Shown: piece after piece, positions 1-64,000 of the stretch
Position numbering within the stretch: position 1 is the stretch's first letter
How the letters are laid out: each line of letters begins with the position of its first letter
Assembly: GCA_002335605.1 (NCBI GenBank)
Contig: BEDY01000015.1
Location: 141,917 to 205,916 of the forward strand
DNA length: 64,000 nucleotides
Source: Prillingera fragicola
Lineage: Eukaryota; Basidiomycota; Tremellomycetes; Trichosporonales; Trichosporonaceae
Direction: 5' to 3'
Notes under the pieces: model-generated
What the model was told of the DNA's origin: nothing
The model's input: the letters and a program-made list of their open reading frames with translations, nothing else
Database searches by the model: none
Position numbers and translations under genes: made by a program

Positions 1-101
1 AGACTGGAGGAAGAGAGGGGCTGACACGGCAGGACCCCCATTTCAAGAACATTATCGACAAGGTCATTAGCGAGAAGGGACTGCCCAAGCTCCAGCTTTA
101 G
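1..101 (+). CDS. C-terminal end of an unidentified protein (partial)
   Basis: The window opens inside an intron that ends at 32 with the local acceptor pattern CTGACACGGCAG. The last exon, 33-101, encodes about 22 residues ending in GLPKLQL and a TAG stop at 99-101. The frame is open and the acceptor matches the other introns of the window, so this is probably the tail of a real gene whose body lies to the left. Too little is visible to name a family. Confidence 0.5.
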   Translation, partial: TGGREGLTRQDPHFKNIIDKVISEKGLPKLQL

Positions 102-1190
102 ATGTGACCAAGAGGACAGACGATGTAGTTGTTGCTCGAGTGTCGGTTACTGATAACAAGAGGAGCGCCATGATCGTCGCATGACTGATTGCCCTGGAGA
201 CGATCAGGGCAGCGTCCGTGCACTTGGCTCGAGCTGATAGCGTCAGCTATTAAATATGCTTCAGTCAGCTTGCCCACAGCGCTACATGCATGCCATGAGT
301 GCCAGATCCTCAGATCCCCAGAGCGGATAGAGCATACACATGCCCAGCAGCCAGAACATGCTAAACAAGGGTGTCTACAAGGCTGATCGGCAACGGTCTC
401 AGCGCGACATCACCGAGGCCCACCGTGTATGCCCCGACAGCCTCGACACAGGAATAGCCTGGTTGCTGTAACCCTCCTCAAGCCGAACTGTGGAATCTGA
501 GCAGCGCACTTGCCCAGCTCCATATGGCAATCGCGTACCCCACTCCCAAGCGCGTTAACAAGTTCCCTCCATGTACCTGTTGGTACCAAAAAAGCACTGC
601 ATGCTTCCCGTACCCACCAGCCATCCGCGAAACCCACCATGCTCATGTGGGTGCCGCTTGCTGCGGACTCTATGCGTTCTTGCCTCTGACTAGCTTCTGC
701 AGCAGCGTGGTTAGCCGGGCTGCATCGGCGCGTGGGTTAGCGCACAGCCAAGGGGACGCGAGCCGGAAAGCTGTAAGGTTTTCCTTGCTCAGAGCTGGTC
801 GGTTCACCTTCGCTGGGTTGCGAATGTTCCTCGTGTCGGCCGATGTAGTGGGCAGATGGTGAGCGTGCGCACAGTTCCAAGTGTTGCTGCATACTGCATA
901 GCTGCCATGCCTCGTGACGTCGCAGGTGCACTTGATGAACAAAAAGCCACACCGAGTTTGCCCACCGCAAGTAGTCTCTAATCACCGGAATCAATTTCAA
1001 TGAATTAGTAATCAACCCGATTAACCCCGATTAGGATTCATTACAAATTTCCTACTCGGAATCCCACGGCCCAGCCTGGCTGCTCCCCCCTCACAAAAAG
1101 TCGCATCGCAGTTGTCGCTCGTCGTCATTTGCTCTTGCCTCCTCACCATACCCCGCATAATCCACCCATTAATAGCAACAGAAACGCAGA
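102..1190. other. intergenic region, promoter side of MIA40
   Basis: No gene is supported here. Short open frames on both strands lack family-like composition or splice logic. The last 200 bases hold an AT-rich island (about 975-1047) with several GATTA/TAATC words, including ATTAGGA at 1030-1036. A pyrimidine-rich stretch before the ATG at 1191 looks like a 5' leader. Confidence 0.5.
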
Positions 1191-3444
1191 ATGTTCGCCG
1201 CACGCACCGCCCTCCGCGCTGCCCCCCGCGTTGCTCGTGTTGCCGCTCCCCGCGCAGCCCGCAGCTACGCCAACCAGGCCGCCAAGGCCCAGTACAACCC
1301 CGCCGCTAAGGAGGAGGAGTCGGGCGGTGCCGCCCTCCTCATGGTCGCTGGTGCCGTTGCGCTCCTCGTTGGTGCTAGCTCGGTCGTCTCCGAGCTCCGC
1401 AGCAAGCACGTCCACAACCCCAACGCTGGTCTCGTAGAGGAGATTGAGGAGGTTGCCGAGGACGTCGCCGAGGTTGTCGAGGAGAAGGTCGAGGAGGTCA
1501 AGGAGGCTGGTGAGTGACTTCGATGGGGTGGAGATGGGCCATTCGCGGCCTTCAGCAGGACCGGTGTGGTGGAAACTGGGAGCTTGGGGTGCTGCATCGG
1601 CCGCTGTTGAGCTTGTTCGTGAAGCGACAGAGATGACGAGTCGTCTCCGGCAGCGAGCGGATCGTGCGCGAGGTCAGCGCTACGTGCAACGGCTGCGGAA
1701 ACCTCATTCTGGGAATTGAGCTGCAGTTTCTCAACGTTTCTCTCTGAGCGCCTTCGAATGACGGCCTCGGAAGAGAATGCGCCACGGCGTTGGTTACTAA
1801 GCGTTGGCCCACGTCTGCGTCTGACCAAGCTGCCGTGTCTCCACGACCTGCGGAGCTTCTGCCAACTCTTGCTGCCCCCATTCAATCGCCACTGTTCCCC
1901 TGGCCCTCAGCACCGCTGACGCACCAGTCTCTTCCGCCGCCTCGACCATCGCTGAGAAGGCTTCGGACGCCAAGGACGCTCTTAAGGAGCAGGTCTCGGG
2001 CGCAAAGGCCGCCGTCAAGGAGCAGGTTTCGGACGCCAAGGACACGGTCAAGGAGCATGCCTCTGCCGCCAAGGACGAGCTCTCGTCGCTCGTAGCCCAG
2101 GCCGAGGCTGCCCTCGGCATGAAGAAGAGTGAGGAGACTGAGCCCCGTGGATCACCAGCAGGAGGAATGCCCAGTCCAGAGGAGGCTGCTAGCCAGGGCG
2201 CTTTCAACGAGGAGACTGGAGAGATCAACTGGGACTGCCCTGTGAGTACACAATGCACGCTGAAAGAGAAATCTCGCAGCTGACGCTGCTCGTAGTGTCT
2301 CGGCGGCATGGCAACGGGTCCCTGCGGCGAGGAGTTCAAGGCGGCTTTCTCGTGCTTTGTCTACTCGGAGGCCGAGCCCAAGGGAATGGACTGCGTGGAG
2401 AAGTTCAAGGCCATGCAGGACTGCTTCCGCGAGCACCCCGATGTGTATGGCGAGGGTGAGTGATTTGTTGCGTAAAACCGAACGTGGGCGCGAAAGCGCT
2501 CACGTGCGAGGGGAAGAGGAACTAGGCTTGGCGGGCTACCGCAAGAAAGGGGAGAGGGATGGGGGAGTTTGCCCGCCACTTTGCGGACATGGGAGGCTTG
2601 GTCTGCAGTGCTGCTCCTGCGTCGCACCCCGCTTCTCGCTGTTGTCTGGGCTTGGTTCGGTCGCGGTTGGTCTCGGTCTCGATGCTGGATTCTGGATTCT
2701 CGGTCTCCGCGTTTGCTCCTCGACTGCCACGCGGCATGGACAGTGCAGGCGACTGAGCAGGACTGAATGGTCTGCCTTGCTGCTGGTCCATGCTCTCTCA
2801 AGCAGCGCGACTCCTGCGACGAGAGGGTGCCATTCGACATTGCGTGCGTCCGCTGCGAAAAAGTGAACACTCCTTAAAAAAATACAACATCTGGGCCCAA
2901 CTGTGGCCTTTGTCCTGCCCTTTGTCTTATCATCACCGTGCGTGCATCTACCTTCGGGGCTGGTGAACCCGGCAGAGCGGCGGCAGCCATGGCTCCGCTG
3001 GAGAACCGGTTGGTGCCACACACACCTAGCGGAGTGTTTCCTCCGCTCTTTCCAGTGGAGATCACCTCGCCGTTCCATGATCCCAAGTGCCTGTTTAGAG
3101 CCTCGGACAGTCCACGGAGACCCGCCGCTCCGTCACTACCGACGGCGGCGCTCGTCGGTCCTCAGAATCCACATCTGTGATCCACATTGAGCATCTTGGT
3201 TCCGCATCATGTTTCCGTTCCGTTTCTCGTGGTCTGGTCCCGGTCTCTTGAGTCCTCCAGCAAGCACGCAGTCCAGCCGGCACGAACAGCAACCTCCTTC
3301 GCCTCGGCCCCAACCATGCGCCTCGCCCAGCACCCAGCACCCAGCAGCAGCAGCCCTCCTCTGACTCTCCCCTCCATGCCCCCTGCCCCTCCCCTGCGTG
3401 CAACCGCTGACGATGCAATAGAGATCGACGACGAGGAGGAGTAA
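1191..3444 (+). CDS. MIA40: mitochondrial intermembrane space import and assembly protein 40 (MIA40)
   Basis: Mia40 is the oxidoreductase that traps and oxidises cysteine-rich proteins entering the mitochondrial intermembrane space, working with Erv1. Exons read here: 1191-1509, 1928-2241, 2296-2455 and 3422-3444, giving about 271 residues. The N-terminus is Arg/Ala-rich like a presequ­ence ([20 protein letters not shown]), followed by a hydrophobic anchor near residues 47-65 and an acidic, Lys/Ala-repeat linker. The redox CPC motif is at about 210-212, split by the second intron. It is followed by twin CX9C (Cys221/231 and Cys244/254), all as in the family. The last exon adds only a few acidic residues after a 966-nt intron. 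Without that splice the protein would stop two residues later at 2462. Convergent with the Vps62-like gene, whose stop is 118 bp away. Confidence 0.93.
2456..3421 (+). other. very large last intron of MIA40
   Basis: This 966-base stretch lies between the last cysteine exon and the proposed terminal exon. It starts with a GTGAGTGA donor and ends CTGACGATGCAATAG. Nearly all other introns in the window are under 120 nt. I see no second gene in it. Open frames on both strands are low-complexity or lack start context. Confidence 0.5.
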
Positions 3445-3562
3445 ACCCCCACCGACAACACCGTTCATGGACAGGAGGAACAGCATGGCTGGCTTAGACT
3501 TGAATGCACAGCATTGCATCTAAAACTAGTCGTTACATTTCTCTAAACTGACACCAATCGCA

Positions 3563-5619
3563 CTAGAACCGGATAGGCCTGGGTAAAGGCCACTGCACAG
3601 GCGGCGGTGTCCTCTTGGGCTGCCCCCTCGTCCCATCCGCCAAGGTAACGTTGGGCACGACTGGGCGAAACTCCCACCGCCACTCATCCCAGTCCATGAC
3701 GTCCGCGCCCGAACTCATAATCCACCCAGCCTGGTCCGGCACATACGTGCACACGTTCCGTATCGGACTCGTCGTCACCCACTCCCCGAGCCCATCGTAC
3801 ATTGCCAGGCGGTAGGCTTTGGCCGCCGAGCGCTGCCCCCCGCACGCCGGGAGGGTCACCGAGTGCTCTGCACGCCCCGCGTACGGGATCGGGTGGGGGA
3901 TGGTCCAGATTTCGAGGTCTTCGGGCTTGAGGGCTGGGTCGGTCCAGGGGTCGTCGTAGGATGATTTAAAGGCCATGCCGGGGCGGGCGCAGACTTGCTC
4001 CACGACGACCGTGGTGATGTTGTGCCATGGTGCCTGGAGTGTTGCGTTGGCGGAAAGGTAGAACGAGTACTTTGACCAGTCGTCTTGGGCGACACCGAGG
4101 AGACACTGGGGTGTTAGATGCTTGGGCTTGGCAAGGATGGACTCACGTCTGGCGGCCCGCCAAACTTGCGATTCGGCCCCGGCGGCCCTGTCATGAGCTG
4201 ACAGATGCCCACAAACGAGTGCCACCAGCAAGTGTCGCTGCCGAGGTTACCCCAAAAGCCCACAAAATTCAGCCAGGCATCTTTGCCCGTGTGCCAGAGC
4301 TTTTTGGCCCTGTTGGGTCCAGTCCAGTATTCAATGGGCACGACGTGGCCCTTGGTGTCCCAGATGGGGCCATAGTCGTCTGTCACGTCGACAAGTTGCC
4401 ACAGGTTGAGCAGCTGCGCGTAGACGTGCTTGCCTGCATCGGGCCATACCCCGTGGCTGCCACTTGCAACGTAAGCAACCGGCCGGTCACCCCAGCGTTC
4501 AATGTCGATCCAGCGGTAGGTGCCAGCGCTAAACGGGCCGCCGGAATGGGTGTCTGCGAACATCAGTGTGTGCTTCAAGCGAGCAGCTGGGTACCAACCG
4601 TAATCGGCGCTCTGGGCGGTGCCGTTGATTGTGCGGATGCGCATGTGCTGCCGTCAGTGGTGGGCGAGTAACACCAAGCGTACCTCCCAATCTGATACGT
4701 CTGGGCGTCAGCGCCGCTCGTTGCTGGAAGACTCACGATTCCCCAACCAGCCGAGGTATCCAACCAGCTTGCCAAGATTGTACGGGTAGTACCTGCCGTC
4801 AGCCCGTACCCTCCCCGTGACGCACGTCCAGTACCACAAATCCTGTCGGTCAGCGCCTACACGCAACCAAGCACTCACAACAACACCGCGGCCCTGATCC
4901 ACCCAGAACCCATAGACATCATCATGCACTCGTCCCCTCCCATCGGGACTCGGTTCCAACGCCCCAGGCTGTCCAGAGGGGCCATACAAAAACCAGCTCT
5001 CTTCATTGTCTGGAAAGTCGGGCTGCGCGTTGGCGGGCTCGTCGATGGACAATATCTGTTTCCTGCCCCGCCGTGGCAGGTCGGCTACATGCTCTTCGTT
5101 GATGACTTCGTGGCCCTGGCTGTTAGCCGCAGCTTCGGCGGGGGTGCTTACGGGTCGATATGTTGTGCCATTCTTCCATGAAATCTGAGAGTCAGTGTGC
5201 AATGGGCACGCTACGTACATAGCCGTAACGGTCGAGCATGAACTTGACCGACGAAGGAAAGTACCGTTCTGTGCTCCTGCTCCCGTCAGACTCTCCACCA
5301 AGTGACGCCAGTACCAGAACTTACGCAAGCTTGAACACTGGCGCGTACTTGTCCAACAGCTCGGCCATCTCCTTTCTCCTCTCGGGGGTACTCGGCGTGT
5401 CATCAAGTTCTGGCGCGTCGTCCAGTGTTGGTGGCAAGCGGTCCGGTGGAGGCTTGGCGTTTTGTGTATAGTCGATGCGGCTTGGATCGTGTTCGACACG
5501 TCCTGTTCCTGCATTGAATGGCTGTTGGTGTGGAATTGCCTGGGCTACTGTTGCTAGCAACAGCAAGGCGAGGTAGGACGGCTGGCGCGTTAGGCGTGAA
5601 TCATGTGAATGCGTACCAT
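3563..5619 (-). CDS. Vps62-family protein with signal peptide
   Basis: Family: vacuolar protein sorting-associated protein 62, linked to cytoplasm-to-vacuole transport in yeast; the biochemical role is unknown. Exons (genomic order): 3563-4105, 4147-4647, 4684-4700, 4737-4842, 4879-5115, 5152-5184, 5219-5276, 5325-5581 and the ATG alone at 5617-5619, giving about 584 residues. With the ATG exon the N-terminus becomes MPSYLALLLLATVAQA, a good signal peptide; without it there is no ATG in frame. Family signatures in order are KYAPVFKL, ERYFPSS, RYYPYNLGK, VGNHVSDWEHM (its centre supplied by the 17-nt exon), YVASGSHGVWPDAG and GDTCWW-like Cys/Trp residues. The 36-nt intron 5116-5151 is in frame, so its removal is inferred from the GTAAGC donor, CTAAC branch and CAG acceptor. 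Divergent from the sugar transporter. Confidence 0.85.
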
Positions 5620-6655
5620 TGCAGAGCTGTTTCTATGAGCTGCAGTGTTGGGACCGGGGGCGGTCTTGTGGGACTCTCAGAGCCCTGTCTTTAAGCCTTG
5701 CTCTGCACGCTGTATGTCTGTCGTCGCAGCACGGTAGGACTGTTGCTGTGGTTGCTGTTGCACTTGTTGTTCGATGAGATGTTCAGTGGCTGTATATGAC
5801 GACGGCCGAACGGACATTGATCTCGTACCCGATGACGGAGGCTCTTGACACGTGATGGTCACGTGGTATTACGTAAAAGGTTGGCTTATAATGTGATTAA
5901 TATCTTTTGCAATACCATTAGCGGGGGTATTTAATTCATTAGAGTGGTTTGATCGGCCACCTGTTTGATGATGATGAGCCAACCACACTGTTGCTGACAA
6001 GAGAGATTTGTCAATGCACGAGTCGTTGCGGTCACTATCGACGCCACTGACCAGCCATGCACCAATGACACACCAGGCCCGGCTACTTGAATGCAGACAC
6101 ATTGCCCATTTCAGGTTTGCCGAGCTTTTTTTGGGTGCCACAACATATTCATCGGGCTTCCGTTGCTTCGGAACCTGCCAACGCAGGTTGAAGCGAGGGG
6201 GAGAGAGAGAGAGAGCGGGGTGCAGAGGCCGACGCGCTCCATTGGCCCCACATGATGCTCTTCCTTCCTAGATCCACACACATTGCTTCCCTCTTCCCAT
6301 ACCCTTGTAAACATATAAAAGCCCAAGCCTGGTGGCCAACTACGTCTCCCCATCCCCATTCCCCCAACTCCCCTCCCTACCACCACTCTCCACGGTTAGT
6401 CCCGCACAGCGCACTTTTGCCGCCTCAACGAGTCCACACCCAAACATGATCAGATCCAACCGTTCAAGCAGGAGCCAATGCTTCTCAACTTGATGCAACA
6501 CGGGTGCCGGGCGTGTAATGAAAAAGCGCTGCCTCCAGAGAAAAGGAGGCGGACGCACACGCTCGTGCTGAGATCATACCGTTGAGCGGAACAGGATAAT
6601 GCCTGCGTCGCTAGTTGCTCTCCCCGACGAAGCTCACATGCCCAGCGCCCAGGAA
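5620..6655. other. divergent promoter region between Vps62-like gene and sugar transporter
   Basis: No gene supported. It contains AT-rich tracts near 5880-5945, a short (GA)n run near 6198-6214 and a TATAAAA at 6314-6320. Two ATGs upstream of the transporter start (6446 and 6478) open short frames that end before the main ATG. Confidence 0.45.
6314..6320 (+). promoter_or_regulatory. TATA box candidate for the sugar transporter
   Basis: TATAAAA on the plus strand is followed by a C/T-rich stretch. It lies 336 bases before the proposed ATG, so the transcript would have a long leader containing short upstream ORFs, or an additional 5' exon I did not find. Confidence 0.4.
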
Positions 6656-8491
6656 TGCTCAATTGGCAAACTATGTGAGTATTAGCATATGCCAATGCAG
6701 CATCCGGGCGCGATAGGGGTCGGCGTGGTCGCGCGATGCGAAACCAGTGGTAGTGGTCGTCGTCGAGCACCATGCTGACCCCCGGAACTTGTTGTATGGG
6801 GGCTATTGCTGACGGACAGTCCGAACGTCCGCGACACGACGCCATGGCACAAGGACAAGGGTCGGCTCAAGCTCGACTTGTGAGTTGACTACCCCAAGGA
6901 CCAGGGCTGACGACAGCTTTCTGAGTATCATCTTTGTGGGCATGATCCTCAATGGATGTACGTCCTGACGATCACTGCGGCTCAAACACATACTAACTGG
7001 CAGACGATGGAAGCCTTATCGCCAGTCTCCAGGCCTTTGATGCCTGGCACGTAGACCTTGGCCTGACTGACACGAACCCGCGCACCTCTGCTCTCATCGG
7101 TCTGCTCAACGCTGCTGGTCCTATTGCCGGATTCGTCATTGGGCCCGTCATCCAGCACATTGACGACACCTGGGGCCGCCGTTGGGGCATCCGATGTAAG
7201 TCTTGGCGCCGCAGCCAGTCGCTGACCTTCAGTCTACGGCTACACGATTGTCCTCGGTACCGTCATCTCGTGCATTGCCGGCATCGACGGTCTCCGCGAG
7301 TCCAACGGCTATGCCATGTTTGTCGTTGGTCGCTTCTTCATCGGCTTTGGCCTCGCGTCTTTCCTCATGACGTCGCTCGTCGTAGTTCAGGAGATTACGC
7401 ACCCACGCTCGAGGTCGATTGTCGCCCAGTCGTGGAACTCGTACTACATTATCGGCATGGTCATTGCGTCGTGGACCACTTTTGGCACGTCGTTCATGTC
7501 TGGTTCCTGGGGCTGGCGTCTGCCATACATCCTGCAGCTGCCGTTTGCCGTCTACATCCTCATCGCGGTTCAGTTTGTGCCCGAGACGCCTCGCTTCCTT
7601 ATAGCCAAAGGTCGCCACGACGAGGCCCTCCGCTTCCTCGCCGACTACCACGGCAACGGCAACCCTGACGACCCCCTCGTTCGGTTCGAGTTTGAAGAGA
7701 TGAAGGAGGCCCTCAGCGCCGAGCGCATGGCCAAGGCTGAAAAGTGGAGCGTCGTCCTCCGCGGCCGCGCCAACCAGCGCCGCCTCAGCCTGGCCGTTCT
7801 CATGTCGTTCCTCACGATCATGTCTGGGTCGTCGCTCATCTACTACTACTACTCGATCATCTTTACCAGCGTCGGCATCACCGACACGACCACGCAGACA
7901 GGCATCAACGCCGGTCTGTCCGTGTTCACCTGGTTCTGCCAGATCGCAGCAGTCTTCACCGGCCGCCGCGTGGGACGCAAGTCCATCCTTCTCGCCACAT
8001 GGCCTATCGTCCTCCTGGGTCTCGTCGGCATGTGCGTCTGCGGAGGCATGTACGAGCGCAGCGGCGAGACGGACAACAAGTCGGCCGTCGCCACGGTCGT
8101 GCTAGTCTGGATCTACCTTGGTACCTTCAACTTTACCAACCCGGTCCTGTACTCGTACCCGGCCGAAGTGCAAACGTTTTCCATGCGCTCAAAGGGTCTC
8201 CTGGTCTGGAACTTTAGCCAGCAAATCTTCAGCATCTACGTTACGTTTGTCGACGCCATTGCCCTCAACGCCATCGGGTACAAGTACTACGCCGTCTACA
8301 TGCCTCTGGTCATCATCCAGTGGTTCCTTGTCTACTATTTCATGGTCGAGACGCGTGGGTACACCCTTGAGGAGGTCGCGCTCGCCTTTGACGGTGAGGG
8401 TGTCGACTCGTTTACACCTATGCGGACCAATGGCGCGCCCGAGGGCATTGCCGAGGGAGCCGCGACGCCTGTGGACCACAAGTGGGACTAA
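6656..8491 (+). CDS. MFS sugar transporter (LAC12/hexose type)
   Basis: A proton-coupled or facilitative sugar importer of the plasma membrane. Exons: 6656-6675, 6820-6879, 6917-6957, 7004-7195 and 7233-8491, total about 523 residues, the usual family length. The N-terminal signature SPNVRDTTPWH-like stretch, NGYDGSLIAS after helix 1, DTWGRRWG, PETPRFLIAKGR after helix 6 and VETRGYTLEE near the end are the sugar-porter landmarks; about 12 hydrophobic segments are visible. The start exon (MLNWQT) was chosen because its GTGAGT donor gives the right phase. Alternatives at 6639 or 6736 need poorer donors. The family also includes lactose, cellobiose and xylo-oligosaccharide carriers, so the substrate is open. 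It sits upstream of the glycosidase cluster. Confidence 0.88.
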
Positions 8492-8905
8492 GTGTTGTGG
8501 GCTGTGCGGCCTCGTCTCTGCGACACTTTCCCTCTGGCACAGTGCCCTGCCCCTTATGGCTGCCATTGTTCATACCCCAATGCAACCTTAATTGAACACT
8601 TGATGCGGCACACTAGCTCGCGACTGACATGGGACCGGATGATGAAGGCGCGAGTACAGTGGGTGGTGGATGTGGGAGTGGCGGCCAGTCGAAGATTGTG
8701 GCAAACTGATTAATGCGAGATGTTAGTCCAAGACACCACCCATCACGATGCCTTCTGAACCATCAAGCACTGATCACGCAGAGCTCCAGCTGATTCCTCG
8801 CTGTTCATTTTCTATTCGTAATCATGAGAGCCGGCGTAAACAAAACTCAGTCACAGAGACCACCACAGCCTACCACGATCATGCCGCACAACTTACCAGC
8901 AGTCA
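8492..8905. other. convergent intergenic region
   Basis: Lies between the stop codons of the transporter and the proline-rich gene. Nothing recognisable beyond probable 3' UTRs. Confidence 0.4.
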
Positions 8906-9670
8906 CTAACGAGTTCCCCACCTATTCCACCTCTCCCTCTCCCTCTCCTCATACATCTCCGCCCACGTAGCACCCGCAATCCGGGCCTCACGCATCCTCC
9001 GCCTCACATCCCGGTCATACTCCCTCCCATCCCTCCCCTCCGCCCCAGAGAGACAGTGCAAGCCCAAATTATTCGTCCCCCTCGTCCCATTCGTCACAAC
9101 AGACCCCCCCTCGGAGTCTCCAGCATAGCTATCCCGGGACGCCGGAAGCAGCGAACCGTCGCTCCGCCTGGACGCACCAGCATACAGGCTCCGCTGGTCG
9201 GAATCGGGCTCAGGCGAGGGACGCGGGCGCGGCGGCGTTGGCAGACGCGGGTGGGTGGGTTTGTGGCCCTCGGCGTGCGCGGGTAGCCAGGTTCTGGGGG
9301 GTGCCCGGGGGGTGGCGTCGGGATCGGGGGTGGGTGCGCGGGGTGGGTGGTGGGGTGTGGGTGGTGGAAGGGTGGTGGGGTGTTGGATGTAGGGGGTTAT
9401 GTAGGGGTTGTCGTAGGGCGCGTACGGGGGTGGGTATGGGTTGGCGGGGTAGTAAGGCTGAGGGTACATGTGGTTCATGTCCCAGGGGGGCTGCTGTTGA
9501 GCTGTAGCGTTAGGTTCTGTGCCAGGCGGGATGAGGTGCTTACGACAGTTGAAGCCTGGGTAGAGTAGAGTAGGTTTGCGGTTGTACTTCTCATAGTATG
9601 GGCGGTAGGTGTGGAAAAGCGGAAAGCCTATCATGTTCAACTTGAACTTTGGGTATTCTTCGGGAGCCAT
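8906..9670 (-). CDS. unrecognised proline/arginine-rich protein
   Basis: Exons 9544-9670 and 8906-9501, about 240 residues. The 42-nt intron (9502-9543) keeps the frame, but its GTAAGC donor, CTAACGCTACAG end and the local intron style make splicing likely. The N-terminal third is conserved-looking (MAPEEYPKFKLNMIGFPLFH, then YYEKYNRKPTLLYPGF), the middle is Pro/Tyr/His-rich low complexity, and the C-terminal 50 residues are highly charged (RRRMREARIAGATWAEMYEE). No signal peptide or membrane segment. I do not recognise the family. A TATTTAAG word lies about 60 bases upstream of the ATG. Confidence 0.6.
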   Translation of the reverse strand: MAPEEYPKFKLNMIGFPLFHTYRPYYEKYNRKPTLLYPGFNCRKHLIPPGTEPNATAQQQPPWDMNHMYPQPYYPANPYPPPYAPYDNPYITPYIQHPTTLPPPTPHHPPRAPTPDPDATPRAPPRTWLPAHAEGHKPTHPRLPTPPRPRPSPEPDSDQRSLYAGASRRSDGSLLPASRDSYAGDSEGGSVVTNGTRGTNNLGLHCLSGAEGRDGREYDRDVRRRMREARIAGATWAEMYEERERERWNRWGTR

Positions 9671-10136
9671 GCGTGCAAGCGCAGCAGTGTTGTAGACCGA
9701 TGCTGGCTATGAACAAGGACACGCAAGAGCTTAAATACTGTAAATTCCTTGAACGCTGCGAGAGTCCTCAGCTGCATGAACCTGTGGCTTGCTGGGGAGC
9801 GAGAGAGAAGCAAGGACCAGACCGCGCGCCACGCTTGTGAGGCGAATAGAGACTATCTGAGTGAGCTACACACTCCTGGCAGTCAGCTGACTGTTAATTC
9901 CACCGAGGCGCCACCCTCGCACTCGAAGTCGCTCCTTGGATGCCTTCAAGCTCCTCTCAGGCTATCCCCACAGATGTTATTGGCAGCCAGTGTGTTAGAT
10001 GAGCGTGCGCCACACATCACTCGTAGTGGCAACAGTTTGGTGGCAAACATATATTCATCCAGAGTTCTCACTTTACAGCTCGACCTTGTGTGTGTAAAGT
10101 GCATGTCCTTCACACGCATTCCTTGGTTCTCTACGT
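9671..10136. other. intergenic region
   Basis: Upstream of the proline-rich gene and downstream of the next minus-strand gene. I see no supported gene or structure. Confidence 0.4.
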
Positions 10137-10474
10137 CTACCACCCAGGATAGTTGACCCCACCTCCGGGGGCCGGAGGCACCACAGACGGCGATGCCTCG
10201 ACCTCTTCTCGGGATGGCTGTTCACGACCCGCCGGCGCACCCATCAGCTGCCCATTGCCGTAGTTGACGCCACCGGGAGTGAAAGACGCATGAATACCTA
10301 TTCTCGTATCAGTCAGGTCAAGGAAAAGTATACTGAAAGAGCACACCCACGGTCGCTCTGCTCTCGCTTCCAGGCAATTTCTTCGCGGCGGGACATTCCC
10401 TTTGGTTTGGGCTCGAGGTAGGATTTGCGGATGTAGGGAGAGGAGAGTTGTTCGCGGGAGGTGAAGGCACCCAT
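10137..10474 (-). CDS. small unrecognised protein, about 94 aa
   Basis: Exons 10351-10474 and 10137-10297 joined over a 53-nt GTGGGT...AATAG intron. The protein starts MGAFTSREQLSSPYIRKSYL, continues with a basic PKPKGMSRREEIAWKREQSD segment, and has a repeated G-G-V-N-Y element (GGVNYGNG and GGGVNYPGW at the very end). No signal peptide or membrane segment. The length and the repeated motif suggest a genuine small gene. An upstream 5' exon is possible because no TATA or leader is clear directly before the ATG. Confidence 0.45.
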
Positions 10475-11033
10475 CTCCCGGGGTGAATCGCAGTTTGATG
10501 ACGGGTGCAAGAGAGGTGGCGTGAATGATAACCGGGATTAGGCTCTGAGGTGGACGATGATGCGAGAGGCCAATGAGGATGTGAGCAGTGTAGCCTTCAG
10601 TGGATGGTGCAGCCCACGGTCTCATGCTCCAATGAGTCAGAATAGCACACCAAGCGTACAATAATCTGTACATACAGTGTCCTTGTCACACGGAACTCCA
10701 GCGTAAACCCGGCGACAGTTCGCACCGGCGAGAAGCGACCGCCGAGGAATCAGAAGTTCAGCCACTCGGACACGGATCACGAGAGAAGCCGACCTCCAAG
10801 CTTCTCGCCGCCGCCATCACATGCCCCCATGCTAGCCAAATCTCAACTCAGTTCACGACCGTCGAGGGTCTCTGGTAGGTAGGCATCGACGCCACTCGTT
10901 TGTTGCTTGTCCTCGCACTGGTGTGGTGCCACACAGCAGTGCCACATGTCCCCAGAGGCATGGTTACCACTCTGCACACCGTTCCAACCGCCAGCAGCAA
11001 CTGATCTCAATACAAATGATCCATGCATATCCC
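10475..11033. other. intergenic region
   Basis: Between the small gene and the end of the gamma-glutamyltransferase gene, both on the minus strand. No supported features. The part near 10680-10840 is GC-rich without coding character. Confidence 0.4.
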
Positions 11034-12877
11034 CTACAGCTGCGGCAAGGCAACACCGTCACCGCGATAATCAGTTCCAGCCGCCCAGACCCTCCTGCCA
11101 GTCCTCTGGTCGACGGTCCTCACAATAGCCTGCCCCTTTCCGAACAACACACTGTCACGTCCACCAATAACTTCAATCCTGTGGCCCATCTTCTCCAGCT
11201 CGGCGAGCACATCCGCAGGAATGCCCGCTTCGACCGCAACGCTCTCGTTCCAGTACTCCTGGTGCTTGGCCCAGTTGAAGCCCCCGACGCAGAAGCGTTT
11301 CATGTCGAGCGCCAGCTGCGGCGTACGTTTCTTGTGCAGCATGTTCCTGCTCTCTGTCAGCCCCTTCCCAAGCCTGTACTGCGGTACGCACATGAGAACC
11401 TGCACCTGGCCCTGCGGCTGCATGCATCCGCCCATGACGCCGTAGCTCATCGCCAGCTCGTCGCCCCGTGTGACCATCGCGGGGATGATGGTGTGGAACG
11501 GCCGCTTGCCGCCCTCGAGCACGTTTGGGCTGTTCTCGTCGAGAGAGAATGCGCCGCCGCGGGACTGCAGGGTAAAGCCGCAGTCGTTGGGGACGATCGC
11601 TGTGCCAAAGCCGAGAAAGTTGGACATGATGACTGCAGTGTCAGCTTTGGGCGGTGCACGCGTACTTACATGAGATCGAGTTGCCCTCCGAGTCGGCAGC
11701 GCAGAGGTAGACCGTGTCGCCGTTTGGCAGTGGCGAGCCCTGGTGGATCTGCGCCACGGCCTTTTGAGGCTGGAACAGCGCGGCACGTTTCCGGAGATAC
11801 TCCTTTGACAGCAGCTCGTCGACTGGAACCTTGACAAACTTGGGGTCGCCGACGAACGCGTGCACGTCGGCGAACGCGAGGCGGATAGACTCAATGAGCG
11901 TGTGGTACCACGCCGCCGAGCCCTCCTCGATGTCGTCGAGGTTGACAATGCCGTCTTCACGGAGCACGTCGAGGATGCCCAGCGCGATGAGCGCGGCAAT
12001 GCCCTGGCCGTTGGGCGGGCACTCCCACACGGTGATGTCGTTGGCGTAGGTGTACGAAATCGGCTCGACAATGTCGGAAGTGTGTGCGGCCAGGTCGGCG
12101 AGGGTCATGATACCACCACGCGAAGTGATGGCTTGCACGATCGCCTCGGCCACGCGCCCCTCGTAGAAACCCTTCTTGCCGTGCTCGCCAATCGACCTCA
12201 GCGTCTTGCCGAGCGCAGGGTTGGAGAAGAACTGGCCGGGAAGCGGAGCGTGCCCATCAATGAGCATGGGGTAGTTGTCGCCCGACTGGGGCTCGGCAGC
12301 GACGCGCTGGAGCAGTGCCTCGTGCTCCCTCCACTCGGACGACGACATCTGGTGAATCGCAAACCCGCCCTCGGCAAGCGAGATTGCTGGCGCGAGCACG
12401 TCAGAAAGCGAGACTTTGCCGGAACCGAATTCTGCATGAATATCGACGAGCGCGGCGGCGGCGCCGGGGACAGTCACGGCGTGGACACTGTCGAGGGGAA
12501 TCTTGCGGCCGGTGAGGCCGAACTCGCGCGCTTTGGCGAGGTTGAAGTCCTTGGCTGCGCGGCCAGAGCCATTGAGGGCTCGGACTGTTTTGGCTTTGGC
12601 ATCCCAGAATAGGGCAAAGGCGTCGCCGCCGACACCGCAGTTAACCGGCTGGAGTGTTAGGACGCGCCTGACGATGGGCAAGAGGACTTACCTCGGTCAC
12701 GTTGAGGGTCGCGGCCATGGCGACAATGGCATCGGCGGCATTACCACCCGCACGGAGGATGGAGAGACCCGCCTCGGATGCGAGCGGCTGCGAGCAGCAC
12801 ACGACTCCCTTGGCCGAGTAGACGGTTGAGCGGCGCGAGCTGGCCTCGTAGCGGTCGCGGTCAAAGTTGTGCGGCAT
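11034..12877 (-). CDS. gamma-glutamyltransferase family protein (YwrD-like)
   Basis: Gamma-glutamyltransferases cleave or transfer the gamma-glutamyl group of glutathione and related amides after autocatalytic processing at a conserved Thr. Exons 12692-12877, 11670-12648, 11392-11632 and 11034-11346 give 572 residues, a full-length family member. Visible landmarks are the N-terminal [29 protein letters not shown], the processing site NGDTVYL with Thr near 374, [19 protein letters not shown] (made by splicing at 11633-11669), and the [13 protein letters not shown] substrate loop. No signal peptide, so it is more like the cytosolic YwrD-type enzymes than the vacuolar or secreted ones. The introns are 43, 37 and 45 nt. 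Confidence 0.92.
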
Positions 12878-13462
12878 GGTGCTTGGTTGTAGGTAAAGGG
12901 CGGGGCACGATTTCGGGTTAGATGTGGTTTTAAAGCCAGCCGGCAACAAGAATGCCGCGCTCGGGAATAGACGTTGGAGATACTGGAGATCCTGAAGAGT
13001 GGAGATTCTGCAAGAGTGGAGACCGAGTCGTGCCCCGGCCGGGCTGGTGTGGAGGTTGCCGTCAAACTCGTCCGTCCGATGGCAGCAGCAGCCTCGAGAG
13101 CGTGGAGCATGTCGAGAGCAAGCACAAGGTGGAGGTTTCCGGTACCAATTAGCCGACGATCCCGGCGATCCGGGGCCAATCGTGATCATACGGAGCTGCG
13201 GGGCTTGCCGACTTCCGTTCTCCAGAGTGAGGTGATAGGCTCACAACTACAACAACAACAAGGCGCTCGCGAGCCTGATGGCCGGGACTTATGCCTGCCA
13301 TCTCTTGGGTGATTCGGCCAACGTTGACCGGAACCGGCCCGGATTCACACCGAAGATACAGCGACAGGTCTCTGGGCGTGACTCCATGCCGGTGGGCCAT
13401 TATGCAGAACCTCGAGCTCGCAGCCGTCGTTGCCTTCAACACGCATCTCATATGACGACCCG
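12878..13462. other. divergent promoter region of the gamma-glutamyltransferase and GH115 genes
   Basis: No gene supported. The stretch holds a short CAA-rich run (about 13243-13260) and a CCG-N4-CGG inverted repeat at 13328-13337. Confidence 0.45.
13328..13337. promoter_or_regulatory. CCG-N4-CGG candidate binding site upstream of GH115
   Basis: CCGGAACCGG, 126-135 nt before the GH115 start. Same spacing class as sites before two dehydrogenase genes and the regulator of the cluster. Zn2Cys6 dimers commonly bind inverted CGG half-sites. The role here is inference. Confidence 0.35.
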
Positions 13463-16400
13463 ATGAGGTCTCGACTACACGCGCTGGGACTCTTCGTCGT
13501 GGCGGTACTGTTCCTCCCGCTCGCCACGGCACTTGGCCTGCCGAATGTGCTGACGTTTGGCCCGAGCGACGACGCTCTCACTCTGGCAGCAAACACAACT
13601 GTCCTGCCCATCATCTACGACTCTGTCGACGATGAAGCTGTCCACATCGCCATTGACACATTCGCAGACGACGTCCTGCGTGTGACTGGCACACGACCCG
13701 AACTGTATGCTGACGGGCTTCCGGAGGCAGACCCGCGCCGCGCCGCAATCATTGTTGGAACTGTGAACTCCAAGCTCATCAAGCGGATATACAAGCATGG
13801 CCCATCTGCTCCAGACGCTAAACAATTGCCATTCACCACCACGCACAACCACCTGCAGGCCTTGCGAGGCAAATGGGAATCCTACCATACCCAAGTCATG
13901 CCATCACCGCTGGACGGCCTCGACGAAGCTCTAGTCCTAACAGGCAGCGACCGCCGCGGGACAATCTACGCTCTCTACACCCTCAGCGAGCAACTAGGCG
14001 TGTCGCCGTGGTACTGGTGGGCCGACGTCCCGATCACAACGCGCAGCTACATCGGCTTCCCGCGCTCGGCAGTGCTGGGCCACGGCGAGCCGACGGTCAA
14101 GTACCGCGGCCTGTTCTTGAACGACGAACAGCCCGTGCTGCATAACTGGGCGAAAAACCAGTTTGGAACAGGAGACGCCCCACCCTTCCAGGTCGGGATG
14201 TATGAAAAGGTGTTCGAGCTCGTGCTCCGCCTCAAGGGCAACTACATGTGGCCGGCCAGTGCGTCTCTTTCGCAAAACGTTGCTGACGCCAGTGTGGGAC
14301 TCGATGTTCGCCGTCGACCCACTCACGGCCCTCCCCGCCCCTCCGGCGCCGGGACCCAACCAGGCCCTAGCCCAGCGCATGGGCATTGTCATGGGCACGT
14401 CGCATCATGAGCCGATGGGCCGGAATCAGAAGGAGTTTACCACGTTCGGGCAAGGCGTGTGGGATTATCGCAGGAACGGCGCGTGGCTGAGGAGGTTTTG
14501 GAAGTACGGCGCCGAGCGGGCACGCGGGTGTGAGACGCTGTTCACTGTCGGTATGCGCGGGGACGGGGACCTGCCGCTCGACGGGGCCGACAAGGAGCTT
14601 ATCGAGCGTAAGCCCGCGTGCTGGGCATGGGCTGACGGCAGAAATTGTTACTGACCAAAAACGCATCCTGCACGATACCCACGGACCCGTGCCAAAGCTG
14701 TGGGCAATGTACAAAGAGGTCATGTCGTACTTTGCCACAGGCCTGCGTGTCCCGCATGACGTGACGCCGCTGCTGTCAGACGACAACTGGGGCAACCTCA
14801 TGGCCGTCCTGCCGCGCCCTCACCCGGCTGGAGGGGGCGTGTACTACCATGCCGACTATGTGGGCGATCCGCGGAGCTACAAGTGGATCAACACTGTGAG
14901 CCTGGCCAAGATGTGGGAGCAGCTCGATGTCGCGCTCGCGTTTGGGATGGACGAGGTGTGGGTCCTGAATGTCGGGGATCTCAAGACGCTCGAGGTGCCT
15001 GCCGAGTATTTTCTCGACTTGGCGTACGATGCCCCACGCTGGCGTGGCTTGCGGTCGTATCTTGCTGAGCGGGGGGAGCGGGACTTTGGGGTCGTTGGGG
15101 AGGACGCCGCCGAGGTGGCTGATATCATGGGGACGTACTCGATCTACGCCAGCCGGCGGAAAGCCGAGCTGGTCGACGCCCAGACCTACTCGCTGATCCA
15201 TTTCGACGAGGCCGAGACTGTCGCTGCCAACTGGACCGCGCTGCTGGCACGCGCCGAGGTTATCTACGCCAAGCTGGATACCCCCCACCGCGTGCCGTTC
15301 TACGAGATCCTACTCGTTCAGCTTCAGCTGCAGGCCAACCTTGCCCAGCTCTACCTCGCTGTCGCCAAGAGTAATCTATACGCGTCCCAAGGTAGGACAG
15401 CAGCCAGCGCCCAGGCGTACGAAGCGCTGCGCCTCTTTGAGCGCGACCAAGACCTCACAAACGAGTTTGATACCCTCCTCGGCGGAAAGTGGAAACAGTA
15501 AGCCCCCCGGCTAAACACCACTGACGACAGCATGCTCGCCCAAACCCACATAGGCTACGAGTACTGGCAGATGCCGGTCCGCAACGCCCTGCCTCCCGTG
15601 TCGTTTATCTCAACACGCACACCGAGCTGGGATCACGGCGCCGCAGTGCACACGCGCGTGACGGTCGAGAACAGCGCGGGCGCGTGGCCGGGGGATAACC
15701 AGCACAACTGTCGTCTGGGGTATGCGTGCGCTGATCCTGCGTTGCTGCCAATGGACCGGTTTGGGAGGGAGCGCTGGGTGGAGATCTCGAGTGGGGGGCC
15801 CGAGGACGTCAACTTTACTGCTAGCAGTGATAAGCGGTGGTTGGTCGTGGAGCCTCGACAAGGACGGATCACGGGGGATGGCAAGAATGATGTCCGGCTC
15901 GGTATTTCTGTCGACTGGGAGGCTGCAAGTGACACCGAGGGGCACGTCGTCATTACCGCCTCGGACGGGATGCGCGTCGCCATCACCGTGCCGATCAAGC
16001 ACGTCTCTCCGCCACCAGCAGGCTTCAAAGGAGCAGTCGAGGGAGACGGCTACATTGCCATCGAAGCAGGCCGGTACCAGCAAGCCCACACCGTCGACGG
16101 CGTAAGCTGGGCCGAGATTCCGTACTACGGCCGCACCCACAGCGGCCTCGGGCTCCATCCCGTCTCAGCAAACACCTTTGCAGCAGGCCAAGGCCCGAGT
16201 GTGGGGTACACCTTTTGGGCAACCTCGAGGGGCGACGCGGACGTCGAGTTCCATCTCGGCCCATCACTAAACTATATCCTCGGCAGGCGAAATGCGTTTG
16301 CTGTCCAGCTCGACGACGGGCCCGTTGCTGTCATCCATCCCGTCCCAGAGTCGAAAGCTGGTACGGCGCCGGACGACTGGGAGGAGGTCGTCGCGAGTGA

Positions 16401-16563
16401 GAACCGTGTCGTGAGTGTGTCTATGCGGGTTGAGGCGGGTGAGCATGTGTTGAAGGTGTTTGGGATGGGTGCTGGGGTGGTGCTCACGCGGGTCGTTGTT
16501 GATTTTGGTGGGGGGGCCGCTCGCGCGAGTCATCTCGGTCCACCTGGTAGTGTTGTCTTGTAG
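13463..16563 (+). CDS. GH115 xylan alpha-1,2-glucuronidase, secreted
   Basis: GH115 enzymes remove (4-O-methyl)-glucuronic acid side groups from glucuronoxylan. Exons 13463-14258, 14293-14607, 14642-15497 and 15531-16563 give 999 residues, the normal family size. The start was chosen because MRSRLHALGLFVVAVLFLPL begins a clear signal peptide; an upstream frame has no ATG. Family landmarks are GTIYALYTLSEQLGVSPWYW, FLNDEQP, LKGNYMWPAMWDSMFAVD (restored only after splicing of a 34-nt intron), MGTSHHEPMGRNQKE, LLSDDNWGNL, YYHADYVGDPRSYKW and HIGYEYWQMP. The three introns are 34 nt each or nearly so. It is the only enzyme of the cluster with a clear secretion signal, so it would act outside the cell on polymer or large oligomers. 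Confidence 0.94.
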
Positions 16564-17678
16564 CGTATACTCCAGATGGAAGGTGCAGCAGATTCATACA
16601 TGATCGTGGGTCATTCTACTCCCAGATGCATAGAGATGCGATCAGAAGAGAGGCTACAGGGATACAGGATCTAGAATCATGGGCAAACACCAATGTCCAC
16701 TGCACCAACACCATTAATTCATTAAACCATTTGCTCATTGAGCCAACAGCCGAGGCAACTTGTTCAGCCGTTGTTGCTCCCAGTCGTCCATGGCACTTGA
16801 CCATCCACTCGTTTATGACAGGCATCCATCCAGCTGCTGAGCAAGGGCCAGGCCTCATACATAACTCCTGGACCAGCTGTAAACGCCAAAAAATCGACGA
16901 CCTTGTCATCATCAACCCCGGGTCCCATGGGGGGTCTTCCTCGCTTGCGAGCTGGCGGTTCAATCCAGCTATTACAGCCGGAAAACCCCACCAGACACTC
17001 TGCGTCCAAGACTCGAACCCATGGACGCGGATGACTGTGACACAGTCAAGCGCTAACCCAGAGCTGATTATCGACTTGCACAACGCAAGGTCGTCGGTGG
17101 TGGTAGGGGTAATCGACACCGTTTATACTGCTCTGAGGCTGGAGAGTGCTGTCGTACATGGAGTACTAGTTTTATCCTATCTGTTCAGTGAGGTGTCTAG
17201 ATGGTACAAAGTAAGCAGGTAATGGTGTGGCTGGCGACTATGGTCTCTCTACAGTAAACACCAAAGTGCCACTTGCAACATGGTCCCAAGCTGGCCAAGG
17301 TGCATGGTCTCGTCTTCTGTTACAGGAGCTATGCATGGGCAGCATTGGGTGAAGAGTTAGAAAGGCTATTTGTACAGCAGATGAAGTATCAATGATTGGA
17401 CCATGAATGAACAATGTACGGGTAAGCACCATCAGCCACGGCTATCGACCATGGACGCGCCACTCACTCCTTCCGGGTGACACTACTTGTCCTCTTCACT
17501 CGTTCACTCTCTCTCCTTCTCAGCACATATCTTTACCATTCACATTCACACTCTTGCTCCTACTAACTCAACTTGATACTCTCCTTTCAGCACTCTGCCC
17601 ACGCTGCGACACCACCCGTCTGGGTCCCATTTGCCACCCAAGTCTGACACCCTGTGCACATCCTCCCCTCACCACACC
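16564..17678. other. gene-free region with small hairpins
   Basis: No protein gene supported. Around 17001-17089 three short perfect stems follow each other, read on the minus strand, with a B-box-like GGTTCGAGTC between two arms. A canonical tRNA cannot be folded from it. The 3' part (17460-17678) is pyrimidine-rich and probably the leader of the next gene. Confidence 0.35.
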
Positions 17679-18785
17679 ATGCCAGCAACGACCCGTCTGA
17701 TGGACAGAACCCACAATGGCAGCTATGGCCTACGCTCTCGCTCCGTCCCCAAAAACCCTCGTAATCTCACCCCACGCAAACGACCTCGCACCAGCGCACC
17801 ATCTCTCGAGATCAAACAGCTCTTCGACCACGCCTCCTTTCCGCACCTCCTCGACCAGATCATCTACCACTCGGCACAGTCCCAGCGCAACATTCTCCGG
17901 CAGACGTCACACGCAGTGCGTGCCATTGTAGACGCCTACGAGGTCACCCAGCTGTGCCTCCACGAGCCCAACGCGGCAGCGGACAAGCAGGCTACCGCTC
18001 CAGTGCTGTGCGGATACAATGACACGCCTCCGGAGCACCTCTTGTCAGCTTTGAGCAAGACGCAAACCCTCGACGTCTTTGGCGTGGGCCACACACGCGC
18101 CATGCAGATAATTGCACTTCGCGCTCCAAACCTCCGCACTGTGCGGCTGGTCCCGAGCCGTACAGGCCAGACAGTCGAGCATACGACCCCCTTCGCCGCC
18201 CCGAGGCTCGTCGTCGTCACCACTCCGTGCACCACCGCCGCTGTGCCGCACACCTACACCAGACCAAACTCTTCAGTCCAGAAGCTCGTCTACAACATCT
18301 GCCTCCCAGCAGAGATCAACCCGGCCGTTGCACAGGTGAGGGCGTGGGCCCGCGGCAAGGCGCTGCGCGAGGTGGTCATCATCATCGACTGCCAGTTGAA
18401 CGACCACACTCCCTCCGACGTGGGCGAGCTACCCCCACTCGGCTTCCTGAACACTGTCGCTCGTGCAGTCATCTGTGACCTCGGCACCACAACCGTGACT
18501 TTTGTCAACCTCCTCGCCCTCCCCCCGTCCTACCTCGGACTACCAGCGGATACACCACCGCCAAACGGCCTCAAGATGGTACGCAGCGCCTTCCGCCAGA
18601 TCATCAAGGAGGGCCACGGGACGCTGTGCAACGAAGCCCCAGAGATGGAGATGCAGGACGAGGTGGACCGAATCGGGTTCTTGACTTTGGAAGAGTACAA
18701 GGCTAAAGTCGGCGAGGAGAGCTTCCGCCTCGAAGCTGTGCACTGCGGTGTCATTGACGGTATAGAGGTTCTGACGACGCTGTGA
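17679..18785 (+). CDS. unrecognised F-box/LRR-like protein
   Basis: Single exon, 368 residues. The start is the first ATG of the frame, in good context after a C/T-rich leader. After a basic N-terminus (SYGLRSRSVPKNPRN) comes LFDHASFPHLLDQIIYHS, which resembles an F-box-type helix, then alternating hydrophobic segments of the kind seen in degenerate leucine-rich proteins of basidiomycete yeasts. The C-terminus has an acidic EMQDEVDRIGFLTLEEYKAK segment. The general architecture (N-terminal FPH..DQI helix, a T-V-T-F-V-N/D-L strand near the end, a final FLT/FVT-EEY/REY segment) is shared with the minus-strand protein at 19173-20345. No catalytic motif; possible substrate adaptor, but no function is claimed. 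Confidence 0.6.
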   Translation: MPATTRLMDRTHNGSYGLRSRSVPKNPRNLTPRKRPRTSAPSLEIKQLFDHASFPHLLDQIIYHSAQSQRNILRQTSHAVRAIVDAYEVTQLCLHEPNAAADKQATAPVLCGYNDTPPEHLLSALSKTQTLDVFGVGHTRAMQIIALRAPNLRTVRLVPSRTGQTVEHTTPFAAPRLVVVTTPCTTAAVPHTYTRPNSSVQKLVYNICLPAEINPAVAQVRAWARGKALREVVIIIDCQLNDHTPSDVGELPPLGFLNTVARAVICDLGTTTVTFVNLLALPPSYLGLPADTPPPNGLKMVRSAFRQIIKEGHGTLCNEAPEMEMQDEVDRIGFLTLEEYKAKVGEESFRLEAVHCGVIDGIEVLTTL

Positions 18786-19172
18786 AATTGTCGTATCGTT
18801 GTTACATGTCATGGAGTCTATCATATCCCAGGTCCGAGATGTGCAAATGCTTTGGCTCTGGTTTGTCCGGAGACGCTGCCAGCTCTGGCCTGCTCGTGCA
18901 AAGACAAGACGAGCACACTCTTGGCCTGGCGCAGTTGAGGAAAGGCAGAGCAGGAGCAGGAAGAGCAATGGCGCATACCTACTAATATGTACCAAGCAGA
19001 GCACGTCGTTTTGGACAGGACTGTATGCTGCCCCGTCTAGCCGGCGCACACCACTGCCAGGCAGCCGCGAGATGATGCCGCCCTTGCCAATTCCACGCAC
19101 ATAGTCAACCGAGTGGCTCACATCAGTGCACCAGCTGCAGGAAGCCACGCACTGTCGTACAGCGAATACATC
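18786..19172. other. convergent intergenic region
   Basis: Between two F-box-like genes transcribed towards each other. No supported feature. Confidence 0.4.
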
Positions 19173-20345
19173 CTAAGCCCACGGCGACCTCCTCCACCAC
19201 TTGGCCCTCCCACCCACGGGCCCGGGCACGAGTTTGATCTCACTGGGATACGCCTCCCTCCCCGCCTCACCGCCGACCTCGCGCTCGTACTCCCTACGCG
19301 TAACAAACTTGATCCCAGCAACGACGCGTGCCCCCGCCGTATCCCCCGCAGGCAGGAGGCGCTGAATCGTCACACGGACGTGTGCTTCCGTTTCAGCCTG
19401 GGACATGGCCCTCTGCCCGAGCGCTGCGGCGGGGGGGAGGTCGACGAAGGTGATGCTCGTCAGGTGGTGGGCGTCCCGGGCTGCCTGGCGGGCGAGCTCG
19501 GTTAGGATGCCCAGTGGCTGCAGAGGGTGTTTGTCGGTGGCGGGCCACACGCCGACAAAGACGACTACGAGCTCTGTGATACTCTCGCATGGCTCTGTGG
19601 CGGGGATGAAGGTGGTGGGATTCGTGTAGTCGTTTAGGGCAATGTTGAAGACGAGCCTCTGTGTGCCGTCGCGCGGCGCCACGCGCGAAGCCGGGTTGGA
19701 GTGGAATACCCCCCTGATGACCAGCGAGGGCGCGACGACCGGCGGAGACGCATGGAGAGTCCCCGAGAGATCGGGAAAGAGCCTTACGCAGGCGAGGACT
19801 GGGGTTAGGTCGCTAAACCAGTCCTTGGGCGGGTAGGCGCCTACAAAGGACATGGTACGGGTGGCTGTGAGTGCGGCGCGCGCCCGGGCGTTGACGCCTC
19901 CGTCGCTGGTAAAGGTCGCTTTGGGGGAGAGGCAGGGGTGCCATATCGGGCCCACCCTTTTGATGTAGGGGGCATACACGACAAGATAGTAGGCCGATTT
20001 GAGGTCAATGTAGGTGCAGGTTTGGCGTGAGAGGAGGCGGAGCTTGTCCAACTCCCGTGGGCTAAAATTGCTGAGAATTTGGGCAAAGATGTGCGGGTAG
20101 AATTCATGGTCGATTATGGCGAGTGGCTGTGTGGGTGAGTTGGCACTTTGTCTGGGGCTGAACTGGCAGAGCTGGCGGTTTGGAAGCAACCAAGGAGCAA
20201 ACCGTTTCGCTGAAAAGTATGCAATCGCAATGGCAAAGACCGTTTCGAGGACGCGGACGGCGACCTGTATGGCAAAGATGAGGAGCGTGCTGTCCAATTT
20301 GTCCCATAGCGTGTAGGCGTCGGGTAGATGGACTGTCCGGTTCAT
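19173..20345 (-). CDS. unrecognised F-box/LRR-like protein with N-terminal membrane helix
   Basis: Single exon, 390 residues from the first ATG (MNRTVHLPDA). Residues about 18-40 form a hydrophobic helix (LLIFAIQVAVRVLETVFAIA), suggesting membrane anchoring. It is followed by EFYPHIFAQILSNFSPRELD, an F-box-like helix, and repeated short hydrophobic segments. Late motifs HHLTSITFVDLPP and IKFVTRREYEREV correspond in position to TTTVTFVNLLALPP and IGFLTLEEYKAKV of the plus-strand neighbour at 17679-18785, so the two are probably divergent paralogues. The last 25 residues are Gly/Arg/Trp-rich. A TATATAA lies about 60 nt upstream. Confidence 0.6.
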   Translation of the reverse strand: MNRTVHLPDAYTLWDKLDSTLLIFAIQVAVRVLETVFAIAIAYFSAKRFAPWLLPNRQLCQFSPRQSANSPTQPLAIIDHEFYPHIFAQILSNFSPRELDKLRLLSRQTCTYIDLKSAYYLVVYAPYIKRVGPIWHPCLSPKATFTSDGGVNARARAALTATRTMSFVGAYPPKDWFSDLTPVLACVRLFPDLSGTLHASPPVVAPSLVIRGVFHSNPASRVAPRDGTQRLVFNIALNDYTNPTTFIPATEPCESITELVVVFVGVWPATDKHPLQPLGILTELARQAARDAHHLTSITFVDLPPAAALGQRAMSQAETEAHVRVTIQRLLPAGDTAGARVVAGIKFVTRREYEREVGGEAGREAYPSEIKLVPGPVGGRAKWWRRSPWA

Positions 20346-20403
20346 AGCGAGCTGCGGCCTGAAAGATAGAGAGGTAGCTTGATGTGGGACACCTTGCGAC
20401 GCA

Positions 20404-20410
20404 TTATATA
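20404..20410 (-). promoter_or_regulatory. TATA box
   Basis: TATATAA on the minus strand, 59-65 nt before the ATG at 20345. It overlaps the 3' flank of the transcription factor gene, which ends at 20492 on the same strand. Confidence 0.5.
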
Positions 20411-20491
20411 CGCCAGAGTGCGCTGCCGCCGCAATGGGAAGAAGGCGACAACACGGCAAACAGTCGGCTCGAATGGCAGACGCAATCGGGC

Positions 20492-23232
20492 TTATCGTTC
20501 TCCCTCGGCAATGCCTTCGAAATCGAAATCATCCCAGTTCCACCAATTCGCCAACTACGCGTCAGACCTGTGCATGCGACAGCACTTACATTATTGCCAG
20601 GGTTGGACTGCAAGATTGTCGGATCCCAGAACTGCTGCAACTTTTGCCAGTCAGCCCTCCTCCCTCCGTAACACGAAAACACTCACCAACATATCCGTAC
20701 TCGTGTCATCCACAGGCAAGCTGACCTGCGGCGACACGCTAGCCCCACTCCGTGCACTCCCGGGATTACTAATCGTGACCACCCCCTTGCCACGCTCGAC
20801 CAGCCGGGTCCTCCATCCAAGCAGCTCGGCGTCGTCCTCAATTTCCTCATAGTCGTCTCCCCTGTGATCCAGGCCGCCTGCGTGGGCGACTTTGGCAGCA
20901 GCCCGGCGCCGAAGCTTTACGAGCCACTGCCAGTTGACCCCGGCGTCACCCGCGGGGTCACCCTCCGCTACCCGCTTGTATGTGGCTATGGCCAGGTCGA
21001 GCTGGCTGAACGCCAGCGGTACGAGCGGGCAGGTGGGTGCTTTGAGCAAGGTGGAAGCGACGCAGACGGCTGCAGTGAAGAGGTGATACCAGAAGAACCA
21101 GTGGCGGGCGGCCAGGGTTGGGAAATGCGTTTGGAGAGAGGAGACTACTTGGATCGTGATCTGGCGTCAGCCATGCGTATTGTGTACACTCACGTTGCAG
21201 CGTTCCATTACCGCCAGGTAGGACCTGGCGTAGAGCCCCCGAGCGGGGTCAGCCGGGTTGGCATGCAGGGCTCGCAGGAAATATGGTCGTTGCAGAAAGA
21301 GGATTGTTTCCGAAATGTTGACAGCGAGAGCGTATTGCTGAAACGTCCGGTGTAGGTTCCTCCTGTTGACCTCTGGCGACGCTGCTATGGCGGCCGCGGC
21401 GTCCGGATAGATGGACGGCATGGCTTGAAGCGCTGCGCGACACCGCAGCGCGTGTGGAATGGAGCCTTCAAATGTTATAAGCCTGTCGTAGAGATCTGTC
21501 ACTGCTGTGTAAGATTTGGGCCGGACGTCCATTGCGTGCTCCAGGACACTGCCATCAGCTCACTCCACAGCGACTACTCACTCTCCAGACAAGCGGCACA
21601 GCTCGTACTTTAAGATCTTGAAGCTCTTGACCCCACTCGGCCCATCAAGATAGCTCTGGCCGGGGAAGAGTGTGTCTATATGCTCTGGCCTGAGCGTACA
21701 CGGCCGTGAAAAGCAATTGGCCTGAAAGACATCAATAGTGTGGCTTTCCCAGAACACATGGCGGCGTTCCTCTGCCACATCGGGAGGCAGACCGAAGCGT
21801 TCCCCGTCCCGGTGCAGACCCATAGCGACTACTAGCCGCATTGCCAGTCCCCAGAGAGGCCACGCTGCGTCGCCCTCCCTGCGGTCGGAACGGTAGTGGC
21901 CCATGAGAATGAGCGCTTGCACAGCTGGGAGGCGGGCCGTGACGAGAAAGCTCCCGCGGACGAGAGATCTTTCAGCTAGAGTCATGAACGCGTCGCCGCT
22001 CGCCGCTGCGTCTGCGGGTGGCAGATCGGGGGAGTGGAGAGTTCCCATGGCTAGGATGGCAAAGATGAGGCCCAAGTCCTGCGGGTCTGCGCGTGACGTT
22101 GGCGAGGTGAAGAGGGAGGCGTAGGTTCGGTCGAGAATTGGTTGAAAGGCCCTCCGGGGCGCGACATCATGGCTTTTGTGTCAGCAGTTGTAGAAGAGAA
22201 GATGAGGTTGCTCACTTCCAGGTGTAGTAACGATAATACGAGTCGACGAGGACCGAAGCTTCGTCCCCTGGCGGGAGGGCTGCGATGAGTTCGTCTAGTG
22301 AGGTGGTGGACCGGCCATGGCCAAACGGAAACTGCGACTCTTGCCCATGGGTTGGTAAAACTTGCGGACCCGGTGACGGAGATCGCGATGGCGTTCCGGA
22401 GAGTGTCTCTTGCTGTCCCGTCAGTGAGGCCGCCACAGAGAACTCACATCTTTGAGCCATTCTGTGCCAGCCGTGGGACCAAGCCACTTGCTTCGTCCAC
22501 TGCGAGTGATGACGAGTGTGCCGTGACTCTCATCGTCCAGAGGATTGTTCTCGACCACATGTTGCTGCATCGAGTTAGATGAAGGCAGGCCTACTGGTGT
22601 GTCGTAGTTGAAGTGAACACTGGATGGTCCTACTGGGCTGGCTGGGATGTAAGGCTCCTCATTTGTAGTGTCGTGATACTCGACAGCAGGTTGTGTTCCC
22701 CCTGCTGGTGGTGATACCAAACTGGATACCGAATTGTCAACTTGAGGAACACTCGGGCTCCGCCTGGTTCGTTTTCTCTGAGGCTCGTCTGACTGCCCTG
22801 TAGCATTTGGCCCGGGTGATGCCACCAGCCCAGACAGCGATTCGAGGCTGACAGCCCCACCAGCAGCCGCTTGCAAAAAGTTCTCCACGGTAGCGAGACG
22901 AGCACGTAGCTCTGACACTGTTTCCGACTCGTCACTGGCACAGTGAGTGATATCTCCAGTGGCGAGGGCTTACGGTTTCCGGACCTTTACGCCATTAGGA
23001 CACAGGTGGTCACACCCGCGGCGTGTGCAGTTGTTGCATGGGACTGCATGTCAGCAGTGCTATACGGTATTGCCGCCAACTGCGACCTCACAGACTCACC
23101 TTGCTTGTCACACTTTAGTTTCAACCGATGACACTCTGGTCCAAATCAGCTCCACACCAATAATATCACCGACTGCAACTTACCAGCACAACTGATCAAC
23201 TTGTTTGCACGTTTCTTCTCCCTCGTAGTCAT
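20492..23232 (-). CDS. Zn2Cys6 fungal transcription factor
   Basis: A binuclear zinc cluster regulator with a fungal-specific middle homology region. Ten exons: 23184-23232, 23100-23135, 22974-23043, 22448-22934, 22216-22412, 21582-22172, 21194-21548, 20687-21160, 20590-20640 and 20492-20554, about 790 residues. The zinc cluster is rebuilt only across the first three exons: Cys15, 18, 25, 31, 34 and 39, with the CNNCTRRGC spacing and CPNG ending common in basidiomycetes. A short coiled coil follows (SELRARLATVENFLQ). The middle region has YYRYYTWNHDVAPRRAF, AMGLHRDGERFGLPP and RRHVFWESHTIDVFQA. The end is WWNWDDFDFEGIAEGER, typical of this class. It sits among glycosidase and dehydrogenase genes and its promoter carries a 17-nt palindrome (23367-23383), so it is a candidate local and self regulator. 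Confidence 0.93.
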
Positions 23233-23587
23233 GATCTCCTGATGTCTTCCTCTCCTATCAGCGGGCATGGCTGTTTGTGTGTGCGTGTAATGGGTGAGTG
23301 AGAGAGTGGGAGAAACAGACGGCCGATGGAGTACAGTCCCCTATCAACGGAGTGGGTGAGTTTAAGAGTCCGATGATCGGACTTTTTACCGGAATAGCAT
23401 TTGGATTAGGATTAGCCATTCAGATGCACTTTGATTCCATTAGAGAATGTTCTAAGCTCAGAATAGTTTATCCAGAGTTCACCCATCCGAGTTGGAGGCG
23501 AGGTCTAACTGCTGGAAAGGGGACATCAAGAAAGAATTCGTACTTTCCTGCATGACCGACATTCTCATGTTACACCTCTAGCAACGA
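23233..23587. other. promoter of the transcription factor
   Basis: Contains the 17-nt palindrome at 23367-23383 and ATTAGGA at 23405-23411. The part next to 23588 also serves as the 3' flank of the downstream oxidoreductase gene. No coding capacity supported. Confidence 0.5.
23367..23383. promoter_or_regulatory. 17-nt palindrome, candidate autoregulatory site
   Basis: AGTCCGATGATCGGACT is a perfect inverted repeat with 8-bp arms around a central G. It contains CCG-N5-CGG and lies 135-151 nt before the ATG of the Zn2Cys6 gene. The same outer half-sites AGTCCGA/TCGGACT recur at 33069-33091. Confidence 0.5.
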
Positions 23588-24817
23588 CTACTGACCAGCC
23601 GTCCCCTCGAGATTCCTCAACAACGTCTTGCCCTCCTTCCTGACCCCATCAAACCACGTCTGCACAATCCGGCTCTCCTCCAAACTCATCCTCTCACTCT
23701 CTAGCTTGCCATCCCGGATACACCGCGCGACCTCGTCGGCCTCGTACGCCAAGCCGTGGCACACATCTGCGGGAATGGCGTGGTGGTACGTCTTGGCCTC
23801 GACCCCCTGCGATCCAGCATGCGGGACGACGTGGAACGTGTGCGGCTTTTGCGGGGGGAACTCGATGACGAGGTCGGCGTTCTCACACTGCATCACGGCA
23901 GTAGCCTGCGGGAGGCCGTGGCAGGTCATGTCCGTCATAAGACTCGCCTCGGCGCCGAGCTCTTCAAAGTCGAGCAGCCACCGCGAGCGCGCGTCCACCT
24001 GCGTCGGCTCGTAGATGCGCTGATACGTGTTGACGAGCTTTGGCGGGGTGCGCTGCGTGTTGAGCGGGTGCTGGTGCAGACACAGCATGGCCCACACACT
24101 CGGGTAGGGGGCCATGTCGAGCAGGGATCCGCCGCCGAGGGCCGGGTCGAGGAAGCGGTCAGACAGAGGCCGGTTGGCTACCTTGAAATCAATAGAAAAG
24201 TCGGCCTGGAACCGCTTCGGCTGGCCGAGGACGCCAGAGGCGATCACGTCCTGCACAGCGTACGAGATGGGGTGGAAGCGCGTCCACACTGCCTCCATGA
24301 GAAAGAGCTTCTTCTCCTTGGCAATAGCCACGAGCTCGTCCAGCTCGGACACGTCGAGGACGAATGCCTTTTCGCACAAGACATGTTTGCCAGCCAGCAA
24401 CGCCGCTTTGGCGTCCTTGTGGTGGTGCGTCACGGGCGTGCCAATGTAGATAATGTCCACGTCCTGCTGTCAGCAGCAGTCCACACGCATCACTCACGGG
24501 ATGGTCGTACACCTCCTGGTAGCTCCCAGCAGCGACGGTAGCATCAAGCATGCCGCGCTGCACGCCCCACTTCCAAATGTCCCCATCTTTAGCACCCTTA
24601 AGGCCGTCGATAAACTTTTGCGCACTCGCGACAGACCGCGAGCCGACGGCAGACACGACGTGCTGCACGTCCGACACGGAGCGCTTGGACGGGTCGACGA
24701 GCAGGTCCTGGCTGGTCAGCTGCGATACGCTGGCGGACCCACCTTTGTAAAGTCGGTCGCGATCTGGCCGGTGGAGATGATTCCCCAGCGGAGCTGGAAG
24801 GGGGTGCTGACGGTCAT
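23588..24817 (-). CDS. Gfo/Idh/MocA oxidoreductase, D-xylose 1-dehydrogenase / dihydrodiol dehydrogenase type
   Basis: NAD(P)-dependent dehydrogenase of the family that includes fungal NADP-dependent D-xylose dehydrogenase and mammalian dimeric dihydrodiol dehydrogenase. Exons 24743-24817, 24498-24707 and 23588-24463 make 386 residues, the family length. The Rossmann motif is RWGIISTGQIATDFTK near residue 9. DIIYIGTPVTHHHKDAKAAL and LCEKAFVLDVSELDELV form the cofactor/substrate region, where EKA replaces the usual EKP. FLMEAVWTRFHPI and GGGSLLDMAPYPSVWAMLCL are typical for the xylose/dihydrodiol group. No signal peptide. The context of xylan-degrading enzymes favours oxidation of xylose to xylonolactone, but this is inference. 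Introns are 35 and 34 nt. Confidence 0.88.
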
Positions 24818-24867
24818 TGTGTTTTGCTGCAGATGTGAGTGAGTACGTTGGTTGCGTTGAGGTGGGA

Positions 24868-24874
24868 CTTTATA
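24868..24874 (-). promoter_or_regulatory. TATA box
   Basis: TATAAAG on the minus strand, 51-57 nt before the ATG at 24817. Confidence 0.5.
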
Positions 24875-24947
24875 GATGCTTGGGGACCACCGTGTCCGTG
24901 GACGGAGGGTGGCTCGGAGTGATGATGTGCTGGCCCGAACTGCCGGT

Positions 24948-24957
24948 CCGATCTCGG
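24948..24957. promoter_or_regulatory. CCG-N4-CGG candidate binding site
   Basis: CCGATCTCGG, 131-140 nt before the oxidoreductase ATG. It is the exact reverse complement of CCGAGATCGG at 33079-33088 upstream of the second Gfo/Idh/MocA gene. Confidence 0.4.
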
Positions 24958-25232
24958 TGTATGGGGTAATTCTCCACTGTGGACAGCGGGCTTGCTTTCT
25001 GCTCTGACGCAGGTGTACAGCGGCTTGCATGGCAGACTGGGTCTTTCTCGCCCGTACTTGGACTCTCGAAGCTCCACACGCGGACATGTTAGTCGTGGCC
25101 ATCCTCCATGCTCGGTACTGATAACAAGTCTGTACTGATAAGCCGACTTCTTCAGCACACAAGCACTCCTCGCAGCCCTCTTGATACCTCTGCTGCATTT
25201 AGGCTACAACCGCCACCTAGCTTTGCTAGCTT

Positions 25233-26842
25233 TTACTTTTTGATAAGATACTCAAACATCCTCTTCAACGCCCCCGAACTGTCCTTTGCCCGGCGCGTAA
25301 ACTCGGGACTACTGCGGTCGACAACAGTGAGCCCAAAGCGGGGCACATAGCCCATGATCCACTCGAGGTTGTCCAGCAGCGACCACGCCATGTATCCCCC
25401 GACAGCGATACCGTCGTCCCGCATAGCGAGCACCATTTCACGTACGTACCCCGCGTAAAACGCCTGGCGCTGCGTGTCGTTGATCTGCTCCTCGACGGTC
25501 ATCTCCGACTCGCCGTCGACCGCGAACCCGTTCTCGGTAATGTAAATCTTCTGCCCAGCTGGGCCGGTGTAGCGCTCGGCGATGTATTGCAGCAGCATGC
25601 GGAATCCCCACGCGCAGTCGTACGGGTGCCCGTTCTGGCCCTTGTTGCCGATAGGCTTGCCGTCCTTGGTCGTCGTGGACTCGATGAGGCCAAAGATGCT
25701 GTCCCGCGCGTTGGCTGTGGCAGGGTCTTGGCGCTTGCCCGTCGCGTAGCTCGTCGAGTAGTGGTTGAGGCCAAAGCTGGGTCTGTCAGTCTGGGTACCG
25801 CTGCAGAGCACGTACTAGTCGTTGGAACCCTTGACCACGGCCCACTCCTCGTCGGTGAAAGTGAGCTTGTCGGCGCCAAAGCGGTCGATGCAGCTCTGGG
25901 GGAACTTGCCGAGGTCTGGCGTGTTAGCTCGCCCATACAGCAGCCAGGAAGACTCACAGATAGGGTCGGCGTACATGCCCAGCCTCTGGTCCATGCCGAT
26001 CTGCGTCGCGGCCTTGGCCTCGGCCGAGTCGTCAAGGGGGACAAGCATGTCCATGTTCTGCAGCGTCAGCTTGCAAGAAATACTGCCCAGCATGGCCGAC
26101 TCACGAGGGTGATGGCAATCTGGCCCTTTTGCTGATCCTGGAACTCGCGGCGGTACAGATCAACCGTGCGGCCATGGCAAAGCAGGAGGTGACGCGAGTA
26201 AGCCGCATGCACGTCGTCCGTCCACGTCTCCTTCTTCATGGCCAGGCCGTTGAGCAGGGTGTAGATGAGGGGCTCGTTGATGGTGATCCAGTACTTTACG
26301 CGGTCGCCGAACCGCTCAAACAGCAGCTTGGCGTACGACACAAAGTCGTCAACAATCTTGGGCGACTCGAACCCGCCGTACTGCTTGTCCAGCTCGTCGG
26401 GCAGGTCCCAGTGGAACAGCGTGAGGACGGGCTCGATGCCCTCGTCGATTAGCGCGTCGATCAGGTTCGAGTAGTACGCAATCCCGGCTTCGTTGACGGG
26501 GTCGTTGGCGCCACCTGGCCGTCAGTATCGCAGCGCGAGGGGGGGCTTACCGATGGGCTTGACTCGCGGCCAGGACACGGAGAACCGGTACGCATTGCAC
26601 CCCAGCGCCTTGAGGAGCTTGATGTCCTCTTTCCAGAGCGTGTAGCTGCCGCACGCGTCGTTGCCGTTCTCCTTGTCGGCAAGGTAGACGTCCCAGTTGC
26701 TCAGACCCTTGCCGTCGGCGTCATGGCCGCCCTCAATCTGGTAGCTCGCCGTCGAGGCTGCGTAGATAAAGTCTGACGGGAGCGCGCCCTTGAGACTGGC
26801 GTCGGCGGTGATGAGCTGTTCTGGGGCGGTGGATGTGGTCAT
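25233..26842 (-). CDS. GH1 beta-glucosidase, intracellular
   Basis: GH1 enzymes hydrolyse beta-glucosides such as cellobiose, and some also beta-galactosides or beta-xylosides, with retention. Exons 26551-26842, 26105-26514, 25958-26057, 25816-25915 and 25233-25776 give 481 residues, the normal GH1 length. Landmarks are DFIYAASTASYQIEGGHDAD near residue 25, NAYRFSVSWPR, TLFHWDLP, the acid/base in WITINEPL (Glu about 178), FGLNHYST rebuilt by splicing, the nucleophile in YITENGF (Glu about 382) and GYMAWSLLDNLEWIMGY. There is no signal peptide, so it should act on imported sugars. Introns are 36-47 nt. Divergent from the GH43 gene across 1.2 kb. Confidence 0.94.
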
Positions 26843-26889
26843 CGTGGATGAGTGGGTGAGGGTCAGAGGCGGGGAGGGGGAAGAGGCGA

Positions 26890-26896
26890 CTATATA
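26890..26896 (-). promoter_or_regulatory. TATA box of the GH1 gene
   Basis: TATATAG on the minus strand, 48-54 nt before the ATG at 26842. Confidence 0.55.
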
Positions 26897-28002
26897 GATG
26901 TGGGCAGGTTAAGGGCCCCGGGGATGAGAGCGCATCGACTGTGCGGAACATCAATGGGATGAGCCGGTCGGTGTCTTTGACCGCACTTTTCCCCTCCAAG
27001 CCCATGCTGCCTTGGGTGTCGCTCTTTACCTCATGTGGCCGCAATTGCGTAGGCTGTCAAGCAGCCCATGCATCAGAGCACAGGAGCGCATGAGCAGCTC
27101 CATTAGGGCCTCGGTCACTGCCTACTTGAAGGCCGAAGCACAGTAGGAGCAACCTCGGCAAATCCCTTCCCGGTGGCTTTTCCGAAGATACTCCAGTCAG
27201 GCTGCAAGAATGTGCGTGCTCTCGTCTGCGTTTGCCACGGTGTTACCTTTGCGCATTCAGGCCAGACTGGAGGCGTTTGCAGCATTCACGAGTGCCTGAT
27301 TGCTGTACTGCCGACTGAAGTTCCCGTGGAACAGCCGCCTTATCTCATAGCAGTGACGAGGGTTTCCACCCGCCTGGGACACTGTGAATATATGGATGTT
27401 TAGGAATGAATCATCAAGCTCACAACCCGTATGGACATTTGTGTTGATGGCCTCTGCCCACACATGGCCAGCTGGACTGTGTGGTAAGTGGTATGAGCAT
27501 CACAAACTGGAGAACGAGGATCACAGCTTGGTCTAAATCAAAGCCGAAGCAACAGCCACTTGTCCGCTGCTGAAATGAGCGACAGTCGTGCGCTGGGTTC
27601 GATGGTGAGGACTGTAACATGCCCAGACTCTGAGAGGCAGACGCAGAGTGTAGGATGCAATCGTCGCGAGGGGGGCTCACCATCATGTATGAGGAGCGGT
27701 GCTGAGTACAATGAGTTCAATGTCCTGGTAGTTCTGGGTCACGATGTTCCCCGGATAATCTAGGAAAAACTATGATTAACCAACATGACCACCTCTCTCC
27801 TTCATCTCGTCTCTCACAGTCCCATGCTTTATGTAGCACTTGTCATCTCTTGAGCTCATGCTTTACAGTACACGTGCTGACCACGCTTCACAACTGCAGA
27901 AGACGCCAAGACGCGTCGGCAGATAGCCAGCGATGGATACTCGGCGCATTCTCGCTGCATATCCACCGAACCGGGGCAAATGAACCACCCTGTGTCAACA
28001 GT

Positions 28003-28008
28003 TATATA
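28003..28008 (+). promoter_or_regulatory. TATA box of the GH43 gene
   Basis: TATATA within GTTATATAAC, 62-67 nt before the ATG at 28070. Confidence 0.55.
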
Positions 28009-28069
28009 ACCATACATCGACTTCCAACACCCCCACACTCGTTTCCCCACTCACAACACTCACAACACC

Positions 28070-29176
28070 ATGCCGGAGCCCCTCGTCACCCACATCTACA
28101 CCGCCGACCCGTCCGCGCACGTCTTTGACGACCGGTTCTACGTCTATCCCTCACACGACCGCGAGACGGACATTCAGTTCAACGATAATGGTGCGTCCGA
28201 AGCCATGTCATGCGTGCCCCCAGCGGCACGCCTGCCTCCTCCCCTTCTGTATCCGCGGCTAACCTCCCAGGCGACCAGTACGACATGGCCGACTTTCACG
28301 TCCTCTCCCTCGCCGCCCCCGGCGAGCCGGTGACGGACCACGGCGTCGCGCTGCGCGTCGAGGACGTGCCCTGGGCGAGCAAGCAGATGTGGGCCCCGGA
28401 CTGCAACAAGGGCCCCGACGGGAGGTACTACTTTTACTTTCCCGCCAGGGACCACGAGGGTGCGTCCTCCTCTGCACTGCAAGCAGCGCTGCAAGCTAAC
28501 ACGAGCAGGCATCTTCCGTATCGGCGTCGCGATCTCGGACAAGCCAGAGGGACCGTTCACCGCCCAGCCCCAGCCGATCAAGGGGTCCTTCTCCATCGAC
28601 CCGGCGACGTTTGTGGACGACGACGGCGCGGCGTACATGTACTTTGGCGGGCTGTGGGGTGGCCAGCTGCAGTGCTACAACACGACGGGGACCGAGTACG
28701 ACGCGTCCCAGATTGGCCCGCACGAGCCGAGCGGCCCCGGTGCCAAGGCCCTCGGCGCGCGTGTGGCGCGGTTGACAAAGGACATGCTCGAGTTTGACGA
28801 GGAGGTGCGCGAGCTCCTCATCCTCGACGCGGACGGGTCGCCCGTCGCTGCCGACGACCATGAGAAGCGGTTCTTTGAGGCCGCGTGGATGCACAAGCAT
28901 AACGGGACTTACTACTTTTCCTACTCGACTGGCGACACGCATTTGCTCGCTTACGCTACGGGTCCCACGCCTTATGGACCGTTTACGTACGGCGGCACGA
29001 TCCTCGAGCCGGTGATTGGGTGGACGACGCATCACTCTATTGTCGAGCACGAGGGCCGCACTTGGTTGTTCTACCACGACTGCGAGCTCAGCAAGGGTGT
29101 CAACCACTTGAGGAGCGCAAAGGTCCGTGAAATCTTTTACGACGACCAGGGCAAGATTATTCCCCAGAAGCCGTAG
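28070..29176 (+). CDS. GH43 beta-xylosidase / alpha-L-arabinofuranosidase, intracellular
   Basis: GH43 enzymes act on xylo-oligosaccharides and arabinosyl side chains with inversion. Exons 28070-28190, 28271-28459 and 28509-29176 give 325 residues, a compact single-domain member. The catalytic base lies in YTADPSAHVFDDRFYVYPSH near residue 13, the pKa-modulating Asp in SIDPATFVDDDG and the general acid Glu in RFFEAAWMHKHNGTYYFSYS. WTTHHSIVEHEGRTWLFYHD is the late conserved block. No signal peptide. Substrate (xylose or arabinose) cannot be decided from sequence. The gene ends 29 bp from the stop of the opposing GH36-like gene, so the two mRNAs must overlap at their 3' ends. Confidence 0.92.
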
Positions 29177-29205
29177 GGTTGTAGTACAGTATATGCATGT
29201 AGTGG

Positions 29206-31630
29206 CTAGTGGATGTGCACAGCGACGTCCCAGGTGTTCTTTTTCGTGGTCGGTATTGATGCTTCGGCACCAACGTCCATCTCCAGCAGCCATGCACCCC
29301 GGCCCTTGTCCGCTGACAGAGGCTGGACGCGAACATGTAGCTCTGCCCCGTCCGCCCTTGCCGTGACTTTAGGTTGCTGGGGAGCTACGTAGAGCACGCC
29401 CAGGACACCGGCATGTGTAACGGCGACGCTTACTTGTGCTCACTGTCAACACAGGCCCTACGGGAGACAAACTCACAATCATCGACTTTTACATTCTTGA
29501 CCCCAAACACCCCCGCAAGCTTATCCACCAGCCCGAGCACGCCGACAAGCCCTCTCGGGTGCGTGTGAGCGCTGACGACCCAGAAACTCCTGCACCCCCC
29601 TTGCGGGAGAGTGAACCGGCCGAGCTCTCCCTCATCCCCCTTCTCCAGGACAGCCTCCACACCAACGTGGTGACCCTCGTTCAAGGCGTCGACGCTAGCG
29701 ACAATCCACGCCGCGTCCCACATCGCAGGACCCAGCACGTCCTCCACGTCTGTGGTCGTGAGCACATCCTCGACGTCCCCGGTCGGCTCCTCCACTTCCT
29801 CCAGGTCGTCCTCCGCATCAACCAGAATCCAAGGGGACCACGGCGCGCCATCGCTGTCCGTCACCTTTTCGCCAGTTGTGGTCACATTCCACACGCCCAG
29901 GACACCGCGCGTGTCGTGCTCAGTGGTCTGACTCGTACCAGCCCAGAGAGCCGGGCCTGTAGTGACATTGTCAAAGAGGCGGCGTGATAGCGGCTGCACG
30001 GCTGTGGGCGCGCGGAGGGGCCGAAAGGTGCCTGCCTTGGTCTTGGCGATGAGGGTGTGCAGAAGGGCAAGGTCGTGGGTACCGGGTTTGTCAGACAGGA
30101 CGACTGGGCCCGGCGTGAGTGCGCGCAGCAGCGCATGCGCATGCGGGTGCTTGTCCTGGGGTGCGGTTGCAAACATGTCGGCATCTGGCACAACACACAG
30201 ACCTGACGACAACATCGAAGAGAGCAGAACGGTCATGATCTGATAAGCATGCCCGTCTGCGCCGCCCATGTTGAAGTCGTCAGACACACGCCACACGTAT
30301 CGCTGGCCCTGCGTTGCAAATCCGAGCCCCGTGAGGCCGCCAAAAGTCGCCTCCTCGTGCGCCATGCAGTGGATCACTCTCCCAGGTCCAAAGGTCTCGT
30401 CTGCAGCAAGCGTCATTGCTGCCCAGTTAATGTCGGCTACCTTTTTGCCCTCATGGGGTGCAAGGGAGAAGAGTGCAGCTTGGTGGTCGACCTTGACAAA
30501 GGTTACGCCCTGAGCGTGGAGAGACTTGAAGTAATCGAGCCAGAAACGTCGAGCGTCCTCTGGGGGCGGGACAGTGTAGTTTGGCATATCGGGCCAGGCG
30601 ATGCCGGGCCAGTCGTCGTTGTTCCGCGGGTAGGCAACGCAGTTGTATTTCTTGACCAGCGGCGACTCGGGGTGGATACCTTCCCAGTAGCCTCCTGTCA
30701 ATCTTCTGTCAGCGACTGTCGGAGCGAGTACTCACGCAACCCAGACGCCGACCTCGCACTTGCCGACACCCTGGACGTCCTCCAGCCTCGCCTTGATCAT
30801 CTCGACTGCCCCCGCCAGACCCTCCGGCCCCATGGCCTCGGCCGCGCCAAAGCTCCACAGCCCGCGTCGATCGTCCCCAGCAAGTGGAAAGTCGCGGTAG
30901 TCCTGCCATCCGTCATCGATGATAAACGTCTGCACTGGAATCGCATGCTCGACGAGGTCGTCAACAAGCGAGCCCAGATTGGCCTGCGTGGGGTGCGTTC
31001 CTGCATGTCAGGATCGAGCTGCAAAAGCCCAAGCCATACCTTCCCCCAACGCTGTCCAAGTACACGTCCCGAGCCCATCAAACGGGCTGTTGCGCGGCGA
31101 GCTGAACTCTGGCACTTCGCTCCCGGCCCCGATCCACTTCTTCCCCTTGGCCACACACTCTGGAATCAGTCGACCAGCCGCCTCTAGGTCCTCGGCTGGA
31201 CACCGCGCAACACTCAGCATAGCATTGACGATCTCGGTGGACCCCCGGCGGAGATGGACCTTGAGTTTCCCCTGCGCGTCACGCTGGAGGTTACACAGCC
31301 CCCCGCCGGACACGGGGTAGATTGCCATAATCTCGCTACCAGTGTGTAGTAGAAGCAGATGAATCGAATACGCTTCTAGGTCGAGCATGCTGGGCAGCCA
31401 GCGGGGCTGGATCCACCACGGTCTGGCGGGTTAGCAGCCGATGGGGGTGGAACTTGCTTTGAGCGATACCATGCCCAGCCTTTGCTGTCTGGTGGGATGT
31501 CAAAGGGAAAGGGGAATGACGAGTCGAATGTGTTTGCTGTGAGAGTGTACTTGTGGGCTTGTACAGCGATTGGCATGATGGACGGTGAAGAGTGTTGTTG
31601 CAAGTATGCGATGACATGGGGTCTGGGCAT
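29206..31630 (-). CDS. GH36 family raffinose synthase / alpha-galactosidase-like protein (SIP1 type)
   Basis: The family hydrolyses or transfers alpha-galactosyl groups of raffinose-type oligosaccharides. Exons: 31454-31630, 31040-31406, 30736-31000, 29477-30702 and 29206-29432, about 753 residues. Landmarks are PVQTFIIDDGWQDY, GVWVALTGGYWEGI (rebuilt across a 33-nt intron), VTFVKVDHQAAL with the likely nucleophile Asp, YVWRVSDDFNMG with the likely acid/base Asp, and SGLCVVPDADMFAT. Two points are uncertain. The N-terminus could start at 31576 instead of 31630. The last splice (donor at 29476) has two possible acceptors, and reading through gives a stop at 29430. No signal peptide. Same strand as the next oxidoreductase gene, 170 bp downstream of it. 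Confidence 0.88.
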
Positions 31631-31800
31631 GAGACAAGCGGTAGACAACCTGGTTGCCGGGTTCTCGGCATTCTACATCGCCAGCCACATCTCGAACTGT
31701 TGCTCACTGCTCAGCTAATCTGCAAGCGCCCGTGGCTCGTGTAGCTGGCATGCTGCAGCGAACACATACAGGATGACTCCCCAAGATCAATGCATGCAAT

Positions 31801-32982
31801 CTAAACAACAGGCTCCCCAGCCTCATCAAACGCCACAGCCCGCCCAAGCCTAAAGCTAGCAGTCAACCCCTTGGCAATCTGCGCGGCCACAAGCGCATCC
31901 CTTGCACTCGTAGGCACAGCAGTGTCGTCAAGCACACAGTCGACAAACGCCTCGGCTTCACGGACGAACGCGTCGCCGAAGCGGTCCATATAAGTCGGCG
32001 GACCGGTGACCCGGCGTCCCTCGGCATCGGCGATCTGCACCGCCGATCCGGCGGGTGTACCGACTGTGCACTTTTGCGCCAGGCCGTAAACCTCTACGAG
32101 CGACTCGTAGCCGCTCATGCCAGTGCGGCTGAGGTGGAGCGTCGCCGACGTGCCGTTGCGGAACTCGATGATGGCGAGTGCATTGTCGCAGTCGTCCTGC
32201 TCCGCCAGCTCGGGGTGTGCCGCAAGCAGACCCGACGCAAGCACACGCTTGACCTCGCCGCGTCCTGCCGAGGTCGTGTTGAGCAGCCACCGCGCCATGT
32301 CAATGTCGTGGATGCCGCAGTCCATGAAGATGCCCCCCGAGGCTTTGGCGTACTGCACAAAGAAGCCTGTGCTGTCGTAGGCATCCTGCGTCGTCGACTT
32401 GAGAATGTAGGGTGCTCCGTCCTTTTGGGCTGCGGTCGCAATGTGCCTCTGCAGCTCCTGGAAGGCTTTGTCGACTTGTTGTCAGCCTTGGTCGGCGAAC
32501 GAGACTTACAACGACGGACAAAGCCAATCATAACCTTGACACCCTTCTGCTCGGCGACCTCGGCGGCCTCAACGACTGGGCGGGAGGCCTCGACGTCGAC
32601 CGAGATGGGCTTCTCAAGCAACACATGCAGCCCCTTGGCCATGGCCGCAAGCGCAAGCGGCGCATGCGTGTCTGTGGCCGTGGAGATGATCACAGCCTCG
32701 AGGCCCGGATGCTCAAACGCCTCCTCTGGCGAGGTATAGTACTGGACGCCGGGGAGGTAGCTGGCCACCCACTTGGCTGCGGCGGGTGAGGGGTCGGCAA
32801 TAGCTACGAGCTCGGCGCGGGCGGTGCGTGCCAACTGGGCTTGTCAATGACTGACTGAGAGACTACAGTAGCGACCTTACATTGTAAGCGTGCCGCTGGC
32901 CCATGCGGCCACAGCCGAGGACGGCAATCTTGAGTTTGCGGGCTTGGAGGGTTTGGGTCATGCCGGCGTGGTACTGGTTCAT
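31801..32982 (-). CDS. myo-inositol 2-dehydrogenase-like oxidoreductase (Gfo/Idh/MocA)
   Basis: NAD-dependent oxidation of myo-inositol or a related polyol/sugar is the typical reaction. Exons 32881-32982, 32510-32834 and 31801-32474 give 366 residues. The Rossmann motif KIAVLGCGRMGQRHAYN is near residue 18. AVIISTATDTHAPLALAAMA and VLLEKPISVDV follow, with the catalytic-region Lys in EKP. MIGFVRRFDKAF is rebuilt by splicing, and GGIFMDCGIHDIDMARWLL carries the conserved D-x-x-x-H-x-x-D pattern of inositol dehydrogenases. No signal peptide. The promoter has a TATA palindrome and the AGTCCGA/TCGGACT sites. Introns are 46 and 35 nt. Confidence 0.9.
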
Positions 32983-33001
32983 GCTGGGTGCGATGCTAGG
33001 G

Positions 33002-33011
33002 GTATATATAC
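33002..33011 (-). promoter_or_regulatory. TATA box (palindromic)
   Basis: GTATATATAC, about 20-29 nt before the ATG at 32982, closer than the 50-60 nt seen in neighbouring genes, implying a very short leader. Confidence 0.45.
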
Positions 33012-33068
33012 CAGAATCAAGACGCTGCGACGGACTGGCAAGGACATGGGCAGTTGGTCCGGCAGCAT

Positions 33069-33106
33069 AGTCCGAGATCCGAGATCGGACTCTTGTCGGA
33101 CTCTTG
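33069..33106. promoter_or_regulatory. array of TCGGACT/AGTCCGA half-sites upstream of the inositol-dehydrogenase-like gene
   Basis: AGTCCGA at 33069-33075 and TCGGACT at 33085-33091 form an inverted repeat with a 9-nt spacer. Inside it is CCGAGATCGG (33079-33088). The 11-mer TCGGACTCTTG is directly repeated at 33085-33095 and 33096-33106. The array lies 87-124 nt before the ATG. Function as a Zn2Cys6 target is inference. Confidence 0.5.
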
Positions 33107-33307
33107 ACTTTGCATCAACGGACCGGATGTGTTGCTGGGCATGTTCAGGACATGACAGTTACGTATGGATCGCGACTGAATGCACTCTCCATGCCCGGCG
33201 AAGGGGATAGTTCGTGTTGTCGTGGTTTGTGGTGAATGTGGTGGACACGAAGATGGTCCGATGGCCGCGGCTACAGTGTGGGATGGGCTACTCGGACCCT
33301 TCGTTGA

Positions 33308-33333
33308 CAAGTTGAACATTACTCCTCTTCTCA
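33308..33333 (+). repeat. 26-nt promoter motif, copy 1
   Basis: Matches 53131-53156 at 24 of 26 bases (core AACATTACTC). It lies about 211-236 nt before the ATG of the 33544 gene, on the coding strand. Confidence 0.55.
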
Positions 33334-33543
33334 TTCCAGCAGACATCCACCAGCAAACACAGAGCAACGCCTCTCTGGCGTTGCAGGCCACCTCACTCGA
33401 GTGTGACACACCCAGTCCCCGAGTGTTGGATCCTGGGAACACCTACAAGCACACTCGCGCTCACCGTGTCACACGATCCCGCCGCCGTGACATCAAACAA
33501 TCAACAACTCGACGCGCGCTGCATTGGACATCTACCATCAATA

Positions 33544-34677
33544 ATGCCAACCCCACCACTACCTGTCCTGCATGCGCTGCTGGCTCCCCTCTCACTACCC
33601 CGCGACTCGCTTCCTCAATCCCTTAAAGCAGTCTCTCCACGGCTCCTCCTCGCCCTCCTCGAAGCGCTGACTGGCACGCGCCTCTCTCTGCCGCCGAGTC
33701 TGAGACATCCACGATCCTTTGACGAATCGACGGGTCTGGCCAAGTGCATCCTTGGCACTCTGGCCGACGATATCCTTGGGGGCAGCATCGACCTCTCCCC
33801 CGTTGATCCTGAGCGCGTCGCTGCTGGTGATGAAGTGCACATCGCTGTGGTCGTCATGGCGCTGGCCGTGGTGGCCCGGCGAAGGGGGATGGACGTCAAG
33901 CTGCCTGAAGAGGAGGACGACTGGACACTGCAGGAAGAGTCAACAGAGCTGCTGGATGACGAAGAGGGCAGTCGCTGGATCAAGGAGCAGCCAATGCTGC
34001 CAGACTTTTCGCTGTCCCCGACGTCGGAGCAATTTGCGTTTGCAGAATGGCCACGCCATCAGCCATCGCCGCCGCCAGTACACCGCCGACACAGACCAGG
34101 CTCACATACGTCAAGGTCGAGTATATCCCGGGCCGAAGGGTCATTTGAAATACCAGCCGACAGCTATGCGACCCCACCGCGCGCTTCCCCACGCCAGCGG
34201 GCTTCACCTCTCGCATTTGCTGAGCAGCGTAGATCACCCCCACTGGCGGCGTCGTTCTACCCTCTACCCACATCCCGTACGCCTACACCCCCACCTCTAC
34301 CACGATCACAGCATGACGACTGCTTCAGAAACATCGACTACCTCTCGGCAAGTTCTCAGCGCTCCCCACTTCGAGAGCCAGAACACCCAGCCGAGGAACG
34401 AGAACAAGCCGCCCTCCGCACTCTCGCAGCTCCACACACACCACCGCACACCAGCACCAAGCCCTCATCAACAGCCTCTCTAGCATCCTTGTCTCCCAGC
34501 TCGCCGGGGACAGTCGGGTCGGTCGGGCTTGGGGTGCGGAACATTCTCGGAGCGAGCCCGTTGGCGGCCAAGCATGTGCGCAGTGGGTCGACAGCCTCGG
34601 GAATATCTGGTGTGTCGGAGGGGAGGAAGACCGTGTTGCAGGGGATGATGGAGGAGTTTGGGCTCGAACCGGGATGA
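33544..34677 (+). CDS. unrecognised protein with N-terminal helical domain and Ser/Pro-rich tail
   Basis: Single exon, 377 residues from the first ATG (MPTPPLPVLHALLAPLSLPR). The first 110 residues look like a compact helical domain: LLLALLEALTGTRLSLP, TGLAKCILGTLADDILG and DEVHIAVVVMALAVVARRRG. This resembles the calponin-homology-like DUF5745-type region I recall from basidiomycete proteins, but I cannot confirm that. The rest is acidic then Ser/Pro/Arg-rich and probably disordered, with SPSSPGTVGSVGLGVRNILG and a short final helix (TVLQGMMEEFGLEPG). No membrane segment. The gene and the DnaJ/Gyp5-type housekeeping genes share dense GC codon use. Confidence 0.65.
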   Translation: MPTPPLPVLHALLAPLSLPRDSLPQSLKAVSPRLLLALLEALTGTRLSLPPSLRHPRSFDESTGLAKCILGTLADDILGGSIDLSPVDPERVAAGDEVHIAVVVMALAVVARRRGMDVKLPEEEDDWTLQEESTELLDDEEGSRWIKEQPMLPDFSLSPTSEQFAFAEWPRHQPSPPPVHRRHRPGSHTSRSSISRAEGSFEIPADSYATPPRASPRQRASPLAFAEQRRSPPLAASFYPLPTSRTPTPPPLPRSQHDDCFRNIDYLSASSQRSPLREPEHPAEEREQAALRTLAAPHTPPHTSTKPSSTASLASLSPSSPGTVGSVGLGVRNILGASPLAAKHVRSGSTASGISGVSEGRKTVLQGMMEEFGLEPG

Positions 34678-35078
34678 CCGCCTTGCCCGCTTCAACAGAA
34701 GCTATGGGTAACCCACGACCCCAAGGCCGGCCGGCATCCGCCTCGGTAGCGCGTCTCTTACACTGGTGAGCAGCCCATATAGGCCTGGGGCTCACATGGC
34801 TCCAGAAGGTGCTGCCGTCGAGCCCGGGGCTGCGTTCTTGCGCCTCGCTCTAAGCACCTATGAGAGGGCGCCAATGGGGATGCGGCTTTTGCCCCGGTCC
34901 ACCAGGAGAGTTGAGTGTACGAGGCGAAGCGGTCATGTATTAGTCTATAATGTCCACGACATTGTCTCCTCCACTGACGATCCACTGATCTCGAGGCATG
35001 GCCAGACAACCAATCCTCCCAGGTGCACAAGGTACAACAATCCATCACCACTGCACGCAACCAACAGCGAACACACAA
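34678..35078. other. convergent intergenic region
   Basis: Between the 33544 gene and the HicA-like ORF. No supported feature. Confidence 0.4.
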
Positions 35079-35330
35079 TTACCAAGTATCAGGAACAATG
35101 GTAAGAATAAACTTGAGCTCCCTCACAAACTTCCCCCGAACCTCACCCCCCTCCCCATGCGAAGCAATGACAAACCACCCGACGCCGCCGGGAAACACGC
35201 CCCTGGCGCGCTCCGCGACGGGTCCCTGCCATTTCCCGTGGCTGCCCCCCGTCGTTGGGCGGGGTGTCCAGCCGTTGGTCCGGAGGGCTTTTTTCACGTC
35301 GCGGGTCTTTTGGGGTTGGGGGATGGCCAT
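35079..35330 (-). CDS. small protein resembling the HicA/YcfA mRNA-interferase fold
   Basis: An 83-residue frame beginning MAIPQPQKTRDVKKALRTNG. The order of motifs is that of HicA: an N-terminal helix (KKALRTNGW), a strand with the catalytic-type G-S-H (TTGGSHGKWQGP), a strand ending in VIASHGEGGEV, and a C-terminal helix VRGKFVRELKFIL. In bacterial HicA, the G-S-H histidine cuts mRNA and a HicB antitoxin is adjacent. I see no HicB-like gene nearby. The insert between GSH and VIASHG is longer than in most bacterial members. The start follows a possible acceptor (CATCAG, ending 5 nt before the ATG), so a 5' non-coding exon is likely. GC content is similar to neighbours. Single ORF, not proven expressed; similarity is from memory of the family. 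Confidence 0.5.
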   Translation of the reverse strand: MAIPQPQKTRDVKKALRTNGWTPRPTTGGSHGKWQGPVAERARGVFPGGVGWFVIASHGEGGEVRGKFVRELKFILTIVPDTW

Positions 35331-36601
35331 TTGCGCTGATGAGTGCGGCGCTCTGAGAGGAAGCGAGGTTGCCGTGTTGCTGTGGAGGTTGGGGCTGCAG
35401 ATCAGGCGCACTAGTGGTGCTATGCGTTGGGGCAGTCCGAGTGGCACAGAATAGTCGTAGCTGAGTGAATGGGGACTTGGGGGTCAGGCGTTGAGGGGTG
35501 AGCTTCGAGCCGTGGTGGATTGATGAGCTTGGTGAGCACCTGGAGCTGACTGTGAGATAGCCAGACACTGTCGAGCGCCCACTCCATTTTATCAATATGA
35601 AGTGACTTCAAGATCCATTCTGATTTCTTGATGCCATGGTGATGGTGGTGGTCTGAGGAGTTGCTGAAGTCGTTGTGGCGTCGGGCATTGTGGTGGGGGT
35701 GTGCGTCGAGATCTTCAGTTGATCCAGAAATGGCTGGTGATGCAGAGGTAACGCGTTCATTGTGAGTGGGACTAGGCTGTCGCTGTAAGTCCTGAGCCCT
35801 CGGCCACACGGTGATGGCTACATGTAGATCAGAAGAGCAACAATGGATACACAAATCAGTGGTCAGCCACCACCATCCTCCACATCGTCACACCATCACC
35901 CGTCATCACAGCACATCGTCTCCATCATGCACAGAACCAACAACATACGACCCACAGGACGCCAAAAAAGAACATGCTCGCACGCTGAGTCGAACAGCGG
36001 TCGGGTCAGATTGTCGCGAAACCGCAAGGGAGACCACAACGACCAATGATAACCACCTACACTATACAAGCTTTGATGACGTAAGCACCCGTAGTGGGGT
36101 AGTCACCACTGATCCCGAGTGGACTGCGAGAATAGAGGCGGCTGAGAGCTCAGAGCACTCATGTGGGAGGTGACACGAAAGGACGGCGCGTACAGGGAAT
36201 GGATGAGACGTAGAGGGAATGCGAGTGATTTCGATTGCGACAGTGATAAACTCGAGGGGGTCACGGCTATCTGGGCCTCGTTCGACACCCATCCTGCATA
36301 CTGCTGAAGCCAGGTCGAGTAGCCGAAGCGCTGGGAAACGGAGAGAGGGACAATGGATGGTGAATGATTCGGGTTAGATGGCAAGGGCAGGCCGATTTGC
36401 CGGATTTGGTGAGTTTTACGTAACTAGACATGTCGCCACTGTGTTGAAGCAATGTCAGGAGATCAGATGCATTGGCCACGTCCATTATACTGGTTGCCGC
36501 GGCGATTATAGCAGTTGCCGGGCCGATTCTAAAGTAGGTTGTTGGCCGATCACAAGTAGAGTAGGTTGTAATCGGTCAAGCCGGCCACTTGCGCGAGTCG
36601 C
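35331..36601. other. gene-poor region
   Basis: Open frames here (for example 35811-36173 plus, 35420-35854 minus) are His/Thr-rich and low complexity, with no splice logic or family motif. The stretch up to 35600 may be the 5' leader of the HicA-like gene. Confidence 0.4.
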
Positions 36602-37431
36602 TCACACCTGGCTAGTGGTCGAGGCGTGCTTGCTGCGGGACCAAGGCATGTTGGTGCGGTACGACAAGGCGTAGGCGGTAAAGCTGCCTGTTAGCTTTGT
36701 CCCAAAGCAGACCACTCACCCGACAGTGCTGACAAACCACGAGAGGATGTAGAGCGGCATGAGCTTGTCCCTCTTACTCTCGCCGTAGCTCCACTCCTCT
36801 TCAAACCCGAGCGGAGCCATGGCAAACACGAGTCCGAGGGCAAACCCGACCCACCACAGGAGAAACTGGCCGATACGCCTGGGGCGGAAGAACAGCTGCA
36901 TTTGGCGCTTGTACCCGCTGTATACCGTCAGCACAACCCTCACCACACGGCCGGGGACGTACACGAAGAATCCCATGGCGAGGATTTGGAGAAGAATGCC
37001 AAGTACCCAGAACGCTACGTCTGTCAGCACCGGCCAGCAACGGCAGTAGCCACGTACCCATCCAGGCGAAGAAGCCTCCCTGGCGGAGATACCCCTCTGG
37101 GTGGTCGTGCGATGCGCCGACAACGACCATGACCATGGCGGTGGCGGCCTCGCTCATCGTCACAAACCACCAGACTACGAGCGTCAGCTGGGAGCTACGA
37201 GAGCTACTGGGCGAGCTAAGAGAGCTACTCACGGGACCAGAACCAGTTCACTCGCGAGCTTCGGGAGAGGTTGTTGGTAAATGAGGGGAGTTCGAGGAAG
37301 GTGTCAAAGTCCTGCGCGGCGCGGGGCGCCGCCACCGCGGTGGAGGCGGCTGGGGTGTCCGAGTACGACATGTTGAGGTTTTCTGGGCGTCAGTGGGGGT
37401 GGATGTGTTTGGACCTACCTTTCGAGCTCAT
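36602..37431 (-). CDS. unrecognised four-helix membrane protein
   Basis: Exons 37419-37431, 37233-37382, 37058-37174, 36720-37020 and 36602-36683 give 220 residues. The first coding exon is only 13 nt (MSSK then a split codon). Four hydrophobic segments are visible: about 55-75 (LWWFVTMSEAATAMVMVVVG), 95-118 (DVAFWVLGILLQILAMGFFV), 140-163 (IGQFLLWWVGFALGLVFAMA) and 176-200 (LYILSWFVSTVGFTAYALSY). Between helices 2 and 3 there is a basic loop (YSGYKRQMQLFFRPRR), and the C-terminus is basic and Ser-rich. Consistent phase at all four introns (36, 58, 37 and 36 nt) makes it a real gene. A TATATA lies 83-88 nt upstream. No family recognised. Confidence 0.7.
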
Positions 37432-39391
37432 CTTGGTGTTGACAAAGGTGGTGTGAACTTGTGGAGTGTGGAGAGTGTGATGAAGCTCGAGTTGAGTTGA
37501 GCCATGGCGTTGTTATATAGCACTAGTGTGCGTCTATCTACACGGGTCAGACCCTGTCCCACATGCCCACATGTCCGTACACATGGGTTAGCCAGCAGCG
37601 GCAGTGTACCGCATCCATTCCGTGCTCCATGGCTCGCGCACAGCAAATGCAACCTACCAACTCGGCCAGCACGAGGAGGAGCGCTGACGACAGAACGAGT
37701 GGAGTGGAATGCCAAGACAATAGAACCAAGGGGCGCACAGCTCCATGAACCCTGAACACGTGAGTGCCCTGCATCTCGGAGGCAGTTGTCGGTGTCGGGC
37801 GTCGGGTCGTCGGGATGTGGCGGGTGCATGAGCGCGGCGGCAGGGGTGCAGCTGGTCATGGTGCAGTGCATGATGCATGGTGCAAGGTTGCCCCGTACTG
37901 TGGTAGCAGTGGTAGCCCCGGACTGTGGTACCAGTGTCACCCTGACCATTGACGGCCATCGTCAGCGCAACGCCGAAAGCAGCGTACAGCGGCCAACTCC
38001 AACCGCGTGCCCGCACCCGCCGGCACAGCCATAACCCAACATACACCCCGCTGCTGCTGCTGTACGGAAGCGGTTGGTGGAGCACGCCGCCTAGAACACG
38101 ACAGAAGGGGCGTGGTCGGGCTTGCGTGCCCGGTGTCGCAGTTTGAGGTGGCCGCTACGCTGTAACTTAGTCTAGACTCTTCTGATATGACACTCTAGGT
38201 TGATCCGACGGAAAGAACTGCATTGCAAGCAGAGTGCCAAGATGGGCGACTTTGAGTCGATCAGGCTAGAAGTATTCGTAGAGTGCTTTCACTGCCACCG
38301 CTGTCGTGTGCAACCGCTTCGGAGTAGGCATGGCGACGACCAGATTGTGCATCGCTGTACACAGAGCGGGACCGGGTTGCGCTTGCCAAGACCCAGAGGG
38401 CTATGCTGTGGAAGATTGCACGGGTGTTTGTTGGGAGTTGCGATGGCATTGTGGCAGGCGATGAGTTGGCCCAGCTTCCGCCGCTGTCTTGGGCATGAAC
38501 CGGGGCGCAGGTGCCGCAAAGCGATGTTGGCAGAGATGGCACGCGGTGAGCGTTGCTGTCTACAAGTGCAATGAGTTGCACAGGAATTCAAGCGAGGACG
38601 ACTTGAGCAGTCGTTGCCCCGACCAAGTGGCGTGCGGTACTGATACGAACGGTAGCACCTGAGATGTGCTTGCATGTCAAACTCTGGCACGAGAGAGGAT
38701 CCAGTCCAATGAGGATCCAGGTGCATGTCATGGGCCAGCAACCCAAATTGCCAGATAGTTAGACACATGTGGCTCAAGGCCGGTGTGTAGGAAATTAATT
38801 CAATTAATAACGTTGTTAGCATCCACCGCCTCGCCATAAACGCTACCCGATCAACGTACCCGTAGCAGCCTTGTGCAGTACCCAAGTCGTCCAGATGCCT
38901 GCATGCACGCCCTCACTTTGTCACTGTTGAGCAATGACCCAAAGCCAGGACGGCTTCTGCCGGACGTCGTTTCGACCAGCCCAAAAGTACGAGGCAGCCT
39001 GGTGCTGCACGCTTCCCACCAGGCCACCAGCTGGCATGGCACTAGACGTTAGACCCAAAAGCCCACGAGCCCACTCCCCGTCATACCCCGGCGGTCAAGT
39101 TACCATGCAGCACCCGCAACAACCCCCTCACCCCCTCACCCCGGCCAAACCTGCCACAGCGATGCACCACATACCATCTGAGACAGTACACGAAATGATA
39201 CATTGTCTAACATGACCGGCATCTATAACACCAAGAAAAGAGGCGCATTGTGTTTTGGCAATGACTTAGCGTAAGCCAAACAAGTCCGGTCCACGGGAGC
39301 CGGCACAGGGCAGTTGTTCCCTGGAACTGGCAGAGGCGATAGCGACGAGACTCGACGTAGCGAGGAGACTGAGCGAGCAGAGCAAGAGGGC
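37432..39391. other. 2-kb gene-free region
   Basis: The largest stretch without a supported gene. Frames at 38200-38574 (plus) and 38289-38885 (minus) overlap on opposite strands and have Cys/Arg-rich, unstructured composition. A small imperfect duplication (ACTGTGGTAnCAGTG) lies near 37898-37932. Beyond that I see nothing I can support. Confidence 0.4.
37514..37519 (-). promoter_or_regulatory. TATA box of the four-helix membrane protein gene
   Basis: TATATA, 83-88 nt before the ATG at 37431. Confidence 0.45.
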
Positions 39392-40696
39392 TCACCGCGA
39401 GCGCGTCTTCTTGCCCTCCTCCTGCTGCTGCGGCAAGAGCCACTCGAGTCCCGCGGCCCTCGCGACAGCCCGCTTGACATAGTCCTGGACGCCGGCGACG
39501 CCGGGCGCCTCGCCCTCGCCGTTGGCATTGATAGCCGCGCCGAACAGGGAGCTCAAAAAGTCTGGCGCGGGCGTGGCCTCGGTCTTGCGCTGGGGGCGGC
39601 GCGGGGTCTCGCTGCCCCACCAGCTGCTTGCGCTGCCCGAGTCGCTGCCCGAGCCGGCCGAGCCGGAGTAGCGGCGCTGCTTGCGCTGGTAGCTCATTCC
39701 GGGGACGCCGCCTGGGCGCGCCCCGCGGCCTGGGGGTGCGCGTGCGGCTGGGGCGGCGTTGTCCATGCCGGCGTACTGCTTGAGTGCCTCGAAGAGGACG
39801 TCTACGCCGCCCTGGCCCGAGGCGGCCATGATCCAAGCGACAATGGCGATGACGGGGCCGATGCGCAGGCAAAACCTAAAGAAGCGGGTGAGGTAGCCGA
39901 GAAACCCGGCGACGACTGCCCAGACCACGTACAGGGCTACGAGCACCAGGAGGAACTGGGTGTACGGCGCGATGGTCCGCAGGAGGGGCACGAGGGACGC
40001 CGGGTCGCGGAGGTTGGGCGGGTTGAGGATCAGTTGGCCCACGTCTGCGGGCAGCAGGGGCACGAGGTAGCGCTGGACGAGGCTGTGGAGGAGCGAAGAC
40101 GTGGTCAGCGGCGGCTTTGGGGGTGGTGGGGCGGGAAAGGGGTCGTTGTAAGGGTTGGAAAGCGGGTGGGAGGGCGGAGGGAGGAACATTGTCTCGCTCG
40201 ACGGCAGCGAGTACGCCTCGAGGCTCAGCGCCAGGTCGTCGGATGACAGGCTCGCGCGCGTGTGGGCCGGGATGGCGACCGCGTTGGTGATGCCGTGGAT
40301 GGAATCAATGGGGATCGGCCGCGGCGAGGGATGCTGCGAGTGGGCCCGCGACGACCGCGGCGAGTGCACAGTGTAGGCCGGGGCGAGGTGGTCAATGTTT
40401 TCGTGCTCGTGGACAGTATACTCGCGGCGCAGACTGTTGTGCGAGCGAGAGTACCGCGGCATCCGTGCGTGCGCCGTAGTGTGCGTCTGCGCCGAGTAGG
40501 ACGAGCGGTGTTTGTGGGTGTGAACCGTCTCGCGCAGGGTCTGCTGGTGCTCGGCGTGTGCTGCGGCGTGCGCTTGTACTTGCTGGGCCGTCGCCGCGTA
40601 GTCTGCAGCATAGTCTGCGGCAGAGAGGTAGGAGCGGTGTGACTGGGAGCGTGGAAACGTGCCGAACCGTGGGTCCGGGTCGCTGAAGCGCGGCAT
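39392..40696 (-). CDS. unrecognised membrane protein with long disordered N-terminus
   Basis: Single exon, 434 residues from the ATG at 40696 (MPRFSDPDPRFGTFPRSQSH). A further in-frame ATG at 40960 would add 88 residues of UTR-like composition. The N-terminal half is His/Ser/Thr-rich with Ala-rich YAADYAATAQQVQAHAAAHA. Two hydrophobic segments lie at about 245-265 (TQFLLVLVALYVVWAVVAGF) and 272-292 (CLRIGPVIAIVAWIMAASG). The C-terminal third is Gly/Arg/Ser-rich, with a late helix AGVQDYVKRAVARAAGLEWL. The TGA stop overlaps a GTGAGC sequence that could be a splice donor, so the C-terminus might extend further. No family recognised. Confidence 0.6.
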   Translation of the reverse strand: MPRFSDPDPRFGTFPRSQSHRSYLSAADYAADYAATAQQVQAHAAAHAEHQQTLRETVHTHKHRSSYSAQTHTTAHARMPRYSRSHNSLRREYTVHEHENIDHLAPAYTVHSPRSSRAHSQHPSPRPIPIDSIHGITNAVAIPAHTRASLSSDDLALSLEAYSLPSSETMFLPPPSHPLSNPYNDPFPAPPPPKPPLTTSSLLHSLVQRYLVPLLPADVGQLILNPPNLRDPASLVPLLRTIAPYTQFLLVLVALYVVWAVVAGFLGYLTRFFRFCLRIGPVIAIVAWIMAASGQGGVDVLFEALKQYAGMDNAAPAARAPPGRGARPGGVPGMSYQRKQRRYSGSAGSGSDSGSASSWWGSETPRRPQRKTEATPAPDFLSSLFGAAINANGEGEAPGVAGVQDYVKRAVARAAGLEWLLPQQQEEGKKTRSR

Positions 40697-41095
40697 CGTG
40701 CGTGGGTGGGTGGCGAGGGGGGTGGATAGGTGGCGAGGAGATGTAGATGAAGAAGATGAGAATGACAAACTCACTCCATGATTGCAGATGGCGCTGTTGG
40801 GTATTTCCCAGGGGCGATAACGGGATGAGGAGGATAAACGTGGGTAAGAGAACGACAGCAGTCTCGGCGTCGACGAAGAGTGACAATTTGTCCGATAAAC
40901 ATGGAGCGTCAGCCACCCTGCTCCTCTGCCGTCGTGCTGCTGCTGCCCTGCGCATCCCATGTAGCCGACCTATGCATGCATTCCCGACCCTTTCCGATCT
41001 ACCTCTGCTCTCGCTCTCTGCATGCATGCTCTATCTCTTGTGCATAATTCTCACGCTCGCTGCAGCCGCTGCAGCCCCGGCCGCCATTGACAAAC
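40697..41095. other. intergenic region
   Basis: 5' flank of the 39392-40696 gene and 3' flank of the decarboxylase gene, both on the minus strand. No supported feature. Confidence 0.4.
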
Positions 41096-43562
41096 TCAGG
41101 GAGCCGAGGCACTCAGCACCTCCTGCCCAACACTCTCCACCACCGTCCACACCTCCTTCACATCCTCCATCCTAGTATACACCCCGCCAGCAGCGATACG
41201 CAGGCACCACAGACTCTCAGCCGAGTCACTGCTCTTGAGCACAGTCTGCGTAATAAGCATGTCCGCGCGCAGGTCCAGCTTCTTATACAGCTCGGCATGC
41301 AGCGCATCATACTGCTCGGTTGACAGTTTGCGGCCCTTGGGGGCAAGGCGGAAACACAGCAGTGCGAGCTGGGGCTGGGCTACTATCTCAAAGATTGGCG
41401 AGTCGGACACGATGCGAGTGAGCTGCTCAATCTGGTCCACTCCCTGGGCATGTTAGATGGTCACTACGAGGGGTGGACAAGGCACGACGTGTTATCGCTG
41501 CCTCCTGGCTGCCTGCGTGACTAGTGTCACTGTTTAGGCAGACCCGGCACAGCTAACGAGGTCGCAAGCGCAGACAGCAGAGCACGCCATGCTAGCCTGG
41601 GCCGACGACAGCAGCAGTCCATCGCACGCACTAGTGTGCGAACGTGCAACTTTCGACGCCACAGCTGATAACGGCCGTGCCACGTCGCACTACTGACACT
41701 CGGCACGAGGAGCAGATACCGCCGGCCAGCGTACCGCCGGCCAGCGGACATGCTCGACACCGCTTGGCCGGATAACAGTCGCAGTCGCGCTACGAACTGC
41801 TCCGGCGACGGGTAATCGTGCAGCGGCGGCCGGTGGCGCCGCCGTGTTTCACGGCCCCGGCCAGTCTCATCCGTAGTCCGAAAAATACCACCAACTTAAA
41901 CTCACCCGACGCAAGTGCTTTTGCAGCCCCTCGACACCGTGGCTGCGCATGACAAACCAGAGCTTGATGGAGCGGAAACGGCGGCCGAGCGACAGCTGCC
42001 AGTTGCGGTAGTCGATGACCTGGCCCGCGTCCGCCTCCTTGGTGCGGAGGTAGGCCTGGGTGTCAGCGGCGTGCACGTGCGCCGGCGCTGGAGACACGCC
42101 GGGATACGTACCGGCGTAACGTCGAGAGCCTGGCTGAGGTCGGTCCTGTCGCGCACGAAGAAGAGCGCTGGGTCGTCAGTCCTTTGCACGTCCCTGCCGC
42201 GGCGCTCGCTCCGCTCGCCCGCTGGCACTCACAGCAGTCAAACCCGACCAACCCCCACTTGTGCATGTTGGTGCAGAACGAGTCGGCAAACTCGCTGACC
42301 TCGGGCTGCCTCAAGCCGGCGCGGCACTCGGGGAGCGCAAACGCCACACCGGCCCACGCCGCGTCGACGTGCATGAACATTGTGTCAAACTCGCGCACCA
42401 CCGCGCCGAGCTCGGCGATATAGTCGACCGCGCCCGTGGACGTCGTTCCGACTGTTCCGACTAGTGTGTCAGCAGCGTGAGAGTGGAGGGACGTACCGAC
42501 GCAGAACGGCGTGAGGCCATTCTTGATATCCTCCTGCACGGCAGCGCGGAGCACGTCCCCGCGGAGCGCATAGCCGTCCTCGCGCTTGACAGGCAGCGCA
42601 CGGAAGGGCACGCCGAGGATCAGCGCCGCCTTGGCACCGAGCGAGTGCGTCTGGGTCGAGCCGTACATGACAAACTTTTCAGTGTACTCTTTCCGGATCG
42701 CCATGGGGACCTCTGTCGGGCCCTCGGGGGCGCCGTGGGCGTGTTGCCTGGCGGTGATGCGGCGGAGTGCGCGTTCGCGCGCGGCGATGGCGGCTGTGAG
42801 GCAGGATTCGGACGCAGAGTTCTACTGTCAGTGGAGCAGCAACGAGGACTTACGGAGATGATGCCGCCGCCGATGCCGCCGCTGGAGAGGAAGACGTCGT
42901 CGAGGCCAAACACCTTGACCATCCAGTCGACGACGACCTGTTCCAGCTCGGTACACGAGGGCGAGCACAGCCACTGGTGTCTGTCAGCGTACGTCGGCGC
43001 GGGAGCTGGTGGCACTCACGTTGAAGCCCGGGTTGGTCACGCTAGCAGCGTACATGTCGGCAAGGATCGACTCGAAAGTGACGCCGGCGGGAAAGTAGCC
43101 AAAGAACTTTGGGTGCTGCCAGTGGGTGATGCCGGGCATGACGAGTGACTGAAAGTCGTTGGTGATGGTGGTAATGGCCTCGCCCGTGGTGGGTGCGGCG
43201 TCTGTGTGCGTCAGGTTACTCTCCGCGTAATGTCGATGACACGCAAGACTGCGACGGGGAGAACACGAAGGGAGACGCACCAGGAAGGGCCTTGAGGAGG
43301 AACCCCGGCTCGACATCGGCCTTGAGGTCGCGTGAGGGCAGGGAGGCGTAGTAGTCGCAGATCTGGTCTACGGCGGCGTAGCCTGTTGGTTGTGATGCGA
43401 CGCATCCGGAGGTCCGCAGCAAGTAGTAGCAACAGCATGAAAGGAAGAAAGTCGCGTCAGCACGTCCATGACGATCACGTCGATCACTCAGACCACGCAC
43501 CGGCTTTACGAAACCTAGACGTCAGCACTGTTTTGACATGGTACTCACTGTTCAATATCCAT
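41096..43562 (-). CDS. aromatic-L-amino-acid decarboxylase (PLP-dependent group II)
   Basis: Decarboxylates tryptophan, tyrosine or DOPA to the corresponding amines in the cytosol. Ten exons: 43549-43562, 43501-43514, 43281-43382, 43020-43201, 42854-42973, 42497-42821, 42233-42460, 42112-42167, 41906-42055 and 41096-41443, giving 512 residues, a typical length. The first two coding exons are 14 nt each. Motifs are MPGITHWQHPKFFGYFPAG near the start, the HVDAAWAG cofactor loop, and the PLP lysine in NMHKWGLVGFDCS (about Lys320). FDCSLFFVRDRTDL and LWFVMRSHGVEGLQKHLRR follow. The last intron is 462 nt, about ten times the local norm. Substrate choice cannot be read from the sequence. Confidence 0.93.
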
Positions 43563-44254
43563 CGTACCAAGCACGTATGTTTAGTATGCAATAGGTGGTA
43601 GCGAGAAAAGAACAGGAGTGATCAGACTGCGGGGGTCGTATCGAACAGCCTCGCGTTGGACATTTAAGGACATGACCGGATGTCATCCCCGGACACCGAC
43701 GGCCAGGGCCGAATTTAGCCTCATCTCCCCGGACCTTGGCCCTGGCGCTACCGCACTCGACTCGAACACATCTTATCACTTGATGCTGGGAGGCTGCGGG
43801 TAAAGCATGGTGACGAGCAGATTGGTAAGAATGCATGAGGCGTTCGCTCCATCGGATGACGATGACGGGATCCATGCTGGCCGAGACAGCGGTGATCATT
43901 CTTGATGGCCGTCTCGCGAGCTTATTTATCACGGTCACGGTCGTCGGTGACTCGAAATGTGCGAGATAACGGGCATCACCTGACGTCACGAGCGCAGCGC
44001 GCAAGCATGGATCAGCGTGACCGAGAGTCTATGCATTGGTGTGTAGGTACCGCTATCTATGTATTCGAAAAACAAAACGGGGATACGGCGCCGCATCTGC
44101 AATGCCGTCGCCTGCATATCGTCATTGCAACGCCCCGCTCGTGACTGACTTGCTTCATCTCGGGCATGAGCCACACAGCGTCGCGAGGCCGTGAGCGCTC
44201 TGATTGTGTCTCGACTCGACACCTTGTGTGCGACACGCCGGCGGAAGGGGCTGG
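43563..44254. other. intergenic region
   Basis: 5' flank of the decarboxylase and 3' flank of the DnaJ gene, same strand. No supported gene; a few AT-rich patches near 43560-43610 only. Confidence 0.4.
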
Positions 44255-45719
44255 TTACCTCCTGACCTCACTGAGGTAGCACGAGGTGACCTCTCCCTCG
44301 ACAGGCTTTTCGTCCTCTGGCAATGGCAATGCGACCTTGCCCTTACCGTCCGCCTGGCGAGCGGCCCAGCTTGCGCCGGGCATCTCGACCTTGAACTTGA
44401 CCCACAGGTCGCCCTTGACCCGTGGCCGGCCGACGATGGGCATGCCCTCGCCGCGGATGAGCAGCTCCTGGCCGTGGGTGATGACACGCTCGCCCTGTTT
44501 GCTCTCGATGCGAATGTGGCGGCCGTCCAGGTGCGTGACGACGATGCGGTTCATGCCGAGTAATGCCTCGGAGAGGAGGATGGTGATCGAGATTTGCAGG
44601 TCGGTGGGAGTCGCGTGCGAGCGGGTGAAGACCTGGTGCGTGGGGATGCGAATGTGGAAGATGACGTCTCCTGGTGGGACATCTGGCTCCTCGTCGCCTT
44701 CACCCTTGAGTGCGATACGCTCGCCGTCCTCTGTTCCCGGCTCGATCCAAAACTCGACGCGCTTTTTCTCCTTGAGCACCCGTTTGCCTTTGCAGCGCTT
44801 GCAGCGGTCCTTTTCGCGAATGTGCTCGCCGAGGCCGTCACAGTCGGTGCAGGGCATGCGCACCTTGCCAACGAGACCAGGGCCGACCTGTGTGTGTCAG
44901 CACGCGCCCCAAGTCTGTTCTACCAGAGTTCCAGAAGCCTTGACAGACGGGCTGGGTTTTGTCCGCAAAAGTCCTCCCCCAGCCAGAGCTACTCACATGT
45001 TTGTCCACAAAGATGACACCCTCTCCAGCACACTTTCCGCACTGCGTCATCTTCATGCCCTCTCGGCCACCACGCCTGTTCGTCAGCGCCACCACCTTCG
45101 CTAGCTAGCGAGACAGCCACACTCACCCCTTGCAGCCCTTGCAAATACGATCCCTCTCCAGTGCCATAACAACCTTCTTTCCCTTGTACGCCTCCTCCAG
45201 CGAGATCTTGTACTCGACATCCGTGTTACGCCCCCGCCTCGGCTTTGGCCGTCCGCCGCGACCAGGTCCGCTTCCCCGCGCGTCAAAGAATCCGCCGCGA
45301 CCCATGCCGCCGCCGAACATTTGTTCAAACATGTCCTCAAACCCTGCGTCGTAGCCGCCGCCGCCGCCACGGGGTGGTCCGTCGGGGCCGTACTGATCGT
45401 AGGACGCGCGCTGCGAGGCCGGTCAATAATCATCCGGGATGAGTCATGACGGTGTGGCAAGACGCCAGCACTCCCCAGCTCGAGTACGCACCTCATTAGG
45501 ATCAATTAATGTCTCGTAAGCTTGTCCAATAGCCTGAAAAGTCTCGTGCGCGTTGGGGTCATCGGGACACTTGTCTGGGTGATGCTTCATGGCCTTTTTC
45601 TTGTAGGCCTTTTTGATCTCTACCTCGGTCGCCTCGACGTGAACCTCGAGAATGTCATAATACGTGGTATCTGCGACCACTGAGAGTATCAGCTACTGCG
45701 CGGGAGAGACAGGCTTACT
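44255..45719 (-). CDS. type I DnaJ chaperone (Ydj1/Xdj1-like)
   Basis: An Hsp40 co-chaperone that stimulates Hsp70 and holds unfolded clients. Exons: first base of ATG at 45719, then 45492-45679, 45127-45410, 44997-45075 and 44255-44887, giving 394 residues. The start codon is split A|TG by a 39-nt intron. No ATG exists in frame further upstream, so this reading is needed to start the J domain (MVADTTYYDILEV). HPD is at about 34-36. A Gly-rich region follows, then four zinc-binding repeats (CKGCKGRG, CGKCAGEG, CTDCDGLG, CKRCKGK), the second half rebuilt over two introns, and C-terminal client-binding domains ending in EVRR. There is no CaaX box, unlike Ydj1, so Xdj1-like is a fair alternative. 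Divergent from the Rab GAP gene. Confidence 0.92.
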
Positions 45720-46166
45720 GTTGGAGGTGGTATAAGGGTGTAGTGGACGATGATGAGTCGTAGAGTGCGTCGACTTTTGCCATCCGGGGGAAAGAAAGAA
45801 TGATTGGAGATGATGGGGACCCCGCCGGAATCAGATTTGAAGACGGAGATTAGCCGGGGGAGTGTTTTTCTAATCCAATTACAATGGTCGATCACACGTT
45901 GATCAGAAACTGCTTTCTAATACTTTTCTAATGAACGATTAGGATTTTGCCACGTGGCAGTTCTACCCTTTTACCCTGCCTGTGTCACGCTCCCGCTTCT
46001 TGCTCGACGCGCCTTCCAGCAGCAGCTTCGTCCTGTCGTCCACTTTGAGGTCCGATTCTTGTTTCTCTCTCTCACCACTACCTCTCCCCCTTCCCCTGGT
46101 GTCGTCACTGCCCGCTCCAGCTTATCTTTTTTGTATTCTCTTTCCTCCCCCCCTGCGCACCGTAAA
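45720..46166. other. divergent promoter region, DnaJ and Rab GAP genes
   Basis: Contains an AT-rich island (about 45846-45955) with repeated TTCTAAT and GATTAG words, including ATTAGGA at 45938-45944, and a long C/T-rich leader before 46167. The base at 45719 and the sequence above it are 5' UTR of the DnaJ gene. Confidence 0.45.
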
Positions 46167-49100
46167 ATGGCTTCACCGCCAACACTCAAGAACGCCTTGT
46201 CACTCGACACTTCATATGACAACGACAATTCCGGAATGACAGACTCGCCAGCAACCAGCTCGGCCACTTTGCGCTATGGCACGAGTCCCACAGCTACCAC
46301 CACTGGCGGCTTTCCGTCCAAAGCTCGCTCTGGCTCCACGTCGAGTGCGTCGGGCGGCGGCGCATCAAAGGTGCGAGGCCTGGCAGCAAAGTGGGAGACC
46401 AAGCCCTCCACAGTGTCACCAGGTAGCTCGCCGCCCAAGACTCTGGCTACAGCTGGACGCGCTCGCGCTGCCTCTTCGGCGCGCATTGAGCGTATCGGAA
46501 CAGGCAACTCGGCATTCCCCTCCACGCGCAAGGGTTCCACTGCAAGTTCGTCTGCCTCTGCCAGGCCTGGTTCGCCGCCGCTGCGGTCAGGCTCGCCGCG
46601 CGGCCCACTCGCACCCAAGCTTAGCACGTCGCCAAAGACACCCGTTACTCCTCCAAGTGCGTTCAAGAGCATAAACCCCCGAACGGGCGTGACTTTAGGC
46701 AGCTCGGGGGCCAAGGTGCCAAAGCTCTCGGGTGCAGACCCGGCAGCCAGTCCACCTCCCCTGCCCGCGACTGCAAAGGTTCCTACGCGAGAGGAAGACG
46801 ACTTGGTGGTGGAGGACCTCGAGAGCGATAAGGACGGTCTTCCAGATGCCCTCACTGAAGAGCCTCTGACCGAGGAGTCGCTGAGCTCGCCTTTGAAGAC
46901 ACACAGTCTGCTTGCTCCAGCGCTTGACCGCGAGCCAGAGTCCGACGCCGTAGAGGCAACTCGCGGAGATGCCGAGCCGACTTTTGATTTTTCGTCGCGC
47001 CTCTCTCCAACACTCGACTCTAGGACCGAGTTTGGCAAAGCAGGCAGCCCCATGCACGAGCCCGTTATGCCCGAGGTTACGCTCTCGCATGCCGACGACG
47101 TGGCCGACGAAAGTGGATTCAGCAGCATTAGCGGGTACTCTGCCAGTCCAGCTGTGACTGCCAACGAATCGCTGCCCAGCCCAGCCCACCCAGACTCAGA
47201 CTTGCCCTCCCTCAAGGTTGAGGACGAGCGCACCCTTGGACACAACAATTCGCAGGACGAGCCCGTGACGCCGCCCAGATCGCCTGGCTTGTCGCCTGGT
47301 CGCTTTGACAATGTGCCGCTGTCAGTCGAGGCAACTCCTACAGCTCCTACTCCCGTGTCGCGCCCTGTCATGTCGTCATTCTTGGAGCGCGTCGGTACTG
47401 CCTATGCCAGTGCCACTACCGCAACGAGCAAGGAGGTCGATCTGTCCGAGGATGACACGAAGGACCCTTCGACCCCGACCGCGACGCTCTTCAGCCGCTC
47501 TGGCATGGACCCATCGAGCAAGACTTTGGAAAAGCAAGAAGTCTCCACCCCTCAGCAGTCTCTGTTCTCGCGTGCCAGCAATGCTATCACCGACTTTACC
47601 AGCCCTCGCGACTCTTCGGCATCGCCCGTGACCAGGGAGTCGACACCGCCCTCCCAATCGTCCTCGATCTTTAGCCGTGTGGGCGCCGCTCTCCCAGATC
47701 TCAGCGCGCCGCCCAATGGTGGGGCAAAGGAAAAGGAGCTTCCCAAGGAGCCGGCGGGCACGGCTGCACCTGCAGCAGGCAAGAGCTTTTTCACCTCGGC
47801 CACCTCTGCCCTCAACAGCTTTTCGCTTCCGACAGTCAACCTGTCCCGCACGTCGGCGTCCGAGGCACCAGCGACACCCGAGCAGCGGGCACTTCCGGCG
47901 CCTACTCCCTCCGCGGCACACCTGGGCCCGACTTCGCCGCAGCCTGGCAGTGCCACCAACTGGCGCGCGACCATGACAAGCTTCCTCTCCTCGCGCACTT
48001 CTCCCTCACCGCAGACGCCTCCCATGCCCACTACGCCGTCTCGAAACGGGTCCTCCTCGACTGCGTTCATTCTCAACCGCATGGACTCTGTTGCCGCGTC
48101 GCGTGATCGTCGCGTCTCGCGTGAAGGCGGCGGTGGTGCTGCTCTGCGCCAGGGATTCGAACGTGTTCGCAACGAAATGGAGGGTGCTGCGCGTGATATT
48201 CGTCGCGAGCGCGCCGCCGCGGAGGCGGAAGCCTCAGAGAGTTCGGATGCCGAGTCGTCAACGCACCACCACGCGCCCGAGGACGGTGTGGTCGACTGGA
48301 CCTTCTGGGGTGCTGTTGTCCAAGACTATGAGGAGGTCGCGCGGACCCGCCCCAAGGATTTGTCACGCGCGATTCAGCAGGGTATTCCCCCCGTGATCCG
48401 TGGACCCATCTGGCAGCTCATGAGCAGCAGCAAGAGCACCGATCTCGAGGAGACGTACAAGGCGTTGCTCAAGTTGACGTCGCCGCATGAGAAGGCTATT
48501 CACAAGGACATTAGCAGGACGTTCCCGAACCACAAGTTCTTCCAGGGCACAGGCGCAGGACAGGAGGGACTATTCATGGTCTGCAAGGCGTACTCGCTCT
48601 ATGACCGCGAGGTGGGATACACCCAGGGCCTGGCGTTTATCATTGCCGCGCTGCTCCTGAACGTAAGTGACACTTGAATACATTTGCTGACTGTCTAGAT
48701 GCCCGACGAGGAAGCCTTTTGCGTGCTCGTGCGCCTCATGGACTCGTACAACCTCCGCAGCCACTACCTCGCCGACATGCCTGGTCTCCAGCTGAGGCTG
48801 TACCAGTTTGACCGCCTGCTCGAGGACATTCTGCCACTCTTGCACAACCACCTGCTGCGCAAGGGCGTCAAGAGCAGCATGTTTGCCAGCCAGTGGTTTA
48901 TGACCCTGTTCTCATACCGCTTCCCGCTCTCGCTCGTGTACCGTGTGCTCGACATTGTGCTCGCCGAAGGTATCGAGGCCATGTTCCGCTTTTCGATTGC
49001 GCTCCTGCGCAAGTCCGAGGACGAGATTGTGCAGCTCGAGTTTGAGGACATTCTGGCCTACCTCCAGGGCGATCTCTTTGAGATTTACCGCGTGAGCCCG

Positions 49101-49856
49101 CCCGGGACCCCTATCGAGGAAGGTATGCCGGACATTGAGGAGAACTGGCGCACCAACGACTTTGTGCGCGACGCCTACGACATTCGCATCACACCCCTCA
49201 TGCTCGACCAGTACGAGTCTGAGTGGAACGAAAAGTGTCGCGCGCAGGACGCGCACATGCGTGAGCTCGACCAGCTGCGCAGTGCCAACAGGCACCTCAG
49301 CACCCAGGTCAAGACGCTCGAGGGCTCGCTCGCGACCATGAACACGGAACACGTCGAACTCGTCCGTCAGCTGGTTCTCGCCAAGATTGCCAAGGAAGAC
49401 ATGGAGAACGAACTTGTAAAGTACAAGTCGATGTGCGCGCAGCTCGCCCAGGCGCGTCCCGAGGACGTCGCCCTCCCACGCGCCAACAGCAACGTATCGC
49501 TGCTCTCGGGCAAAGCACTCCCCTCTCGCGGCGCCTCGCACACCACCCGCACGCCTTCGCCCTCGGCCGCAGCGCCATTCTTTGGCCGTCGCTCCAGCAA
49601 CAATTCTACCAAAAGCAGCCCACCAAAGACCTCCTCGGGCGGAATCACCAGCTGGCTCAGTGGCACGGGTGGTTCAACGGCGGCAGTGCCTCCTCGTGCC
49701 ACCAGCCCCGCTCCGAGCTCGGGCGCAGCGCCAGTGGCCGCAGCGGGCAGCGGCGCGCCCCTCGGCCGCTCGGTCAGTGGTGCCAGTGTCGGCAGCGTCG
49801 GCGCCGAGGGCCACGAGACTGGCCTGGGGCCCAACGATGCGCACCCTAATGCGTAA
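46167..49856 (+). CDS. TBC-domain Rab GTPase-activating protein (Gyp5-like)
   Basis: Accelerates GTP hydrolysis by Ypt/Rab proteins. Yeast Gyp5 acts on Ypt1 in ER-to-Golgi and exocytic traffic. Exons 46167-48662 and 48699-49856 (36-nt intron) give 1217 residues. About 640 N-terminal residues are Ser/Pro/Thr-rich and likely disordered. The TBC domain lies at about 700-960, with the arginine finger in VIRGPIWQLM (Arg about 745) and the glutamine finger in YTQGLAFIIAALLLN (Gln about 820). A coiled coil follows (LRSANRHLSTQVKTLEGSLA) and then a Ser/Ala/Gly-rich tail. The intron sits immediately after the YTQG block. The start was taken at the first ATG after the pyrimidine-rich leader. Confidence 0.92.
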
Positions 49857-50122
49857 GCGCGACTCTTGTCAAACAAAAAAACACAACTTGTCTATACGAC
49901 CCGTCTGTCACGACAATACTATCCACTTTCACGAAACACGACTCCCACGCCCACTCCCCAACGTGTGATCCAGCCAGCCTGGGTCTCTGTATCTACTGTT
50001 TTCCCCACAGCATGAACGGCCTCCGCTGTGCGGACCTGTGCTTCCATAGATATCCAATTATACAATCATGCATGTCCTTTGGACCAGGAGTACAGTGCCG
50101 CTACGGGCTGGTATTGTGCTGT

Positions 50123-50967
50123 TTACGCATCATAGTCCTCGTCAACCTCCCGCTCAGGCTCGACGGGTACGCCGACCTCTTCCATCTCCTCGTCCTCGGC
50201 TTCCCCATCCGCCTCCTCGTCGCCCTTATCCTCCATGTCCTCGTCGCCGTCCGCGTCCTCGTCGCTCTCACTCTCGCTCTCGCTGCCGTCGGAACGCATG
50301 TCGTCGTCGCTGAGCGCGGCGGCCGCCGAGGTCGGGACGAGGTCAAAGGTGACCTCGGTGAGGCGTTGGGAGGGAGGCGGGAGGCGCACCACCTCGAAGG
50401 ATTCGGGGAGGGGTGGGAGCGGCGTCGCGTTGAGCTCATGCGCGAGGTTGGCCAAGTACTGCAGTGTCAGCATGTCGCCTGGTCGCCGGCAAGCTGCGCA
50501 AGGTAGCCCAGCGTGGCGAGTTGCACTTACATCCCTTGGCGGTGCTTCGAAAAACTCGTACCGCCTTCGCATCTGGATAGCCAGCTCGACGTCTTCCTTT
50601 TCGATACGCGAGGCTTGCGCGCCTGTGCGTGCTGCGTGGTCTGCGAGCGCTTGTGCGGATTGCAGGACGTCGGCGGTGTAGCCTGTGGTGTTAGCTCCTC
50701 TCCGCGTCGTGGGCTGGGAAGGTAGTCTGTGCTGGTACGTCGAACACATTCCATGGGCTGAAAGTGCAGGGGTGCGCGGCAACCAGGAAAGTGGACACGC
50801 ACGATGAGCAAAGTCTAGCAGCTGGTGGATGACCCGGTCGTCTGCGTCCTGGATGCCCTTGGAGGCTAGGATGAGGGCCAGCAATCGTCCGTCGCGGGGC
50901 ACAGCTGTGTGCTGTTAGCTATGATCCACTGGTTGTCCTTACTTTGCCTGTTATTTGTTGTAGTCAT
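50123..50967 (-). CDS. TAF9: transcription initiation factor TFIID / SAGA subunit 9 (TAF9)
   Basis: A histone-fold subunit shared by TFIID and SAGA that pairs with TAF6. Exons 50943-50967, 50803-50904, 50531-50682 and 50123-50458 give 204 residues. The histone fold occupies about residues 9-100: TVPRDGRLLALILASKGIQD, RVIHQLLDFAHRYTADVLQS (across a 120-nt intron) and EDVELAIQMRRRYEFFEAPP, then YLANLAHELNATPLPPLPES, all diagnostic for TAF9. The last 60 residues are strongly acidic. The first coding exon is 25 nt. Convergent with the Rab GAP gene and divergent from ELP3 (238 bp between ATGs). Confidence 0.94.
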
Positions 50968-51205
50968 GATGGATGTGATGGACAGCAAAGACAAGAGTGT
51001 CAGTCGCGAGTTGTGGATGTTGCAGTTCGATATGTTCAGGGTAATCTCACGTGGCTTTTCTGATCAGCATTAGGAAATACCCTTCTAATTGATTAGCATT
51101 TATTACGATTTTATTTCAACCCACTGTCATTGGACTTTTTTGGATCCAACCCACCTCCTGTACACTCGCCACCACACTTCACTCTCCTTTGACCCACCCA
51201 CAACC

Positions 51206-52963
51206 ATGGTCACAAGCAGCGAGCCATCACAGGCAGAGCTGCAGCTTCTCTGCACATCGGCAATCGTGCGTGAGCTCATCGCCCAGCACAAGGCCGCAAG
51301 CAGCAGCACCACAACCCCAGCTCCTCCCAACCTCAACTCTCTCCGTTCCAAGTATGCCCAAAAGTACAAGCTCAGCGCGACCCCACGCCTCACCGACGTC
51401 CTCGCCGCCGTTCCCGAGGAGTGGAAGGACCGCCTGCGTGGCTGGCTCCGCGCCAAGCCCGTGCGCACAGCGTCTGGTGTCGCCGTCGTTGCTGTCATGT
51501 GCAAGCCTCACCGCTGCCCGCACGTCGCCATGACGGGTAACATTTGTGTCTACTGCCCCGGCGGTCCCGACTCGGATTTCGAGTACTCGACCCAGTCATA
51601 CACTGGCTACGAGCCTACCTCGATGCGTGCTATCCGCGCGCGCTACGACCCATACGAGCAAACCCGTGGGCGTGTGGACCAGCTTCGCTCGCTGGGCCAC
51701 AGTGTTGACAAGGTCGAGATCATTCTCATGGGCGGCACTTTCATGTCCATGCCAGAGGCCTACAGGCACAAGTTTATTGCCGGCCTGCATAATGCGCTTT
51801 CCGGAGCAACGAGTGAGGACGTCGACGAGGCCGTCAAGTTTAGCGAGCAGAGCAAGACAAAGTGTGTAGGAATCACTATCGAGACACGGCCCGACTACTG
51901 CCTCAAACCCCATTTGAGCCAGATGCTGCGTTACGGCTGTACCCGTCTCGAGATTGGTGTGCAGTCAGTCTACGAGGACGTGGCGCGCGACACCAACCGC
52001 GGCCACACCGTCCGCGCCGTCTCCGAGTCGTTCCACATGGCCAAGGACGCGGGCTACAAGATTGTCGCCCACATGATGCCCGACCTGCCCAACTGCGGCA
52101 CCGAGCGTGATATCTGGCAGTTCCAGGAATTCTTTGAGAACCCAGCCTTCAGGAGTGACGGTCTCAAGCTGTACCCAACCCTCGTCATCCGTGGAACGGG
52201 ATTGTACGAACTCTGGAGGACGGGCAAGTACAAAAACTATCCACCCAACGCGCTCGTCGACATTGTTGCGCGTATCATGGCGCTCGTACCGCCTTGGACG
52301 CGTGTCTACCGTGTCCAGCGTGATATTCCTATGCCCCTCGTGTCGTCTGGTGTCGAGCATGGAAACCTGCGCGAGTTGGCGCTAGCTCGCATGAAGGACT
52401 TTGGCGCCGAGTGCCGTGATGTCCGTTTCCGTGAAGTTGGCGTAAGTTGAACCTATTTGTTGAAGACCAATACTGACTGTCCAGTTGCACGAGATCCACC
52501 ACCGTGTTAGGCCACAGGACCTCGAGCTTCTCCGCCGGGACTACACCGCCAACGGCGGCTGGGAGACGTTCCTGTCGTACGAAGACCCCGAGCAGGATAT
52601 TCTTGTTGGCTTGCTGCGTCTCCGCAAGTGTTCCGAAGAGGGAACGTACAGGAAGGAGCTCACGGGCATGCCTGGCGGCTGCTCTTTGGTCCGCGAGCTT
52701 GTGAGTACCTTTTGCTGCGAGAGACCAACGTGCTAACATTGTAGCACGTCTACGGCACCGCCGCCCCAGTACACTCGCGTGACCCTAAAAAGTTCCAGCA
52801 CCAGGGCATTGGTACTCTTCTCATGGAGGAGGCCGAGCGCATTGCGCGCGACGAGCACGGCAGTACCCGTGTGGCGGTCATTTCGGGCGTGGGCACCAGG
52901 GACTACTACCGTCGTCTGGGGTACTTTCTCGATGGGCCGTACATGGTCAAGGACCTGGAATAG
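51206..52963 (+). CDS. ELP3: Elongator complex catalytic subunit 3
   Basis: tRNA uridine-34 modifying enzyme (cm5U formation) of the Elongator complex, combining a radical SAM domain with an acetyltransferase domain. Exons 51206-52441, 52485-52700 and 52745-52963 give 556 residues, the family length. The iron-sulfur cysteines are in [14 protein letters not shown] (Cys104, 114 and 117). [41 protein letters not shown] and [13 protein letters not shown] follow. The acetyl-CoA region is [16 protein letters not shown], then [16 protein letters not shown] at the end. An AT-rich island with ATTAGGA (51069-51075) lies in the divergent promoter shared with TAF9. Confidence 0.97.
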
Positions 52964-53130
52964 AGGAGGGGAGACTGTACGAGATGAGGAGACGTTTGTA
53001 CTTGTATGCATTTGGTCAACGTGGGCAGAGCTGAGGTTGGGAGTAGGTCAGTGACGGCTCGGGTCTCGGTGATTGCCGGCGGAGATTTGAAAGTGAGGTC
53101 ATTTCGACGTTGAACGCGCGTCGACAATAA

Positions 53131-53156
53131 CAAGTTCAACATTACTCTTCTTCTCA
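53131..53156 (+). repeat. 26-nt promoter motif, copy 2
   Basis: Differs from 33308-33333 at two positions only. It lies about 103-128 nt before the ATG of the ALKBH6-like gene, on the coding strand. A shorter related stretch (ACATTACTCT followed by C/T runs) starts at 58511, 48 nt before another ATG. Confidence 0.55.
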
Positions 53157-53258
53157 ACTAATCTCGACCTGGCTTCACAGCAGATCCAGGCTATTGAAGA
53201 CTACTACATCCCCTGCGAACCACGTCAGACAGCCCCGGCGCCACATCTCATACTCGCA

Positions 53259-54404
53259 ATGTCAGCCTCCACCCCCAAGCCCAAGGAGGAGGAGGACCTC
53301 CCCCGTCTCGTCGGTCTGGCAACGCAGCGCGTCGAGGGTCTCCCGCCAGCAGCCTACTAGTGAGTCGCTTTCCTTTTCAAAAGCCTTCACATTCTCATGC
53401 CACAGCATCCCAGACTTTATCACAGAAGAGGAGGAGCAGTATCTCTTGCGCAAGGTGCGCAAAGGAGGCTGACGAAAGCTGACGGCAGATCGAGGCTACA
53501 CCGCAGCCTAAATGGAAGACTGTCGGCTCTGGAAGGCGGTTACAGTACTGGGGTACGTTCTACCAAACGGAACAGCGAGAGCTGACGACCAGGCGGAACG
53601 CTGAGCAAGAACAACGTCTTGTTGCCAGAGAACATGCCAGATTGGCTCAGCAGCTTGTTCGTCAGCGGCAACGGGGAGAGCTGACAGGCAGCCCGGACAT
53701 TGTGGAGCGTATTGACTCGTTTCTCGACTTGGTTGCCCACTTTGGCACCGAGGGCGAGACCAAGCGGGTGCTGGGCATCAACCAGGTATTGATCAACGAA
53801 TACCAGCCTGGCCAGGGTATTGCAGTAAGTGTTCCTTGGTACGGTCATGCCAGCACTGACTTCCTAGCCTCACGAAGACGGAGGCGCTTTCCTGCCTCTA
53901 GTCTCGACCCTCTCTCTCGGCAGCTCCACAGTCCTCGATCTCCACCACTACATCTCCCCCACAACCCCCTCGCCACCCATGATACCCACGGAAGACAACA
54001 GCAGCGGCGGCAGGACGATCGCAGCCGTTCCCCTGGGCCATGTACTGCTCATGCCCCGCTCGCTGTTTATCTTGAGCGGCAGCCTGTACTCGGGGCATTT
54101 GCACGGCATCTCGGAGCGAGAGGAGGACTGGGTCGTCAAGGACGCTGCGGCCGTTGCGGCAGGGTCGGCAGAGACCAAGGGCGCGATGGACGTCGGCGAC
54201 GGACCTGTGCCGCCTACCGCGCCGCCGGTTGTTGTTGCGAATGCTCCACTCCTTCCTCCCAACGTCCAGGCGGATATCGCTTCGCCGGGCGGCTGGCGCA
54301 AGCAGCGGGGAACGCGGACGAGCCTCACTTTCCGCCGGGCGGCAAAGGTGCTCAAGGGCGGTGCGCTCGGCTTTGGCGCCAGTGGTCTACTTCGCCGTAA
54401 ATGA
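53259..54404 (+). CDS. AlkB-like Fe(II)/2-oxoglutarate dioxygenase (ALKBH6-like)
   Basis: AlkB-fold dioxygenases remove methyl or larger groups from nucleic acids; ALKBH6 biochemistry is still poorly defined. Exons: 53259-53359, 53406-53454, 53489-53552, 53593-53656, 53692-53824 and 53868-54404, giving 315 residues. Landmarks are YYIPDFITEEEEQYLLRK, WKTVGSGRRLQYWGG, VLINEYQPGQGIAPHEDGGAF with the iron-binding H-x-D rebuilt across an intron, and STLSLGSSTVLDL. LLMPRSLFILSGSLYSGHLH lies in the C-terminal part, and RTSLTFRRAAKVLKGG has the 2-oxoglutarate-binding Arg. The 53657-53691 intron uses a weak GTTCGT donor, the least certain junction. About 70 residues before RTSLTF are inserted relative to the human protein. 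Confidence 0.88.
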
Positions 54405-54478
54405 GCATGCCAATCTACGGCAGATGATGCACGCATGTGCATGGAAAATGTATACTACAATGCAAACCCAACCCAGCC

Positions 54479-55101
54479 TTACGCTTCATCCTCATCCTCG
54501 CTCGTGTTCTCCTCGTCGCTACTCTCCTCAACCACCCGATGCCGCCTGTTGGGGTTCTCAGGCAGGGGCTCGTCCCCCTCACTCTCCTCGCTGTCCACGC
54601 CGCCCTCTTCAGGCGTAGTCTGGCGCGGCGTATCGGTCGCAGCTGTTGCAATGTCAAACTCCTTGGGCCTGCGTGTCAACGTCGTGATCCAGACGATATT
54701 GCACTCACCACTCGCCGGACTTGCGCCAGGTCTTGATCTCTGGACCGGTAATCACGTGGGTAATCTCCCCAGCGACGCGGGACGAGCCTTGCTCAGTGTC
54801 AAACAGCTCGACGAATGCAAACATGCCTCAAGGCGTCAGCAATGGCCCATCATCCATTCGCCAGCGAGAGTCAAAACGGCGCCTGGCCGCTGTACGTGTG
54901 CAGCGGAAGCCAAAACTCACCACGCGCAGCAAAAGACACCCTGCGCACTTTACTGGGCATCTCGACGAGGAGCTCGACGGCGTTGGTCTGGCTGCACACA
55001 AAGTGGTTGGAGCCCTGCGGCGCGCCCAGCTGTACCACCGCGGCGTTGGAGGGGAGCGTCGAAGGGGTGTAGGGTGCTTCTTGGGGTTGGAGGCGGCCCA
55101 T
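54479..55101 (-). CDS. eIF1A domain-containing protein (EIF1AD)
   Basis: A small OB-fold protein related to translation factor eIF1A; in animals it is found in the nucleus and in late 40S pre-ribosome maturation. Exons 54921-55101, 54709-54826 and 54479-54668 give 162 residues, almost the size of the human protein. The OB core is VVQLGAPQGSNHFVCSQTNA, ELLVEMPSKVRRVSFAARGM, AFVELFDTEQGSSRVAGEIT, then IKTWRKSGEWPKEF and the hallmark tail NPNRRHRVVEESSDEE. The splice at 54827-54920 is needed to join AARG to MFAF. Its 3' end is 74 bp from the stop of the opposing ALKBH6-like gene. Confidence 0.9.
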
Positions 55102-55414
55102 TGTTCGTGGATTGGGGGTGGGAGATGAGAGGAGACAAGGCGGCGGATGGGATGGGGGCGGCGGAGATGGTGACGTCGGAGGGCGGAAAAAGTTGATGTG
55201 GAGGCCTCCACCCAAATGGTCCACCTGTGGTAGGGTGCTCGTGTTCATGCTGCTCATACACAATGTTCACATGCACTATGCTACAGTAGAGCTCCCACTC
55301 GAGCGTCTAAATGATGTTGCTGCTAATCTCTGGCTTCGTTGAATGGCCTGCTATGTTGTTGCCATGATTGGCACGTTGTCGCTCCGTTCGCCACCCGCTG
55401 AACAACCCATTCGC
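55102..55414. other. promoter of the EIF1AD gene and 3' flank of the polymerase gene
   Basis: Both genes are on the minus strand. No supported element; 55110-55215 is G-rich on the plus strand. Confidence 0.4.
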
Positions 55415-58251
55415 TCATGGCCTGCGATGGCGAGGGTCACGCCAACGCACACCGAGATAGTCAAAGATTTCCTGCTCGGTCCGCGAAGCCACAATCGTGC
55501 CTTGCCATTAGCGCAACTCTTCGCAGACCACTCACCCTCGGTCGTCTTGTTCCCCTGCTTGTCCCGAATGACTTCCTTGTACAGCCCACGCTGGTTGAGG
55601 CTGAATCCCTTCTTGCGCGCGTACAGCCGAAGCGAGCGATTGAATACCTCGTTTCCAGTAAAGTACAGCAGGGCCGCGCCCCAGTTGACGAACGGAATGG
55701 TGAGAATGTCGACGCGGCGATACAGACCTCCGGGGAGGCGTACCACACCCATCCACTTTGCTTCGAGCGCGTGCCACTCGGTTGGAGTCGTGAGCTGCAG
55801 GTCAGCCAGTACACGGTGTGTACCAACTTACATGATGAGTAATGAATCCCTGCTTGTTGAGTGTCGAAATGAGCTTTTTCAGCAGACCCTGGTGCGTTGA
55901 CCCGTCCGAGTCATCGCGGGTGATGAGAATGTCCACATCGCCAGAGGTCTCCTGGCCGCGACGGTAGCTGCCCATGATCTCGAGCCAAATCGTTGGGTCA
56001 ATGGCATGGGCGGCATCCCGAATTGTCTCATAAATGGTGCGGCATTCTTCGCGCGGAATGCGAGCAATCAGGTCCTCGTACAAATCAACGCCAATCTGGA
56101 GTCAGCTGCCGAGTTTGAGCAGGAACACACCTTCTGGCCGCTGGTAAGGCCATACTCATGAGTCCTGAGATCCTCAATACTCCTCGCGCCACGCCGATAC
56201 AGCTCATTGGCATGGCCCTTGCCAACGCCGTAAATGTTTTTGAAGACTGCAATTGCGCGGGCCTTTTCCGTGTCCTCGTAGTATGCACGGCCTTTGCTTC
56301 CCTGGATAAACTCGTCGATGCGCATCGCCAAGGCGCCTCCAATGCCCTTGAGCGTCATGGCCTGCTTGCCAGAAGTGATCGGATATGTCGTGTTGCGAAG
56401 GATACCAGCAGCTTTCTGATAGCCTCGCTTGGAAAAGTCATTCTTGCTCGGATCACCCTCGTAGAGGTTGAACATCTTCTCAAATTCAACAGCGAGCCAC
56501 TCGTTGGGGCCTTTCTTGGCACCAGTGCTTTTCTTGCCACACTGGAAGCGATCCGCCATGGGGTTGGGGTTGTTGGGCTTCCATCAGTAACGCTCACAGC
56601 TGCAAAACTCACTGCCTCGTCCTCTGATTCGCTGACCTCCTTTTCGGAATCCGCATCCTTGATGGTACCATCCATGATGCCGTTGATCAGGATATCCAGG
56701 CCATCCTGATTACTGCCCTCCGTTTGCACCCAACCGCGTCCAGAGGGCTGGTCGTGTCGCGTAGCCACCGTGCCGTTAGGGTTGGGGTTATGGTCATGGC
56801 CGCGGCGGTCGGGGAGATCGTGACGGGTCGCAGCGCCGGCGAATGGATCTTTGTAGGGAGTAGCTGGGCTGCTCAACGGGTCGCTCACGACGTGCGTCGG
56901 CATACGCCGAATGAAAGGGGGAGGACGTTCAGAGGACTCGGTTTCCGAATCGCTGGGTGTGTACGCGCGTTTCCTGCCTGTCAGTGATTGCCAGGTAGAC
57001 GCAACTCACGTTCGTATACCACTCGCTGCGCGCAGTTGGTGTGTTATGTCTGCCATGCGCCGCGGCGCAGCGCCAAATCCTGTGCTTGTGGAACGAGTGA
57101 GAGACGTTTTGGGGAAACTCGGCCACTGGGCGGGATCGAGCAGCTTGCCAGAAATCTGACACTGGGTCACCCACAGCCACTTGACGCAAACAGTCCCCTC
57201 TGGCAACTCGCTGAGAGACTCGAGGCCGAGCTCGCGCGCGAGCGTGGCGGCGCTTGTTCCGTCATAGATAACGTGCGTGATGGCAGTGTCGGGCCGAAGA
57301 ACGACTTCACCGCCCAGTTTGGCAATCTAAAGAGTCAGCTGCATGATTACTCCTGACCAAACTCACAATCTTCCAGCGCTCGGCGCTCTTGCTTGCCGCT
57401 TTATCGGGCGGGATACAGAAGCGAAGACCTTTGAAAACGTTGCCACCGAGTCCCAGAATGGACGGCGTGACAGCGGCACGATTGCGACCACGCGTAGCCG
57501 CTTTGCCTCTGCCTACACCCTCTGGCATCTTGAAGTCCTTTGTGAACATGTCAAAGTTCTTAGTCAATCGCTGCAGCTGCTGGCCCTTGACGTTGGCGAA
57601 AGTGCCACTGCCCAGGGGCACAGGTGTCGCCGGGTCATCGCGCCTGCCACGGGCCACACTGTCTCCACCGGGCGTCTCAGCTGGCGTGGGCACGTTGACT
57701 GGCGTGTCGTACGTTGACGGGGTAAAGTTGCGTGTGGAGACTTGTGCAGCTGAGGAGGTTTGTGGTGGAGGTGGTGCGGGGAGTGGCTGACGCATGGAGG
57801 GCGTAGAGACGGATGGTACAAGATTAAATGGAAGAGACGGAGCTGCGATGGGTCTGGAAGGAGTGGCTGCTGAGTTTGAACGGCGAGAGGAAATGGGTGC
57901 CGAGGCTGTGTTGCGGCGTGCAGGAGACCGGTTGGGTGAAGATCGGTTGCTGGCAGAACGGCGTGGGCGGGTAGGAGACGACACTGACGGTGCAGTAGTG
58001 TCGAATAAGGGAGAGTTGGAGGTAGCGATCTGAGGTCCGGTCGAGATGGGTGCTGGCTGAACAGTGCTCACACGACTTCGCTGCCGTTTGCCTCGGCGTT
58101 GTTCAATGTCGTCGTGCACGCGCTGGACAAACGCTGCGTCCTCTTCCTCGTCGTCTGCCCAGATGTCCATGTTTTCGTCCATGTCGTCAAACTTGTCCCA
58201 GAGGTTGTCTCCCCATGTCTTGTATGGATCGTGTCCTGCTGTGGTGGCCAT
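55415..58251 (-). CDS. family X DNA polymerase with BRCT domain (Pol lambda / Pol4-like)
   Basis: Gap-filling polymerase for base excision repair and non-homologous end joining. Exons: 57367-58251, 57010-57326, 56613-56973, 56131-56577, 55832-56095, 55536-55794 and 55415-55500, giving 872 residues. The N-terminus is acidic (DMDENMDIWADDEEEDAAFV) then Ser/Pro-rich. The BRCT domain lies at about 270-380 (GLRFCIPPDK, AERWKIIAKLGGEVVL, VKWLWVTQCQ). A long linker follows. The polymerase domain starts near 535 with an 8-kDa-type region (NEWLAVEFEKMFNLYEGDPS), helix-hairpin-helix motifs (TLKGIGGALAMRI, NIYGVGKGHANEL) and catalytic Asp723/725 in GSYRRGQETSGDVDIL plus Asp787 in YRRVDIL. It ends with GTIVASRTEQEIFDYLGVRW. 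The linker is longer than in human Pol lambda. Confidence 0.93.
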
Positions 58252-58558
58252 GATGCATGTCGTCGTCGTCGAGGTCGAGGTGGATGTGTGTGGTGGTTGA
58301 CTGGACTAAATGGCGCAACATTGAAATGAAAACAACAATAACAGTACCTCATTTACGTAATTATTAGGTCATTAGACTTTTATTTGATTCCGTTTGTAAT
58401 TACAACTGATCGACATGTTACGAGGTGGAGGTTGTGTTTCAGCTGTCGGCCACAGTGACGTCGACGGCGGATGCAAGGTTGGACATTCAATGTCATCTCT
58501 TGTGATTCCCACATTACTCTCTCTCTCTTTCTCACTCACTCTCACAACACTCATCATC
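58252..58558. other. divergent promoter region, polymerase and alginate-lyase-fold genes
   Basis: Contains an AT-rich patch with TTATTAGGTCATTAG (about 58360-58375) and the ACATTACTC word at 58511 followed by CT-repeats before the ATG at 58559. Confidence 0.45.
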
Positions 58559-59915
58559 ATGTTTAACAAGCTAAAGGACAAGCTCGCCGAAGCTGCAAGC
58601 GGACCCGCAGGGAACGCCGGCGGCAACGCAGGTGGTAACATTGCGGCCAACCAGCCCAAGCAACTCGGTGCAAGCAAGTGGGCCGAGTTCCGCCTCATGC
58701 CTCCTCCCGCCATGCCCCTATCTGCAAGCGCTGTCAAGCAGCTTCAGCAGGTGTGTGACTCGCTTCTCGGTAGTGAGACTTTTAGTGTTACCAACTCGCC
58801 CGTTCTTTGCTGCGAGGGCAAAAACTACCTCTACTCCCAGAGGCCCTACTGGTGGGAGACCCAGCCTGGATGCTGGGGTGAGTCGCCAGGCCCACAAGCC
58901 GCAGCTGTTTGCTAACCGTGCCCAGAGCGTCGTGATGGCCACCGCAACCCTGGTCGGTTAACCGTGCACACCTGGACCCTGCTAACGAACAGACTGCGAG
59001 AAGCCGCAGGGCCAGAAGCAGCTCCAGGACATGGCCATGGCCGTGCACGCTCTTTCGTACGGCTCGATCGCCAACTTGCCCAAGTCGGCAGAGTATGGCC
59101 AGAAGGCTCAGCAGCTTCTCCAGGTCTTCTTCCTTGACCCGGAGACCAAGATGATGCCCGAGGTCTTGTACGCCCAAGTCTGCCCCGGTGACAAGCCGCT
59201 CAAGGGCGACAAGGTGTTTGTTGTGGCGGTGAGTAGGCGTGAGAGGAGGTCGCTGATTAGGTAGAGCCGATTCCTCATTCTAGTCTCACAAGCACTTCGT
59301 GTCCTCCAAGTTCCACCTGAGATGGACCAGGCGCTGCGCCAGTGGTTCCAGGCTCAGGTCCAGTGGATGGAGTCCTCTGACCAGGGTGCTGAAGCCAAGG
59401 CGTCGGGCAACAACATTACCCTCTGGTTCTACGCTCTTGTGAGTGCTCTCCTTGGTTAACCAAACTGATGACAGGTCGCGTCCCACCTCGCCTACGTCGA
59501 CCCTGGTCGTGCGACGCAGTTCTCAAACGACACCATGAACCAGATCATCTCAGCCCACGCCACCCCCGAAGTCCTCTTCGCCCCCGAGCTCGAACGCACC
59601 CGTCCTCGCCACTACGTGATCTTCACCCTGGAGGCCCTCAACCTCATCGCCGGCGCCCCCACCACAGGCCAGGACGCGCCTCCCCAGCCCACCGTGGCCT
59701 ACCTCCGCAACGCGCTCAACTATGCGCAGACCGTGCCTCTGGGCAATATTGAGGCCAACACGGACGACGACCCCAAGTACAAGGCCCAGCTGGCGTGGTT
59801 TGACCGCACGCTCAGTCGCTGGGAGGGTAAGGGAGCGCCTGAGAACGACCCAGACTCTGCACCTTGGGAAGGAGGATGGAATGGCCGTGCCAGGTTGGCG
59901 TGGGCTCTCATATAG
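58559..59915 (+). CDS. alginate-lyase-fold protein, probably cytosolic
   Basis: Exons 58559-58877, 58993-59228, 59265-59438 and 59475-59915 give 389 residues. The match is to the alginate lyase superfamily (alpha-toroid): NYLYSQRPYWWETQPGCWDC, ALSYGSIANLPKSAEYGQKA, LLQVFFLDPETKMMPEVLYA, and a late TLEALNLIAGA helix. There is no signal peptide (MFNKLKDKLAEAASG), unlike secreted polysaccharide lyases, so a true alginate or glucuronan substrate is uncertain. The third exon start at 59265 was preferred over the later acceptor at 59284 because it keeps the frame and gives a normal 36-nt intron with SRFLILVSQALRVLQ. The N-terminal Gly/Ala/Asn-rich stretch (GPAGNAGGNAGGN) is atypical. Confidence 0.78.
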
Positions 59916-60358
59916 TCGGGGTGGGGCGATTGAAAGGAATATGTAACTTTTATACACGATGTGACTCGTATTGTCTCTGCAGAGGTGCATGCTCAGCTAC
60001 CAGCATGCATCGTGGCTCTCCTTAGCTGTAGTGGTCTCCAGCACCTGTGGCTAGAAAGAACATGAGGCCGGTGGAGGCGGGCCCCCACACCCACGTGCCT
60101 AACACCGAAACGCCGACAGGGTGGCACTGGGGCCTAGATCGGCCGAGTGAGAGGTCGTTTGCCGCCCAACTTTATGGAAATCAAGCCAAGCACTCAAAAA
60201 CAATCCATACACCACCTCCTCACGGTCAACGACCCCCTTCGCTAGCGCTAGACCCGTTTTCACGAGGCCTTGGGATACGCTTTACACTCGACTTGTGCCT
60301 CGACTGCATCTTTTTTGCTTTTCCCGTTCCCCGCACTCGACTGCTTTGAATCTTCATA
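59916..60358. other. intergenic region and 5' leader of PAM16
   Basis: No supported gene. The sequence just before 60359 is T/C-rich, consistent with a leader. Confidence 0.4.
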
Positions 60359-61404
60359 ATGGTGCGCATCTCCGAACCCAGAAAGCAGTGGTGGCCTGCT
60401 CGAGGAGAGTAGAGCTATAAAGAGCGGAGGAAAGGAGCGTGTACAGTGGGGCGGGGCTGGGCGATGCTGCGCTCGCTGTGCCGGCTTGCTGGTCGCCATG
60501 CCGGTCGGCCTACACGGTTCTGCCGAGTCGGTGGCGCGAGCTTGAACAGTGAGCTCGTCGGCAGCATGCCTCGCCCAGCACAGACGTGGAGGAGTTCTCA
60601 ACTGTGCAGTGGAGCACTGTTCTGCTCTGGCTCTGCGTTCCCGACATTGCACTCCCTGGAAAAGCTTGAACCAAGGTAACATTCGCTAACAACTTGCAGT
60701 CGGCACCCCGCGCTGCTGCCGAGCTCGTCGTGAGCAGTTTCCGTATCTTTGGCAAGGCCATGGCTGCTGCAGGAAGGCAGGCTGCTAGGAGTGAGTCCTG
60801 AGCAAGTTGGGAGGGGTGTGGAGGCGGCTTGGGAGTCCACCTGGACTGCTCTCCGCCAGCTCCTTGCCGTTGACCGAACTGTCCTAACTTTGCAGACGCA
60901 CGCCACAAGCCCGAGGGCGACAACAACACTGGCCCCTCGACCGGCGGCTCCAAGTCGCAGATCACGTCACAGCTGCAGATGAGCATTGACGAGGCCCACC
61001 TTATCCTGAACGTCAAGAAGGAGGACTCGCTGGAGAAGATTGTCGAGAGCTACGAGCGCATCTTCAAGGCCAACGGCCCCCCTCCCGCTCCCAAGGAGCC
61101 CGCCGCCGGCTCACCCGAGGCAGCGGCCGCAGCAGCCAAGGCGGCGCGCGGCGGACGCGGCAAGAAGGCCGGAAAGACACCGACCCACTCGCACTACCTC
61201 CAGAGCAAGGTGTACCGCGCTCTCGAGAGGATAAAGGCGGAGCGCGCAGAGGAGATTGTTGCCGCCGAGGGAGAAGCGAGCGCCGTCGAGGGAGAGGGCG
61301 TCAAGGTCGCCGACGCTGCGGCTGCGGAGGGTGCGCCGCTGGCCTCGGAGGCGCCCAAGGCTGAGGCCGCTGAAGCACCCAAGGAGGGCGCCAAGAAGGA
61401 GTAG
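60359..61404 (+). CDS. PAM16: mitochondrial import motor subunit PAM16 (TIM16)
   Basis: J-like protein of the presequence translocase-associated motor that pairs with PAM18 and regulates Ssc1/mtHsp70. Exons 60359-60361 (the ATG alone), 60700-60790 and 60896-61404 give 200 residues. The intron directly after the ATG is 338 nt, the second 105 nt. The mature protein starts MSAPRAAAELVVSSFRIFGK, AMAAAGRQAARNARHKPEGD. The degenerate J domain is QMSIDEAHLILNVKKEDSLE, KIVESYERIFKANGP, without HPD, as in the family. It ends with THSHYLQSKVYRALERIKAE plus an extra 50-residue Ala/Glu-rich tail. A 35-residue Ala/Gly/Lys insert interrupts the J-like region, longer than in yeast. Confidence 0.9.
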
Positions 61405-61638
61405 GACGGGAGATCACGGTAGACTGGGCGAGAGAGAGAGCATTGCATGCATGGCATCACACCTCCACCGCGCCGTTGGCGTGTGCGAGCGGCCAACCCG
61501 CGCCACTGACACCTGCAGCTAAGATCAAGTCGGTACAACGTTGTCGTTGCCAATCGCCACGCACAACCTCGTGTGACTTCTATGTCTCATCATCTATTTT
61601 CCAACCTGCTGACACTGAGCCATGTTCTACCTAGATAC

Positions 61639-62384
61639 CTACTTTCGGCGCGGCGCATTGATATCGGGAACGGCATGAGCCCGCAACCTCCTCCCATCGA
61701 GCTCCAAATTACTCACTACTCTATCAGCTCCTCCCCTTCGTAGTCAAACTCACACTGATCAACACCGCGCTGAGCATCAGCATGTTTGAGAAACACGATC
61801 CCCACTCCATCATGCAGTGCCACACTGAGGACGGGCCCGACGTGCTCGACGACAAGCTGGCGCACTTCGTGTTCGGTAATGTAGCGGAGGGGATAGATTA
61901 CGAGCTGTTTCGAGGTGGTGATGAGTTGCTGGGGGAGTTGGGTGCGCCGGACCCGTATGGCGAGTGGGCGAGATGGCAGGGGGGCACGCGGACGGCCGGT
62001 GTCGGCCACACTGGGGATGCGGATCGGCCTAGGGCTGGGCTGGGGTGGTGCCACGCTGGCTTGTCCTTTGGGCGGCGAGTTCCCAGGCTTGTCGGTCCGG
62101 GGCGGAGGGTCCTGCGCTGTAGTTTCGGAGTGTGTTGGAACAATGGTGCTTGCTGGAGATGGTGTGCGCAGAATGGTCTCCGAGCTCGAGGTCGCGGCGG
62201 GGGTTGGGTGGTCGAGGCTGAGACGGGCTAGAATCTGGGTGTGAGAATTCGCAGTGGTCGGATCGCCTACCTCCTCTAGCAGCACGTCCAGTTTTGCGTC
62301 TCGTGTAGGACGCTGTTGGGGCTGCTGGGTGTTGGGGACGTGGTCGTCCATGTCAATGAGGTCTGGGGTAGGTGGGGATGACAT
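61639..62384 (-). CDS. RNA-recognition-motif-like protein with disordered N-terminus
   Basis: Exons 61754-62384 and 61639-61715, about 235 residues from the ATG at 62384 (MSSPPTPDLIDMDDHVPNTQ); a further ATG at 62453 would add 23 residues. The first 150 residues are Pro/Ser/Thr-rich. The C-terminal 80 residues fold like an RRM: KQLVIYPLRYITEHEVRQLV, GPVLSVALHDGVGIVFLKHA and, after splicing, LSNLELDGRRLRAHAVPDIN followed by APRRK. The 38-nt intron (61716-61753) is needed for this ending. Reading through instead gives a stop within the intron and loses the last RRM strand. RNP motifs are degenerate, so RNA binding is not certain. Divergent from the 62697 gene. Confidence 0.72.
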
Positions 62385-62696
62385 GGTGTTGTAGGAAGAG
62401 TAAAGAGGCGGACAGGGTGAATGCGAGGTTGTGTTCGGTATGTTGCAGTTCATGGGAATGTCGACTTGCTCCTGTGGACCTGTCCTCGCGTAACCAGTGC
62501 TTCCTTTTCTTCGATTGTAGACGGGAGAAGCCGCTGGCAGCTGGACAAGCGAGTCGTCGAGGATCGTAGACAGCTGCGCAGTGGGAATGGCACTGACCGA
62601 TCTTTGCTCGACGCCACTGCACACTCTCAACGTCTTCTTCTCACACCACTTGCATCACTTTTACATTCACACACTCCTCCATTGTTATCTGGTTCT

Positions 62697-63773
62697 ATGT
62701 CTGTCATGCCTTCACAGCCTACAAGTACGGTACCATTCTACCGTACCTCGACGTGTAGCTGACATTGCATAGTGGTGGCTATTGCCATCGACGTGCGCGA
62801 TGTGTCACATTTCAACTGGCCGCACATAAATGTGTCCTCGTGGAAGCTTGCCTTTGAGACTCTGGCCGCGGAGAGCAACCTCCGGTTCAGCACAACCTAC
62901 GGCCTAGTCTCCGTTGCTGGAGAGTGGCAAACAACCGCCACCCTTGACCGTCTCGTGTCCGCCATCAATGACACGCCTGTGCGTTCGCTGTACATCTCCG
63001 TCTGCCTTCCTCATGTCTCGACCATGAGCCGTATTCTCAGCAAACTTCAGCTCAAGATGCGTTATGAGCTTTACCTCGAAGCCGTCCCTTTCAACCTTCT
63101 AGACGCCGTTACAAAGTTTCTCAAAAGCCCTCGATCGATCGGCCTCGACTTTCTCGTCTTCAAGAACAGCTGCCTCCAAGATCACGACGCTCCATCAGGG
63201 CAACTCTCAAAGTTGGGCAACATTCTCCGAGCCCTATTCGCCCACACCACCTTGACCAGCTTTTGCTTTCACAACTGTTGCCGACCTGGAGAGCGCAATT
63301 GCTGGTGCAACGACGAAACTCCCCTCATGTACACCCTCATGCGAAACAAGGTGGTGCACAGGGGTCTCCAAAGGGCGGCCACGCGTGCCATGGTCGTCGC
63401 CCGAGTCCTCGCTTTGGCCAATCCCGCGGCAGCAGACAAGTGCCCGCTTCTCAGCCTTCCCGTCGAGCTCCGGCTTAAAATCGCCAGCTTTGTCAGTCTC
63501 CTCACGGCCGAGCAAACAGCGCTCGCTCTGGTCCAAGCCTGCAAGCCGTATCCGAGCTTTCCGGCCAAGGCGACCTCTTCGATCGCTAGCGATCCTGGTT
63601 GCGCAAACCATGCAGACTGTGCCAATAATCCCGGTTGTGCGGGTATTCGAGCCAGTCACATTCCAGCAGACCATGGAGCGTGGCTCGACGCCGGCGGGTT
63701 CTTCTTTCGCGGCACTGCTAAGGAGGCGGATGATTGGGCTGCGAAACAGTATCACCTTGGCAAGATCTCATGA
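62697..63773 (+). CDS. unrecognised F-box-like protein with C-terminal Cys-rich segment
   Basis: Exons 62697-62724 and 62773-63773 give 342 residues. The first exon (MSVMPSQPT) splices in phase with the long open frame, which lacks its own ATG at the start. The N-terminal 200 residues show alternating hydrophobic strands of leucine-rich type. LSLPVELRLKIASFVSLLTA (about 245-265) looks like an F-box placed in the C-terminal half. The end has cysteine pairs in a repeat-like stretch (DPGCANHADCANNPGCAG). It resembles in style the two proteins at 17.7-20.3 kb but I cannot align them reliably. No function claimed. Confidence 0.6.
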
Positions 63774-64000
63774 GAGGAGATGGCCCAGGGCAGAGAGATA
63801 GGGTTTATTGGTTGCATTAGGTACACATTGTTAAGATGGAAGATGAAGCTCGATGCGACTTGAATGTGCATACTATGGGTGACGGTAGCGGAATTAATTA
63901 AGCATCCGCGTCCAACGCGTCTCTAGCATGCCATCTCGTCCATCTTCGTTTCTGGCATCACCCATATCACCACAACTTTTGCTAAAGGCCTCAGACACCT

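What the first reader, a model, noticed from the sequence alone, without database searches (positions are those of the whole stretch)
6656..32982. Hemicellulose/oligosaccharide utilisation gene cluster with its own regulator
Within about 26 kb sit a sugar transporter, a secreted GH115 alpha-glucuronidase, a Zn2Cys6 regulator, a xylose-dehydrogenase-type oxidoreductase, GH1 and GH43 glycosidases without signal peptides, a GH36/SIP1 protein and an inositol-dehydrogenase-like enzyme. Family knowledge supports a route: GH115 trims glucuronoxylan outside, oligomers enter through the transporter, intracellular GH43/GH1/GH36 finish the breakdown, and dehydrogenases oxidise released sugar or inositol. 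Clustering of such genes is common in bacteria (PULs) but less so in yeasts. The gamma-glutamyltransferase and F-box-like genes inside it do not fit this scheme.
Basis: partly seen in the sequence, partly recalled or inferred. Interest (0 to 1): 0.75.

Follow-up and report, generated by a model that had tools for sequence, protein, structure and literature searches.

The report
Yeast sugar-oligomer gene cluster, function untested
A basidiomycete yeast carries several plant-sugar enzymes, a regulator and possibly a transporter side by side; this looks like a real small catabolic cluster for short plant-cell-wall sugars, but joint control and the exact food are unproven.

Summary
The genes are real: spliced models and Pfam confirm a sugar-porter MFS, GGT, GH115, a Zn2Cys6 factor, two Gfo/Idh/MocA oxidoreductases, GH1, GH43 and a raffinose-synthase/SIP1 protein between 6.66 and 32.98 kb. 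In this 20.2-Mb Trichosporonales-type genome I found only 2 GH115, 2 GH1, 3 GH43 and 2 SIP1 loci; one of each lies here, so the core (13.5-33 kb) is hard to explain by chance. GH43 belongs with fungal xylosidases; uptake and intracellular hydrolysis of xylo-/cello-oligosaccharides is the likeliest function. Against the proposed route: no GH10 or GH11 match in the genome; no promoter motif beats shuffles; the 'xylose' and 'inositol' dehydrogenases miss curated cut-offs; unrelated genes separate transporter and GH115 from the core; F-box is below threshold. Regulator and SIP1 look like divergent copies whose usual counterparts lie on other contigs, hinting at a lineage-specific cluster. Synteny in relatives could not be tested. 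A plausible cluster of a known kind; moderate interest.

The parts
6655..8491 (+). MFS sugar-porter transporter, 523 aa, 5 exons; doubtful cluster member (border)
   Evidence: Sugar_tr 223 bits; TIGR00879 196 bits, cut-off 237.8; best-scoring other match in the genome 37% identity
11034..12877 (-). gamma-glutamyltranspeptidase, 587 aa, 3 exons; probably not part of the pathway
   Evidence: 411 bits
13463..16563 (+). GH115 alpha-glucuronidase, 999 aa, 4 exons, signal-peptide-like N-terminus (by eye)
   Evidence: solved relatives 4zmh, 4c90
17679..18785 (+). orphan protein 1, single exon, no Pfam match
19173..20345 (-). orphan protein 2, distant paralogue of orphan 1; F-box only E=0.12
20492..23232 (-). 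Zn2Cys6 / Fungal_trans transcription factor, 779 aa, 10 exons (last two small exons are predictor output only)
23367..23383 (.). 17-bp palindrome AGTCCGATGATCGGACT, 135-151 bp upstream of the regulator's start codon; only site reported in the genome with up to 2 mismatches
   Evidence: binding untested
23588..24817 (-). Gfo/Idh/MocA oxidoreductase A, dihydrodiol-dehydrogenase type, 386 aa, 3 exons
24947..24957 (+). TCCGA-N2-TCGG element upstream of oxidoreductase A (weak, post hoc)
25233..26842 (-). GH1 beta-glucosidase-type hydrolase, 481 aa, 5 exons, no signal peptide seen
28070..29176 (+). GH43 xylosidase-type hydrolase, 325 aa, 3 exons, divergent from GH1, no signal peptide seen
29206..31576 (-). 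raffinose-synthase/SIP1 (GH36-type) protein, 712 aa, 6 exons incl. one GC-AG intron; divergent copy
   Evidence: last two small exons are predictor output only
31801..32982 (-). Gfo/Idh/MocA oxidoreductase B, inositol-2-dehydrogenase-like, 366 aa, 3 exons
33078..33089 (.). TCCGAGATCGGA element upstream of oxidoreductase B (weak, post hoc)

Best explanation
The stretch from about 13.5 to 33.0 kb is a small, lineage-specific catabolic gene cluster of a Trichosporonales-type yeast that feeds on short plant-cell-wall oligosaccharides. Shown: gene content, family assignments, rarity of these families in the genome. Inferred: a transporter (the MFS at 6.7 kb or another) brings xylo- and cello-oligosaccharides in; cytosolic GH43 cuts xylodextrins to xylose and GH1 cuts beta-glucosides to glucose; the GH36-type SIP1 protein removes alpha-galactosyl groups; secreted GH115 removes (methyl)glucuronic acid from xylan pieces that other organisms or other enzymes have opened; the two Gfo/Idh/MocA enzymes oxidise a released sugar or cyclitol; and the adjacent Zn2Cys6 factor, a divergent relative of a widely conserved Tremellomycete factor, controls part of the set.
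For: One of 2 GH115, 1 of 2 GH1, 1 of 3 GH43, 1 of 2 SIP1 loci and 2 of 14 Gfo/Idh/MocA hits in the genome lie in 19.5 kb. GH43: best solved relatives are 5glk, 4mlg and 6xn0 (436-401 bits over nearly the whole protein); in the 120 hits listed of 8000 scored, every hit whose name gives an organism is a fungus, 67-74% identical, e.g. 71% to a Neurospora intermedia 'xylosidase/arabinosidase' and 74% to Cutaneotrichosporon sp. HIS471; it pairs with the latter in a tree (94/81, not a starred branch). N. crassa GH43-2 hydrolyses xylodextrins and is described as a putative intracellular enzyme working with CDT-2, and GH1-1 works with CDT-1 or CDT-2 (PMC4338637); that the N. intermedia hit is the GH43-2 orthologue is my recollection. 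Expected catalytic motifs are present in GH1, GH43, SIP1 and the IDH-like protein (meaning of the motifs recalled). The regulator lies outside the clade that holds the C2 copy and the Vanrija genes (100/100), and SIP1 outside the group of the C9 copy and Trichosporonales proteins (88/91, not starred), which fits divergent copies recruited to a cluster.
Against: No shared promoter dyad above shuffles; the palindrome of the regulator promoter occurs once in the genome, so no regulon was found. No GH10/GH11 match. Four GH genes within 18 kb could be chance if the genome has about 250 GH genes (29%). MFS and GH115 are separated from the core by genes with no known sugar role. Linkage in relatives untested. 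No expression data.
Confidence: 0.5

Rival explanations
1. Loose neighbourhood without joint function: ordinary cytosolic and secreted sugar genes that ended up near each other, each controlled separately; the Zn2Cys6 gene regulates something else.
For: No common promoter element (palindrome unique in genome); unrelated genes interspersed (GGT, two orphans); mixed strands; GH clustering alone has p 0.011-0.291 depending on the assumed GH count.
Against: Coincidence of four low-copy families plus two Gfo/Idh/MocA genes; block regulator-A-GH1-GH43-SIP1-B between 20.5 and 33 kb without another gene model except a low-scoring ORF antisense to SIP1.
Confidence: 0.3
2. Two sub-clusters with different substrates: (a) GH1/GH43 with the dihydrodiol-dehydrogenase-like enzyme for beta-linked oligosaccharides; (b) SIP1/GH36 plus the IDH-like enzyme for galactosyl-cyclitols such as galactinol, galactose being cut off and the inositol oxidised.
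For: SIP1 and the IDH-like gene are adjacent on the same strand, 224 bp apart; the only solved relatives of SIP1 found are entries named galactinol-sucrose galactosyltransferase 6 (2 distinct sequences); the IDH-like protein scores best with an entry named 'Dehydrogenase' (3ezy) and then with inositol dehydrogenases, and keeps an IHDxD motif.
Against: SIP1 match is weak (68 bits over residues 155-508); IolG score below cut-off; the other SIP1 locus is on C9, where no Gfo/Idh/MocA hit was found.
Confidence: 0.12
3. One reading: glucuronoxylan debranched outside by GH115, oligomers imported by the 6.7-kb MFS, xylose oxidised by the cluster's xylose dehydrogenase.
For: All components have the right superfamilies; three IlvD/Edd loci exist in the genome, so a sugar-acid dehydratase is possible; Tremellales without GH10/GH11 were reported to use xylan (PMC7147457, passage).
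Against: No GH10/GH11 match; xylose-dehydrogenase model 52 of 350 bits and CEKA instead of the usual EKP (the usual form recalled); transporter isolated from the block.
Confidence: 0.08

Closest known systems
Neurospora crassa cellodextrin/xylodextrin consumption (CDT-1/CDT-2, GH1-1, GH43-2, GH43-7; PMC4338637, passages read)
   Same: sugar-porter MFS plus GH1 and GH43 acting on imported oligosaccharides; the cluster GH43 is 71% identical to a Neurospora intermedia xylosidase/arabinosidase (its identity with GH43-2 recalled)
   Different: the passages read describe a pathway, and the word 'cluster' does not occur in that text; transporter here not shown to be a CDT-2 orthologue; GH115, SIP1, Gfo/Idh/MocA and regulator are additional
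Yeast functional gene clusters, e.g. Pichia stipitis HXT-BGL-EGC and MAL clusters (PMC2784038, passages read)
   Same: transporter and glycosidase genes side by side, divergent orientation frequent, duplicated members
   Different: the cluster rows shown in the passages are mainly pairs or triplets, many around glucosides; here the set is larger and hemicellulose-oriented, in a basidiomycete
Bacterial polysaccharide/hemicellulose utilisation loci (recalled; only listings seen)
   Same: mix of debranching enzyme, oligosaccharide hydrolases, transporter and regulator
   Different: separate fungal genes with introns; no SusC/D or ABC genes seen among the models; no GH10/GH11 match in the genome
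Lactose LAC4/LAC12 and GALLAC clusters (passages of PMC11784187)
   Same: yeast metabolic clusters for a sugar (LAC: permease and lactase side by side)
   Different: single disaccharide substrate and other enzyme families

Membership tests
Fungal catabolic gene cluster | physically linked genes of one pathway, beyond chance | tested here: met
   low-copy families coincide within 19.5 kb; caveat: families chosen post hoc, GH-only test p 0.011-0.291; that they form one pathway is inferred
Fungal catabolic gene cluster | co-regulation by a pathway-specific factor | tested here: inconclusive
   factor adjacent; no shared dyad above shuffles (88 of 120 as good); TCCGAN0-4TCGG at 3 cluster promoters, post hoc
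Fungal catabolic gene cluster | conserved linkage in relatives | not testable with these tools
   genome collections hold prokaryotes; G000 has no relatives here
GH115 xylan alpha-glucuronidase | GH115 catalytic and C-terminal domains | tested here: met
   389 and 151 bits; 4zmh 590 bits
GH43 beta-xylosidase | near full-length match to characterised xylosidases with catalytic residues | tested here: met
   5glk/4mlg/6xn0; motifs ADP, SIDP, FFEA
GH43 beta-xylosidase | intracellular location | not tested
   no signal peptide seen by eye; no predictor run
GH1 beta-glucosidase | GH1 domain with TxNEP and ITENG motifs | tested here: met
   404 bits; motifs at 175 and 380. The NCBIfam BGL model gives 343 bits, under its cut-off of 478.5
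GH36-type raffinose synthase / SIP1 | Raffinose_syn domain with KxD and SDDF residues | tested here: met
   78 bits against 20; VKVD 325, SDDF 396
CDT-2-type oligosaccharide transporter | orthology to CDT-1/CDT-2 | not tested
   no CDT sequence was compared; sugar-porter model 196 of 237.8 bits
NADP D-xylose dehydrogenase | score above a curated xylose-dehydrogenase model, intact EKP | tested here: not met
   52 bits of 350, and that model is haloarchaeal; CEKA
Inositol 2-dehydrogenase (IolG) | score above curated cut-off | tested here: not met
   274 bits of 355, a model made for prokaryotes; motif IHDIDMA kept
F-box proteins (17.7-20.3 kb) | F-box domain above cut-off | tested here: not met
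   none, and 12.8 of 20.5 bits
Glucuronoxylan degradation system | endoxylanase in the genome | tested here: inconclusive
   0 GH10, 0 GH11 matches; exon-by-exon search; GH30, GH5 and others not searched

The most novel reading that the evidence does not exclude
A yeast without GH10/GH11 endoxylanases keeps a lineage-specific, self-contained scavenger cluster: it lives on oligosaccharides opened by neighbours, its regulator and SIP1 enzyme are divergent copies re-purposed for this cluster, and its Gfo/Idh/MocA enzymes add an oxidative branch (sugar or cyclitol). I made no dedicated literature search for such a branch in yeasts.
Probability: 0.2. Interest if true: 0.6.

Novelty: new member of a known kind. 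Interest (0 to 1): 0.38.

Why it matters
If the cluster is co-regulated, it would give a compact, testable model for how a basidiomycete yeast eats hemicellulose fragments, including a candidate pathway-specific regulator, and a parts list for engineering oligosaccharide use in yeasts. It would also show how divergent copies of regulators are recruited to catabolic clusters.

Tried and rejected
Recent bacterial transfer of GH43: rejected as the main idea; every organism-naming hit among the 120 listed is a fungus (67-74%), and the window gene pairs with Cutaneotrichosporon (94/81); GC content of the region is that of the window. Synteny by locus-tag numbers: the best named hit of SIP1 is Vanrija albida Q8F55_007619 and that of the regulator Q8F55_004595, far apart, but these group with the C9 copy (88/91) and the C2 copy (81/80) rather than with the cluster copies, so this says nothing for or against linkage. 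A second copy of the cluster: the other loci of GH115 (C14), SIP1 (C9), GH1 (C7) and GH43 (C7, C12) lie on different contigs or, on C7, about 0.6 Mb apart; their neighbours, judged by eye from predicted proteins without Pfam, showed no such set; GH115 on C14 has a sugar MFS about 1 kb away. Shared promoter motif: CCG-N4-CGG 5 in 5.3 kb against 2 in 13.3 kb of background, best of 75 patterns; palindrome unique; unbiased dyads at shuffle level. First gene models had wrong junctions for GH115, GGT and SIP1 and were corrected. The '~60%' identity of GH43 to bacterial enzymes in my notebook was an eye estimate, never computed, and is not used. Papers: search listings only (1 of 1 shown; 20 of 210; 5 of 5; 5 of 5; 0; 15 of 31; 8 of 8; 7 of 7; 12 of 28); no title shown describes this cluster. 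I read passages, not whole texts, of PMC4338637, PMC7147457, PMC2784038, PMC13059095, PMC11784187, PMC7026411 and PMC5591001; most subscription journals are not held.
Full report
Setting. The window is the last 64 kb of contig C15 (141,917-205,916) of a 20.25-Mb genome in 17 contigs. GC per 2 kb is 0.556-0.625, genes have introns, and near named relatives are Trichosporonales (C2 regulator copy 72% to Vanrija albida; GH43 74% to Cutaneotrichosporon sp. HIS471). I call the organism Trichosporonales-type; the species is not known.

Gene anatomy. A codon-usage and splice-site predictor written here and hand-set junctions give: MFS 6655-8491 (+), GGT 11034-12877 (-), GH115 13463-16563 (+), orphan 1 17679-18785 (+), orphan 2 19173-20345 (-), Zn2Cys6 factor 20492-23232 (-), Gfo/Idh/MocA enzyme A 23588-24817 (-), GH1 25233-26842 (-), GH43 28070-29176 (+), SIP1 29206-31576 (-), Gfo/Idh/MocA enzyme B 31801-32982 (-). 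An ORF at 8906-9670 (-) has no Pfam match. Many introns are only 33-39 nt and one in SIP1 is GC-AG. Pfam confirms the assignments except the F-box ones, with Zn_clus 0.7 bits under its cut-off. The models are predictions without transcript support; the small 3' exons of SIP1 and of the regulator are the least sure.

Is it more than chance? Whole-genome family searches found GH115 at 2 loci, SIP1 at 2, GH43 at 3, GH1 at 2 and 14 Gfo/Idh/MocA hits; the search is exon by exon, so these are lower bounds. The expected number of GH115 copies with the other three families within 19.5 kb is 1.7e-7. Because these families were picked after seeing the region, I also asked how often any four GH genes fall within 18.1 kb: 1.1% for 102 GH genes, 5.0% for 150, 13.4% for 200, 29.1% for 250. 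The figure 102 is 3,567 GH proteins divided by 35 Tremellales genomes (PMC7147457, passage; 99 if the outgroup is counted in); Trichosporonaceae have a highest genus mean of 261 in Apiotrichum (PMC7026411, passage). The GH number of this genome was not counted. Demanding two Gfo/Idh/MocA genes as well gives 1e-6 to 3e-5. So the block is probably not random, but the strength rests on counting the oxidoreductases in. Sugar transporters are too common to add weight (234 first-look candidates, 9 scored; 74 exon-level matches to this transporter, itself included).

What the enzymes are. GH43 aligns nearly end to end with GH43 enzymes of known structure (5glk 436 bits, 4mlg 402, 6xn0 401). The 120 hits listed of 8000 scored are 67-74% identical, mostly 322-341 aa (one of 508), with the one Pfam domain, and every one that names an organism is a fungus; many are unnamed metagenome proteins. 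In a tree of 33 rows (32 of the 120 listed hits, chosen by me, plus the window gene) it groups with Cutaneotrichosporon (94/81, not starred). N. crassa GH43-2 is a putative intracellular enzyme with shown xylodextrin hydrolase activity, used together with CDT-2 (PMC4338637, passages). GH1's nearest solved relatives are beta-glucosidases (8in1 478 bits, 2e3z 380 bits). GH115 matches 4zmh (590 bits) and an alpha-glucuronidase, 4c90 (501 bits); characterised GH115 enzymes range from polymer- to oligomer-preferring (PMC13059095, passages). SIP1 matches a galactinol-sucrose galactosyltransferase at 68 bits and keeps the presumed catalytic motifs (motif meaning recalled). Enzyme A is nearest to dimeric dihydrodiol dehydrogenase (110 bits), as is its C6 paralogue (123 bits); the lysine-proline motif is CEKA in enzyme A. 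Enzyme B is IolG-like but below the curated cut-off (274 of 355 bits). Neither substrate can be named. The transporter's solved relatives are Sugar transport protein 10 and SLC2 glucose transporters at up to 75 bits; it was not compared with CDT-1 or CDT-2.

The proposed route. Xylan use needs chain cleavage. GH10 and GH11 gave no match in the genome. Other xylanase families were not searched, and all nine tested Tremellales strains used xylan though only three had GH10/GH11 (PMC7147457, passage), so growth on xylan is not excluded. I favour uptake of oligosaccharides over complete glucuronoxylan degradation. Three IlvD/Edd loci leave an oxidative pentose route formally open.

Regulation and origin. 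The regulator belongs to a mostly Tremellomycete family (80 proteins at E up to 0.001 among 7,997 candidates). In a 28-row tree (25 of the 80 hits plus three copies from this genome) the C2 copy falls with the Vanrija genes (81/80) inside a 10-row clade (100/100) that excludes the window copy, which sits on a long branch in an unresolved fork. SIP1 shows a similar picture: in a 15-row tree (13 of the 15 hits plus two own copies) the C9 copy pairs with a metagenomic relative (100/99) in a group of six with Vanrija and Cutaneotrichosporon proteins (88/91, not starred), and the window copy is outside it on a long branch; the C9 row has an unusual letter make-up, which weakens this. Closer orthologues may exist outside what the word-based search could reach. 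The 17-bp palindrome 135-151 bp upstream of the regulator's start codon (23367-23383) is the only such site reported in the genome at up to 2 mismatches. A looser form, TCCGA-N0-4-TCGG, has 9 matches in the window against 3.2 expected (0 of 100 shuffles reach 9; palindromic sites count twice, so 7 places), and the three places outside gene models or ORFs are upstream of the regulator, enzyme A and enzyme B. I saw this motif by eye first, so the test is post hoc. An unbiased dyad search over seven promoter regions was no better than shuffles (88 of 120). Co-regulation is unproven.

Comparison. Yeast sugar clusters are well known (at least 35 functional clusters in Pichia stipitis, PMC2784038, passages; LAC/GALLAC, PMC11784187, passages). 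My searches for a cluster like this one (some lists cut) showed no title that describes it; that is not proof of absence. Other loci of these families in the genome are not clustered with each other.

Verdict. Observation confirmed apart from the F-box label; interpretation partly supported: a likely catabolic cluster for short hemicellulose-type sugars, core 20.5-33 kb, GH115 probable, transporter doubtful, GGT and the two orphans likely bystanders. Function, substrate and joint control are inferences.

Noticed in passing
window 31423-31457 and introns of 6.6-33 kb: Introns are very short (many 33-39 nt) and one SIP1 intron is of the rare GC-AG type.
   Followed up: partly
window 17679-18785 and 19173-20345: Two orphan genes are distant paralogues of each other (25% identity) with at most a sub-threshold F-box hint.
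   Followed up: partly
G000 C14:201084-207257 (L009): The genome's second GH115 gene lies about 1 kb upstream of an MFS sugar-transporter gene.
   Followed up: no
G000 C5:920545-925591 (L031): An IlvD/Edd-type dehydratase gene sits next to an MFS sugar-transporter gene.
   Followed up: no
G000 C6:1416171-1419609 (L029): A sugar-transporter gene and a Gfo/Idh/MocA gene stand divergently about 0.5 kb apart.
   Followed up: no
GH43 tree, rows P0047 and P0094: GH43 proteins named as two agarics (Paramarasmius, Mycena) nest inside a group of mostly Sordariomycete rows, which could mean transfer between fungi.
   Followed up: no
window 41867-43562: A pyridoxal-dependent decarboxylase gene (Pyridoxal_deC 311 bits).
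   Followed up: no
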